Shown here piece by piece: positions 1 to 64,000 of a stretch of DNA of 64,000 bases. Numbering within the stretch: position 1 is the first letter of the stretch; every line of letters begins with the position of its first letter. Source of the stretch: Beroe forskalii (lineage: Eukaryota > Ctenophora > Nuda > Beroida > Beroidae). Location: the NCBI GenBank assembly GCA_011033025.1, contig WFMF01000551.1:1-64000 (forward strand), written 5' to 3'. Under the pieces are notes generated by a model. That model worked only from the letters and a program-made list of their open reading frames with translations, was not told the origin of the DNA and did not search any database. The translations under genes and the position numbers were made by a program.

Positions 1-3000
1 ATTGAAGATTCGTGTAAAATAATGTGCTTATGTGGGAGGTTTATCATAATTTGTGGTAATCGCACTTTCTGGAAAACTCTGTCCTCTCCTAGAGAGTTGC
101 ATATGCTGGAGATCACGTGACATGGTCACGTGACAGTTGAGATACTGTCTGTCGTCTGGTAATGCGTGGGGTGTACCATGTGGTTTTCTGGATATAGATA
201 TATACACAGCTATAGTGTGCCTCGCTAGTGGAATAAATATATTATACGGGAGTAAAAACAATAAAATTGAATTATTAAAATTATTCAGATGATGACCCCC
301 ACGTAGAAACGAAATTTACTGACGTGTTGCAGTTTTGCACGGTTTACAGCGTCGAACAATGCAAGTTAGATCGTGAGAAAGATATAGCCATTTTTTGTAT
401 CAGAGTTTTAAAGAAAATAATAAAAGAATAAATAACGTAAAAAACAAAAGGTGTAAAAGCCACTGAAAGCTTAAAAACACACGCAATCGCCCTGTCAGCA
501 TGTGAAATAATAACATGACGTGAACTGGAAAACAAAAAACCGAAAACAACACAAAATTTGATGCTATCAACTCTGATACATTGTATCTAGTTTTAAGCTT
601 ATGTTTTAAAGTGAATGGGTGTGTGGTTGCAATTAGAAGTTTCAAGGTGAGTAGAGGTGGTGTTTGATGGTTTGAAACGGGTATAATTGTGCAATCAAAC
701 TGCTTCAGGTGGTCCAATCAAGTAGGTCACGTGACAACAGGAAGTAAACAAACAGGCCATGTGACACCATGCAATCAATGACGGTCAAAGAATTAGATCC
801 CAGTTTTCAAACAAACTTTTATCTGAGTATATTTATGGGATTATTACTGGGCGCAAGGCAAAATTTCAATTCTCCAATAATCTGGGTACAGTAAAAGTAA
901 CATACAAATTGTGCATAATTTAGCGTTTCAGGTCAGTGAAAATAGGGTTAATTTTCAGTATTCATTCACGCCCCATCCCCAGAACAAGGCCACCCATTGT
1001 TCTTGTAATATAGTAATTGGATTAGGAGTAGGAACCGATCCGTAAAATTTATATATTTCCATTTTCGATCTAAAAACCACAGTGCAGACTAGCACAGCTG
1101 CAGCAATCCCACAAAGCCACAATTTTATCTCGTTATCATTTGGCGAATATCACAATAGCTTTTGCGGTGAAATCCCTCCCAAGGTGTTTATTAATGGTGC
1201 TAAACGTTTTCTCAAGTGGAAGTTAATTTAATCAAATAATATTATTAATATTCCCTTGATTTAATTCACCGTATCCAAAACCAGTAAAAATCTGACTGAG
1301 TTCAGCCCTGCAGCAATCAGGGAAAACACTTAACACCCACACGAATGAGCAGTGGAATTTTTTCCACACGTATGTGATCGAAGAGTGACGACATTATCAA
1401 GGTTTAACATGGACCATTGATGACGTAAACCATCTCTACCCTGCCAGACCTTTTGTCTGTCGACAGGAACCCCGGTTAAACAACAAGCCCTGACGTTCGA
1501 GAAGTTCAAGGTTTTAAACATGATTGCAGGTCATTTAACGGGAGGAGTATATGGAAAATAAGAAGAGCAATCAGTTAAATGCCAGTTAGAGGTGTATAAG
1601 GCTTCATTCTTAAACCACCTTCAGGCTGTGGGCGCGATAATAAACTTCAATAGATTTACATGTTTACCTAGGGACTTTTAATGTTTAATTTTAAATTAAT
1701 TCAGGTTTTCACACCATTTACTGCACCAAGTTAAGTCTTCGGAAGAGCTCAAAACCATAGCAAAATGAACCTTTTAAAGACTCCTTCTGCTGGCAAATCA
1801 ATGAAGAAAAAGAAGAAATAGACGGCAAAAATGAATTGAGGTCAAGGTATTTAAGTATTTAGTATTCACAGCCACACACACGCCCCAACTCATCATTAAA
1901 GTTTTGTCGAGATTCGACAAAAACATTCTCAAAGTGAGTACTGAAATAAGGACCTGCTAAAAGATATCAATTATAGAAAATAGTTAAACCATCAAAATCT
2001 GACTACCGCGTTGATTCATTCTAAGACATACTGCAATTACCATCCGATAACGTCTCTTACGAGGAGGTAACGCTTGTGCTTTAAAGAGGAAAAATTTGAT
2101 CTAAATCCTAAATCTTTAAATGCCGTAAACTTTTAACAATAGACTCGGGTATGAATCGTCGTCTGGAAATTATGAAGTAGACAAGTAAGTTCTCTTCTTT
2201 TCCAAGCCATCGGAAATCGGAATCTTAGAGTTAACGATCAAGTCATCAAGAGCAAAGCTTCAACAAACTGTTCTTTCCACTTTTCCAAAGAATTACATCC
2301 AAAAACACAGCACGGACATTTATGTGAAAGTTCAAATATCAAAAATGGCAAAGAATCGTGCTTCCCCCGTAGAAGAATTTCGTGAGAGGCGAGAACAAAA
2401 ATAAAATATTAATTCTTCGCTGGTTGCTTGATTACGGGACCACAAAACGTGATTAGGGCGCTGATTTTGATAGGTACGTTTCAGTCGTAGGAGGAGAAGT
2501 GAAGGGGATCTATTCGTAAAGATTACACGCACAATACTACGAAGCTGCAACAATCTGAATCTCCAAATACACCGGAACAATGTGATCTAAATACATCTGG
2601 CTACATCTGGTAACCTGGAGCAAGGAAACATGTGAGAGAGAGGGTAGCTCAAGTTGTAATTCTTCCGGTTAGATCAGGGTCTATATATGCATTATCCTAA
2701 AGCAATGAGTAGCATTGATCTTTCTCTATATTCTTGGCAAAGGATCACGATGAGTCCTTCCGTCCTTTCTGCTGCTGGCACAAAGACTATCGAACGTTGA
2801 GCAGAATAATTTTGGGTATTTATCTAACTATCTAACTATATCTGGAAGCACCAAGTTGTATCCAGTAGCCTATATCTCCCTGCCACATCTATTATCTATG
2901 GTAGCTTGAAACATTTTGTTATTTAAATCTCCTGCCCCAATGCCGCATGCCCAGGATTGTCTAATATCCCTATTAGGCAAGGGGAAAGAGATTCTGAAGA

Positions 3001-3891
3001 TTTATAAACCCTCTGAAATTCTAACCTGCCATGAGCCATTGCTAGATCAGTGGATCATGTGAACGTTGTTCTGTCCAGATTGTGCGCGTGTATAATGAGT
3101 TGCTGTTTAGCTCTGCCAATGAGCTGGTCAGAGAACGACACATCGCGATTTAGCGTCATCTGAATCTACACACACGAATCAAATGACAAGTGTTATATCA
3201 GAATTAAGTGCACCTGCTGCTGTCACACAGACACATGATTACACGCACACACAAACACACAAGCACAAGTCTACACTCAAAACACCAGGATCAATCTCAC
3301 CGGACTGAAGATCCGAGGTGTACAATAATAACAACATTTAACACTCGTCCAGCGAGTGTTTGTACTCAGGACTTTCTTCATGATGGTCTGCAGCACCATC
3401 AACAGGACACACGTGCACGATTTAATCTGATTAATAACAACCACCAAATTTACACTAATGGTAATACAAATATACATCTATATATTGGTTTCAGGTGGAT
3501 TATATATCGCTGATTATCATGATCAATATAACAACTGATCACTACCAATAATAGTATAGTAATGACTACCTCATCGACCAATTGACATGATATGAACATC
3601 CCTACAGATGTCTCTCAACTTCTCAAGAAGAGGTGTTGAAGTAGACTCGAGGAAGTCCTCAGAACCAGATCCTTCTTTTTTGGGATGCTTCCAATTTGAG
3701 TTGAAAACTTGAAAATAGGTCGATAGAACGTCGAGAGGTTGTTGAATTTTTGATGCGATGCTCTGAAAGTGTGACGAATATCACATGAAATGACATCAAC
3801 AAATGTGATCATCTCTCCTGGTTTCCGGCTCTGACACTTTCCTTGAAATGAACTGCGCACAACAAATAGACTGTTCCACGCCATTATTTCC

Positions 3892-3918
3892 CCACTTTAC
3901 TCCATGATAATGACATAA
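3892..3918 (-). repeat. TGACGTCA-core dispersed repeat, copy 1 (diverged)
   Basis: CCACTTTACTCCATGATAAT followed by GACATAA matches the family consensus CCACTTTGAGCTATGATAAT GACGTCA over its conserved half. Only part of the unit is recognisable. Confidence 0.45.
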
Positions 3919-6900
3919 CATTGGATCTTCCAACAAGACCCCAGGACCCCTAACTCTGACTCCCCCTGACACCTGCTAGAGGCACCTGTTGTCCAGATCA
4001 TGAGACAGGAGCACGTTGCAGCTACAGACTCGAGAGTGAGGTGTCCCACACGAGGCACCACCAACCACTCTCTCCCCCCGTAACTCTAGCCCTGTCCGTC
4101 ACACACCCTGCACCTCTGTTACTCTGGCAACACGCCGAGAGAACAGAGAGTTGGGAAGGAGGGAGAGAGAGGACAGTGGTCATTCGTTTCTCTCAGGGAA
4201 GAGGAGCTATTTTGAGACTTTCTCATTGATGATAATAATATATAAATAATCTTATAATATGTCGTGTGTGTAGCAGCAGCTGCTGCATTTGATGTGTCCG
4301 CGTAGGGAGGGTTATTTCTGGTAAACGTCTGTATTGAATGTACAAGACTTTGAGTAAAAACTCCAGCCGTCGGAAAGCGGTGGGAGACCATACATCATAC
4401 TGTGGTGAATGACTCACGACTTCACGTTTATATCAGTAAACACGAGAAGTCCAATTTCATACCAAGTATGTATAACGGAAATCTACTATGCGTTTACATC
4501 TAAATTTACATCCAACCGTAGACTTAGAAAAACGTTAAAAAGTGCTGAAAAAAGAAGGAAAACGTACAAGGGGAAGCAATGCTATAAGTCTGTTGTTGCT
4601 CCTGAGAGTGCAGTTATTAAGTTATTAGAATGGGCGGTGGTGGAATCTACATAGCTCGTCCATCAAACACATTGTGTGCCTGATTCCCATGTACTATTAA
4701 CGTAATACAGCTGTTGTAGGACAGGTCATGTACAGGAAGCAGGCGGGTGAATCTGACGAATTTATCAGGGCTTTGAAAGAGCCACCGTATCAAATCAAAA
4801 CGCCTATTGTTCCTGCGCGACTATTTTAAGCATTTAGCAGTGGAAGGAGGTTCAAATTACTTCTGACAATAACTATTAACTACATACCGTCAGAAGACGA
4901 CAAAATGGCGGCAAGAAAGGGCGGATAATTCATTCTCGGAGGCATTCTCTATAATATTAAACTGACAATATTCACGGCATATTTTACTTCCAATTCATGC
5001 AGACTTTCTAGAGATCTGGGTGATAGGGAGGAGACGCATTCATATGCATAACTCTGATCAGACATCATCGAGATGTATCAATAGAGCTAATTTCAAAGAC
5101 TGCAACTATCGCAGACAATAGTGGCTTACTTTACTGATAGTTTTACGCAGAGATCCGGCTTCAAACTCATCAATCTGTCATGCCAATGATAGACTATTTA
5201 CTTATTTCAGGGATGAAGTGCAACAATGTCGAGAGAATCCGCCATGCCATGGGAATTGTTTGATAGGTAGCAACAGTAAAATAGCTGCTTTTGAACAGAC
5301 GTGCTTTGAAGGAGGCGATCTGTCGAGTGACAGGATGGTACCAGGTACATGGGTGGTACATGGTTGGTACTGCTATTATCAGAAGAATCATCCGAGGCCG
5401 TGTATCAAATTTTTGAGTTTTTTGTGTGGATTCAATACGATGTCAAGGAGAAGCCTTAAACTCTTAAAGAACTGTTGTACGAGCTGAAAGAACTTCTGTA
5501 GCATGATCTCCATTTCGTCAAATGGAAGTAGAAAAGCCAAAAGAACTGAATGAGATGGATCTATCTTGGCTTGCTTGAATTTCGACAGTTCTTGATAAGG
5601 ATATCCGGTATATGATCTCTAAATAAAAATTTAGTCTATCTATGAACAATATGGTGACTGGTCTTACCTCCCTTATGATAAGACTTCTCTTGAGATAGTC
5701 TGCTGGATTTTCCTGAAGGTGGAGAGAACAGGTGGCGAAGAGAAGGCTGAGATTGGTACAACCCCCGGTCTGTTACGTCACCTCGTCTCGTCTTGGTGAC
5801 GCAACTCCGAGCCGAACGATCGATCACAACGAAACATATCGATAATGTGCAAGCTATGAAAGGTCACGGAGCCGATCAACGGAAAACACTTTCTACAGCC
5901 CGAGGAGTGCCGAGCGGAGTAATGAATTATACAATTTCTTGAAGATGCACGGAAGGCAGGGCAGCTGGTGCGGTTAGCCAATCAGGAGCAGTATCGCTGG
6001 TCACGTGACCCTATCTGAGCGTGTCACGTGACTTTAGGAAATATCAATCTACTCTGCAGGGGATGGTGGAGATAGAGAGGTCCGCTGTGCAGCAAATAGC
6101 TCCACACACAGAGCTCCAGATATTTCTGCAGCTTGCAGTGCATCTGTTTTCCCACACAGATATTCTGCTCCTTCAGTCATTGGATGCCAAGACACACAGT
6201 TGTTACTTTCTTAGTAGATACTGATTTCTATTTTAGCAGATATTTATGTCAGAGAACCGTCGAAAAATGACATAAACCGGCTTATCTCGCTCTAAACTCT
6301 CAAACATATCGCCATTATAAGAACCATTTAATTAACCGTATCCACTCAGCACACAATATCTGGCTGTGAAACATCAACAAGTCTTCCACTTGTCACATGA
6401 CTCCGGATTCACGGAGGAGAGAAGGCTTGTTATGAAAATATTTGTTTTATCAAGCAGCTCAGAGCTCTCGACACTCAACGTAGAGATTATATACATAGCT
6501 TTATTAAAGCAGGTCGTTTACCAGCCGTGGTGGTCAATGGTTCGTTACTCTAGTTGGATTATCGGTCACGTGACGCAGTCACCTAACAGGTCACGTGCTA
6601 CGGAAATTTTATCTGTCATATTATACAAAATATTTGTTTAAATCAGAGCCGCGGTGTAGCGGTAAGCTGCCAAAAATAGTTTCGCGTATCAAAATACCGT
6701 GAATTAGAGCGAGTGGTGTTAAACAGCAAAGAGGAATATTTAACATTTTAGTTAAGAAAAATTTGTCACATAATTCAAATATTTTGATATCCAAAATGCG
6801 TTTCAAAAATTTAATTTTGCGCACACTTACGTTTAAATTTATTCCTGCACAGTATAGCAAAAGAAAGTGACTTTTACTTTGCCATCATAGAGGAATCTGA

Positions 6901-7126
6901 TGTGCCTGTCACAAATTACAAACCCGCAGTGGAAAACAGGAATATCACCAACTTCTAAAGATCGATAAATGAGCTCATTGAAGGCATAAAGGGTTAGGAG
7001 GATTAACGTTTGCACACTCAAATCAAGGTTAACTGCTGATAAAGTGATAACACTGAATGTTACCAATATATCCCAACCCCAGGTTTATCAATCAGTGGAA
7101 ACATTCATCACGTCCATATCTCGCGT

Positions 7127-7144
7127 GGGGGGCCCGGGGGGGGG
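7127..7144. other. GGGGGG-CCC-GGGGGGGGG tract
   Basis: A run of six G, three C and nine G in an AT-rich setting. Similar homopolymer runs occur at about 33,966 (C8) and 47,909 (G11). They may be slippage-prone or quadruplex-capable sites. Confidence 0.8.
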
Positions 7145-8394
7145 TAATAAGATATTCCTGCTGAAAACAGATACCCTCGCTACACTCCATTAAACACACA
7201 GGGTGTGGTCCTGTGTTTGGGTGTGTAACATCTACAGGTGGTGGACTGGTGGATATCGGCACCACAATTACAACTAGTCTAAATAATTATATAAAACTCA
7301 CACGAAAACACCAGGTAAAATTCGTCTAAACTCTTACAAGTTGCAGTCTAAAATCATACAAAAACCCAAAAACACCGTCTAAACTCCCACAGCGAACTCT
7401 ACACCTTAACTGACAGCTCGTATAATATGTAAAGGAAGTCAGTTAACTTGTTAATGTCTCCCAGTTATCAGGAAGTAAGGGGGCAGTGTGATAGGACTTA
7501 GGAGGGAAGGTGATGTCATCAAACACACCCCCGCACACTTTGGGAGAGGGCAGACATCATAGAGCTGGAACTCAGCCAACAACCAAAATCTTACAGAGTC
7601 ATGAGATAACAGGTACAAGAAGAAATGTTTCAAAAACTGGTATCCGAGCAATAAGAGGGAGGTACGCGAAGTGACGAAAAGCAGGTCAACGTGTTCGGAA
7701 TTACGTGCACTAGACTTCGCGAAGCAAGCAGAATCCTACGCGGACAGAATAAGGACAAGCTGACACTGATGACCACTGCAGCCACGATCTGATATACTCC
7801 TCAAGCTGCGTGCAAATGACATTAGACTCAGCTTAGTCCTGGTTATAGCAGATCAACAAACACAAACACATATCTATGGTAAAATATATATACGGGAGGG
7901 AGGAAAGAGATGGGAAGGCTTTCTTTTCCCTCCCATCCAATTAAAGAAAATGAGCATGCTGGAGAGTAGTACGATTGAAACCTATTAAAATCAATTATGA
8001 AATCCATTAGGCTCCTCATAAAAATGAGCGCACGTGTGCCAGGCTCCGGAGAACGAGTGATGTGTCGAGATTAAACTGCACGTGCTTAGCGCACGACCGT
8101 ATATATAACGTAATGGAGGGAGATATACTTAGAGATCTTTAGATAATATCTCGTAGATAATATCTAGTAACTTCATATATCTTGTATAAAGTGGTGGGTG
8201 AGAGACGGCGTGTTGTAACATTTGTGTATCTGTTCGAGGACAATAGAGCTTCTGGTATAATATCTCCATTTAGTGTCCCATAGAACCGTAACAATGCGAA
8301 CAAGGTGGTAAGTGTAGATGATGTGATGAGGCATCTGTGCCGACTAGGGGAACTTATTGTTAGAGGACACACAAGAATGGTAAACACTCAAGTG

Positions 8395-8440
8395 TGACGC
8401 TATTATCATGGCTCAACATGGTGAAATGGATGTTGACGCA
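8395..8440 (+). repeat. TGACGTCA-core dispersed repeat, copy 2
   Basis: It reads TGACGCTATTATCATGGCTC, AACATGGTGAAATGGATG, TTGACGC. The TATTATCATGGCT and AACATGGTGA blocks and both TGACG ends are kept. Confidence 0.7.
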
Positions 8441-9909
8441 GGGCCTATTTTCCGGATTTTGATGTTTAATTAATGCAATTTAATGAGACTGGCTGCACTC
8501 TACGCCATATCTTGGTACACAACATGTCATCTGAATGACGTTTGCATTGGCTAGTCAATCATTAGACCATGTTTTATTGAGGTTATTAAATGCCATGTCA
8601 TGGTTTGAATACTGTTCCAGAGGGTTTGGTAGTAGCATGCTAATCTCTGGTAATTTCAAGATATTCAGTTTACAGTAGTGCTGAGCCAAAGAGACTATAA
8701 TATATAAACTCTTCAAATGTGATTCTCTACTTGGCCCAGCACTAAAGGTTCAGCATTCATCAATTTTGGACTTGAGTTTCTGTTTATTGAAGTTTTACCT
8801 CGATATCTGGTGAGATAGACTTTTAAAAACCCTGAACTTTGTATGTCATACGTTCCTCCTTTCCTCGTTTTCTAAACAATGTAAATATTTCTATTTTTAA
8901 ATACAATTAGGAAATTTATACATTGCACCTGACATGAAATTGTACGTTTCAACTTTTAACTTTTATATTTTAAAAGATTATGATGAATTGGAAGAGAAAC
9001 AGCTGAAGGAACATGATTTAATTACATTTCCATGCCAGAACTGAAGTTTTAACTTCCATCGAACTGAAATTTTAACTTCCATCACAATTTTACGAGGGTC
9101 GTAAGGAAAAAAATGTATGGAGACTGAACCAGAAATAGAATGATTTTTGGAATTAAGGCAACACCATTATTTATGTTAGACGCCAGTGTAATTATTTTTT
9201 GCAATTCTCGTATCCTTGCATAAGCAAGATAAGAAGAAACTAAAGGCAATTTATATTTTCTAGAATCCAACAAAAATTAGTAGGCTGCTTTTCAAAGGAA
9301 TATTGAGCCCTCCAAATCAGAGGACCATGACATTTGACTGATTCTGTACCACTTTAAATAAATGCACGATATCTAACTAAAGGTTGAATTTTTCCATGAT
9401 AAAATTTTCGTAACACATCATATGTTTAGAACAGTTTCCATAGATGCTATCAAAACATGCCCTTGTCAGTATCAATTTATCTTTATATCTTGTAACAGAC
9501 ACCTGCTTTTGCAGATTTTCATCATGTACTCTACAAATAATTACCCTCATATATGTGCAAAAATTCATTCCTTCTAGATATTCCTTCTCGATCGTTTTGA
9601 ATGACCAAAATCATCCGAAAGAAAAAGAAGGGGTAAATTAAAGTTTGACATCTTACATTAAAAAAGGATAACAATTTGGTGGGCTTCTAAATACGGGTGA
9701 CATCTGGTAATAATTTGTGTGCTGATAGTGATAAATGATATATCACGATGATCACTGTGTACACTACACGGTGTTTCCATGAGAATATCCGACAAGGAAG
9801 GAAATTGGGCCACAAGATTGAGTGATGTGTTGCGGGTTCCCGTGTTTGGCTGTGCTTTTTTGTCGAAAGCATCGTCCCTTCTTCTCCCTTACCATAAATC
9901 GATACTACA

Positions 9910-10053
9910 ATGGGGTCAAAATCAGGGCGACGATCGTCTTATGACTTATCGAATAGACGTGTGTTCAAACCTGTCAAGAAAACAGCTGATCATAAACTAA
10001 GAGCAGAGTTCAAAACAAAGTCGGAACGAAGCGCTCTTAGCTGCTTTGGCGGG
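9910..10053 (+). CDS. Possible first exon, short basic protein, unrecognised
   Basis: ATG at 9910 (context CTACAATGG) opens a basic, Lys/Arg/Ser-rich frame (MGSKSGRRSSYDLSNRRVF, KPVKKTADHKLRAEFKTK). It reaches a GGCGG/GTATAT donor near 10053, just before the inverted-repeat element. It has no known domain. The rest of the open frame is transposon sequence. Confidence 0.2.
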
Positions 10054-10420
10054 TATATATCATGCATAATTCATGATATACCTTATTGTAGGAAATTAAG
10101 CACTCAAAAAATTAAGCCAACACGTCATTAAGCAACATGAAATTAGGCCCTTTTGAGAGGTCTGGTGCTTAATTACATGTTGGCGTAATTAAATGTAGGC
10201 TTCATTTCATGAAGCTTAATGCAATGTTTTCATAATGTATTCAAATTACACGCAATTGTTTATGTGCGTCTGTTATAAACAGATTTGAGTAGCATAAATC
10301 AAGGCATTAAAATTTGTTTTATCATAATGAAATGAAACGCAGGTATTTCCTATGTATGTATGTTGATACATGATTCTTTAATTGCAGTTTTTTCACCTTC
10401 ATCACACAGTGAGTTCATTA

Positions 10421-10611
10421 TATGCGCTAATCTAACGACGCATAGTGGTATTGTTGCACTTATTGCACGAGGAGAAGCCGAGTGCCAATAAGTGTACTTA
10501 TCACACGAGGAGAAGCCGAGTGTTGATTATTACACTAATGTGCACGAGGAGTTAGCCGAGTGCATATTATAGTGCAACAATATCACTTCTGGGGAGTTAG
10601 ATTAGCGTATA
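10421..10611. repeat. Nested palindromic module with GCACGAGGAG...CCGAGTGC hairpins
   Basis: Inside the 909-bp element, outer arms TATGCGCTAATCTAAC (10421) and GTTAGATTAGCGTATA (ends 10611) enclose inner arms GTGGTATTGTTGCACT/AGTGCAACAATATCAC. Within these are three short hairpins of the form GCACGAGGAGAAGCCGAGTG (10466, 10504 and 10542 regions). The layout looks like one inverted-repeat element inserted inside another. Confidence 0.8.
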
Positions 10612-10678
10612 ATACCACGACCAGTGCAATATGCCCTTATATTGCACTGTGGTTATCTGCACTGGAGTGGTATTATAT
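10608..10678. repeat. Hairpin TATAATACCAC ... GTGGTATTATA
   Basis: Arms at 10608-10618 and 10667-10677 enclose a second hairpin, AGTGCAATAT/ATATTGCACT. It directly abuts the 10421-10611 module and shares its last bases. Confidence 0.75.
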
Positions 10679-11313
10679 GATTTAATCATATTCGAAAACT
10701 ACTCCTGATATCTAAATGACAATATGAAATATGTGGTGGGCTTAGATTTGTAAGTTGGCAAATTCTGTACTTTCATTGCTTTATTACATTATCACTGAAA
10801 ATGCTTTATAACATTATCACTGAAAATGTAGCAAAATATCGAACATTTTATGCCATTTTGAATCCCAAAATTAATTGAAAATTGAGGTATTCAAAAATTA
10901 AGCCAGCACGTCATTAAGCACCATGAAATTAGGCCCTTTCAGAGGCATTGGTGCTTAATTTTCTGAGTGCTTAATTTCCTACAATAAGGTAAAGTGAGCA
11001 GTTAAAGCACTCTCTGGGCTAGGGTATAATCATGGTAATTTAGTAGTGTCTTGATGAAATGAACAGTGCAAATGAACCAAGTAACCACTACTTAGTGGCA
11101 CTTAAACAAGTCGAGATGAGGGATTATTACGGCCATTTCCACATTCAATTCATACACCATATGTAAATGGTAATTACAGACCAATTAACCAGTAATTAAC
11201 TGGTTATTGTGCAAACGTAGTTTGAGGTGGTTTGAAGGTCTCGCTGTGCCAAGCTTGGAATGTTATTATTCCGCTCCTCAAGTCGGGAAGGAGGACGAAA
11301 ACAAAGATTGGCG

Positions 11314-11361
11314 TTATAATATTCATCAACTCACTACTCTGAGTCATGATAATGACGTCAT
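11314..11361 (-). repeat. TGACGTCA-core dispersed repeat, copy 3
   Basis: It contains CATCAACTCACTACTCTGAG then TCATGATAATGACGTCA, followed by the shared flank TTCTCAACCGCCTAC. Confidence 0.75.
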
Positions 11362-14300
11362 TCTCAACCGCCTACTGCTTCCTGCTCTGGTCGGAGTAAG
11401 CTGCAGAGTTGCTGGATAGAACAAAGTGGAAGAGGGCACATCATGAACCAGAGGCAGCAACAATTAACCAAATGTCTAGGTACCATTATTCTATGCAAAC
11501 CTCACTGAATTGATCATATTTCAGTGAATGAATAAATATTTCAGATCAGTCATAATAAATACTTATATCATTGAAATGAAGATTCAATTTGTTAAGCTAC
11601 TGTTTATCACGAGAGGCTTTGAATACAATCCATTAATTGCAAGTTAATAGAGTGATAGGAGGCGTAGACTGTAAGGGATCGAGGGGTCAATCAGTTTAAC
11701 ACATCCAACATCAAGAACATGGTCGATAAAAGTTGTTCCTACAACCTTAGCTTCCTACAACCTAAGTTTCACAAAGCACGACACAAAAGACTTTGACCAC
11801 GCAAAATAACTGAAATATTATCGCAAGTTTTAAAATTATCGCCCCTCCCCCCATTGATATTATCGCACAAATAGTACCCTCCTTATATTGTGGGACAGCA
11901 ATTTATTAAATATGCAGCTGCTCCAATGGGTTCAGCACCATTTGAGGGCTCCACTACAAGTGAGAAAACAGAGAAAACAAAGAACGCACTCTATTAGGCA
12001 ACAATAAAAGTAGCATCTACTTGCGTAAGCACCACTCGCCCAGCCGGAGGAAACACTGTGATCTAACACACCATCATAGCGACAGCGAGACATGTGTCGG
12101 GGAAACGAAGCGTGAAAAGTGAGACTTGAACTCAATATTATAGTACGTGGGTAGCTTTCCACTATTAGCCTGGACCCCTGGCCGATGCACTTCACTGATT
12201 CAGATATGTATTGGAATGTCACAGACCAACAGGTGTCCTATCGTTTATGTGTACCGTTTCCTCAAATGATATTATTCAGAATATATGCTGCATGAACTCT
12301 GAGGTACTGCATAAGTTCCTAACATCTAGAACCTCATGTCATGATTAAATGGTCACGTCACTGCTTTAACAAAGGAGGGCCACCATCGCACACCATGATC
12401 ATCATGTGATCGAGGGGATGAAACAGTACCCCAAAAATGCCACGTTGGCACATGGTAATTCAAGAAATTGCATAAAATTAATTAAATAGAGCATTGCAGT
12501 TCGCATTTAAAGTCTTCGAAAGAACTATCATTAAGGAAAAGAACAATGCAAAATAAGATGACTGAAAAGTGAAAGAAAGTATGAGAATGCACTCAAATTA
12601 TGAAACCTGGTCTGGAGGGAAAAATTGACAGTTCCATGAACAGATCATTTTAGCCACGTGTGAACAAGTTGACGAGACTGAAGAGTAACCTAAATAGCCT
12701 ACAAATTACGGCATACAACACGACACACATTCAACCATGGGTGACCACAACACCCTGTACACTGAATGATATCATCCTGCGAGGAAATCAGAGGGTAGAC
12801 ATACATACATACATACATTTGAGAGGAGCCACAACAGCTGCTGATCACTTTCAAATGGGGTGGAATGTGCGGAATTTAATGGATCAAAGGAAAGAAGGCG
12901 AGGAGGAGGAAGAAGCCAAACCCTCACTTCACACTCACTGCATGATATGAACGTCACGGCCAATGCCAGGTATATTCTAATCGTAGTAATCGGAACTCTG
13001 AGTGACACATCACGTGACACTAATGGGATGTTGTGATTGGTTCCCACCGCCGAGTGTTTGTGGGCGTTTGTAAGAAGTTACAGATAAGGAGTAGTAGGTT
13101 CGAGCACATACACAATTATATGTTATGCAGTGGTGGGACTTTGTATTAACGAGTACGGAATATGTGGGCTGGTTAGGGACCGGCGTTACCTTTTCATGGG
13201 AACTTATCTTGCTTGGCAAGGATTCAGGGAGAGGGGAGGATGAGCCGGACGAAAAGCCATACACAAGGACGTTATTTGAGTTTCGGATTTCAAACACTCC
13301 CCTGTCCTAATGGAGGACAATGTGAACATTATTTTCACTTAATACTTTAATAATAATAAATTCAAGGATAATGCGAACAAATTACATTGGGTCGTTCGAC
13401 AAAATTTCATCCATTCTGCTATTATGACGGACTGATGGACGCAATAATGGCTGTCTTTTTCGGGCCAATGACATATAACATTGTCCTTCAAACTGAGATC
13501 TGAATCAACTGATTACTAATTGGGCTGAGATAATCCTGTTCCATAACCAGTGGTTGATAATTAATGCCGAAAACATTCTTTAATTGGTTTTTGACACCAG
13601 GAGATAAGAGCATGGGACCTGCTGGCAATTCTAATAAGAAAATCAATGTTTGCAGACAAAGTGAGGGAGTCCCTTTTTAAACCAGTTAAAAATCGTCATG
13701 ACACTATGATAGACAAAATTTTCGTCACTGGGATTTGAAACCCAAAACAAGACAAAGTGATCCAAAACAAGGCATTAGGTAAAATTATGAGGTCGAAGCA
13801 CATGACTATCATATACTTGTTGATAAGTTGATGATATGCAAACAGTAAACACCACTATTATTAAAATATGAGCATCCTTGCTGCAGCAAAAACCTTGTCG
13901 ATAGATGGAGAAGTTTAATTTATATAAGCGGGACAGGATCCTTACGAAAGGAGGCAGTTTATTAAGTACAAACGAACTGTTTAGAAATGTATGCCGACAG
14001 CGGTGAACGAAGCTTGAACGACGAAATTTTCATAATTTTATGAATGTGAAAATTTATAACATAAGAAGTCCAAAATACCGTCCCAAAGCCCCAGAAAGAT
14101 ACTATACTAACTAACTACTAAGTTTACCCTATTAACAACGCCTAGTCTTCTACATGTTAAACATTGACAAGTATTTAAAGCAAAAAATGAGGCAGACATA
14201 AAGTCTGGAAATAATAAAACCGTTAAACAAATCAATAAGTTAAAACATAGCATCTACAACTCAATGTGGATTAGAACTACGACTATGCAGATAAAAATAT

Positions 14301-14368
14301 CGGCTAAAGAGAGTCAAGTAGTGTTCAGACTTCAGAAGTTAGATGTAACTACTTAACTACATGTTTTA

Positions 14369-14605
14369 GTGTCGAGTTACTCTAATTACGTTCCGTTTTA
14401 CGGATCTGTCAACGGTCAAGCGTGTACGAACTCGGCACTAAAGGTGAAGTGTTTTAGACGAAAATGTGTCACCACGCGAGAATCTGACAAAAAGGTATCG
14501 TGTCGGACTACTGAATTGTTAATTGTTTTTGGGGAAAGTCTTGAAGAAAGTGAAAAAAGCGACGAATATCAACAGCCAGGAGTAGAGAGGAATTTTTTCA
14601 TCTGA
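14369..14605 (+). CDS. Possible terminal exon, unrecognised
   Basis: The frame is open from the TTTTAG acceptor-like site at 14363-14368 to TGA at 14603. It encodes a polar sequence rich in Ser, Cys and charged residues (CFRRKCVTTRESDKKVSC, FGESLEESEKSDEYQQ) with more GC-ending codons than its surroundings. AATAAA lies 34 bases after the stop (14639-14644). No domain is recognised, no upstream exon was identified, and the acceptor has little pyrimidine, so this remains weak. Confidence 0.25.
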   Translation: MSSYSNYVPFYGSVNGQACTNSALKVKCFRRKCVTTRESDKKVSCRTTELLIVFGESLEESEKSDEYQQPGVERNFFI

Positions 14606-16635
14606 GTCGAAACTGAAAATTTCGACCATATTTATTGCAATAAAATATCCGTTGTGATAATCGAGTCTAACACGCCTACACGTCTACATCAGGCCTTGCA
14701 GTACAATACTGTCAAAGAATATTTCATCTACCGCTAAAGGTTAGCGTCAATTTTTTCGTTTGATTGATAAGGTAATCAAATTATGGCAGTATGTTGCCTT
14801 TGTTTCACAACTTTGGACACTGGACTGTTGATGGAGATTCAGCGGTAGGCGTTAATTAGCGATGACAACTCCCAGTGTGTATTGACTGTCAAATGGAGAT
14901 CAGATGTTTTAAGAGTGTGTCAGATCCGAAGTCAAGCAATGATGGAATATTTCAATCGTTCTATTTTCCAATTAGGATGCAATTAGCAGATTATTACTAA
15001 ATGATTTGGCTAATTGATGGCACATTGTCACAACTCTACTTTTTGGAAAAACTAATGACACATGAATTATAAAATTTTGTGGAGTAAGAACAGTGGGAAA
15101 TCATGTGAGGCATCTTTGGAATGTTTAAATCATTTGACAAAGTTTCATTAACGTAGGTGATAATTGTAAGGCATTTATTAACCCTAGAAACTCGAACATC
15201 ACTCACCATCTAGAATGTTTCCTGTTCCAATGTTTCCACTATTCTTCAAGAATGACGATCTTTCCTCATTCTTTTGCTTCCTCAGTATCTTCACGAGAAA
15301 CTTCAAAAACTGCCCCATGAAAAGTTGACAAAATGCTTAAATTACTGACGACAGCAGACTGCAGTACTAAGTAGCAGCGAAGTCCCACAAATGAGTTAAA
15401 TTCGTACCAAAAAACAAAGATTGTTACTAATTTCCTGACATGAATGGGGAGAATGATGATTGATGCTGGGCCTCAGGGTTGTCTACCCGCTCACACATGT
15501 TCTGGACGGTAATGATCTCGACTGGAAGCCCTTTTCATTAAAACATAATGGGACCTCATGACCATCTTATTAAGGGAATACAGCTACCTTGAAGACAATG
15601 GTATCAGTCGCTATATATATATATGAATTCAGAATGGAGATTTATTAAGGGTAATGTTATGTTTCTGAGTTGGTTTCCAGTTAGTTCAGTGCTAGACGTG
15701 TTATGAGATGTTTCACAGTTCTCCTAATAGCATAATGGCTGGGTGTTTAGTCGACCTGACTCTCCCACAATGGTACATGACCTGTTGTTCAGTCTCTACC
15801 AGTAAGTTTTCCCTGAAGTACCAAAGCATTGTGGTGGAGAATGAGATATTATTGTCTATCTTTCTTCCCTACTCAGAATAGTCAAAGAACCTTCCACGGA
15901 ATACAAAAGTTTTCATGAATAACAATTAATGTTTGAATTATTCACGTCCATAAAGACCCCTTAATTCTTATATTCAAGAGGAACCGTCAAAGTGACACAG
16001 AAGTGACATATAACGTTGTGAGACAACAAGCTGACAAATCTCCAAAGAAGGTACTCAATTTTAAGTACCAATTTGATGATTCTATGGCCTCAACAAAGGA
16101 TGCACGGCCCCAAAAATTTAGCAGTATGTGCATTATAATTGTACACCTCTCTAACAAATAAACAATAAACATTGTCAATGATTGACCATTGACCAAGCTG
16201 TGTAATTTAGATATATCATATAGTAGTCTCACGACAAGTTTTGACCGATTTAAAGGGTAGTACTATGTGCGTAGAGTCGTGTTCTACACGCGTTTTTTAT
16301 ATCATGTGTCTGTTATGACTTACAACTTTAAATTTAAATCTATGTTGTATTTGATGTGCATATCTCCGAGGTTTTTGAGCAAACTTGATGAAACTTTCAG
16401 GATATTTAGAGCTGATATAAGCAACATCTCAGTGAAGTTTCGATTCATTTTTGAGCCCCAGAAGCGGAGCATGACCGAAAAGCCAATTATTAAGCGGTAG
16501 CTTTAAAACAAAACACCAGATTATTTGTCATAGCTACTCCAGGATTATATTGGTCATATCTTGCCCGTAATATCCTGAAAATTTGATCAAAATTGCTCAA
16601 AAACGGCTGGTTATGCGCTTTTTTGTTTTGTGTAA

Positions 16636-16859
16636 ACAAGCATTTTTATTACCATATAAGTGGTAATGTGTGCTTGTTGTGTACAGGGTGTGACTTGTGT
16701 ACTGTTCGACTACTATAGTACTTTCAAACTCACTGCAGAAATATGATTTAGAGCACTCGGCTCTGGGTTTCGCCTCGCACTCTAAATCATTTAAATGTCT
16801 CCAGCTTCGCTGTCGACATTTAAATATTATATAGAGCCCTGCTCGCGCAGGGCTCTATA
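16636..16859. repeat. Cluster of four adjacent stem-loops
   Basis: Stem-loops follow each other: about 16636-16679 (ACAAGCA/TGCTTGT around TTACCA/TGGTAA), 16745-16788 (GATTTAGAG/CTCTAAATC with the inner pair GCACTCGG...CGCAC), 16789-16825 (ATTTAAATGTC/GACATTTAAAT) and 16830-16859 (TATAGAGCCCTGC/GCAGGGCTCTATA, 13-bp perfect arms). No coding frame is present. The second stem-loop resembles the GCACGAGGAG...CCGAGTGC hairpins at 10,466-10,563. Confidence 0.75.
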
Positions 16860-17022
16860 TTGTCTGCGTGTTCGTCTTACGCCTCTAAAGTACATATAGT
16901 GTGAGATTAACAGAGAGACACCAGATGTTTGAGAGATTGACTATCATGGGTGACTGGTGACATACGATACATTGTATATTTGCGCGCAAGATAAATGGTC
17001 GGTTGAATTGTGATATGACGAT

Positions 17023-17064
17023 TGACGTCATTATCATAGCTTAAAGTGGTAGGTTGGTGACGTT
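17023..17064 (+). repeat. TGACGTCA-core dispersed repeat, copy 4
   Basis: TGACGTCATTATCATAGCTT, AAAGTGGTAGGTTGGTGACG, TT: one of the most complete copies, with the TGACG blocks at both ends. Confidence 0.8.
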
Positions 17065-18387
17065 AAAAATCCGCTTATTTTAATATTCGTCCACTGGGTT
17101 TAATATTATCATGAACCACGATTATCAGACCCCTCACACGCCACCACATCTTGATACAATGCGAGTTGTGCATTGACTAGTGATGGATCATTTCCAGCAT
17201 TTGCCATTATAATCTTCCAACGTATGTCACCACGTGAGCTAGAGATGCGATGGGTTACTAGGTTAACTACGCTTTCAAATACCGATTATCCACATTAATT
17301 CTCAATCTTGAAAATAGCTTTAGACCTGCAGCTATTCTAAATCTCACCTCACTCAATGTTAATTCTGAGAAAAAGAAAAAAACGTAAGAAAATATAATTT
17401 TCTTCAGAAATTATTTAGATCCTCATTTATTAATCCGATGCCATCTTTAATCGCTCCTATTCTCCTATCGTTTGAAAATAAACTAATGAAATACGATGGT
17501 CTACTTCCATCATATTTAGGGTGGGAAGTGAACCATGAATTAGATTATGAAGGTCTACTTCAGGTCAGGAATCCAGACCCATTTCTACTGGTTCTGGCAG
17601 TACCGACTATTATTAGAATAAAAACCACTGACCATATATCCCTTATTCCATCCTTCAGCGATGGCTTCACCATACTCATTCACCTACATTCAACATAAAC
17701 GCAAACATTTAATACTCTCTTTACCAGGTAGTATAACACATCAAAATCTTAGATCACGGATACTCAAGTTTAGTTTAGATGGTTTTCAGGTCATCACAAA
17801 GACGTCTGGAGCCTTACGTTTTAAATGCAATCTGCGAAGAATAATTGAGTTCTTTGAATTGAAGAACCGTGTTAAAACAAATTTAATCAGACCAAAATGA
17901 TGTGTCAGCAAAACCAAAATAAGGATGATTTGTTTTCGTTTTTCCGGACTACATGAAACTGTTTGCGATAACTGGCATAACAAAAAAATACTTTTTCCTG
18001 TTGTCGCAAGAGGAAAAACCAGTGAAAAGTGGTTGGTACCCAACAAGTAAATATGAATAGTGGTACTAACACAGCAACTCTAGAAACTTACTATTGGTGC
18101 TATATTCTAAAACAAAACGCACAAAGCAAGTTCAAATATAACATTTGCACATCACTCGGCGGGAAGCTAATGCAATGGAGCTAGAACATTTCCTGACCTG
18201 TCATTGGCTGGGAAGCAACTCACTGAAACAAGGAATGGAAAATGGTAAGGAATGGGATTTAGAAATGGGAAATATACTGAAATACACCACTTGTCTCACT
18301 CTAACCTTACTCTACATTTATATACTAGAGCCTTGGAGATCATTGAGCTTTGAAACTATATAAACCTGGGTTGTAAGTAGGATATTC

Positions 18388-18430
18388 ACTGGAACAAATG
18401 AACTATAATCTATCGTTCATTTGTTCCAGT
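18388..18430. repeat. Perfect 16-bp-stem hairpin
   Basis: ACTGGAACAAATGAAC (18388-18403) and its exact reverse complement (18415-18430) flank an 11-base loop. Confidence 0.9.
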
Positions 18431-18610
18431 TTATGTTAAAAGACAATGCTATGCAGGCAGCAGCAATTCCACTCCCAGTTAGCCAGTAGAAGTAGACTTG
18501 TGCAGATTTGGAGAAGACAATGCAACTTCTAGATTCGGAAATTTGAAGGTAGTAAGTTAGTATTTAAAATTGTTAGATTTCTATGCACCCTAAATATAAT
18601 AGGTCAGTTC

Positions 18611-18652
18611 AACATCAACAAGTTACCACTTTGAGCTATGATGATGACGTCA
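18611..18652 (-). repeat. TGACGTCA-core dispersed repeat, copy 5
   Basis: AACATCAACAAGTTACCACT, TTGAGCTATGATGATGACGT, CA. It is followed by ACAACCACCTAC, the shared flank seen at copies 3 and 9. Confidence 0.75.
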
Positions 18653-18784
18653 TCACAACCACCTACATATCTTTGGGGAGCGTATTATCTACTCTCTACC
18701 AGGTCACGTTAGTACCACCACCAGTTCACCCCATGATGCGTGATACACTGCCTCCCAAACACAAAGATCGTATCCGTCCCTCCT

Positions 18785-18849
18785 ATTGGTTAAGCACTCA
18801 TTTCCTACTTTCTCATTGGTCAAGTACTTGTTTCCTGCAATCCCATTGG
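18785..18849. promoter_or_regulatory. Three ATTGG (inverted CCAAT) boxes at 30-bp spacing
   Basis: ATTGG starts at 18785, 18815 and 18845 within a loosely repeated 30-bp phrase (ATTGGTTAAGCACTCATTTCC, ATTGGTCAAGTACTTGTTTCC, ATTGGTGGTTGAGGCAC). Multiple CCAAT boxes about three helical turns apart are typical of NF-Y-driven promoters. I see no gene start nearby, so this could be simple tandem duplication. Confidence 0.35.
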
Positions 18850-18936
18850 TGGTTGAGGCACAGGTTGGTATTTGGAGGAATAACGTGCTCTGTAGAGTAT
18901 ATCCTAGTGAAACATTGGCGGTTTAACGGCCAAAAT

Positions 18937-18966
18937 TTACCATTTTAAACCCTGATAATGACGTTA
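18937..18966 (-). repeat. TGACGTCA-core dispersed repeat, copy 6 (partial)
   Basis: TTACCATTTTAAACCCTGAT then AATGACGTTA. It lies about 0.3 kb from copy 5 in the same orientation. Confidence 0.6.
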
Positions 18967-21913
18967 TTTTCACAACCCACTGATTCCACATGAGCTCTGA
19001 TTTGAAACAAATGGTTAGTATCTGTATTTTAGTAACGGGCTACCTCAGGACATGAGCAATAGAGCACACATTTCCACAGAATCATTATGTCCTGGGGTTC
19101 AGGCTGCGTTCATCCAACCTCAGAAAAAACTACCACGATTTTTCGAGTACGACCACCGTATAGGTACCACCAGGCTACAATCAATTAAACTATTAAAGAA
19201 TTAAATATCTAGGGCAAAAACAAAAACATCCGGCCAAGTTCTAGACTCTAGTAAAGATGAATCTATTTACGACAGTAGATATGCACTCGATGATCCTTCC
19301 GATGATGGACGCTGGATTTATGGATCCTTAGAGATGGAACAAGTGGATTAGCCTGGTAAATAATCACGATATCATTAAGAACTGTGCACAGGATCTACCT
19401 AGGCTCGGAAGTAATTACTCTCGATGATAATATCATAAATCACGGAACTCTGACGGAACACGATACAGATCTCTTATCTCTACTATAATATACTGCAAAG
19501 CTCCCCAGCATGATAAGAGCAAATGGAATTCGAATAAAATAAAGCTAATATATGGAGAAAATCGTTGTAGAGACGAGCTAAATATAAATTAGCTGACGAA
19601 TTAATTAAAGCCAGATATTATGCAGAATTAAAGCATATATAATACGTATTGTACGCAAGGACGACGGATGGATCGTCATGACGTTGGCTTGTGGTTTTAG
19701 ATTTTAATAAATTCAAGCTCTAACAGGGAATATCTCGTGAAGATTGCAAAATTTAAACATCCTTAACTAGGCTTAGAATTTAAGAATTTACAATCATATA
19801 ATATAGATTTAAGAATAGAATTCTATTTATGTCGCAGAGCTTGTCGGAGATCGGAATTCCGAATACCAACCATATTCCACAAAACTCAAATAGCTACTAA
19901 ATGTGATAAAATTAAAATATTCTCACACATAATTTAAACGATTGATACAGTGTGTGATAGGTACTTTGACCACTTTATTAACGCTAAGTAGAGTCTATAC
20001 GAGCAGCTCAATATGTGCAAGTTACAATATGTGAAGGGTGACATACTCTCTAATAGACTGATAATAATGCACTGCAAACCGAACTACAAAGCAGAAACGA
20101 GGGCTGGCGGAACCCCTCAAAAGTTCAAAGACACTTCGTCTTGTTCATGGTCTACTGAGCTGCCAGCGTTCACCAAGAAGCCATTTTAGTGTCATAATTA
20201 TACGTAACTATTTATCACACCCGATCATTTAAAACTTGAGTGCATTCAACCGATTTTAAAGTACCCAATTAAGGTTGACAGAAGAGGCAGCTAATTGTAT
20301 GAGAAAGAGGAGGTATGTATGAAACAGGGGGCGATTGTGGGACCACGTGCCTCTTGGCACACAGCAATCAGTTACAATCAACGATCACATGCTCACATAT
20401 CAATCAGTAACAAATCAACATCTTACAAAAATTACCAAGCTAACAATTAAACAACTATAATGCTTACACATAGTATGCAAATTAGACTACAATTTGAAAA
20501 CCTTCATTCACAATTTGAATGGTAACCAAGGAAACACCAAAGTCCCCCAATGATCTCTCTCGAGAGTCTGTAAGTTCCAGGACTCGTATATTATCATGTG
20601 TGATATATACATTGGAAGAGAAGGTGATGTGCGAGAGTAGAAGGAAAGAGAACCATGTTAAATGCTTGCTCGCTAAGGAGGAGGAGGAGGAGGCAAGTCA
20701 AGAGTCCACTACTTGACCCCCACAAATGGAGTTCGGAACAGATGCTCAGGTACTCGAGTCAGACAGGAGTACAGCAGCTATTTACCTGGGCTGGGAATAT
20801 ACCTGCCTTCCAGTTACATACGCAGTAAACTTGGTCAATGACCAAGGCAGAATACTGTCGGGATACTTAGTTAATCCGCCGGACAAATCGTGCTGTGATG
20901 AATAATCCGAAATTATATCCACCAACAGAGCAACAGCCGACCATTCAGCAGTCGGCATTCAAAGAATTTGAAACTAAATAATATTCTAATCATGTATTTA
21001 AAATTTTGGAACGTGACTTAAAATATAGCAGATACTGAATTTTTGTGTCTGTCTTGAAATTTCTCAAATATCGCAAATGGAACTTAAGCTTCACATCGCA
21101 AAATGACAGATATATCTTTATCTCTTTTAATTGGCAGACACAGTCTCCCTATTGATATCCTTTACGGACAGACTGCGAGGACGCAAAGTGTAGACAGGAG
21201 TTTGTACAAGCAATAAAAAACGTTTTGTGTTATAACGTCTATCATTTATTAAACTCTAAATGAGTTTTTCACGCAAGCTCTGGCAAATACACACACAATA
21301 GACCTGATCCCCTCGCTACTGCAAGCATTTGTTGTGTGCGCAGGAGTCAGGACTAAAGAATATAAACGCGCATATATAATATACCGCTTTGTAAAAAAGA
21401 AAAATATAATATTATGTGAATACAGAGCTGTTATTATCATATGAAATACATCTTATATTCGATTATAAGTCGTATTTGAACGTAGCATAATGATTTAAAC
21501 GAAGTTTAAAACGCATCTGTTGACTGAGATCAATGAAACGTTAGCGAAATATCCTTCTAACAAGTGCTATTCTCGGAAAGTGTAGTACGGATTAATGATT
21601 TGAAAAATCAGAAAGTTTAAAACGCATCTATTCGAATAAACGATCACCGGGCAGCGAACCCGTGGTCAGAGGTTTTTGCGCTGAAAAATTGCAAACCGCG
21701 ACGTTATGCACCGAGCGCGAAAATATCCTTCCGAGGCCGAAGGCCGAGGTTTTAATGGAAGGTTTCAAAACCGAATTATGCAACGACACATGTCTTGTAG
21801 GTATATATTTCAATTTGTGTAACGAATTATATGGGAATATGTAGTGTTATTGGCTTGTCTAGTATTTGAGCTTATTGTAATAAGAGCAGCTACTGAATCC
21901 CCGTGAAATCAAA

Positions 21914-21968
21914 CCCCAGTGTTCATTTTACACTATAGTAAGGTCACGTTTTGAAGAACACTGGGGAG
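21914..21968. repeat. Inverted repeat CCCCAGTGTTC ... GAACACTGGGG
   Basis: Eleven-base perfect arms enclose a 33-bp interior. Directly after it, GTAGTTCCACTTTTTA is duplicated (about 22000 and 22018) and followed by its inverse AAAAGTGGAACT. It may be a small element footprint. Confidence 0.55.
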
Positions 21969-24900
21969 CAATGCCAAAATGGTTTTATTATCAACTGTAG
22001 TTCCACTTTTTAGCACTGTAGTTCCACTTTTTAAAAGTGGAACTGTTTTAGCGTGCATATTTAAAGGAGCACTGTTCAAATGATAATGAGTTCATGGATA
22101 GGGAGTTCGAATGAACCGAGTTCAGAAGCAACACCGAGTCAGATAAACGTTGAGTGACGTGCAAATGAAATTGGGATAAATGACTGTATCTAATTATTGA
22201 TTTAAGAAGAGTATATGCAATATGATATAATATGTAGAGAAAGAGAGGGAGGGTAAGGTCGGTGCTCCAATTAACAGGTGTTGAAGGACTCATGCTGAAA
22301 GGTAACTGGCACGTTTAGGGTGCACATTAGGATACAATAATCGGCCGTCAGCTGGCCAGTCACACGTTAGATGATCGGAGGTCAACTTATGATACATCAT
22401 GATTCGGACGGTTGCTGGAGATGATGGATCAAGAAGAGGAGAAGAAGGTGACTGGAAATAGACAGGAAATAGACAGATAGGAGAGGAGAGAATAGTCGGA
22501 GATCAACGAAAGTGGGGGCAGCAAATAGAGGACAAATATTATAATCGAGGCGCTAAATTTATGCAAGTAGATGGTACTTAGTTTGTCCGAGGCGGGAGCA
22601 AATATTGAATGCATAACAATAAGATAATTTGACCAGCAAGTTATATCAAAGAGATAATATCACGGGAGGGGAGAAGAGGAGCAAGCACTTCATACTTTTA
22701 AAGAACATTGCAATATCTTACAATATCTCTGACGTAGGTCTTAGGCCACACACACATGGTTAGAAGATCTCGTATTAATTTAATAACGTAATGAGATAAG
22801 TTGTTTTAAGTTAATGGAGCAAATCGGTACCACCTTCAGCCCCTACACCGTAATTTGGAAGCGAGCACGCGCTGTTGATCATGTGAGATAATCTGCAGTG
22901 AAGTGGAGAGAAATCTGAAACGCCTTACGTGGGCCTAATATATTAATTCATGGTAATTGATGTTTAAATACGCTGCCAAATATTTAAAATTTTGATAATA
23001 TAATGAACCCGAACATTGTCATTAACGATATTTTCCCGTTAAAAACCATCACCTCAAAACCAAAGGAACTCAAAACACAGTAAAAGACTTATTATCGAGA
23101 ACTAAGAAATTTAGAAATGGGCTCACTGCGCAGCTTCGTATCTTATCAGTTACACACATATTCGACACTGTCGGAATCTAGCTGCAGCTAGCTGTCGCCA
23201 TGATATCGTTCAAAGTACGCCCTGATAAAACCCCAGGTTGAAACTTCTGATAAAACCCCTCTGAAGTGTCAGGCAGAATGTTGCTTGTGTCAGACCGTGA
23301 CAGTGTATGTTGCATGAAGTTTCCAAGATGTACTAGGTGACTGCCACTGTTTGATATGTTTTACTGATAAGAAATCACATTATGACGTATTTACTTATTT
23401 AGAACTTAATAATGATATATCACAAAATTTCATGAAAATATGCATTAAGTAATTTTGCACAAACAAATAATAGCCATATTTGTAAAAATTGCAACAAAGC
23501 AAAATTTCGAGGTAGGGCCCGGCAAATGTAACAAAACTGATTCTAGTCGATGAACATGAATTTAAATTTAATGAAGCACGTTATTATAATGCCAATAAAT
23601 ATTTTTAAATTTGTAACAAATATTAAGTTACTGGGATGCTTTAACAGTTTTACATATGATAATGATAATTATGCGACATTTTGATAATTAATGAGATTAT
23701 CGGTCAAAATGTCTAGGCCGTACAAGTCTTTGCAATGAATTCTGCCGACAACGCATGAATACAGAACAACGAACGTAAACCGACCCCAACTTTAAAGGTA
23801 ATATTCTACAATTCCGACAAAAAACGCAGCTTGAACAACATACTAACATACGGCACAAATTCAACACCGTTCTCCTTGATTTATACATATAAAATCAAAG
23901 CTTTTCATAAAACGTCGACCAGAAAGTAGCAGCAAATTACCTAATTAGTAGTGTTATTATGTCATAGGTAGACAGGTAGAACGTGTGGGTGACATGGTTT
24001 ATGTGCTATGGCTGCTGTATGGAGAGAGAGGCGTCAGTGCTGGGCTGGTTAATGAGCGTGTCGCGTGGTATAGGTAATGAGTTAAGTATTTAATGATCAG
24101 ATCTTATGTTAATCGGAGGGTGGGAATAGGGAATCAGGATTTACCAAGGTCACAAAACACTTAAATTGTTAGAATCAATCGTGTTTCACATGAACTGAAG
24201 CAGTGAACTGTGAAGCAAACCAAACATTCCTAAATTCGATGGAAGGAATTGGGAAAGGAACTGTACATTGGGCAAGTACAATTGGTGACTTCTGCCTGGC
24301 TGAGGAATCAAACCAAGCCTCACAACATAGAAGGTATGTAATCGTGTTTCATCAGAACGGCAGTTCAAGGCTAGGTACCTGTGTTACTACCAGCAAAGCA
24401 TGCAGAGTTCTAAGGAAAACCGGCAGCTCTATTTCAATCATCTGAATGACGGATCAACCACTTGTAGGTACCACCAAATATTTAATAGCTACCGGCTGTT
24501 ATATCGGAATGGTACCTCTTCTTGTCAACAAGGCTCCAGCTCGTCAGCATATCGATAAGAAGAGATTATGAAATTGACCGAGTGTGGTGCTACGGTGTCG
24601 AAGAGTTGCCGTTTGAAAGATCAAAGGCGTGCCTGCAGTTTTTGTTTTTTGAAAGGACTAGTACGGTTCATTAGCCTGCATTGCATGCACTATTTAATGG
24701 AAATTGGTACTATGACGTTATCTGATGACAGGGTCATTTGCTATCGGCAAGAGGTGCAGACAGTAGAATTAATAGCATATTCCACAGAAATATGTCTTAA
24801 CGCACTGGATTATAATTACTCGAGCTATATAATCGAGCTATCACTCCGGTGCCTACAGATGAGTAGATAGGACTACTGTCTGCTGTCTACAGATGAGTGA

Positions 24901-25248
24901 TGGGGCTGCAGTCAACCGATCAAAAGTGAGGGATGATTCTATGATGAACGTCATGATTGACATTATTTATTGTTATCCTCATCAGATTCAAACCTTATTC
25001 AACTCGTATCTCGATCCCAATATATCAACCAAATATTCCACACATTCCTATTCCAACTTTGGGGAACGTGCCAAATACTGCTGTAGAGTTTTTACACTTA
25101 ATAATATCCCCATTAGCGAATTGACGTGTGTAATAAGATAACCACTGAAATTAACATCAAAACACGGTACATAATATCTTCCTGTCAAAGGTACATGACA
25201 GTTCGTACGCATTACCTTGTATTATTATAGCTGATGTCGTAAAAATTT

Positions 25249-25307
25249 ACATGAATTTACATGAATTTACATGAATTTATATAAAATTTACATGAATTTG
25301 TGTCAGT
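25249..25307. repeat. 12-bp tandem repeat TACATGAATTTA
   Basis: Four consecutive CATGAATTTACA-type units with one TATATAAAATTTA interruption. No frame of note. Confidence 0.8.
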
Positions 25308-25446
25308 GTCACGTTGTTTTTAGCGGCACCCAACATGTGATTATAGTATATCTCTCTCAAATATGCGAGTGTAAAGCAGCAACACCAGATGTTCTACCAG
25401 GTACACTGATAATATGCGGATTATTGCAAAGGAAGGCAGCTCTGAA

Positions 25447-25488
25447 TGACGTCATTATCATGGTTAAGAGTGGTTAGTTAACAGCGTC
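25447..25488 (+). repeat. TGACGTCA-core dispersed repeat, copy 7
   Basis: TGACGTCATTATCATGGTTA, AGAGTGGTTAGTTAACAGCG, TC. The first 18 bases equal the consensus. Confidence 0.75.
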
Positions 25489-26382
25489 AGATTATTTGGA
25501 AAACGGTTTTCGTGCGCGGCGTAAGAGCTATAATGGAGCTGAGATGGATTTAACTAGATAATTTACTGACTCTCGGGAGTTCTGAAATATTTTATAGTCA
25601 ATAGATTTTAATCCTAAATTATTTGAATGATTTAAGCTATCAGAACTACAAAACCTATTATACGAACCTATGCTATAAAATAAAGACATTAATTTTCATA
25701 GAGAATATTTTTATAAATTGAATTACGTAATGAATTGAGATTTTAATTTTATATGATTTAATGCTTCAGAAGGCACTTAATGCTTTTATGCAGTCCTAGC
25801 CATTATTAAAATGCGAATTCCAGCAGAAACTTTATAAATAACTCCACAAATTCGTTCTGAAACTCTGTGACGAATCAAATTAGAACTTATTTTACGATAG
25901 TAGGTTATGGAAATTCAGGGCATGTTCATGGACTAATTAGGTTCTAAAAATAGTTTCAGGTTTTAAGGCAGGGACTTCGAAATGAAATTAATTCTAAGTA
26001 GATTATAATCTGTGGAAACTCTGATGCCGTTGCATGCACTCTTGCAGAACGTTAAAAGGTTGAATGGGCAACCGATAATAACAACAACAGCAATGATAAT
26101 TTTAACTGAAACATTTTAACAACCATTCTAACTGACTTGCAATTAATCTGATAACGCGAACAGAGTTCCGATCAATTTCAGGGATTATTAATCATCGATC
26201 ATTTGGTGGGACATTTTGAACGAACGCCTAAGAAATGACCTAACGGCCGAATTACGGACCATGAAATTTGAATTAGAAATGACGTCACATACATTCTAAC
26301 TTCATTATACCCTTCACGCCCTATTGGGAGGATTGAAACACTTAAAACATATACCTTGAGAATCAGACGATCTGGCAGCACT

Positions 26383-26414
26383 AGTTACCACTCTAAAGCA
26401 TGATAATTACATCA
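26383..26414 (-). repeat. TGACGTCA-core dispersed repeat, copy 8 (diverged)
   Basis: AGTTACCACTCTAAAGCATG then ATAATTACATCA. It is followed by TCCTACTATCT, the outer flank shared with copy 14. Confidence 0.55.
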
Positions 26415-27475
26415 CTCCCAAATTCCTACTATCTGAACATGACCTAGGAACCTATAGATAGGAGGGGGGAACATTATTACAGTAGCCACAATGGCTAGAG
26501 AACGTGAGATCACTACACGTTAGGAGGTCAATTAACAACCATCAACTCTTCTCGATATCATGCACTCTCCTGCAAGTGGTAGAGAAGCAAGAAGGAACAT
26601 ATGCGTATCTGCTATCTCCAAATTTTTGGCTATCGGAATTTGTACTTGCTAAGCAGGCATGGGAGTTGGGACTATCTACATCCTGTGGAACATTGACATC
26701 TTAAGATCTAAATTCTAATAACTGATTGCTGTTCAACGCTCGTATCTCCTCAAATTCATGAATTTGTGACTGGTGAATCTACTAAATGGGATGATTTTAT
26801 GAATCCAAATCATATCGTGCCACAGAACTACCAGTCAATGTACGGTGGAACCATGGACAACCCTACACAAGCTGAAACGCTGCAGAACAATGACAGCTAC
26901 TCCCTCCTACTTCACTCTTCGTTGGGTATGGATCTCGGTGTATTTATGTGCGTGTGGGAAGCAATGTTCCAGCTTGTACCAGTCTATCTCCGATAAAGAC
27001 AAGCTGATTAGTGTCATCCCATTGCATGTGTAGAATGTACTCTTTCTCGGTTCAGTGATCCACTGATCCAGCTATATCATATGATAATCCTATACATCTA
27101 CTGCTAACGACCTCGACATGATACCATAGTGTGAACTATACATCTCCCGATCATTCGTCTCTTCTTTCTCTCTCTCAACCTGTCAAATCCTCCTCCCCAT
27201 CTCCCTCGTCTGGGAATGCCAAGGTGTATTTCACAAGCAAGGCTCAGAGATGAGGGTAGCAGGGATACGCTTTGTGATCGGCAGGTGCTTAGTCAGCGGT
27301 CATTGCACTGAATCAATGAGTCTGTGTGGGTTTACACCCGAATATTTTAAGATTTTACACACGGATTACACTTGAAAGATACCAGCGATCAGGTTAATGA
27401 CATTACCGGTGAAGGCGGTACGATGGCGGACATGTTTTCAGATGTATCGCATCCCTAAATGGAACAATTATAGAA

Positions 27476-27522
27476 CAGTAAATTTCGCTCAATATCCAGT
27501 GGATATTGAGAGAAATTTACTG
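27476..27522. repeat. 47-bp near-perfect palindrome
   Basis: CAGTAAATTTCGCTCAATAT-CCA pairs with its inverse around the single central base 27499, with one mismatch in 23 pairs. A snap-back structure of this kind without a loop is rare in random sequence. Confidence 0.9.
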
Positions 27523-27837
27523 GGCTATAATTGCGCTATTTTGGATATTATCCAGACCCAGAGCCCTTTGCAGACGAAAAAACAATTCTAAAGGACAGCG
27601 ATACATTCAAACATCTAAACAAGTTGCCCCTCGTATCAATAACAAGGATAGAACTATGAACCACCTAATGTAAAATTAATGCGATGCGATTATGAGAGAG
27701 TGAGCTATTTATACGCCGGAATCACTCCTGGTTTTGTCCAGTAGAGCATGATCATTGCATTGCAATTACTCCGCCATATAATAAGGGACATTACAATGGT
27801 GGTATATAACAAGGAACAGGGATTCCCTTGCGATTCT

Positions 27838-27880
27838 GCATCAACAACTCATCATTTTGAGCTATGATAATGAAGTAATC
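27838..27880 (-). repeat. TGACGTCA-core dispersed repeat, copy 9
   Basis: GCATCAACAACTCATCATTT, TGAGCTATGATAATGAAGTA, ATC. It is followed by TTAACCACCTATTAATC, the shared outer flank. Confidence 0.65.
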
Positions 27881-28708
27881 TTAACCACCTATTAATCTTG
27901 CGGGCATGCTATTGCGTAGAATGGTAGAGTGTGGTGAGACCACTTCGTCCAAGGTGAGGGGACTAAGAGCACAATGGACAATGGACATTATTGTAATGAA
28001 TTCCTCGCATTATACGGAATGTGGAAGACAAGAAGAGCAGAAGACAGTGGTTATGGATTCCTCTATTCTATTTTGGTAAGCAAGAAGAGTGAAGACTGAG
28101 CTGTGAGGGGTTAATTAGAGGCAGATGACTGAAGAACTGGAAGCACTGCCCATCGACTCCGCTGCAAGAAATAACGAATACATCAGAATAAAGGACAGCT
28201 CGGTTGTTGATAGAGGGGATGGTGCGCGAACACCGAACAATAAAAAGTGACGGATGAGAGAAGAACCAGCTACCACCAGTTACCTCCCCCATGAACCTCT
28301 TAACCCAGTCAATCCTCCCACGAACATCTGAGTAGGTACTGATCTCCTGAGACTTTCTGTAAACTCGTATTCCTCAGACTTCCTCAGTAGAGGGATGGAG
28401 GAGTGGAATGGCGGCCCTAACTACACATGATTATAGGCACTAATTTCTTGGCAAAATTCAGTTCAGTGCCTATCTGATATAGGCTGAATACATCTGTTCT
28501 GAATCTGATGAGGACTTTCTTACGACCCTCAAGACACCTGAACATTTGAAACTTCCTCAAGGTTATATCATCCTCTGAACACGTACGAAAATCTTCAATT
28601 CCCTGATTTCTGAATGTATTTGAACATATTTCTCACATACTCCCAATTTCCCAAACACACGCCGATGGTAAAGTGGCGGAGTGATATGCCGCACACACCA
28701 GATATAGG

Positions 28709-28746
28709 TGACATCACTATCATGGTTTAGAATGGTGAATTGACGA
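28709..28746 (+). repeat. TGACGTCA-core dispersed repeat, copy 10
   Basis: TGACATCACTATCATGGTTT, AGAATGGTGAATTGACGA. The core palindrome is mutated to TGACATCA, but the rest aligns. Confidence 0.65.
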
Positions 28747-29851
28747 TATCATCCCGACTATATTCCCCGTGACGTACAATGCCGAGTGTTCATCACCACG
28801 CATATAGGGCTCAGGTAAAGGGCCCACTGGTGGCTGGTAATCCATTTACAGTAATGGGACTAACTAACTCCCAGTGGAAATGCTGGACAACTTGTCTCCG
28901 AACTGTGTGCACTATAACAAGTGGAGTAGCTGCTGTTCTAACCAGGATTACAGGGATTAAAAGAGTGGTGGTGGTTGGTAACTACTAACTGTGTTGGGTA
29001 AACACCAATTCATTATATCTCAAGTAATGTCTTTTATTATTTTACAACTTTATAACATCTGCTATATAACGGCCGACCTGGCTACCAAATCATAGCACCC
29101 TATTCTTAGGTTTCTTTAAATAACTATTTATAAATACCACCGTTGATTTTAAAGAATGGTTAATTAAATAGAATTCCCCGCATATCTTTATAATCAACAA
29201 AGAATGAGAGGGGCTGAGAGCAATCATTGGTCCAGTGTAAGGCACCATGGACAAGGACTGCTAGGAGAGTCTTCATTTCTACCTGCCGTTCCTTCCGTCG
29301 AATGAAATCCAGAGTCACATAGACAAACAGTGTAAGACTAATTCAAGCAGTGTAGGACTAATCCGAAGGGTTCATTAATTAACAGAACGTGGATTAGATA
29401 ACCTGTTAGCGTTATTAACGGGACATGTGACTTCCACTCAAGAGTCTAGTGACTTCGGGTGAAAAAACCGAAGCGCTCAAGAGGCAACACTCGGCAGAAA
29501 AGGTAGGTTTTTCGTCAAATTTTGCCGCAGAAGACGGAAGTTATGAGAAATCTACCAAAGTACCAAAGCATCCGGATGAACACTCGAGAAAGAGACAAAA
29601 GACTGAGACGTTAATCTACTAAGGTGCTGCGAGGAGGCATCATTAGTCTCCAAATGAGCCTAGTTCGCCGGCCATTGGTCTTGGCTTTTCATCAAACTGC
29701 TCAGAATACACACAACACAAAGAATCATTAAACAGGATAATTCAAGATAATATTATATGCGATGGTGGTCCCTGGTTTGAGAGAATAATAAACAATTCAT
29801 TGCAACGTATCGTTTAAACCTGCTATTCAAGCCGCGTTTGAAAAATAACCT

Positions 29852-29888
29852 AACGTCATCAGCTTCAACTTTGAACTATTGCAATGAC
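29852..29888 (-). repeat. TGACGTCA-core dispersed repeat, copy 11 (diverged)
   Basis: AACGTCATCAGCTTCAACTT, TGAACTATTGCAATGAC. The AACGTCA end and the CTTTGAACTAT block are recognisable. Confidence 0.45.
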
Positions 29889-30935
29889 ACCTCTAAAGAT
29901 CAAACTCGTTATATTACTTTGATTATATTCGTGCACGTTTATATATTCACAATGATTTATTCACAGGATTATGCATACCCCAAGAAATAATAAAAAGTAG
30001 CATCTCGAGTACAAATACTGCAAATTTGTCGACGCACGAAGACTTTCAAATATTTTGTTTAAATTCAACAGCTCAACTAAGTTGTCGATAAAATTAATTC
30101 ATTCAGACTCCGAATTATGAATTAATTCCAGAAGGGCTATCCAATCCTTGTGAAATTATAGGTGGCAGTCAAAGTAGTAGGTACGATATGATTATTAGAT
30201 TAGTAATTCATGAAGGTGTGAGTTGATAAGCCGCTCATTTATGATTTACAGAACAGTCCCTCGATGAACACTGCTCATTCCTGTGAAAAACACGCACTGC
30301 CCCCATGGATTCCATCCAAATCACTTGTCAGGACTCAGGAGTTTCGGACAGTTAGGAGACTTCTTCAATTCCGATTGATTACCGCGAGATGCTGTTCCAA
30401 TTGAATGATTATTTTTAATTCATAAGAAAAGAAGGAAAGTGATTTTTGTTAAATTGCACATTGTAAAATTATCGGAAAAATCCTTTATTATGCGTGAATT
30501 GCTCATCAAAATTGTTGCCTTTGATCAAAGAACTTCAATCCTTCAGTGAACCAAATATGACAAACACAGTCAACATAACCTACCGAAGTACAGACCAACG
30601 AAATAACCAACAGAAAAGAATTTCATCAATATGTGTATAACTCATAACGTTAATATAACCGATATCGGTGGCACGAGCTTAGTTCATTAATCACCGATAT
30701 TAGAGACTGACCGATGATTGCATACAATATATCACAATATGTTAAAATTAAACTTCGTAATTATGATTGGATATTATATGCGAGAGAGATGAGAAACATG
30801 ATTTCACTCACTGAAATGATTTCAATAATAAAATATGAACGAGATCAATTGACAGTTGGACAATGGACATAATATGAGTTTAGAGAGACCCCATATGCTC
30901 ATACCTTACGAGACAAATTTATAAGGTACGAAATT

Positions 30936-30959
30936 TGGGGATTTTTCGAAAAATCCCCA
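30936..30959. repeat. 24-bp perfect palindrome
   Basis: TGGGGATTTTTC followed by GAAAAATCCCCA, with no loop. It is next to a partial copy of the TGACGTCA dispersed repeat. Confidence 0.9.
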
Positions 30960-30972
30960 TTTTTCAATAAAA

Positions 30973-31000
30973 TGACGTCATCATCATACGTTAACATGGA
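30973..31000 (+). repeat. TGACGTCA-core dispersed repeat, copy 12 (partial)
   Basis: TGACGTCATCATCATACGTT then AACATGGA. It lies 13 bases after the perfect palindrome at 30936-30959. Confidence 0.5.
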
Positions 31001-33442
31001 ATATTCCCAAAAATATGAGTTTCGTATAAAATTTCGATCCCAATTGTTCCATCATATGAAACGAACATAACTGTAGAACTGTGGAACAATCATCAAGTAC
31101 CAGTACTGCAGCCAACTGTATGATGTGAATTTGGACTAATGTCCACCTTGTTTTGAATTTATTGTTTGAAAATTGATATGTAGCGCTAACCTACCATCGT
31201 GTACTCTCTGTGATTGCTATAAATAAAGTGCAGGACACGTGATAGCGAGAGGTTGTCAGACACATTAGACTCATTTTACACTCACTGTACAGTGTACAGA
31301 GTACATCTACATTCAGATCACTCAGCTTCGCCTCGAGTTCCAAGCCCCAGAAAATTTACCGTAGATCAGTCTATCAAATTTGGTTTTAAAAGCAAATAAT
31401 AAGATAAATTTTGTGATGTGTTTTCTGGTATCACTGTACTATAAAATATTGCTTCGATAAAAATTAAACCATCATTACTATCACTCAAGCACTTAAAAGT
31501 AAATTAAAGGTAAATCAATAGTACATTTACTATTATTAATTCTGGAGAACACACATTCCCTTTCCCCAGTGTGGGTTGACAGTCAATCCACAGCAACAGA
31601 TGGTGTCTGACCCTTATTATCGTCATCAGATGGACCACCAGGGTAATAGTGTAATACATTAGGTTTTAATTGGCAAAGTACAAAAAACTAGTGTTCACGG
31701 TGTATTACTTTGCCGTTAAATGTAAATGATGTAAAATGGCTTTACAAAAGTCATCAATAAAAAGAAAAGAATCATTCTAGTTTTCACAAAGTTTTAAGTA
31801 CAGAATAAAATTTTCAAAGTCAAGTTATTCATCTGTAAAAAACTAAATTAATGTTGCAGAGGAGTGAGGAGAGTTACAAAATGGAACTGCAAAAGCCAAT
31901 TTCAGGGGACGGAGGACCTCAATAAATTTCAATATTATATTGCTACTGTATGTAATTTGAATAGCATATAATGTAATTTCAAGAGAATAATCGGTATAAT
32001 ATTTACTGTAACACACAATGAAGTTAGAGAAAACCGTTTTGGAATAATACCCCCGCGTGAATGGAAAATGCTCACTAAAGATTTGTTTGTTCCTTACGAG
32101 TTCCTTTTTGTAGCGTTGGATTTTTAATAGCATAGCCTTCATTTTCTAAGATCGCCCCAGTCCCTATTTATGATAATTACTGAATTGTGCGTTCGAAAAT
32201 AAATTCAGCACGGCAAACAGTTGTATCAAGTTTCCAGTAGCTGCAGGACGTCACGTGGCGAGAGCTGGTAGACTGGACTATTCGCCACTGCTCGCCACTA
32301 CAGTCTGCCTTAGGAGCAGGAGCAGTGAGGAGCAGACACAGAGACAATAGGGGATTGGATACTCGTCTAGAGACTGACGGACAATCAGGATACTTCATTG
32401 ACATGGGCACTGATTTAAAATAATTACTAATATAATAATATAACTTTTTGTGCGAATTGCGAAAAAATAAGAAAATTTGGGACTAAAAGGGAGCTGAAAT
32501 TTTCAATTCAAACAATGGCAAGTCTGGAGAAATCGTTTCAAGGTTTGTGCTGGGTCTGGTGGTAGCATGAATTAAAAACCATTAGATAGAACATTATTTG
32601 GTTTGACTCTTTCTGTCTAGTGAGTCTCCCATCTTAGTCTACACCAAATTTTATTTAACGAAGGACCTTTCAAGTAGATACCAACCAACAAAGATAAACC
32701 ACATAGATATCTCTAATATATTATCTAACTCAGGATTTATAATATCCATATTTTCATTTCGTTATCTAAATAAATAATTATTGTCAAAGATATGATACTC
32801 ATGACAGATGGAACAAAGACCTTCGACCAATGACCAGATATCAAAACACATATCTTTTCACGTCAAAAGATATGTTAATTAAACTGCAAAAACGAGCTAA
32901 CTGCAGTAGAAATTCTACTTGAACTCAAAGAAAACCGGCAAACAAACAGCATTACATTTGACAATAGTTAATGAATAAAGTATACTTAGCGATCTCACAA
33001 AACAAAGAAGCAGCAAAATAAACACGGCATATCAACGTTCAGACCTGGCGGAGCTTAACTTGACCGTTCTACTTTCTAAAATCAACGAATATCAAGATAA
33101 CCGTTCTACAAACATCATGGAAACATATCCACATATATCATAATGAAAAATACGACGAATAAGAAACAATCCGAAGAAAAATCAGACGTTTAAAACACAC
33201 ACACACACGTCCCAGCTTAACATAACATTATATACGAGTGCACCACAAACAAGATGCAGCTTGAACGATGTGGCTGATCCGTGTGTTTATGTTTTTGTTG
33301 TGATCGAGGTGATGAGTTAATGCTTACAGCACGATATAGAGGCGTGGGCCACCTGAACAGCACCAGTTGTCGCACTGCATGCTTGTCATTGAGGATACAA
33401 CATTATACGAGCTACTGCAGCACAAGTATGTGTGTAGAGGAG

Positions 33443-33972
33443 TTGGGATCAGGGACCATACCTTAGACACGAGGCTATTTAAAGGGTGGTGTTTGGGGAT
33501 TTTTCAGAAATCACTTAGTCCACTGTACTAACTGAGGTGGTCACCTTATGGGGAAAATCATAATCACTTAGTCCAAATGGCATATTTTTCCATATTTGGG
33601 CATTTTTGCCAGATGACGTCATAATTTTGGGGTGGGTCCCCACAAATTGTATTAAATTTCAGTTAGTACACGGGACAAACTGCTCATTTTGGGGTGGGTC
33701 CCTACAAAAATGACAAATTTCAGTTACATGGGACAATCTGCAGCGTTTTATGCTCATTTAGGGTGGGTACCTTCAAATAGTGACAAATATCAGTTAGTAC
33801 AGGGACAATCTGCCATAGGTTTTTATGCTAATTTTGGGGTGGGTCACTACAAATGGTGCCAAATATCACTTAGTTAATGGGATTATCTGAAGGGGTGGTG
33901 GGTGGTATTTCAAAATTGGGCAAAAAATCACTTAGTACCCCTCGTGTCTTGCACTTAATCCATGATCCCCCC
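33443..33972. mobile_element. TIR-bounded tandem-repeat element
   Basis: AGACACGAGG (33465-33474) and CCTCGTGTCT (33940-33949) are perfect inverted ends, and the flanking bases (GGGATCAGGGACCAT and its partner ending near 33972) extend the similarity imperfectly. Between them four units of 63-76 bp start with ATTTTGGGGTGGGT at about 33623, 33686, 33757 and 33832 and share ACAAAT, TTTCAGTTAGTAC and GGGACAATCTG. The phrase AATCACTTAGTCC/TAGTACC borders the array on both sides. It is a non-coding, probably non-autonomous element. Confidence 0.6.
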
Positions 33973-34936
33973 CCGTGTAGTGTGCTTGTTTAGGATACAT
34001 ACAGTGTTCTGTGGGTAGTACTTCAATCGTACTATAGATAGGAAATCCAGTTAATATCATGTCTCTAAAATTCTATTTAAATTTAAATCGGTATAACTGC
34101 TAAACTGTGTGTTTATCTGCTAAATCCTAACAACGGAGAAACATGTACCGAACGTAATATGTTGAAGAGGTGCATACAAACTCAAAATATCGACGCTCCC
34201 ATTCACTGGAAAAAAACTTCTTGTCTACAAAACTAGACGTCATATCAGTTGCAGACACAGGTAAAAACTGCAGACACAGTTACAGCGGGTGGGTGTGGTG
34301 AAACAATCAACTTGGCCTCTGTGATAGATCTGTGTGACAGATCCGGCAATGGAATATTGGAATATGGTGGTATAACACCGATTGCATGTGACCTCATCGA
34401 CAAGCAATGGATTATGGAATATATCTGGGTCTAAGATTGACAGAACACCCCGAGTGTTACAAGACAATAGACACACCACCACCCAGGCAACACATGATGT
34501 CATTCCTGTCATGTGACAGGGGGTCAATCCAATTTCATGATGATATTAATGACATCACTATAGATAGTTCTTATCTAATAGATTGAGTGCACTTGTGGAA
34601 AAACAGCTTTACAGATTCGTATTTCTGCAGTTAGCAGTGTATGATAGTTTGATCATCAATGGATGATGATTACTTAGAAGTGGGGCAACATAATATAATG
34701 CTCTAAATGAAGTGGCTGTCGATGCCCTCTGCTCCTTTCATCTGATTAATCACTGATTGTGCCACACAATACCTAATAGATGGGCGTCTCCTAAAACCAT
34801 GAAGGTTGGGTAGGCGATTCGTGCAACATACGTTAGTAAATGAACAAAATATGCAACTCCTTTGACCAATGAATCGATTGAATATATGTTGCAAGTAAGT
34901 GAAATGCAACAGCCAATTCCAAGTTTAACAATTTAC

Positions 34937-35279
34937 CTGTGTTGTAAGAAGCCGGAGGCTGGTAGTTCTCATACGTGTGAGACTGATATGCTCTCAGGTT
35001 TTCATAACTGTCCTCTGCCTTGCAGTAAAAGTCTGAATTGTCCTGCGACGACTGAAAAGACTGAACCGACTGAACGGACTGCACTGAGTGCCTCTTCACA
35101 GAACTCTTCTTCTGACGAACTTCCTCATACTCACGACGCAGTTTCACATGGTCTCGTCGAACAGGCTCATAGTCGTACTGTACTGTTTCGTACTCCCTGT
35201 TTTCTTGGCCAATAATATCGTAATAACCAGTTCTAGGGCTGCTTGGGAGTTGATGAAAGCCTTGTCGAGGGCTTTGCAT
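34937..35279 (-). CDS. Tyrosine-motif-rich exon, possible receptor or adaptor tail
   Basis: This is an open frame of 114 codons from ATG at 35279 (an in-frame TAA directly precedes it) to a good donor, ACAG/GTAAAT, in phase 1. I do not recognise the gene. The product is hydrophilic and full of SH2-type tyrosine motifs: YDII (20-23), YETV (30-33), YEPV (37-40), YEEV (51-54), YENL (92-95) and YENY (103-106). The first two have the YxxI-x6-YxxV spacing of an ITAM. The stretch SVQSVQSVQSFQS (68-77) is a small triplet-codon repeat. No membrane segment is present in this exon, so whether it is the tail of a receptor or a soluble adaptor is unknown. Downstream exons between 34,700 and 34,936 are possible, but I could not choose between acceptors. 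Confidence 0.5.
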
Positions 35280-35289
35280 TTATTCTGTT

Positions 35290-37029
35290 TTCAGCTCATC
35301 CTCAATTAAAGATTGTTAAGCCTTATGGTAGAAAGGACAAAAATTGAATTCTTGCCCACTTATTCATTTATATTTTTTGACTTACAGCAATAGAAATTGT
35401 TAGAAGATTATTGCACATCAAGCAGTACATATAACGTTTGATATTCGAAGTTAAAAAGCAATCCTTAAAGAAAATACTGTACAAAATAACATGCTATAAC
35501 GTGCACACTGCATGACAATATGGTGTTTAGAAGTAAAGAATCTTAAAAAACATCAAAATGTTTTGAGATCTCATTCTTTGATAAGCATGGAGAAACTACA
35601 TGGAATTGTATTAACAACTTAACAATAAGTTGCAAGGAGTATAATTTGATGAATGAAGTTGAATAAATGTGCATTATATTCCAAAATTCACATTGACATG
35701 CACTTTTTGAAATATAGATTTCGTCTATTGCAAAGCTGATCAAAAACCTGTAGGTAACTTTATGATAAACATTGGCAAAGTAAAATCATAATAATACTTG
35801 ATAAGTACATAGTGACTAACTTAAAGTGATTTTTCACAAAATAAGTCACATGATACTGTATGGAATCAAGAAGTTAATTCATTGGCACAAGAAAAACCGA
35901 AACCAATGCAGTGCATGTTTTGAAGCTAAAGATCATATGTTATTAGAATTTTTGGATCATTACCTGCCCTATGTGTTTATTGCAACCATTGTGTCCAACA
36001 CATCCATTGTAATAATTGGCTCTATTGCACATTATCTATTGTACATCATCTCCATTTGCCCATTGTCACATAGATACCCAGTGGCGGAACACTGCTGATC
36101 TGCCATGCTCAGCATGACGAAAAAAAAACCTTCTCCAGACATGATTTTGGTGAAAAAAAACGATGAAATTAATTCAAACTGATCATGATTCAACATTCAT
36201 GAATCGATATTTGGTCAGGAAATGTTGCTATAGCTCCCACAATGACTGAAAACGTTCTGAGAGTGGAGATATGATTTCAGATCACATCTAATCTCTTGGA
36301 TCAGATGATGATTTAAAATGCACTTATAAACATATTCCTTGTGTTTGAATAATGCATGTAATTAAGCAAAGAGTTATGAACAAATGACATCAAAGTACCG
36401 TTAGAATTTCATAGTCCATCACATTGAAGATTTTTGTAGCTATCAGATTATTTCTTCACACTCAGATCAGTGTTTTGCCACTTTCAGGTATAATTCCGGG
36501 AAAAAGTATGCTACCAAGTTACCAATGGAAGACCTGATTTGGTACTCCTGAAACTTGGGATTGGGGAGGTCCTGACTGTGTTCTGTCACTGGGCATGGAT
36601 ACCTACCAAATTGCAAATTATGGTGATATTAAGTGAATTGTAATCTAATCAACCATATAAGAACAGGATAAGACATGATATTCTCTGAACTATCCTTATT
36701 GCCACAGGAGGAGTGAGAGTACCCATATACAAAGTAAATTAGGTAAATTATCTTTCAACTTCATTCCCAAAGCTGCAAGTTATGAATTTTATTTATTTCT
36801 GGTATGTGCATATTTGTGCAGATTGCTCAATTTCTGGAGGGATCCATGAAGACAGCAGATATACTAATTTCCTGCCTGTGTGTCAACTTTCTATCAAAGC
36901 ACAAAATTTGATTTATCTTTCCAGTCAAGTAGCTATGATTTCTTGCTAGGGGATGCTGGCCAAATTGTTAGGGATGGTGAGTAACCCATTTTGACCAATA
37001 TTCAAAGGTGGTGGAATTTTCTCAGGGGA
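35290..37029. other. No gene identified
   Basis: AT-rich sequence upstream of the minus-strand tyrosine-motif exon. A 90-codon plus frame at 35826 has no recognisable domain. The 3' part may belong to the retroelement whose first readable piece begins near 37030. Confidence 0.4.
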
Positions 37030-37285
37030 TATGATATATTTGAAGGGTTCACACATGGTGAAGACACAGACTTCATATACCTTCACTATGCTATTTAAGC
37101 ATCAGACTGAGACTGTGGCTGAGGTGACTAGTGATCGTTTGAAGGACAAGGAAGTGAGGCTGCTGAGGAAGATATCTGCTATTGTATCAGACTCTTCTGG
37201 TGGTAAGTTGTAAAGGTCCATCACCTTAGCCCAAGAGAAGGGTGCTGGAGCATGGCTCACGGTTCTTCCTATTGGTTCTCTTCGG
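37030..37285 (+). mobile_element. Reverse-transcriptase-type element, left fragment
   Basis: The plus-strand translation DRLKDKEVRLLRKI and, one stop later, LAQEKGAGAWLTVLPIG is recognisable as the stretch before the C-terminal Cys/His block of a multi-copy retroelement protein found in many cnidarian and other invertebrate genomes. The frame contains a stop (TAA at 37211). No polymerase motif is present upstream, so the element is 5'-truncated. It is interrupted at 37285 by a LINE and resumes near 38440. Confidence 0.55.
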
Positions 37286-37375
37286 TAATTAATTAATTAA
37301 TTAATTAATTAATTAATTAATTAATTAATTAATTAATTAATTAATTAATTAATTAATTAATTAATTAATTAATTA
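37286..37375. repeat. (AATT)n microsatellite, 90 bp, at the LINE 3' end
   Basis: About 22 uninterrupted copies of AATT/TTAA. It sits exactly between the left part of the host element and the LINE 3' UTR. A simple-repeat 3' tail is usual for several LINE clades. The repeat is its own reverse complement. Confidence 0.95.
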
Positions 37376-38430
37376 GTCTAATACACTCCTACTTGTGAGC
37401 CCAATGTACATAATCTCATGCAAAATAAATTAACAAAATAAAAATTGAACACTAAATGCACTAAATAAAATACTGCCTAAAATATGCTTAGGATCCCTAC
37501 TATGAAACTCATCTACACATCCCATACTAAGTTTAACAACAGAGAGTGTACAATAGTGTTTAAAAAATATGGAATTATAAATTAAGGTAGTTAATCAGAA
37601 ATAACTTAGCAAATAAATACTGTAAATTCAAAGCAACTTCCATGTTCAAAGGTTATAATCTACTGAAAAGGGTAAACGCAGTGAATAATGGAAATGACCA
37701 GTATTATATATGGTAAACAACTAAAAACTCATCAACGTCTATTCATTGCTATCTATACATAGAAAGTTATCATCAAAAACTGATTGGGAACATATTTCTT
37801 GTACTAGAGAATTAAAGGTATATTTCAGTTCTCTATTATCACAGAATAAAAGATTCAAGTAAAAGTTCACTCCCCAAGAGTGTAGTTCTGTGGTCTGAGA
37901 TCGCAACTTCATGACATTATCATCATAAACTGTACATTCAAATAACTTATGGAAAACAGAGTCAGGTAGTATCCCACACTCCAAGCAAATTGGAACATAA
38001 AGGGCTTTGTTGTATTTCAACACTGAAAAACTGAAATCTTGAAATCTTAAACAGTGTCCATGAATGAAGTCCATTGTGTTGGTGGTGAAGTACCTTGAGC
38101 AACCCCTTGACAAAACTGGATATTTCAAGAGATTAGATATAGAAACAATGTCCTTTGATCTTTCTACGACATCTGAGAGGGGCTCTATTGAATATGGATC
38201 ATTTTTTACAATAAGATCCATTTCTTTCTTGATATACATGTCCCACAAATAACATCTATAATCATGAATTTCACTCTCACTATAGTACAAGGCAGTGTCA
38301 GGCATGTCAATAAGTGAGATGGCATGTGCTGATTTTGGAACATTGAACAATTGTTTGTGATTGGATGAATTAAGTCTTGCATTAGTCATCCATTGCACGA
38401 ATTTCTTTACCTCTGCCACTTGATAAAAGT
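37286..38430 (-). mobile_element. 5'-truncated non-LTR retrotransposon (LINE) inserted in another element
   Basis: On the minus strand an open frame reaching stop 37739 encodes the C-terminal end of a LINE polymerase. It carries a CCHC knuckle, CLECGILPDSVFHKLFEC (C-x2-C-x7-H-x4-C), about 80 residues from the end. A 3' UTR of about 360 bp follows, then a 90-bp AATT microsatellite as the 3' tail. No reverse transcriptase core remains. The first roughly 35-40 codons of the nominal frame are only antisense of the host element. The 5' edge (38,420-38,445) is an estimate, and I see no clear target duplication. Confidence 0.65.
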
Positions 38431-38439
38431 ACTGACTAT

Positions 38440-39182
38440 AAGGGTGCTGAACAAGGAGGAGTTCAGGGATGCCATCAGACTTAGGTACAGCTGGCAGATT
38501 CCCAACATACCAGCATTTTGTGTTTGTGGAAAGAAGAATTATGTAGACCACACTTAAATTTGTAAAAATGGTGGCTGGCTACTTAATCTTCAGACACAAC
38601 AGGGTCTGCGACACAAATGCTGTGTTTTTGAGGGAAGTCTGTCAGGACATTAAGACTGAGCCAGAACTGATCCCAATTTAGTCTAGTCAGACAATCCTAG
38701 GGAATATGGAAGAGAGGGCACGCCTCGACATTTCTGCTCGAGGGCTTTGGGGACCTTTCCAGAAGACGATGTTTGATGTCAGAATCTTCCATCCAAACGC
38801 TGACTCAAACAAGGGCTGTGACATCAAGTCAGTATACACACAACATGAGAACATCAAGAGGAAAGACTACAAACAGCGGGTAATACAGGTTGAGAAGTTC
38901 AGCTTCACACCTCTTGTGTACAGCACATCAGGAGGAATGGCTCCTCAGGCACAGGTCTTTCATGAGAGGATTGCAGAACTCATAGCAGCAAAAACCAATG
39001 AGGAATATCGAGATGTGGTCAGTATGATGAGGACAAAACTGTCATTTGAACTACTGAAAAGTGTGCTTGTGTCAGTGAGAAGATCTAGGGGCAAATCCTC
39101 TCACACACGCGAAATCCCAATTTCAGAAGTGTCGTTCAACCTCATCCCAGATGGATTAAGCAGGGATTTTACCTTTTCTTAA
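38440..39182 (+). mobile_element. Reverse-transcriptase-type element, right fragment (degenerate)
   Basis: Reading resumes as [16 protein letters not shown] and [12 protein letters not shown] (Cys/His cluster), then after a TAA and a frame change as FRHNRVCDTNAVFLREVCQD. After a TAG (38680) it continues as an open frame from 38706: RLDISARGLWGPFQKTMFDV, IFHPNA, VEKFSFTPLVYSTSGGM, LSFELLKSVLVSVRRSRG. The run FDVRIFHPNA, VEKFSFTPLV suggests a PD-(D/E)XK-like nuclease fold (inference). At least two stops and one frame change make it a dead copy, despite the 158-codon open frame at its end. Confidence 0.65.
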
Positions 39183-41116
39183 CGTCTTAAGGGTGTATGT
39201 TTTATTGTTTTGTCATCCCATTTTTCTATTTGAGCGAATGAACTGAAAATCTATATTTTTACTTGATATTATTGTTCAATGTTGGTCGATATAAACTAAG
39301 AAGCGAAATGTCAGATGTTGATAAGCCCAATTTAGGCATTTGATAATTGGTGGATTTGGGACTTCTTATCCAGAAACTCTTCTTTGTAGAACAAATACAG
39401 TCATCTTTGTAGTCAAGCCAAAAACCAAAGATATGTGGATTCCACAACAAAATCATTGATTAGATCCAGCCTTTTCTTTCCAACTGAGAACAATTTGTAG
39501 TGCTCAATGGTTTTCACTTGAAAATTGCTGTTGTGTACCTCAGGTAAGTTTTCTAGGACAACTGCTGCTTATCCTGTTCATAAATGATCTGAAACAAAAT
39601 AATAGTGCTTTCCTCCGACCTCCAAGATGAATTCCTTTGCTAATGACTCACAAGTTTTCAAACAGATTGGCTTTTTTTAAGACTGCGTGTTGATTCAGGA
39701 TGATTTGTTCAGAATTCTGTGCTGGTCAGCAGTCATGTGCAAACAACCATGAAACTCCATGAATAAAATTTTGAACTTTTAAACCAACTCCACAATTGGA
39801 GAAGCTATTTCCTTGAAAGCAGCTTTTGTGTTTTAAACTTTATTCCTAAGGAAAAGACAAAATTAAGGAAAAGACAAAATTTTATTTAACTCAAACAATT
39901 TTACAAATATTCATATAAATATACCATGGAATTACTTTGTAGTTAATAAATTATAGTTATTGTAATATATTACTTCCTCGGATTTAAGATTATATACATC
40001 ATGAAATTTATGAAATAAGCTTTTTATATAATATATCCACATTTCTTTTGAAATCAAAATACTTGGACATGTTCCGTTATGGCTAGTAGGGTTGGATATT
40101 GTGGGATCTTGGGGTGGAAAAATGCCAAAGAAGTTTCCAAAAGATAACAAATTAGATTTATGATTGCATAATAGTTCACATTTTAATAACACAATAAAGC
40201 AAGATTCTGATGAGTTAGATGTCTCATTGGTCCTATTTCTTTTTATGAGAGTATCTACTGTATAGCAGACGAAGGTTTAAAGGGGGTCAAGGACTAGCCA
40301 TAACTTTTTACAACCATAGTAGAATTTAGCTTTTGTATTTTCTAGGGCCCATAAAATTCATACAAAGTGGTATTATTATCAGTTCTGGAAGAGTGGTCAA
40401 GGTCACCATTTAATTAAGTCGAAGAGTCTACCATTGTCAATAAAATTTGTCAATATACTGGCCAGTGGCCAAGATAGTGGGAGAGGGAGAAAATTTATTT
40501 ACATACCTTGCCAATCTCAGTGTTGAGTATGGAGAATGCGGGTAATTTCTTACCTTCTGCACCACCAAAGCACTTACTGATTGGTATAATAAGATGAGCA
40601 ACGATAATGCAACTGGATGTAGCTTATAATTACTAGAGGGTCAGATTAAAGTGCAGGTGACAATTACATGCAGACTTGTAAAGTCCTTCATAGGTTCTTC
40701 CAGAGCTGGTGTTGTTTTGATTCGATTTTTTATTTTGTTGACATCATCTTACAAATTGTTAAGTGATACGCAAACATGATACATAGTAATAAAAACTTTT
40801 TCAAAGTACCTAGATAAAAAGTGAGCACTCACGCTGCATGGTTACATGCCTATCACATAGTCCACATATTGGTATGGTGGCTGATCACATGCACAAACAC
40901 ACACAAACATACTGATGCTTACCTAAGAGAGTTGTTACAACAGTGTTTTGGTCAAAAGCATTGATATCTGGTAACATCAAAAAGGTGATTTGTTACTGGA
41001 AAGTGATGTAACTATGGTATTTTACTTCCACAGTCCCAACATCATTTCCAAAATTTCGCAAAGAGAGGTTTGTCAATTCTTAGGTAATGATATCTATGTT
41101 ACAAAATTTTGAACTT
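39183..41116. other. No gene identified
   Basis: AT-rich sequence after the retroelement fragment. AAGGAAAAGACAAAATT is duplicated in tandem near 39,849-39,880. Nothing else is supported. Confidence 0.45.
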
Positions 41117-41252
41117 TTATACTTTCATTTGGTGAAAATCAAAATTCATAGGATACCACTCAAGCTCATTGTGATCATTTTGCATCACCAGAAGTGATTT
41201 TTTAAGTTTTCCCTTGATTGAGTCAAATTCGATGTCATCAATGGGTTTGTCT
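41117..41252 (-). CDS. Exon-like ORF, unrecognised
   Basis: After a TTTTTCAG acceptor the minus-strand frame reads RDKPIDDIEFDSIKGKLKKS, LLVMQNDHNELEWYPMNF, DFHQMKV and stops at 41117; a donor AAA/GTATAA is an alternative end. The composition looks protein-like and stands out from its AT-rich flanks, but I cannot name a family. It adjoins the inverted-repeat and satellite region and could be element debris. Confidence 0.3.
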
Positions 41253-41312
41253 CTGAAAAATGTTTTTAGAATTTTGTTCCAGAGTGGAGTTGCAGTGCGT
41301 AGGTGTGTGTAC

Positions 41313-41672
41313 GCGCCGCGCGCTTCCCTACTGGGGAAGCGCGCCGCGCGAGCCACACAGGGATATACGTGTTTAGCAATAAACTTTACAACACTACTTT
41401 ATACAATCAAATTTGAGGTTGATGACGGAGTAGAATTACGAAAATATTCCCGATGTCAGTTTATTAAAATCAGAATTATTAATTAAAATCAGCTTCTTTT
41501 AATCTTTTATTTTGTCGCAGAGACTATAATCAATAATCATCATTAATCAGCAGTTTTTGTGAAATGAAAGTATGCTTTCATTGTTGATTGTGCGCGCACA
41601 AAATGAAAGCATTTTTTCATCGTGCGCGCACTTGCTAAACACGTATATCCCTGCATGAGGCTCGCGCACCTA
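41313..41672. mobile_element. Inverted-repeat element with GC-rich palindrome
   Basis: AGGGATATACGTGTTTAGCA (from about 41360) recurs inverted as TGCTAAACACGTATATCCCT (ending near 41655). Both ends also carry GCGCGAGCC/GGCTCGCGC, giving arms of about 34 bp. At the left end lies a GC-only palindrome, GCGCGCTTCCC...GGGGAAGCGCGC (41318-41345). The interior is AT-rich. The palindromic satellite overlaps and follows its right arm. Confidence 0.6.
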
Positions 41673-42765
41673 TGCGGGCTTAGGAATAAGGGCACAAAAT
41701 GAAAGCATGCTTTCATGTCGTGCGCGCACAAGATGAAAGCATGCTTTCATCGTGCGCGCACAAAATGAAAGCATGCTTTCATCGTGCGCGCACAAAATGA
41801 AAGCATGCTTTCATCGTGCACGCACAAAATGAAAGGATGCTTTCACATTTCATCGTAAGCGCACAAAATTTAAATGAAAGCACATGCTCTCATCGTGCGC
41901 GCACATGATGAAAGCATGCTCTCATCGTGCGCGCACAAGATGAAAGCATGCTTTCATTGTGCGCGCACAAGCCACAAAATGAAAGCATGCTTTCATCGTG
42001 CGCGCGCGCAAAAATAAAAGCATGCTTTCATCGTGCGCGCAAAAAATGAGAGCATGCTTTCATCGTGTGCGCACAAAATGAGAGCATGCTTTCATCGTGC
42101 GCGCACAAAATGAAATCATGCTTTCATCGTGCGCGCACAAAATTAAAGTATGCTTTCATCATGCGCACACAAAATGAAAGCATACTTTCATCGTGCGCAC
42201 ACAAAATGAAAGCATGCTTTCATCGTGCGCGCAGTCGCGCACAAGATGAAAGCATGCTTTCATCGTGCGCGCACAAAATGAAAGCATGCTTTCATCGTGC
42301 GCGCACAAAATGAAAGCATGCTTTCATCGTGCGCACAAAATGAAAGCATGCTTTCATCGTGCGCGCACAAAATGAAAGCATCCTTTCATCGTGCGCGCAC
42401 AAGATGGAAGCATGCTTTCATCATGATCATGTGCGAAAAAATGAAAGCATGCTTTCATCTTGCAGCGCACACAAAATGAAAGTATGATTTCATCTTGCGC
42501 GAACAAATTGAACGTATGCTTTCATCTTGCACGAACAAAATGCAAGCATGCTTTTATCTTGCACGAACAAAATGCAAGCATGCTTTTATCTTGCACGAAC
42601 AAAATGCAAGCATGCGTTTAATCTTCAATCTTGCACGAACAAAATGCAAGCATGCTTTTATCGTGCGTGCACAAAAAGAAAAAGCATGCTTTCATCGTGA
42701 GCGCACAAAATGAAAGCATGCTTTCATCGTAGGCGCACAAAATGAAAGCATACTTTCAGTTTGCA
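41563..42765. repeat. 32-bp satellite of alternating palindromes, about 34 units
   Basis: The unit is ATGAAAGCATGCTTTCAT (an 18-bp perfect palindrome) followed by C, GTGCGCGCAC (a 10-bp perfect palindrome) and AAA. Units are nearly identical in the middle and diverge toward 42,480-42,660, where CTTGCACGAACAAAATGCA variants form a sub-block with 32-bp spacing. Since 32 is not a multiple of three, open frames such as 42065-42313 rotate through the unit and are not taken as genes. Confidence 0.95.
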
Positions 42766-43222
42766 ACTTTCATAGCATTTTGCATTCATCAGCTATCTTC
42801 ATCTTGTACACCACAATGAAATTGAATATTGCTTCAATCTTTCAGATCGTGTACACTGTACAAACAATGCGATGATGTTGTCGATTGTAATACTGTTAAT
42901 CGTGCAGTGACGTGCATTCGATAAAATTAATGAAAGCATGATTATAAAAAAATAATCAGTTGAGCTTACAACTTCAGGTGCGCTTTTTACACACTCTGAA
43001 AGTTGAAGGTGTTGGCACAAGGTAAAAGTAAAATCTGTATGATAAGAATTTGAAGTCAAAATGTGCAACCAACGTCACTAAATGTCAAACTTATCAGCAC
43101 TCGCTTAACTTTTAACTTGATCAAAAATAAAACAAGCGACTGCTTATCAATACTTGGACTCCAAGTATTAATTACAAGGATTTTAATAATTTCAGTAAAA
43201 TTTCAATTTCATGCAACTTAGA

Positions 43223-43392
43223 AAAATACGACAGAAAATCCATTATCTGATGTCACGGCAGCATAGGATTAGGATTGGGGTCCCGGAGAAATTGAATATG
43301 ATAATATTGATACCGTGGAAACATTAAAATAAATACGACATAAAAGCTATTAAATCTGATGTCACAGCGGCATAGGGTCGGGGCCCAGGAGT
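43223..43392. repeat. Direct duplication just downstream of the UGT stop codon
   Basis: Two copies of about 65 bp (about 43223-43290 and 43330-43392) share AATACGACA, ATCTGATGTCAC, GGCATAGG and GGGG-CC-GGAG blocks at about 105-bp spacing. It starts some 50 bases after the UGT coding end, so it probably lies in its 3' UTR or flank. Confidence 0.6.
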
Positions 43393-43439
43393 ATGAAGTC
43401 ATTCAAGGCCCATTTTATTTCCAGTTCCACTATAATTGT

Positions 43440-45418
43440 TCAACAAGGTGGCCTCCTTAACTTTCTAACATAATATAAAAACAGCCTTAAAGTCCTGGAT
43501 AAAATCACCTTACAAACGTTTATTAGAAGAGTCAAAAGTATAAAGCCAAAAGTCATCAAGTCAATATTATAGAAATCGATAAGATGACTTAACCCTTTGG
43601 GCAAGGCGCGGTACTTGTCCTTAACCTTGCCAAACAAAACCAACTTCCTCACATGATACCCAACCAAGTCCTCCTGCGTTACAGGCGACAACTTCTGGAG
43701 ATCCACGGACCTTTCCATCCGACTCCTAATCTGGAGAGAGTCCCTGAAAGTCTCATTGAGAACCTGACTTATCCGGTCCTCTGATAAATCCTCCTTAGTA
43801 AGGATGACCCCGTGTCCATTGAACTGTACGATGTTGCTGATCATGGGTTGTTCTCCGTAAAGCGGCACGCAGATCAGAGGCACTGCGTGGTAGATGGCTT
43901 CCAGACGGGCGTTGTTACCACAGCTGGAGATGAAGACGGATATCAGACCACTCCTCAGCAGGGCTTTCTGGGGGATCCACTTCTCCAGCAGTACGTTGTT
44001 TCGTTCTACGACTGAGAGAGGGCTATGGGTTACATCTAGAAGTAGAGCAATCATCATCAAGTGATCCAGTGAGATACATCTAGATGCAGGAATGGTCAAT
44101 TGGAAAATTGATGAATCAATAATGAAACTGGAAAATGGTACTGTGAAGCAGAGAGTGGATCATGATCATCAAGGGGGGATGGAGATTTTGGGCCAGATAA
44201 GGTGGGTGGGGGTTGCCCTAATTTCAATGATTCTGGGAGGACTTGGACAGAAGGGGGGAGTTGAAAAGTTCAGGGGAATTGGACCAAGGATGAAGCTGTG
44301 TCAGTGTGTCAAGGGTGAGGTGATTTTGATGATTATGATATACCTGGTTGGCTTCCCCCAGCAGAAATGATGATCTTTATGTCCAAAGCTTGGGCTGCCC
44401 GAACGAAAGCTTGATACATAGTCCGCTTGTACTTATTTTGACGAGAGAAACTACCGAATGACAAATACACGGTTTTCTTGGCGTCCTTCCCCAGGAATGT
44501 AGCTATGTGACGGGGTAAAGGTTTCTTGTATTCATTGGGATCCCCGAACCCAATGGTCCCAATGTTAACCACACTGGGTGGTAGAAGGAAGGGAAAGGAG
44601 AAGGTGGTAGCATCGTTCACAAAGAATGTATCAATCTGATGGGATAGTTCTGATAGAGAGGAAATGTTGTGATCCTCAAGGTATGGTCGGAATATTTCTT
44701 CAAGCTCTAAAGCGAATGGAAACTGTACCACCATTTCGAAGAAAGTCTTCACCTTCTGAATGAAACCCACCTTCCCTTCAAAATCTAACCCTGAAAAAGT
44801 ACTTGGCTCCCGGTTGAAGCTTATCGGCAGATTGTGGACTAACTTAGGTAGAATATAAGAGAGTTCAGGAGTCACCATTACCATTGGAATGTCTTTAGCT
44901 CCAAGCAGGCCTGCCCAGACTCCTCTTTCTTCAGCTATAATGGCCTTAAAATCTAGTTCTTTAAGAAGACTTTGCCACTGACTGCTCATGAAGAACTTTA
45001 GGGATTGTTGGTAGAAGGAGAGCACAGCTTTACTGCAGTCTTTAACCCCCAAAGTAGACGCCATGACCTTGTCTGTGTGGACTGAGAGAAGGGCAGCCAC
45101 GCAGTCCTCAATCTGGAACTCAGACTTAGCATGCTCCTCAATAAGTTCAGCAGAGAAGAGAGGATGCTCGTCAGTCACTGTCAGAGGCATGGTTATCACA
45201 TGGAGGTTCTCATTGGAAGTATCCCACGCTACTCGGGACTCCCTGGTCAAGCTAACCAGGGTTACGTTGAAGCCTTGGTGAGACAGAACCTTACTCACTT
45301 CCAGCATGAAGAACATGTGACTGCCTCCAATCGGGCAGAACGTCAGAACATTGGTGGTCTTTGACATGAGAGCTGATTTTGCCAGAAGAGCAAATAGGAA
45401 TGCCGAGCCAAATCTCAT
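43440..45418 (-). CDS. UDP-glucuronosyltransferase family protein (two exons)
   Basis: Family members move a sugar from a UDP-sugar to small lipophilic acceptors at the ER membrane. Exon 1 (45418-44344) and exon 2 (44035-43440) join in phase 1 (CCA G / AT GTA) across a 308-bp intron and give 556 residues, a normal UGT length. Visible features are a signal peptide (about 1-18), the catalytic His in PIGGSHMFF (His34), the strand YLSFGSFS before the donor domain, WIPQ (378-381), the donor signature FISSCGNNARLEAI (393-406), PLYGEQP (416-422), and a C-terminal membrane segment (about 519-540) with a basic tail ending KLRRPPC. Oddities: the position of the catalytic Asp partner reads Glu163 (IIAEE), the signature His is Ser396, and the usual DQ is EQ (420-421). 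I chose the Met at 45418 because it begins the signal peptide; the frame is open 46 codons further upstream. Donor sugar and activity are uncertain. Confidence 0.9.
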
Positions 45419-47354
45419 ACTGCTACTGACGATGTAGCACGTTCCTGTCCTGAGTATAACACGTTTTGTAATACCAATAGATGAATGGGCAGACCCGAAT
45501 GGAGTGAGATGGTCAGAGATCCGATCTACAGATAATGGAAACCACGTTTGCGTCACTAAAATGATTTTAAAAAGTATTACGACTCAACAATATTATTATG
45601 AGAAGATTGATTCCTGCGTGTTTATTGTTACGAAATATAAGTGGCCTTTTATCTTTAAAAGAGGCATGGAAACACTGACGTAGTCAATGAACTTTTCTAT
45701 TGTTTAATCACCTCAATCCATACAATGCTTGCTTCATAAGATTATAGCATATGATAAGAAAAGTGAGAAACAACCTATGAGGCCAAGTACAACGTTACGT
45801 GATGCTAAGGCAAACAAAAAGCGAAAGCAAATGAAAGTTTAACTTTTTGCCCGCGGATTCAAAGTTCTAAAGTTCTACCCGAGTTGAAAGTACCACGTGA
45901 ACCAGAGTGTAAGTTTTAAGTAGCTGAACAAGGTTTGACAGCTTTCACTCGTGTGACGTAAATGAGCCACGTATATGCGTGATTGTACAGCTACAAAGTA
46001 CAACGACCAGTGTTTAAACGACTAATGAGGCATCAGCCTCAACCGATAAGTCACGTACATAGCAACGTTTACAAAAGGTTTCATTCTCCAGAACTCAAGA
46101 ATTCAAATAGGTTTACAAATTCGCAATAAATTAAAAGTGAAATATTACAAATACCAGGTCTCAGCAGCAGTATGCGGATGATTAAAATTAATTCTAAATA
46201 CAAACAATTAATCTGTTTTCGTCCTAGCAGGAGGACGTATATCACAGCTAACTATGCTCAAGGCAGAATCAAAAACTGAACAGCTCAAAAAGTTCAGAAT
46301 ATAGACTTCAGATCGACTACATTAATTGATTAATTAACGATTCGTTAAAGTTATAATATCAATTTTTCAATGTTGTCATTATTTCGACATTATGATTTTT
46401 TCTTTTCAATTTTATTCCATTTAATTTATTTCATAAATATTAGCGTTCTTTTTTGTTGTTCGTTCCTCAAAGTTAATAAAATTAAATATTACTCTGAAAG
46501 TATCTGTTATTAATTAAGAAATTCCTCAAATTAAATCAAGAAAACAATGATTTCGAATCACTGCCAAGAAAAATCCAGGAAAATGGCGGGGGATAAAAAA
46601 GCCTACTTCGCACTTGCATCTACTAATGTAGAGATGGCCTTTTTAAGCCGAAAAGCCTACAAAAGCAAAAGTAAACACTAAAATTCTACTATATCGCTTA
46701 CAGCTATATAGCATGAGCAATGAATATTGATGTAGCTATATAGTTTTAAGAAAGTTATAATATTACTAGAAAATGAACTAAAAACTAACCAATGGGACGC
46801 TACGATCAGAGCAGCAGGAATGAGGAATTGTAACTTTCTGAGAAACTTAATTATTTTTAATTATCCATTTTGCGACTATCCATTGTTTTTCTGCGAAAAT
46901 GATTAAAAATGGTATAAAAAGATATAGTGGATTTAACTATTTGATAACCGAAACAAAAATGTCCGTCTTGAAATCACGTGCTACAAATACCGCGTTGCCC
47001 CTAACGCGTGAGGTACCATGGCAATACTCCAATAAGGGAGCAGGAAGGTGTCCTCATTTGGGCGGCCGGGTAGCGTGCCCCTTTTCCACCATCAGGTTTG
47101 AGATGTACACATCAACTTCAGAACTTGTGTCTATGATGCTGAAAAGAAGGGAACATTTTTGGCATGGAAAATCAAAAATTTGTTAGATGCAAATTCTGTT
47201 CATTTTCAGTTTATTGCATCAATTCAAACTGAGTTTCATAACCACCAAGAGTACTGCTATCATTTAACAAATGAAGATATTTCTTGAGCATCGGCTAGAT
47301 GAAAATTCACCCCGAATCTGTGTATTTTAAGGTCTGAAAATGCGTTGTACTTAC
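45419..47354. other. Between UGT and last visible Tudor exon
   Basis: It presumably includes the UGT promoter and either the 3' end of the Tudor gene or an intron of it. A GC-rich block at 46,975-47,095 contains GGGCGGCCGGGTAGCGTGCC and looks like element debris. A small inverted pair, CAGCTATATAG/GTAGCTATATAG, lies at about 46,700-46,745. No exon accepting the phase-2 Tudor splice was found. Confidence 0.4.
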
Positions 47355-47487
47355 TGCATCCAGAGAATCTGAGTCTTGGGATCCTGCTCGACGACTCTGA
47401 CCCAGACCAGCTTCTCGGAAACCGCAGTAGAGAAGAACTGCCTCGCCTCGCTGCTCCAATCCTCAGCGTTCTGCAAGGGCGTCACTC
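47355..47487 (-). CDS. Tudor gene exon g: SN-like flank of Tudor unit 2
   Basis: The acceptor is TTTTTGTCTCCTCGCAG and the donor is ATGCA/GTAAGTAC. The exon encodes GVTPLQNAEDWSSEARQFF and VVEQDPKTQILWM. The WSxEAxxFF pattern is the conserved helix after a Tudor core. It ends in phase 2, so at least one further exon exists downstream. I did not find it between here and the UGT gene at 45,418, so it may lie beyond that gene. Confidence 0.8.
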
Positions 47488-50400
47488 CTGCGAGGAGACA
47501 AAAAGATTACGGAGAGAGCTGCTACCGCCATTTACAGAGAGGTGGTTCTAGAAGAACAAAGTGATAATATATGGGTACGTAATTCAAAGATATATTTGAA
47601 AAAAAAGGTTAATTATGCTGCATAATTTTCAAAATGTCGAGCATTATTCAGAAAACTCAAAGTGCATTTTTCTTCGAACTCAAGTTTTCCAAATCTGTTG
47701 TGCATTAATCCTCCAAGCTCACAGAACTTAGATGCATACACCAGTGTATTAGCTGGCCCTACTAACCATGGATGTCCCGATGCAAATTCCCTGGCTCTGC
47801 ACTTATACTGCACACTACACGTGCAATAAAACCAGGCGAGTGGGACTACAGACCCCATTAAGGAGGGGAGGACCCACCCTCGTTTTCAAAATCCACCTTG
47901 AAAAATTTCCGGGGGGGGGGATAAAAGTAAACCTCACACCAAATTACGACCCCAATCACCCACTCTTACCAACGAGAGCTGCCCGGCACGCTTGTATGGG
48001 TATTTCAGCGAACTTCTTCACCAGGGGCCTAAGACTGGTAACAGGTACTGTCTGGATGTCTCCGTAATCCAGCATAGAGCACTGCGTCGTCTGAAGAAGG
48101 GGGAGGTTACAGTGGAGATGTTTGTAGATAATGAGAGGAGAATACTGAAGAGAAGTTGAAATGATAGTGAAGAGTAACAGGTTGAGAATTTATTACCAAT
48201 CAATAATTTCAGATGGGATTAATGTTAGTCAATTGATTTCAGAGACAATAACCCCCAATTAACGTTAGCCAATTAACGTCATAGTCCGTTAAAGGCTCTT
48301 ATTTCAGTAGTGGAAATAGTAGCTCTGAGAGTGATGTAACTAAGTAAACGCCAAATTGCGCGTCCTTCCCGACAACATCAACTATATCCTAACTATAGGC
48401 ACCAACATACGACCTTATGACCTTATCATTTTTCACTTTTACAATTTTATCCGTCAGGGACAATCGCCACCGCTCTATAAATTACTACCGTGCATGAGTA
48501 GGTGGAAGTAGACCTAGAAAAAAACCTGGATTCATTTGACCTCAATGCGAAACTTAGAGTGACCAATAAAGATAGGATGAAAGGGGTCTTTCCCGGAAAA
48601 AGTTGGGTACGAGGTTCCCGGAGGCCGGAAATTGGGCTAATCGGTGGTTTTTAAGTTTGTTCTCGGTTCCTTTTCATTTGAATGAAATATGCAAAAAATA
48701 CGGCATTTTTTGAGAATATTACCGAACAATCCGGAGTCTAAAAATAAACACTTCGACCGCTCCAATTAGCCCTGTTTCAAGACCGTATAGAGACACCAAT
48801 TTTACGTCGTATTCCGACAAAATGAACGTAACTTGACTACTGAAAAAGACGACGTTCTGAAAGTTTTTCGGGAACATGAACGAAATGTGACGTCAAAGGC
48901 ACGCAATGCGAACATATATCTGATTTATAAAGGTAAGGACTGCCAGATACATTCCATTTCAAGCTTAGCACGACACTATACCTACCTAGATGTACGTATT
49001 ATAACGTACTATTTCTGGGAGTAGGAATACGCTTCTTTCTCCGATCTAGGGAGGAAGAGGTCTCGTGTGCGCGCAGTAGGCTCTGCTTAGTGACGTCATT
49101 ATCAGGGCTTAACATGGTGAGTTGGTGACGTTTACCCTGCTGCTTTTCATCCGATAAAAGATCCTCCGGAGGAAGAAAAGTCTGACCGAGTTTACATGAT
49201 GGTAATTGTTACAGCGGGGTCATTAGCCCGATACCCTGGACAGCCGGGCGTATTGTTATAGCCATTCCTTGAAGAACGGCTTAACATCACGCCAATTTAC
49301 ATATTATCAAGTAAGTATATATATTATAAGTGAAGCGATTAATAAGGATAGAAGGTAGAGTGGCGATGTGATGGCCGCACCGGCCACTGGTTGCCCTCCA
49401 TTGCCTTGATACGTTCACACTGCGAAGTTTAAGTGTTCTATAGTTATATTATATATTTTCTAAGTGTAAGTAACTTCAGGATCTTTGCCTTGATAAGTAC
49501 GTCACTTTCCTTTGTTTATATTATCCTAGATTGTACAAGCGTTGCTATTTGCTGCAACAAATATTAGGAATATGTCAATTATTATTTGCTCTACAGCTTC
49601 TTCAGAGTCATGTTTCGCCCATATGATCAGTATGATATTGGTGTGACGACAGATCCGAACTACTGAGAAAGATGAATATAAGTTTCAAATGAGAAATGAG
49701 GGAAAAAAATTCGGGAGATATTTTCGACGGCAGTTCCGAGTAGAGTATTATTAGGCTAGAATTTAAGGTGGAAACGTTGGGAGTTAAAATTTCAGAGAAA
49801 TTAAAGGAGAGAAAAGGTATCAACTTATATCTTCCGGATTAGGTTCATTATGTCGGAGAGAGTTTCAATAATTTCTGTCGTATACACCCGTATATTGATT
49901 GAAATGCAAATATGACTTTGAGTTCAATTAAGCATGTAATTCAAGCAGTAGCCGATAAATTTCAATTTTAAAAGTGACATTTTAATAAAAGCCGCGCAGT
50001 GGAATTGGAAAATATAAGGGAGAAAAAATCATTTTCGAAAAAAACCATTTCGAAAAAACATTTTCGAAAAAACAAAAAGTTTTGAGCTGAGTACATAACT
50101 TAGGGTTAAAAATATGTAGCACCTGTAGATATGAGCAGAGCTATTGTTTAAAACCCTTATATTGCGTAGGTTCAGTAGCTGAACAGTGAACATATTAGAA
50201 TTCTGTGGAAATATACAGACCAATATTTCTTATTTGATTGCATTTCAAGAGTTAAGAAGAGCAATTAAATTTCATGCGCATATCTGAGTATGTGATTTTG
50301 AGTTTGAGGGCAGGATTAATGTTCATACTTTGCTTATAAGATAAGAAAATCTGCTTTCAAGCAATACGATTTTTGTGTTGAAGAGGCTTTTGAGTGAAAA

Positions 50401-53400
50401 AAGTATACCATCTCACGGCATTGCGCTAAATTTGATATAACCGGGAGGAGAAATTTAAAGACAAGAGACAAGTTCTTCTAAGTGAAATGTCATAATTAGA
50501 TGGGCAATCAGTTGGTACTAAGACGAACAGAACAATTCAAAATGAGATAGTGCCACACATTAACAAGTTAATTAATAAGATAATATAAATGAATAGTGAA
50601 TCCTCTGAAATGTGGCTGCATATATAATTCATTCACAAAGAAAGAGATATATCATTACATTGGAACCACTTAAAACGGTGTACTGCATATTGTTCCAGGT
50701 TTTACAAAGCCGATTTGAATGTACGAAATGGCTGCGAGTAATCGGGAAACAGTGCTTTGTTTGCCAGCAGTAACGACCACCTACTGTTGCTGCTGCCCTG
50801 CAGTAGTTACGGTACAATTAGGGAGAAATTGTCCACCCCGCGGATGCGTGTCGCGCTTCCACAATGGAAGCTGGAGTAAAGGCATAATGGGGGAAAGTGC
50901 CGGGAGGAAATTTGTAGCCCTAAGTGGGCGCGATAACAGCTCAGTAAGTATCTAGTATGTGGCACACAAATCCCTGCAGCAGCAAGCAGCCAGGAAAACA
51001 CAGTTACAAGAGGGGAAGCGTTACAACGCATTGTTTAGTCTAGGGAAGGGTCAGGGTTAGGAAGGCGTGTTGCATTGTTGGAGTGGCTGAATATAGACGA
51101 GCAGTTTGATATTTATTGCATTTATATTCGCCAGATTTGGTTAGAGAATTTAACTTGAATCGGCTTCAAATCATACTCGTTGTTTTCAAATTTTCTGAGA
51201 ATTCCGACTTTGTGCTGAAATTGAAGAAATTAGAGAAATCTTGGATCTCGAGCAAAAATCAGTAGGATATTAAAGAGAATCTCAGTCAAGATGCCCGAAA
51301 ACGCTGACAAATAGACAGGCATGCATTCTAGATGAGTCAACTTTTTCATGAACATGATACAGACAGCAAAACCTCCTGCTAGTCATCCCAGACTTCGCAA
51401 GATAGACTATCTGGATATGAGCCATATCGTAACCCCCCGCTTAATGACTCAAGAACAAGTTCATATCTCGAAGTCTGGGAAGGACGGTTTGCCCAGCGAA
51501 GGAGGCAGTTCGGTATCCTCAAGGCTTCCCAGGGGAACCAGACAAGTCTAAGCAAAACCTAAGGAAATCGAGTTCAGTGGTCGGGAAACATATTTAGTTG
51601 TGGAGCTACGTTTGAAATTATTGCTATGTCCGTTAGTTCCAATTTTGCACTTCTAAAATTTTAGTAGCCAATCAAAACGGTAAATCAAATTAATAGTCTA
51701 AAATTACGAATTGACAGATTTAAGCCCGTCTCCCGACACACTCAACCCTAATTTTGGCAGACTACCACTATTCATATCACTACCGTTTATCGAAATAGAC
51801 GTTGAGTTAGATACAGGAGATCAGCGATCCCATCATCAGGACAGATCTCAAAGAGTTAATACTACAGACAGGAATAGTAGATAGTCCAACGTCATCAATT
51901 CACCATTCTAAGCTATGATAATGACGTCATTCAACGAGAGCCTACTATCCGGGTTTGTGGCGTATTACGAGCTCCCGGGGATGTTTAGTTACTATAATAT
52001 ACTCTGCTTCTCTCCCTAGAAATGGAGTAGCTATCTAGGAAAGATCACAGTGCTCTGTGTTACGTAGATTATACGTGCGTGTTTCGTGTATACGATCTAT
52101 CTGGACTTCATATATCTCTGATTTGAAATATACATATGTAAGTGTTAGGTTCTCTATCTAGAGAGGAAAAGAGATAAATATGTTATGTGAGCTTCTCTTC
52201 TCTTTTTGAATCGTTTAGCTACCGTTCGTTGCTTTTATGGAGTACCCTATATAGAATACTCCTCATGTGATGATTCCCAGGACTGTTCAGTCGAGGCACT
52301 TGTTCAGGAGAAATGAACTATACATACCCAATAAACACCACTTATATACGAGTACATACGAGAATGGAGTATACTGCCAACATATTGTTTTTATATTATA
52401 TATGTGGACTATTCTAGACCGACTGATCGATGTATAATCTATACTTCTCCCTATCGATACATAATATATTAGATGTGACCAATCCTGCTGCATGTAGTTA
52501 TTATTTAGCTACGATGTGTCTCTTGAAGGAGAGTGGCACACAGCTTCCGATAGCTACCACACCTCGATATATATCACGTCAGAGTTTCAACATATAGGTC
52601 TACAATCGTCTACGCATTTGATACTTGTGTCTTGTTGAAAGTAATTACTTATCTAAAGTAGCATTTTTATTTATTTTTCATCGTAGGGAATGGATGAGTC
52701 CCTTCGAAGCCCCTGTTCATAATTCAACCGACCAATTTGATTTTTCAATTTTGATCCAGAAGGTAAATTTGAGTTCTCCTGTAACAGGGGGGTCCACCTC
52801 TGACATATTCCTAAATCTAGACATGTGAGGCCACAGACCCACGGAGCAATTTTGAACCCAAATACACAATTTTAGTGTACTTAATTGTCAAAATCGGATA
52901 TAAAGGAGCTCCTACTACGAGTCCACCTGGATCGGCACCTCATCCACCCCTCCACTCTTCAGCCATTACATGTGGAATCAACATGATGCCTCCCTCATGT
53001 TTCTCCCTCGCTCCACCAACATGGCTGAAGGCTGGCACAGAGGCTTCAACTCCATGCCCTTGATTAGGCCGCTTGTCCGCGATTAGGTAATAAAGGATGA
53101 ATGGCCTAAACAGTAATACTAAAGGTGGAATGAAAGTTGGAATGAGTTTTAGGCCAAATGTCCAGTTAGGCCAGATGACCGCTAATTTTAGTACAGATTG
53201 TTAGGCCATTTGTCAAGTTAGGCCAACTGTCCAGTTAGGTCAAATGACCGACTACCTCTGAGAGATGAGCTTGTTTTCCCCGTCATTTAGGTCAATACCA
53301 TTTTAGCCTATGAAAATCCTAAAACTCACAAAATGACCATACCTCAACACGCAATTTTTATGAAGTTTCGTCCAGTCAAAGTTCTATAACTTTGGCCAGG

Positions 53401-56400
53401 AATAATAATTTTGCCAGGCCATAACTCAGTCATTTTTCATCTGATTTTGACAAACCACTAGATGATCAGCTCGTCGAGACAAATCGACTTGAAACCACTC
53501 TAAAAAGGCATTTGCCTGACTTTTTGCAAATTCTAGTGGCAAACAATTGTGACCCATAGAACCGATTGAAATGTTTCGAAAATAAGATGATTTTAGTTCC
53601 GGGGGCCGGTTAAAAATGTTTTATTCACATTTGAGATTGCACTTTTTGTTTCTAGCCAGTCTCATTGAAGTTGTTTGTTTTGCTGCTGTGCGCAGCAAAA
53701 CCCACATGGCACCAGCCAATTATCATAGTACTTCTATCAAGAAGAAGACCTCGTTAAATGCGGAGTGCACCCGTGCATTTTGCAAACAAACTCCTGAATG
53801 ATATGCTATACTCATGAGTCAATGAGTCATCAGCAATCATATATATGTGCAATGAGCATGGCCAAATGGGGAGTTGGTCATATACAAGCAAGATATACAG
53901 AGTGCATTAAGGTTGGGTGAACCGTGGATTTAGTTGATTGTTTCACCAGGATAGGTTGCAGAGTTGCACTGGTACCTAAGGTGCAGAATCAGATCCAAAG
54001 ATAGAGTAGGTATTTATCAATCACTTATTGTTTATCTTTCTGTACTTCTACCAGCTTGGTTTCATATTCTCCAGAAGGGAAAGTTCTCTTTTTATCGTTT
54101 GAATGTTTTCTGCTATGATTGCCCGGAAGTGAACTTTTACCATCTGGTCAGTAGTGTTTTGTTGTTCATATGAAAGTTTAAAATGAAGATAGTAACGTTT
54201 ATATCATCAATGCTGGTTGTAGCCAAAAACCTCTTGATGTCATAGATTAAGCAATAAGGCCTATCATCAATGTTCATGAGTGAAGTCAGCACAAGGTCCG
54301 CATATATTTCTACGTATTGGACTTATGAGTAATGGCTAATTATCTAATTGGCAATTAAAAGCAGTTCATTAATGGCCATTACATTTTATTAGGGTGTTTA
54401 TGATATTTTCCTTGCCCAGGAGACTGCCGTCAGCATTTAGATAAAAAGGAAACCACCAGCCTTGGGATCTATTTTCTCTTCAAATATATCCGTGGTTGCA
54501 GGATCATATGTTCCGTTGTCTCTGTCTTGCCTTAAAATGATTCCTTGACGGGGTCAAATAAACAGCCAGTTTATTTACTCTAACTTATTCTCTCAGTTTG
54601 ATTTAGCTGTCCACAAATCAAAGTTCAAAGTACAGTTTGCAATAATCAACAACTCAAACTTAGCAATATTGTAGTGTCCCGTTATTACTTCTGAACTTGT
54701 TCTATTCCACTTTTTCCCGCTATTTCAAGCCACAATTCGCTCCAATTCCCCCAGTAGCCAGTAGATGGATGGAGGGTCAGGTGATGCTGATCATGTCAAG
54801 GAAAAGGACGAGAAAAAAGAGCCCGAGACACCTGTGAAACAAGCGAGCAGACCCGTTGATATGGACTTTAAGCTGGACATGCTGAGTGAGATGGAATAAT
54901 ATTCGTGTTCTAGATTTAATATTCTGGATTTCAGTAAACAGAGGGCTAGGATCCGCTGAGAAACGAATTCTTAAGAATTCAAATCGGGGATCATTATAGG
55001 CAGTAAATTTCGGGGAAATTCGCTTAAATATGCAAATATACGATGAGGATTGCACAAAACGTGATCGTCTTTTTCAGCTGCAAAGGAAGTTGGAAGTGTA
55101 CTTGAAGACGGTTGAAAGGTATAAGATGATCATAGATGAGATGAAGGAAGATAACAACAGATATGGTATTGAGTGATTCATCTTTTATCTTTTTTACCGC
55201 AAAAATCAACCTTAAACTTTAAAAATAAACCTTTAAACATTGAAAATTAACCTTAAGGACTTATATAAAGTCAGATAAATACGAGCAACTCCGGCTTACA
55301 AAGACTTTTTTAAAGGTCGACATAAAATACCCCGCAATTTTCCTATGTAAAGTATCGTTTCTAGAATAGTTAAGAATGTACTTGTCAAACAAACCAGGCC
55401 CAGCACAGTGTGCTAAAATCAAACATGTTTCCAAAAACTGAGACATTTTGACATGCGCTGGGCAGAAACGAACACTATAACGTATTTCTGCAGTTTGCTA
55501 CACCTCTGGCGTGCCCCTCTGGCAATCATTACAGATTTACGACTTATTTTCAGGGCTGTGACAGAAAGTACTATCCGTAGTCTGTACGCTCTCTCAAAGA
55601 TACAATCACCAAAATCCTTGTTCTAATTTCAACATACTTCAAGCCACGATAAAGCCTCTAAATAGATGCGATATTAGTCATAATCGTTTATATGATTGTG
55701 ACTGATGTCTAACATGCATCTGTTTTCTGAATGATAAACTGATCAATACGATTTAGAAAGAAGCAAAACAGAATGCTACAGACATTTTCCTCAACAACCC
55801 TATGAAATAAAAACGGGGATGATATCTTGACAAAGAATCCCTTTTACAGAAACACGCTTTTGTTTCATAGGCGAATGTTGAGGACCCTGAGAGAAACAAA
55901 ATTCCGCCTTTTTATCTCTCAATGAATGTTTAATGATTTTCTTGCTGTCTCTTTCAAGCATTCATGCATGCATTTCGTCCCTTTTGTCTCATCATAGAAC
56001 CAATCTCCTTTCATCGTACGAATGTCAATTCTTATCATGTCATGTAGCCAAAATTTTGTAGGCCACACGGGTCTGTTTGGCAAGTATAGCCATAAAATTT
56101 GTCGTAAGGATTAAGAGTGTTATTTTTGATATAAGCTCCAAAACATCTTACTTTTACAACTCTAGAGATTTTTGGTCGATATGTATGTTTCTGTATTCGA
56201 CACATAAAGACCGTACAGAAGAGGCAAAAACTCTTTTTGCTTAATTCAGAATATAAAATGCTTTACATGTTAGTTGTTTATATTGTTTCTTATTAGATAT
56301 ATCAATGTTCGTGCGATCGATGTTTGTTCTCCACAGATCTATATATTCTCTTTTGTAAGATCCCGTACTACACAAATCCCAATCTCTAAATTGCTCGCTG

Positions 56401-59400
56401 TAAACAATTTTCAAGATGTCTTTTACAGTATATTATGATATATCCCAGCATCTCATTTAAAGCCTTTTGTCTTCTTTTAAACATTAGGTAGTATTATGAA
56501 GTGGAAACATAGAGTATTTAGATTCCATTTTTAATTGAAATTCAAACAATTATTGTACGATGAACGGCATTGAACGGCATGTTTTGAATGCAAAACCCGT
56601 AACTAGGCTGAACGCGAAGAATAGGCGCCCCAACAATCCTCTAAGTACTGAAAAGTTCACATCAAGATTTTGCAATTTCTTGGCGCCTATTTTTCACGGC
56701 AGCCTAATTGCATGACATATTCTGACAAACCTGGGCATCCTTGGAGAGGCTGAGGACCCTGGCCCGGTACCATCCCTGATACTGCTCACAGTAAGCGACA
56801 CAGAGCGTGTGTTCTCGGTACTCCAGGTGTCCGTAGTCCAGGGGCTGAAAGGGAGAAACAATGGTGTTACATGAGGAGATATGAGTCAAGAATTGTAATA
56901 TATAGTTTTATTAATCAAGTTATTACACTGATAATTTCTTGAGCTTTTTTTGGGTGAATTTGATGACGATATATTAATTCTGTCCCTGTTTCAGGGCTAT
57001 TATTACAAGGTCAAGGTTGAGTGAGAGAACACAAAGTCGTCTCCTCACAGCCCCCCACCATCCTTCTCTCTCACAGCCTGCCATCGACCAGGGAGGACAT
57101 TCTATCTGACTCCTCCAGTCTCAATCTCACTTCTTTCTCATCCACTATATAGTTGTTTGCTGTTCACATGCCAGTTACCACCACGCCAGCAAATTTCTTT
57201 TAAAAAACGGCCTTTCTAAACCAATTATCTTGTTAAATAAACCCCACCAAATTCTGATCTTCCTAAAACCCCTTTTCGTGAAAATCCCTAGTTCGAAAGC
57301 AGAATTTAGCGATCCTTATCGAGATACCCCTTCCAGCATTCTCTTATCTCTAATTCTCTTGATTGCAGTTTTTTAACTGGTAGGTACTTGGTATGTGAAC
57401 AGCAGCATCCGGGTGGAAGAGAAAGATGCATGTATTCTTAGAGGAAATACCCCGACTCGGAAATCTCTAATACTTTTCGCCCAGTGTTGCTCAAGGCATG
57501 TTAAACTATGCAAGCTCCGTGCATTTCTATATGTGCTATGTGCGCCAAGATGCAGATTTCACATTTCACTCACTAATTACAGTAAACTCTTCCTGATTAT
57601 ATCCCAGTCTATAACAAGATTCACAATATATCTACATAACTTTTTGTTTGAATTTTATAAATTCTGCTAGATATATAATATGAATTTCAGAAAGAAGCTG
57701 TACTGCTGGTGATGCGCTGTGCATGTTTTTGTAAATACCATCATTATATTTAACAGCGAGAGATATCTTCTCTTTCTTCTCCAATTCTTCTTCAGTATTT
57801 GAAAGAAATTAAAGTGAAATTGCTATTGTTGATTCTTTGATTTGTTTTAAATATGATATTTTGCGTTTTTCTTGCCTCTCGGAATACTTATAATACCAGG
57901 AAAGTGCTCTGTACTTTATTTTTTGATGGACTAAGCACGCTAGAGCCCTAAGTTCCGGTTTACATAACAAGCGGAAGTTTCATGACGGTTTTGGCCGGAA
58001 AACAAGGATATTTCGGCTTGTCGTGAATTTTAAATTGATTTCCCAACGTTTTTCCTCTCTAAGTTTGAGACGGTATAAATTGGTCATTATAAGCCGTATA
58101 CAGAGCATCAGCAGTCTAGGGAATCGTCATTGTAATGGTTCATTATGTCAAACTTATGACACCAAAGCAGATATTTTTGGTGCCCAGCAATGCGGTGTAT
58201 ATATATCCTTGGCAGCCCGATCATTAGCAGCCATGTTGTTCTGAGGTTGCTGAGGAATATTCTGGAAGGGTAATTCTTACAGAATATATCATGAGGCCAG
58301 GAACATAACTACATACATATTATATTATGACAATCCGTCAACATAAGGGGAAGGTATCACTGATCATGAGTTGGTTTTTAAGATAGTCATGGGTACTTGG
58401 TTACCTCCACTGACGTTCTACAAATTACGGCGACTAATCCCGATTACAAACTGATGGAATTAATACCAGGGAGACGAGCTCGTCTCCAGCTAATGAACTA
58501 AAACGCTCCCTAAGTCTCCATCACTAAGTTGTTTCATGCCATTACACGATTTTTACCCGAAAATTATGAATGGCTAGGCCATATCGTAGGGGTAGTCCCA
58601 CAAAAGAAGGGGATATCATAATGAGCTATGACAATTGTCATTTGGGACATTGATATGGAAGGGAGCATTTCGGGACATAAATGGGCTCAGTATGTAATTT
58701 GGTACTCGTAATAAAGGGATGTTGTTTGAATGTTAAAAGCTAATCAGACTGTACTATTGCCATGATTATTGATTGCCCTAGTGCTTCAACCAACCTTCAT
58801 GAATAGAAGTTAATAACATGATGCTATAATATCGTAACACCCACCTTCGAGTAGAACTGGTTCATGTCTTCCGACATCTCCCTGAACTTAACATGAAACT
58901 CCCTGCTCTGGAAGAACCAGCAGAAGGGAGACTCCACGTGGGAAATAGAGCTTCTGACTCACGACGCAGTGCTAAACGCGGGATTAGGGACTGATCTGCC
59001 ACGATGTCTCCAGCATCTATTCGAGGTCATGGTTGTAACGCTTGTGAGACAAATGATGTAAAACGTGTTTATTTTACCTTTGATTTCGAGACCACTGCCA
59101 GAGGTCAGTGTGAATTAAGTTGGCCTAGATCACAAGCGCTCATAGAGTGAAAATTTGGCCTAGATCCTTACATCAAACTTTGAAATTTAAGTGCTCATAA
59201 TCCAATCAGTCAACTTAGAAGTACACACTATTCGAGTCGGTTTCAAGTGACATAGATAGAAGTGACAAGTAACTCATGGCATTAAAACACCCACCCCTTT
59301 ATCTCACCTATTCGAGTGGGGTTTTCAAGTGACAAGTGACTCAAGGCACTGAGATGCATCCCCTTATCTCACCTATTCGAGTGGGGTTTTCAAGTGACAA

Positions 59401-62400
59401 GTGACTCAAGGCACTGAGATGCATCCCCTTATCTCATCTATTCGAGTGGGGTTTTCAAGTGACAAGTGGCTCAAGGCACTGAGGTGCACCCCTTTATCTC
59501 ACCTATTCGAGTGGAGTTTTCAAGTGACAAGTGACTCAAGGCACTGAGATGCACCTCAATGTCTCACCTATTGGAGTGGTGTTTTCAAGTGACAAGTGAC
59601 TCAAGGCACTGAGATGCACCTCAATGTCTCACCTATTCGAGTGGGGTTTTCAAGTGACAAGTGACTCAAGGCACTGATATGCATCCCCTTATATCTCACC
59701 TATTCGAGTGGGGTTTCCAAGTGACAAGTGACTCAAGGCACTGATATGCATCCCCTTATATCTCACCTATTCGAGTGGGGCTTTCAAGTGACAAGTGACT
59801 CAAGGCACTGAAATGCACCACTATGTCTCATCTATTCGAGTGGGGTTTTCAAGTGACAAGTGACTCAAGGCACTGAGGTGCACCCCAATGTCAACAGGGG
59901 GTGCAGGGGTCTGGAAGAGGTTTCTGTCCAGGGAGAGGAGCTTGTTAACCTCCTTGGGTTTCTCGTTAGGGTTAGAACTCAGGTAGATCCGAACAAGCGG
60001 GTACTCCCCGTCCATATCTACCACCTCAGGCAGTGAATTTTTTAGTTTGTAATGAACTAAATGAAGCTTCCAAAGAGAATATATAGGCGGATTTGATTAA
60101 GCATAGATCGCCCGAATTTTCAAAAGAGAGTATAAGTAAAATGGAAATTGATTGAGTCCAAGTGTCCGACCGAGTTTGACACAGGGAAAAAGTAAGAGCG
60201 TTGACACAACTCCCAGAATTAGAATGTCGAATAATAAGTCAGATGGTTTGGATAGTATGGCACATGAAAAGCTCCCACTATCATCGGCGGCGAATTAGCC
60301 CACACATAAGTCCCTTTGGCATTGACAGTTCAGCGCAAAATTTAACCGAATTTTCGCACGCTGATAAACTGGTTGATTGGTCAATGTCAAGATGATATCG
60401 GGATCCTATGGGAGAGCTAATACGGCACGACAATAACCTCAGCCTCAATGACAGTCTGGTCAGCGATGTAACCTTTGAGGGTATCCACTTCCTTGTTAGA
60501 CCAGCTGTCTGCACTGGTTGGCAGGTCTGCCAGCTGTACTGAATACGCCTGCAAGAAGAAAAAGGTTAGGGTGAATCATCTAGTGTTTTTGCGGCACAGA
60601 CAAGATTCTTCGCCCTGTCGTAGCGTTCTGCGGCACTGTATCAATTTCAGCCCAATGCAGTTGGATTTGGAACTTATTACAAACAAGTGGAACAACCTGG
60701 ACCAACCCAAAAATCAACCCGAAACAAGCGAAACAACCTAAAACAAAGGAAACACGCCGAAACAAGCGAATTAACCCAAATCAGCCCGGGTTAGGGTTTG
60801 GTTTGATTCGGGTTGATTCGCTTGTTTCAGGTTGATTCGCTTGTTTCGGCTTGATTCGGGAAGGTTTTTTTGGTTTGGCCTTGGTTCGGGGTGATTTCGG
60901 TTTTTCCGGCATTCCGCTTGTTCCGGCTTGATCCGACCAGTTTCTTTTTTAGTACAACGCTGTAAGTTGTGGTATGTAGACGAAAGTCAAGTACAGAATG
61001 ATTGTTTTACCGGTAATAATAAGATAATATGCGAATTGCGATGCATATATTCATAAACAAAATCAACATGATCATCAACATAATCATATCAACGTAAAAT
61101 TATCAACTGTATATATAAAGGCATGTACACAAAGACAGGAAGTTGAATTGTCTTTCGTATCTTATGTTACCTTTCTAACACAGAGATATGAACCGATCAA
61201 ATCACAGCACTTCTGTTCTGTGGTTTGTAGATTAAAATAAATATCTCTCGATTTTAATGTAGAAGTAGAATGAGTTGAAATGACGTGATTCCATTCGTTT
61301 TAAAATCAGAATTAGTAATTGCCCACCTAATGCACGATAGTTTTTAATTTTAGCATTATGCGAAACGTAATACATACGTAATAAGGTAGAGGGAAGAAGG
61401 GTTAAAATGATAGACCAGAGTTGGCCATGAGACCAAAATTTTATTACTATTATCCTCATCGAACGATCAACTCACATATACAGACCTCTCCTCAGTGTCA
61501 AAGTGTTGGGCCCGTGATACGTGAAAGCATACCTATGCTGTGTCTCAAGTAAACAGATCTAACAAGTCTTCTACTGCTAATTGTACCAGTCTCTACTGTT
61601 TATGTACCAGTCTCTACTGTTAATGTACCAGCCTCTACTGCTAATGTGGCAGTAAACGTGGGACATCCCTGGGCCGCCTCACCATCACGTGACAACACCA
61701 TCACGTGACAACACTGTCACGTGACAACACCATCACGTGACAACACTGTTTTGTTTTGTTAACACGGACTTATCTTACGAGATTATGTCGTAAGATACAC
61801 AACGGCAACTGAACTAGGAACTTGATAAGCGCTATAAGTGCTAATCAAGTTCCTAGTCCAGTTGTCGTTGTGTCCCTAGTAGATTCCGTTCTGTTTATAC
61901 TACCATTGATATTCTTAATTCAAGTGAAGCTGAAACAGTGCTAGTGTGATTGTTTGAAGAGGAACATCTTGATATGCGCCGCCTTTTCCGATCAACGGTA
62001 AGGTCGAACAAAAGATACAACGTCATGATTCTGTGTTTATTCTCTCTTTTTTTTGTTTTGTAATGACGTTCTCGACTTCTATAATATTCTACCTGTTACG
62101 ATACTTTTAACTCATTTTATCACCCTGCAGTCGATTAAATTTAAATTCTAGTGTGATCCCGTGTGATTCCCGAACGTATTTCAAACTGATAAGATAAAGC
62201 AGGATGAAACAATAAACTGAATCCCGGATCGTGTGTTATCGAAAATTATCAAATTTTGTGATAATATCCCCTGACAACTCACTAACAATTTCAGGTCAGA
62301 GTCATAGGTTGCTTGGCAGCGTTATCATTGATGATTGGCTACTTGACTCCACCAACTACCAGTACCAACACATTCGTTGAAATGCGCCCAAATAACAGGG

Positions 62401-63920
62401 ACTTTATCAACATGAGCGCTGAGGTACCAGGGTTATTCGAGGAAGCGACCCCTTTCAACTCCAACCTGAGTTACTTCTGGCAGGAGAGTCCTGATGTCAA
62501 GGAGGCCCTACCGGACACATTCCTGGAGAATTACAAGAGCTTTTGCTGGTTCAACAAGACTAGGAAGTCTGAGTTGCTGTGCCTGCCGCGGGTTTATCTG
62601 GCGGGCTTCCCCAAGTGCGGGTCCACAGACCTCCACGACAAGATATCCCACCACCCGGACGTACGTTACGGGATCAAGAAGGAATACAGGTGGTGGTCCA
62701 GGTACAGACTACCCTTCACCTGGAAAGAGCATCCGACGATTTTTGCGCAGCCCTTCTCATACTACCTCCATCGACTTCGTCCGAGCGAAGTGAGGAAGAA
62801 TACCGTTTTGATCGATGGTTCCGCCAACATGTTGTGGCAGTTCTCCAACTGGGAGAAAATGCACCCAGGCCTAGAAGAGCGTCCTTACTCCTACTCTGAC
62901 GTCATACACACCATCACTCCACGTGCTAAGATACTGGTTATCGTCAGGAACCCCACAGAACGCCTTTGGTCTGATTATTTTTACTTTCAAGCGCATGGAA
63001 CCGGTCGCAGATATCCGTCAGAGCTCGGCTACAAAAATCTTTCGGCCGCGTCCTTTAGCAAGGCTGCCAGAAACGAAGTCGGAAGGTTTAGGGACTGTGT
63101 GAAGAGTAGAGGCCTGAGACAGTGCTGCTTTGCGACGAAACATGCTGATCGGTACGATACAGCCGTCGTCCAACTTATAATCGGAATTTACGTGTGCTAC
63201 ATTCGGGAGTGGAAGGATCGGTTCGGAGATCAGTTGAAAGTAATCCGGCTTGAAGATTACAAGGAAAATCAAGCTAAAACTATGGCAGACATTTTCAAGT
63301 TCCTAGAACTACCTGGGATAGAGAAGCAGAAAGTAGCAACCCTTGTCGAATCACACGAAGTTAAGAACTCGAACAATCGCAATAAAGAAATCATGCCGAA
63401 AAGCATCCGAAACTTACTCGACTCATTTTATAGACCTTTCAACGAAGAACTTGCTAGGTTAATGGGCGACGAAAGATTCTTGTATGGCTGATATATTTCC
63501 ATTTGACATTTACAAAATCAGTCATTTCTAAGTTTTTTTATTTCCATTTCACAATTTTCGGTTCCTCATATGCTACAAGCTGATATTGAATAAAGTACAT
63601 CACTATTATAATCTCCCATTCTCTGTACTATATATTTTTTCGTACGTCCTAAGGTCTTTTATCCTTTTTAGACACATTTCCATCAGAAAATTTCCCTCAG
63701 CGCGCGCGTTGCGATGGTGCGTGACAGACAGAAAAAACACAAAGCGCAACTTCATATTAGAGATTTCTGATGAGTTTCTGGATCATGACATTTACCTGGA
63801 ATGGTAGGCGGCTGATGTTAGGCACTGCCTTTGCTGGCTCCCGCAGTTTAGCTTTAGGTATGATTTGAGTGTGCCCGTAATCCACAAACAACACCTCAAC
63901 AGTGTGCTCGTTCACTTTCC
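47355..63920 (-). CDS. Multi-Tudor-domain protein gene (partial, seven exons)
   Basis: Seven exons on the minus strand join in frame with GT-AG borders: 63920-63796, 60548-60438, 60024 to about 59884-59858, about 58950-58845, 56844-56731, 48090-47970 and 47487-47355. The product has the end of one Tudor core (VLFVDYGH), its trailing SN-like strand segment (LPFQ then AYSVQLADLP), a linker, then a second extended Tudor (SHVESPFCWFF, WYRARVLSL, MLDYGD, IPIQACRAALVGV, WSSEARQFF). This order matches extended Tudor domains of TDRD/RNF17-type proteins, which bind dimethylarginine tails of PIWI proteins in germ granules; the germline role here is inferred from the family. The 5' end lies beyond the window. 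The 3' end was not found: the last exon ends on a strong GTAAGT donor in phase 2, and no matching exon is visible before the UGT gene. One intron hosts an antisense sulfotransferase gene. The orthology group (TDRD1, TDRD15, RNF17 or other) cannot be decided from this part. Confidence 0.85.
47970..48090 (-). CDS. Tudor gene exon f: Tudor unit 2 core, second strands
   Basis: The acceptor is CCCCCTTCTTCAG and the donor is GTTG/GTAAGA. The exon has 40 codons plus one base and encodes TTQCSMLDYGDIQTVPVTSL and IPIQACRAALV. MLDYGD replaces the usual FVDYGN, so both the aromatic residue two before the Asp and the Asn are changed. The split codon completes to Gly in the next exon, giving ALVGVTPL. Confidence 0.85.
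49091..49132 (+). repeat. TGACGTCA-core dispersed repeat, copy 13 (best copy)
   Basis: TGACGTCATTATCAGGGCTT, AACATGGTGAGTTGGTGACG, TT: full length with both TGACGT ends. It lies in the large Tudor intron. Confidence 0.8.
51888..51929 (-). repeat. TGACGTCA-core dispersed repeat, copy 14
   Basis: AACGTCATCAATTCACCATT, CTAAGCTATGATAATGACGT, CA: full length. It is followed by GAGAGCCTACTATC, the outer flank that also appears inverted beside copy 13. Confidence 0.8.
52910..53059 (+). mobile_element. MULE-type transposase fragment
   Basis: The plus-strand frame reads SSYYESTWIG, PPLFSHYMWNQHDASLMF and STNMAEGWHRGFNSMP. This matches the C-terminal signature of MULE-like transposase ORFs (Y-E-x-TWIG, PLF-x-WN, NMAEGWHRGFNS). 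An in-frame TAA lies at 52901 and another stop soon after the fragment, so only about 50 codons survive. It lies in the large Tudor intron, antisense to that gene. Confidence 0.7.
53096..53252. repeat. Imperfect tandem repeats of TTAGGCCAAATGTCCAG type
   Basis: Phrases such as TTAGGCCAAATGTCCAG, TTAGGCCAGATGACCG, TTAGGCCATTTGTCAAG and TTAGGTCAAATGACCG recur about five times right after the MULE fragment. They may be the remains of that element's end. Confidence 0.6.
54765..54885 (+). CDS. Exon-like plus-strand ORF, charged N-terminus
   Basis: ATG at 54765 opens a highly charged frame (GGSGDADHVKEKDEKKEPET, PVKQASRPVDMDFKLDML) that runs to a strong donor, CTGA/GTGAGA. It lies antisense within the large Tudor intron. 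It cannot be spliced directly to the coiled-coil ORF at 55078 without a frame conflict, so a further small exon would be needed. Function unknown. Confidence 0.3.
55078..55165 (+). CDS. Exon-like plus-strand ORF, coiled coil
   Basis: Between the strong acceptor GTCTTTTTCAG and donor TATG/GTATTG the frame reads LQRKLEVYLKTVERYKMIID, EMKEDNNRY, with hydrophobic heptad spacing and alternating charges. It may belong with the charged ORF 190 bp upstream, but the phases do not match as they stand. Family unknown. Confidence 0.3.
56731..56844 (-). CDS. Tudor gene exon e: Tudor unit 2 core, first strands
   Basis: The exon has 38 codons between acceptor TCTCCCTTTCAG and donor CAG/GTTTGT. It encodes PLDYGHLEYREHTLCVAYCE and GWYRARVLSLSKDAQ. 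The WYRARV motif is the first strand pair of a Tudor barrel. It is in phase 0 with both neighbouring exons. Confidence 0.85.
58845..58950 (-). CDS. Tudor gene exon d: N-terminal strand and helix of Tudor unit 2
   Basis: Residues SISHVESPFCWFFQSREF and MSEDMNQFYSK are the classic start of an extended Tudor domain (VSHVESPxxFWVQ followed by a helix ending in FY). The donor is AAG/GTGGGT, phase 0. Three AG acceptors lie close together (exon starts 58950, 58953 or 58957). The start at 58950 is the simplest but is not proven, because the upstream exon's donor is also ambiguous. Confidence 0.8.
59222..59885. repeat. 65-bp minisatellite, about ten units, abutting a Tudor exon
   Basis: The unit core is CTATTCGAGTGGGGTTTTCA, AGTGACAAGTGACTCAAGGC, ACTGAGATGCATCCCCTTAT. 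Ten copies start near 59231, 59308, 59372, 59437, 59502, 59567, 59632, 59699, 59766 and 59829; the first is shorter and more diverged. The last copy overlaps the 3' border of the Tudor exon at 60024, so the array appears to have grown from an exon-intron junction. Confidence 0.9.
59858..60024 (-). CDS. Tudor gene exon c: SN-like flank and linker (3' edge unresolved)
   Basis: The exon starts after CTGAG at 60025 with VVDMDGEYPLVRIYLSS and runs through KPKEVNKLLSLD to PAPPVDIG. The reading frame then enters a 65-bp minisatellite unit. Candidate donors are GGG/GTGCAC (exon end 59884), CTCA/GTGCC and CTT/GTCACT (end 59858). Only the donors leaving one or two bases keep the frame of the next exon, so the exact end is open. 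Every minisatellite unit repeats versions of these sites. Confidence 0.7.
60438..60548 (-). CDS. Tudor gene exon b: SN-like flank of Tudor unit 1
   Basis: This 37-codon exon follows a strong pyrimidine-rich acceptor (TTTTTCTTCTTGCAG). Residues AYSVQLADLPTSADSW match the conserved strand and Trp after a Tudor core, and it ends in IEAE. The donor GAG/GTTATT is weak but keeps the frame into VVDMDGEYPLVRIYL of the next exon, which is how this part of extended Tudor domains normally reads. Confidence 0.8.
61582..61650. repeat. 21-bp tandem repeat upstream of the sulfotransferase gene
   Basis: TGTACCAGTCTCTACTGTT-type units start at 61582, 61603 and 61624, with a partial unit before and a degraded one after (period 21 bp). 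It directly precedes the TCACGTGAC array. Confidence 0.75.
61685..61741. promoter_or_regulatory. Four TCACGTGAC E-boxes in a 16-bp tandem array
   Basis: TCACGTGAC occurs at 61685, 61701, 61717 and 61733, exactly 16 bp apart, joined by AACACYR spacers. It lies about 235-290 bp upstream of the sulfotransferase start codon. TCACGTGA is a known high-affinity site for MiT/TFE and USF-type bHLH-ZIP factors. The regulatory role is inferred from position and motif. Confidence 0.5.
61772..61796. repeat. Short hairpin ATCTTACGA / TCGTAAGAT
   Basis: Nine-base perfect arms (61772-61780 and 61788-61796) flank a 7-base loop. It sits next to the larger hairpin at 61798-61872 in the sulfotransferase upstream region. 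Confidence 0.7.
61798..61872. repeat. 35-bp-stem hairpin upstream of the sulfotransferase gene
   Basis: Arms 61798-61832 and 61838-61872 pair over 35 positions around a 5-base loop (TATAA). There are two true mismatches and two positions that become G:U in RNA. The centre of the stem, ACTAGGAACTTGAT, is perfect. The size and pairing are compatible with a small-RNA precursor, a cruciform or a short inverted-repeat transposon footprint; the small loop is atypical for an animal microRNA. Confidence 0.75.
61974..63491 (+). CDS. CHST15-like carbohydrate sulfotransferase (two exons)
   Basis: The predicted product transfers sulfate from PAPS to a glycosaminoglycan or similar glycan in the Golgi. 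Exon 1 (61974-61997) encodes MRRLFRST and ends at ACG/GTAAGG; exon 2 (62295-63491) starts after TTTCAG in phase 0. The 406-residue protein has a type II signal anchor (basic residues 1-10, hydrophobic 11-25), a lumenal stem, the 5'-phosphosulfate loop GFPKCGSTDL (about 112-121, Lys115) and the 3'-phosphate motif VRNPTERLWSDY (about 225-236, Arg226 and Ser234). The VRNPxERLxSDY and KEYRWW features favour the CHST15 (N-acetylgalactosamine 4-sulfate 6-O-sulfotransferase) branch; vertebrate CHST15 is longer (about 560 residues). The ATG is the first after an in-frame TGA at 61947. A polyadenylation signal AATAAA lies at 63589. The gene is complete and nested antisense within a Tudor-gene intron. 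Substrate specificity is inferred from family only. Confidence 0.9.
63589..63594 (+). terminator. Polyadenylation signal of the sulfotransferase gene
   Basis: AATAAA lies about 98 bases after the TGA stop at 63489-63491, a normal 3' UTR distance. It is the first canonical signal downstream. The site lies before the next Tudor exon on the other strand (63796), so the nested transcript could end inside the intron. Confidence 0.55.
63796..63920 (-). CDS. Tudor gene exon a: Tudor core beta strands
   Basis: The exon is bounded by acceptor CCCCTGACAG and donor CAG/GTAAAT. It starts with two bases that complete a codon, followed by 41 codons. The residues VEVLFVDYGHTQIIP and LPFQ are the second half of a Tudor core and the start of the flanking strand. 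The usual Asn of DYGN is His here. The exon joins in phase 0 to the exon at 60548-60438, giving the typical LPFQ-AYSVQLADLP junction. Confidence 0.85.
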
Positions 63921-64000
63921 CTGTCAGGGGTATAATAAGTGACGGATGCCAAGAATTAATTCACGGTTGTTATAGAACAAGCAACCTGCCCCCTAGTAAT

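Follow-up and report, generated by a model that had tools for sequence, protein, structure and literature searches.

The window (the whole 64,000-nt stretch of Beroe forskalii contig WFMF01000551.1 that was analysed) carries a short dispersed repeat on both of its strands, which the earlier note had described as fourteen copies, six of them plus and eight minus. A 43-column weight matrix, trained on 104 copies that all lie on other contigs, recovered 14 copies that do not overlap each other (Table 1); they score 18.9-65.6, and 30 Markov resamples (first order) of the window reached 12.3 at most. Furthermore, the 15-mer TGACGTCATTATCAT has 24 matches in the window at ≤3 mismatches, against 3.22 on average and at most 10 in 100 dinucleotide shuffles. 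The reality of the repeat is confirmed. The inventory itself needed amendment: the copy at 30973 lies in what, by its flanks, looks like a family C repeat, the one at 1386 falls outside the range previously considered, and a recount gives seven copies per strand. The impression that plus-then-minus neighbours face each other is at chance level (5 observed, 3.5 expected) and was abandoned. None of the copies overlaps the two window ORFs bearing an above-cut-off Pfam match (10 of the 50 listed ORFs scanned).

Table 1. Repeat copies located in the window, with their weight-matrix scores.
Feature	Position	Strand	Matrix score	Remarks
Core copy	1386..1428	+	35.6	
Core copy	3876..3918	-	35.0	
Core copy	8395..8437	+	19.1	Right half weak
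Core copy	11318..11360	-	47.7	Exact 15-mer; adjoining left terminal-repeat arm recognisable (junction 11347-11376, junction search match)
Core copy	17023..17065	+	57.6	Exact 15-mer
Core copy	18610..18652	-	47.7	
Core copy	18924..18966	-	43.6	
Core copy	25447..25489	+	45.3	Exact 15-mer
Core copy	26372..26414	-	18.9	Right half weak
Core copy	27836..27878	-	39.6	
Core copy	28709..28751	+	45.5	
15-mer with one mismatch in family C-like repeat	30973..31015	+	19.6	Judged by flanks (compared with class C); not the MITE core proper
Core copy	49091..49133	+	59.4	
Core copy	51887..51929	-	65.6	Best in window; 87% to 61-nt consensus over 1-61 (51888-51949)

Across the 216-Mb genome, TGACGTCATTATCAT was found 22,804 times at ≤2 mismatches (11,279 forward and 11,525 reverse, the strands thus being equal) and its reversed control 694 times; the scarcity elsewhere that would have told against the repeat was not encountered. 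Mnemiopsis leidyi was rejected as the host, the closest match to its solved receptor among 11 receptor-like loci being 49% identical. Some of these sites belong to families B and C, two otherwise different repeat families that share the 15-mer (in family B it is present in 10/10 loci, with 0-3 mismatches). One exact copy (C1:2216568) is absent among the 15-mer matches listed, a listing that is not exhaustive, and for this reason the strand bias within it was left unused. In the open-licence literature covered, the exact 15-mer is absent, and among the papers listed on ctenophore MITEs, ctenophore loops, the genomes of Beroe and other ctenophores, binding-site MITEs and ctenophore CREB, none describes the repeat.

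The 15-mer forms the left part of a 40-bp core, which in subfamily D reads TGACGTCATTATCAKGGTTTARAATGGTGAATTGATGACG and is laid out as TGACGTCA, TTATCAK, GGTTTARAATGGTGA and ATTGATGACG, with its parts in the order first described. The left border of this core is sharp (0.57 at position -1, 0.95 at position 0), and the palindrome TGACGTCA that opens it is kept at 0.75-0.97 over core positions 0-7 (40 mid-anchored copies). A second TGACG stands at offset 0 in all 30 scorable mid-anchored copies and in 32 of the 37 scorable D copies, the right TCA of the second palindrome being weakly kept (0.53-0.57). The core consensus contains two CpGs and the G+C content of the 15-mer is 33%.

An old MITE superfamily of high copy number has this unit as its centre. 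Full elements are palindromes of about 105 bp with outer ends like TTAWACSCCGCGCACGAGAAATAGGCGG; in 34 of them each inner arm has at most one mismatch to AAATAGGCGG/CCGCCTATTT, and the outer consensus is common to both ends. They are short, non-coding and, by the genomic count of 15-mer sites given above, abundant, and they possess terminal inverted repeats, the ends of which resemble TWTAA (by eye, TA or TTAA is possible as target-site duplication). The weaker outer flank of the original description is present and corresponds to one arm of the inverted repeat. Accordingly, of the origins initially envisaged, a minimal MITE stands and a transposon end does not, as the unit lies mid-element. 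In many D copies the ends have decayed.

In the D copies sampled, the parts of the element have decayed unequally. In a reciprocal-anchor test on 40 unfiltered copies (identities corrected for background), the subfamily D 15-mer and right core retained 0.82 and 0.70, as compared to 0.30 and 0.31 for the terminal repeats, and subfamily A decayed evenly (0.63-0.77 throughout). Core identity is nearly independent of how far the D terminal repeats have decayed. A modest drop accompanies flank decay in the mid-anchored set, from 0.944 to 0.892 in the 15-mer and from 0.862 to 0.744 in the right ten core bases. A genome-wide search for the junction between core and terminal repeat (a normal copy being allowed ≤2 mismatches over 29 bases) returned a total of 210, a figure not comparable with the 3,101 of its companion search. 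Of the mismatches in near-perfect junction copies, 34 fell on the terminal side and 4 on the core side (p=4e-6), or 20 and 2 when CpG positions were left out. Exact copies numbered at least 100 for the core (4-fold degenerate pattern) vs 5 for the junction (2-fold degenerate pattern). The ends have decayed around a nearly intact middle, a pattern suggesting that the middle may still be of use to the animal. These comparisons draw on about 130 sequences, sampled out of thousands in one genome.

Such a contrast could be produced by the picking of copies in an ordinary, neutrally decaying MITE, to which the high copy number, the lack of an ORF, the inverted ends and the even decay of class A would all be suited. 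We consider this explanation improbable and already disfavoured, since the contrast holds with two different anchors and in segments that played no part in the picking, and reappears in the junction search, for which the two halves had been selected on equal terms. A weightier contender, although still a doubtful one, is that the core answers to a need of the element itself (transposase binding or an amplification signal), and would look conserved without any host function because many active sub-lineages had drifting terminal repeats. In several repeat families the 15-mer indeed has a subterminal or internal position, and the even decay of class A implies that recent activity occurred. Flank similarity is moreover overdispersed (pairs sharing at least 13 of 18 bases: 47 on the left and 19 on the right, vs 3.2 on either side after column shuffling), so that the sample may combine copies of different ages, or subfamilies whose ends drift. 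Against selfish constraint speak the terminal repeats, which are normally what a transposase requires and are here less conserved than the core, as well as the conservation of the core where flanks are near background. Likewise, 7 of the 8 D copies tested have no other match sharing both flanks (the remaining one has a 94% relative, flanks included, on the same contig).

That the core belongs to a structured RNA gene or a SINE-like polymerase III unit seems hardly credible, even though the element is able to form a hairpin and GGCTTARAATGGTGA is similar to a tRNA A box. No B box was seen by eye, the element has inverted ends and not the tRNA-derived head (A box and B box) of a SINE, and the window yielded neither a tRNA nor an Rfam match at gathering score. 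An RNA hairpin was rejected, as its arms lack covariation (the observed value was reached by 440/500 shuffles for D and 103/500 for the mid-anchored set); class A arms were borderline (27/500).

Ctenophores form chromatin loops, CTCF being reported absent outside bilaterians, and the loop-anchor motif of M. leidyi has two CpGs, occurs in >75% of anchors and has a similar counterpart in Hormiphora (PMC12221973). The core might be the CTEP1/CTEP2 anchor site, or a relative of it in the present species: it has two CpGs as well, and >90% of M. leidyi looping promoters carry a DNA transposon insertion, which links such promoters to transposons (PMC12221973). We nevertheless hold this identity to be very unlikely, given that the published motif is described there as GC-rich, unlike the 15-mer, and that the outer arm of the MITE, being GC-rich, would suit this description better than the core does.

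Judging from sequence, we see an even chance that the old MITE core is a composite protein-binding platform, scattered by the transposon and kept by selection in a regulatory or architectural capacity. Such a platform would combine the CRE-like palindrome, to which a bZIP factor may bind, with partners spaced at fixed distances; transposition would have scattered it through the genome, and selection would then have retained it at many sites after the death of the element. Its most likely role would be that of an enhancer or of a site for promoter tethering or chromatin architecture. The earlier proposal that the unit carries CREB/ATF sites and was domesticated for a regulatory or chromatin role is upheld in part: domestication is probable, as the core is kept beyond the terminal repeats, and CREB/ATF binding is putative, by motif resemblance. 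More tentatively, thousands of these 40-bp platforms, seeded by the MITE and under purifying selection long after its death, could possibly constitute a lineage-specific regulatory or architectural network in animals devoid of CTCF; for the 15-bp left part, two or more further repeat families would have acted as seeds as well. Transposons are often put forward as seeds of regulatory networks; it is unusual that a likely functional part survives longer than the mobile ends, and does so in many copies. A defined 40-bp sequence with many datable copies would render mass exaptation directly testable in ctenophores.

Among known systems, the CREB/ATF site (CRE) contains TGACGTCA, as does the present core, whose constrained unit is far longer (40 bp) and whose likeness to CRE is by motif. 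CORE-SINEs have a conserved central domain common to repeats with differing ends, a trait recognisable here, yet the present element has inverted ends and we saw neither a tRNA head nor a LINE-kind tail. Plant MITEs reportedly spread E2F sites, and with MITEs and DNA transposons that spread transcription factor sites the element shares its short, non-coding and high-copy nature, inverted ends and a binding-site-like motif; it differs in that, among the sampled copies, the core has outlasted the ends, and in that the 15-mer is common to two other repeat families. The ctenophore CTEP motif is described as GC-rich and the present core is not; as compared to the placozoan Mutator terminal repeats treated in the same text, the present motif is the middle of an element and not its terminal repeat. 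With both it has in common a non-bilaterian host, a tie to DNA transposons and a possible architectural domestication (PMC12221973).

The 15-mer TGACGTCATTATCAT, the left part of a core of ~40 bp, was matched 24 times in the window at ≤3 mismatches (100 shuffles: mean 3.22, maximum 10). To avoid circularity, a weight matrix was built solely from other contigs, using 104 copies (40 fetched via the exact mid core, hereafter mid-anchored, 45 of class D and 19 of class A), and scanning the window with it recovered 14 copies with scores of 18.9-65.6 (top score when the window was resampled 30 times under a first-order Markov model: 12.3). The earlier note had likewise counted fourteen, divided into six plus and eight minus; the matrix copies are 7 plus and 7 minus, and the facing pairs to which it drew attention are uninformative, since there are 5 plus-then-minus neighbours where 3.5 would be expected. 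At ≤2 mismatches the 15-mer is matched 11,279 times forward and 11,525 times in reverse across the 216-Mb genome of 1134 contigs (reversed-pattern control: 354 forward, 340 reverse). The window itself shows a mild, methylation-like CpG depletion (1-64000: observed/expected 0.75, TpG and CpA above 1.16), and frame 44333-45583, adjacent to the UDP-glucuronosyltransferase ORF, had no Pfam match.

Further features of the window
Feature	Position	Strand	Detail
Tandem array, 32-bp self-complementary unit GCACAAAATGAAAGCATGCTTTCATCGTGCGC	41692-42758		~32 copies, 83% matches
Tandem array, 65-bp unit	59292-59886		9.1 copies, 92% matches
UDP-glucuronosyltransferase ORF	43440-44159	minus	Pfam match
Sulfotransferase ORF	62286-63491	plus	Pfam match

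Comparison of 83 exact-15-mer sites from 72 loci (L001-L008 and L040-L103, among the matches listed, four of them picked for density; duplicates and rows without full flanks were left out) yielded four classes: A (19), D (45), B (13) and C (6), the last two being other repeat families that carry the 15-mer. Classes A and D are a single superfamily of palindromic MITEs, in which terminal repeats (arms) abut the core on both sides. Both inner arms are present in 34 elements among the excised loci; outward of them, with both ends pooled, the sequence reads CTCGTGCGCGG.GTTTAA, and the full element is therefore about 105 bp. What had been described as a weaker outer flank, CAACCGCCTACTATC, turns out to be one of these inverted arms. 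The insertion site is TA-like or TTAA-like in appearance (by eye, on occupied sites only), and a further family (F) has the arms and TGACGTCATTA in common with the element around a different middle.

The 15-mer exceeds its reversed control by 22,110 genome matches, the mid core by 7,067 (with a high control, 9,234 of 16,301) and the terminal repeat by 6,131, totals that are only suggestive because families B and C supply part of the 15-mer matches. In a reciprocal-anchor test on 40 copies, for which the exact mid core was the sole fetching criterion (shifts of ≤2 bases allowed), the core is better conserved than the element ends: identity is 0.895 for the 15-mer (background 0.423, corrected 0.82) and 0.832 for the right core (corrected 0.70), as compared to 0.570 and 0.568 for the left and right terminal repeats (corrected 0.30 and 0.31). 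A recognisable 15-mer is absent in 2 of the 40, and the result is little altered without them. Conservation in class A is even across segments (0.77, 0.63, 0.67, 0.63), the first value being biased upward by sorting on the left arm; class D, the remainder of that sorting, is biased against intact left arms, and the mid-anchored set is free of both biases. On the left the core has an abrupt edge, with 0.57 at position -1 and 0.95 at position 0; on the right conservation declines gradually across positions 38-42.

Core identity was further compared across flank terciles (ties enter two terciles) in those mid-anchored copies, 38 in number, whose 15-mer is recognisable. Where flanks are most decayed (left 0.46, right 0.48; background 0.38), 15-mer identity is 0.892, versus 0.944 in the highest tercile, and the right ten bases are at 0.744, versus 0.862. 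Among the 45 D copies, identity over the remaining 25 bases of the core stays at 0.755-0.758 across all three terciles. At the terminal-repeat/core junction, searched genome-wide at effectively ≤2 mismatches over 29 bases (49 best rows, of which 43 with ≤1 mismatch over 28 fixed positions were kept and 6 set aside), the terminal half (15 nt) collects 34 mismatches and the core half (13 nt) only 4 (p=4e-6), or 20 and 2 once the CpG of each half is removed. Seven of eight flanked D copies have no other genome match sharing both flanks (40 of 2,094 candidates scored); the D copy L135 has a 94% relative sharing its flanks on the same contig. A point against selection on the core is that flank similarity is overdispersed, with 47 left and 19 right pairs sharing at least 13 of 18 bases (3.2 on either side after column shuffling), which indicates mixed ages or mixed subfamilies; the element may alternatively be an active selfish family with drifting terminal repeats.

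The core contains TGACGTCA, TTATCA (GATA-like) and a second TGACG 35 bp past the first, and its right part lies at the expected offset in 30/30 scorable mid-anchored and 32/37 scorable D copies. Arm covariation was found neither in D nor in mid-anchored copies and is no more than borderline in A, which speaks against the element being a structured RNA. This make-up, the fixed offset and the non-covarying arms lead us to favour a putative composite protein-binding site, which would have been dispersed by transposition and then retained by selection. Cores also recur at 35-bp multiples, as would be expected if replication or pairing slipped from one TGACG site to the other: five exact 30-base cores at C434:138156-139130 are spaced by 175, 175, 420 and 175, two on contig C692 (168878 and 168913) by 35 bp, and loci L035 and L081 hold head-to-tail units. 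The C434 array is satellite-like.

The family B mark TTAAAGCGCTAGGTGCGCTTAA has 1,311 genome sites at ≤2 mismatches (control 0), and the 15-mer (0-3 mismatches) lies directly downstream in 10/10 loci excised by the mark, at least five of which had previously been met through the 15-mer. In these loci (L198-L207; also L045), telomere-like CCCTAA stretches adjoin TTAAAGCGCTAGGTGCGCTTAA, followed by the 15-mer, partly as inverted pairs (e.g. L045). The family C mark GTTAACANGAGTAATGACTTGA has 367 sites (control 0), and its association with the 15-mer was read from loci chosen by the 15-mer. That three repeat kinds share the 15-mer by chance is unlikely on a rough, uncomputed estimate; descent through module shuffling is as possible as function.

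Elsewhere in the assembly, the mitochondrial contig C1134 (13,339 bp) encodes COX1 with four internal TGA codons (W under code 4). The Pfam scan covered 10 of its ORFs (locus L195 lists 16 of ≥70 aa; L196 and the rest of L039 lay outside the scan): four match COX3, cytochrome b and two of NADH dehydrogenase/antiporter kind, six have no match at E 0.01, and none of the ten matches ATP6. No tRNAs were found in L039, L195 and L196 (ARAGORN, bacterial settings). Two large Pfam-unmatched frames follow the longer NADH frame; at L195:1612-1995 and L195:4847-5953, the unmatched frame after it begins by repeating part of an upstream frame. PMC6991124 describes ctenophore mitochondria as lacking tRNAs, ATP6 and ATP8, fast-evolving and bearing unidentified frames. 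For the nuclear loci L164, L165 and L166, the closest solved structure is the M. leidyi receptor ML032222a, followed by the ctenophore receptor 4zdm; L164 and L166 show a wide margin, L165 a narrow one (4zdm 58.7 vs vertebrate receptor 58.3 bits). Over the 11 receptor-like loci, top identity to the M. leidyi receptor is 49%. A ctenophore host is thus probable on the mitochondrial and receptor evidence, and M. leidyi itself is unlikely. L164 and L166 encode ionotropic glutamate receptors in unbroken frames (971 and 979 residues) and seem to be intronless.

The exact 15-mer was not found in the open-licence papers searched. According to PMC12221973, CTEP1 and CTEP2 bind a GC-rich motif that contains two CpGs and lies at the loop anchors of M. 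leidyi; a DNA transposon insertion is present in over 90% of the promoters that form loops in that species, and in placozoans the anchors match the terminal repeat of a Mutator. The present core likewise has two CpGs, whereas its 15-mer is 33% G+C; it may therefore be a different site of the same general sort as the CTEP anchor motif.
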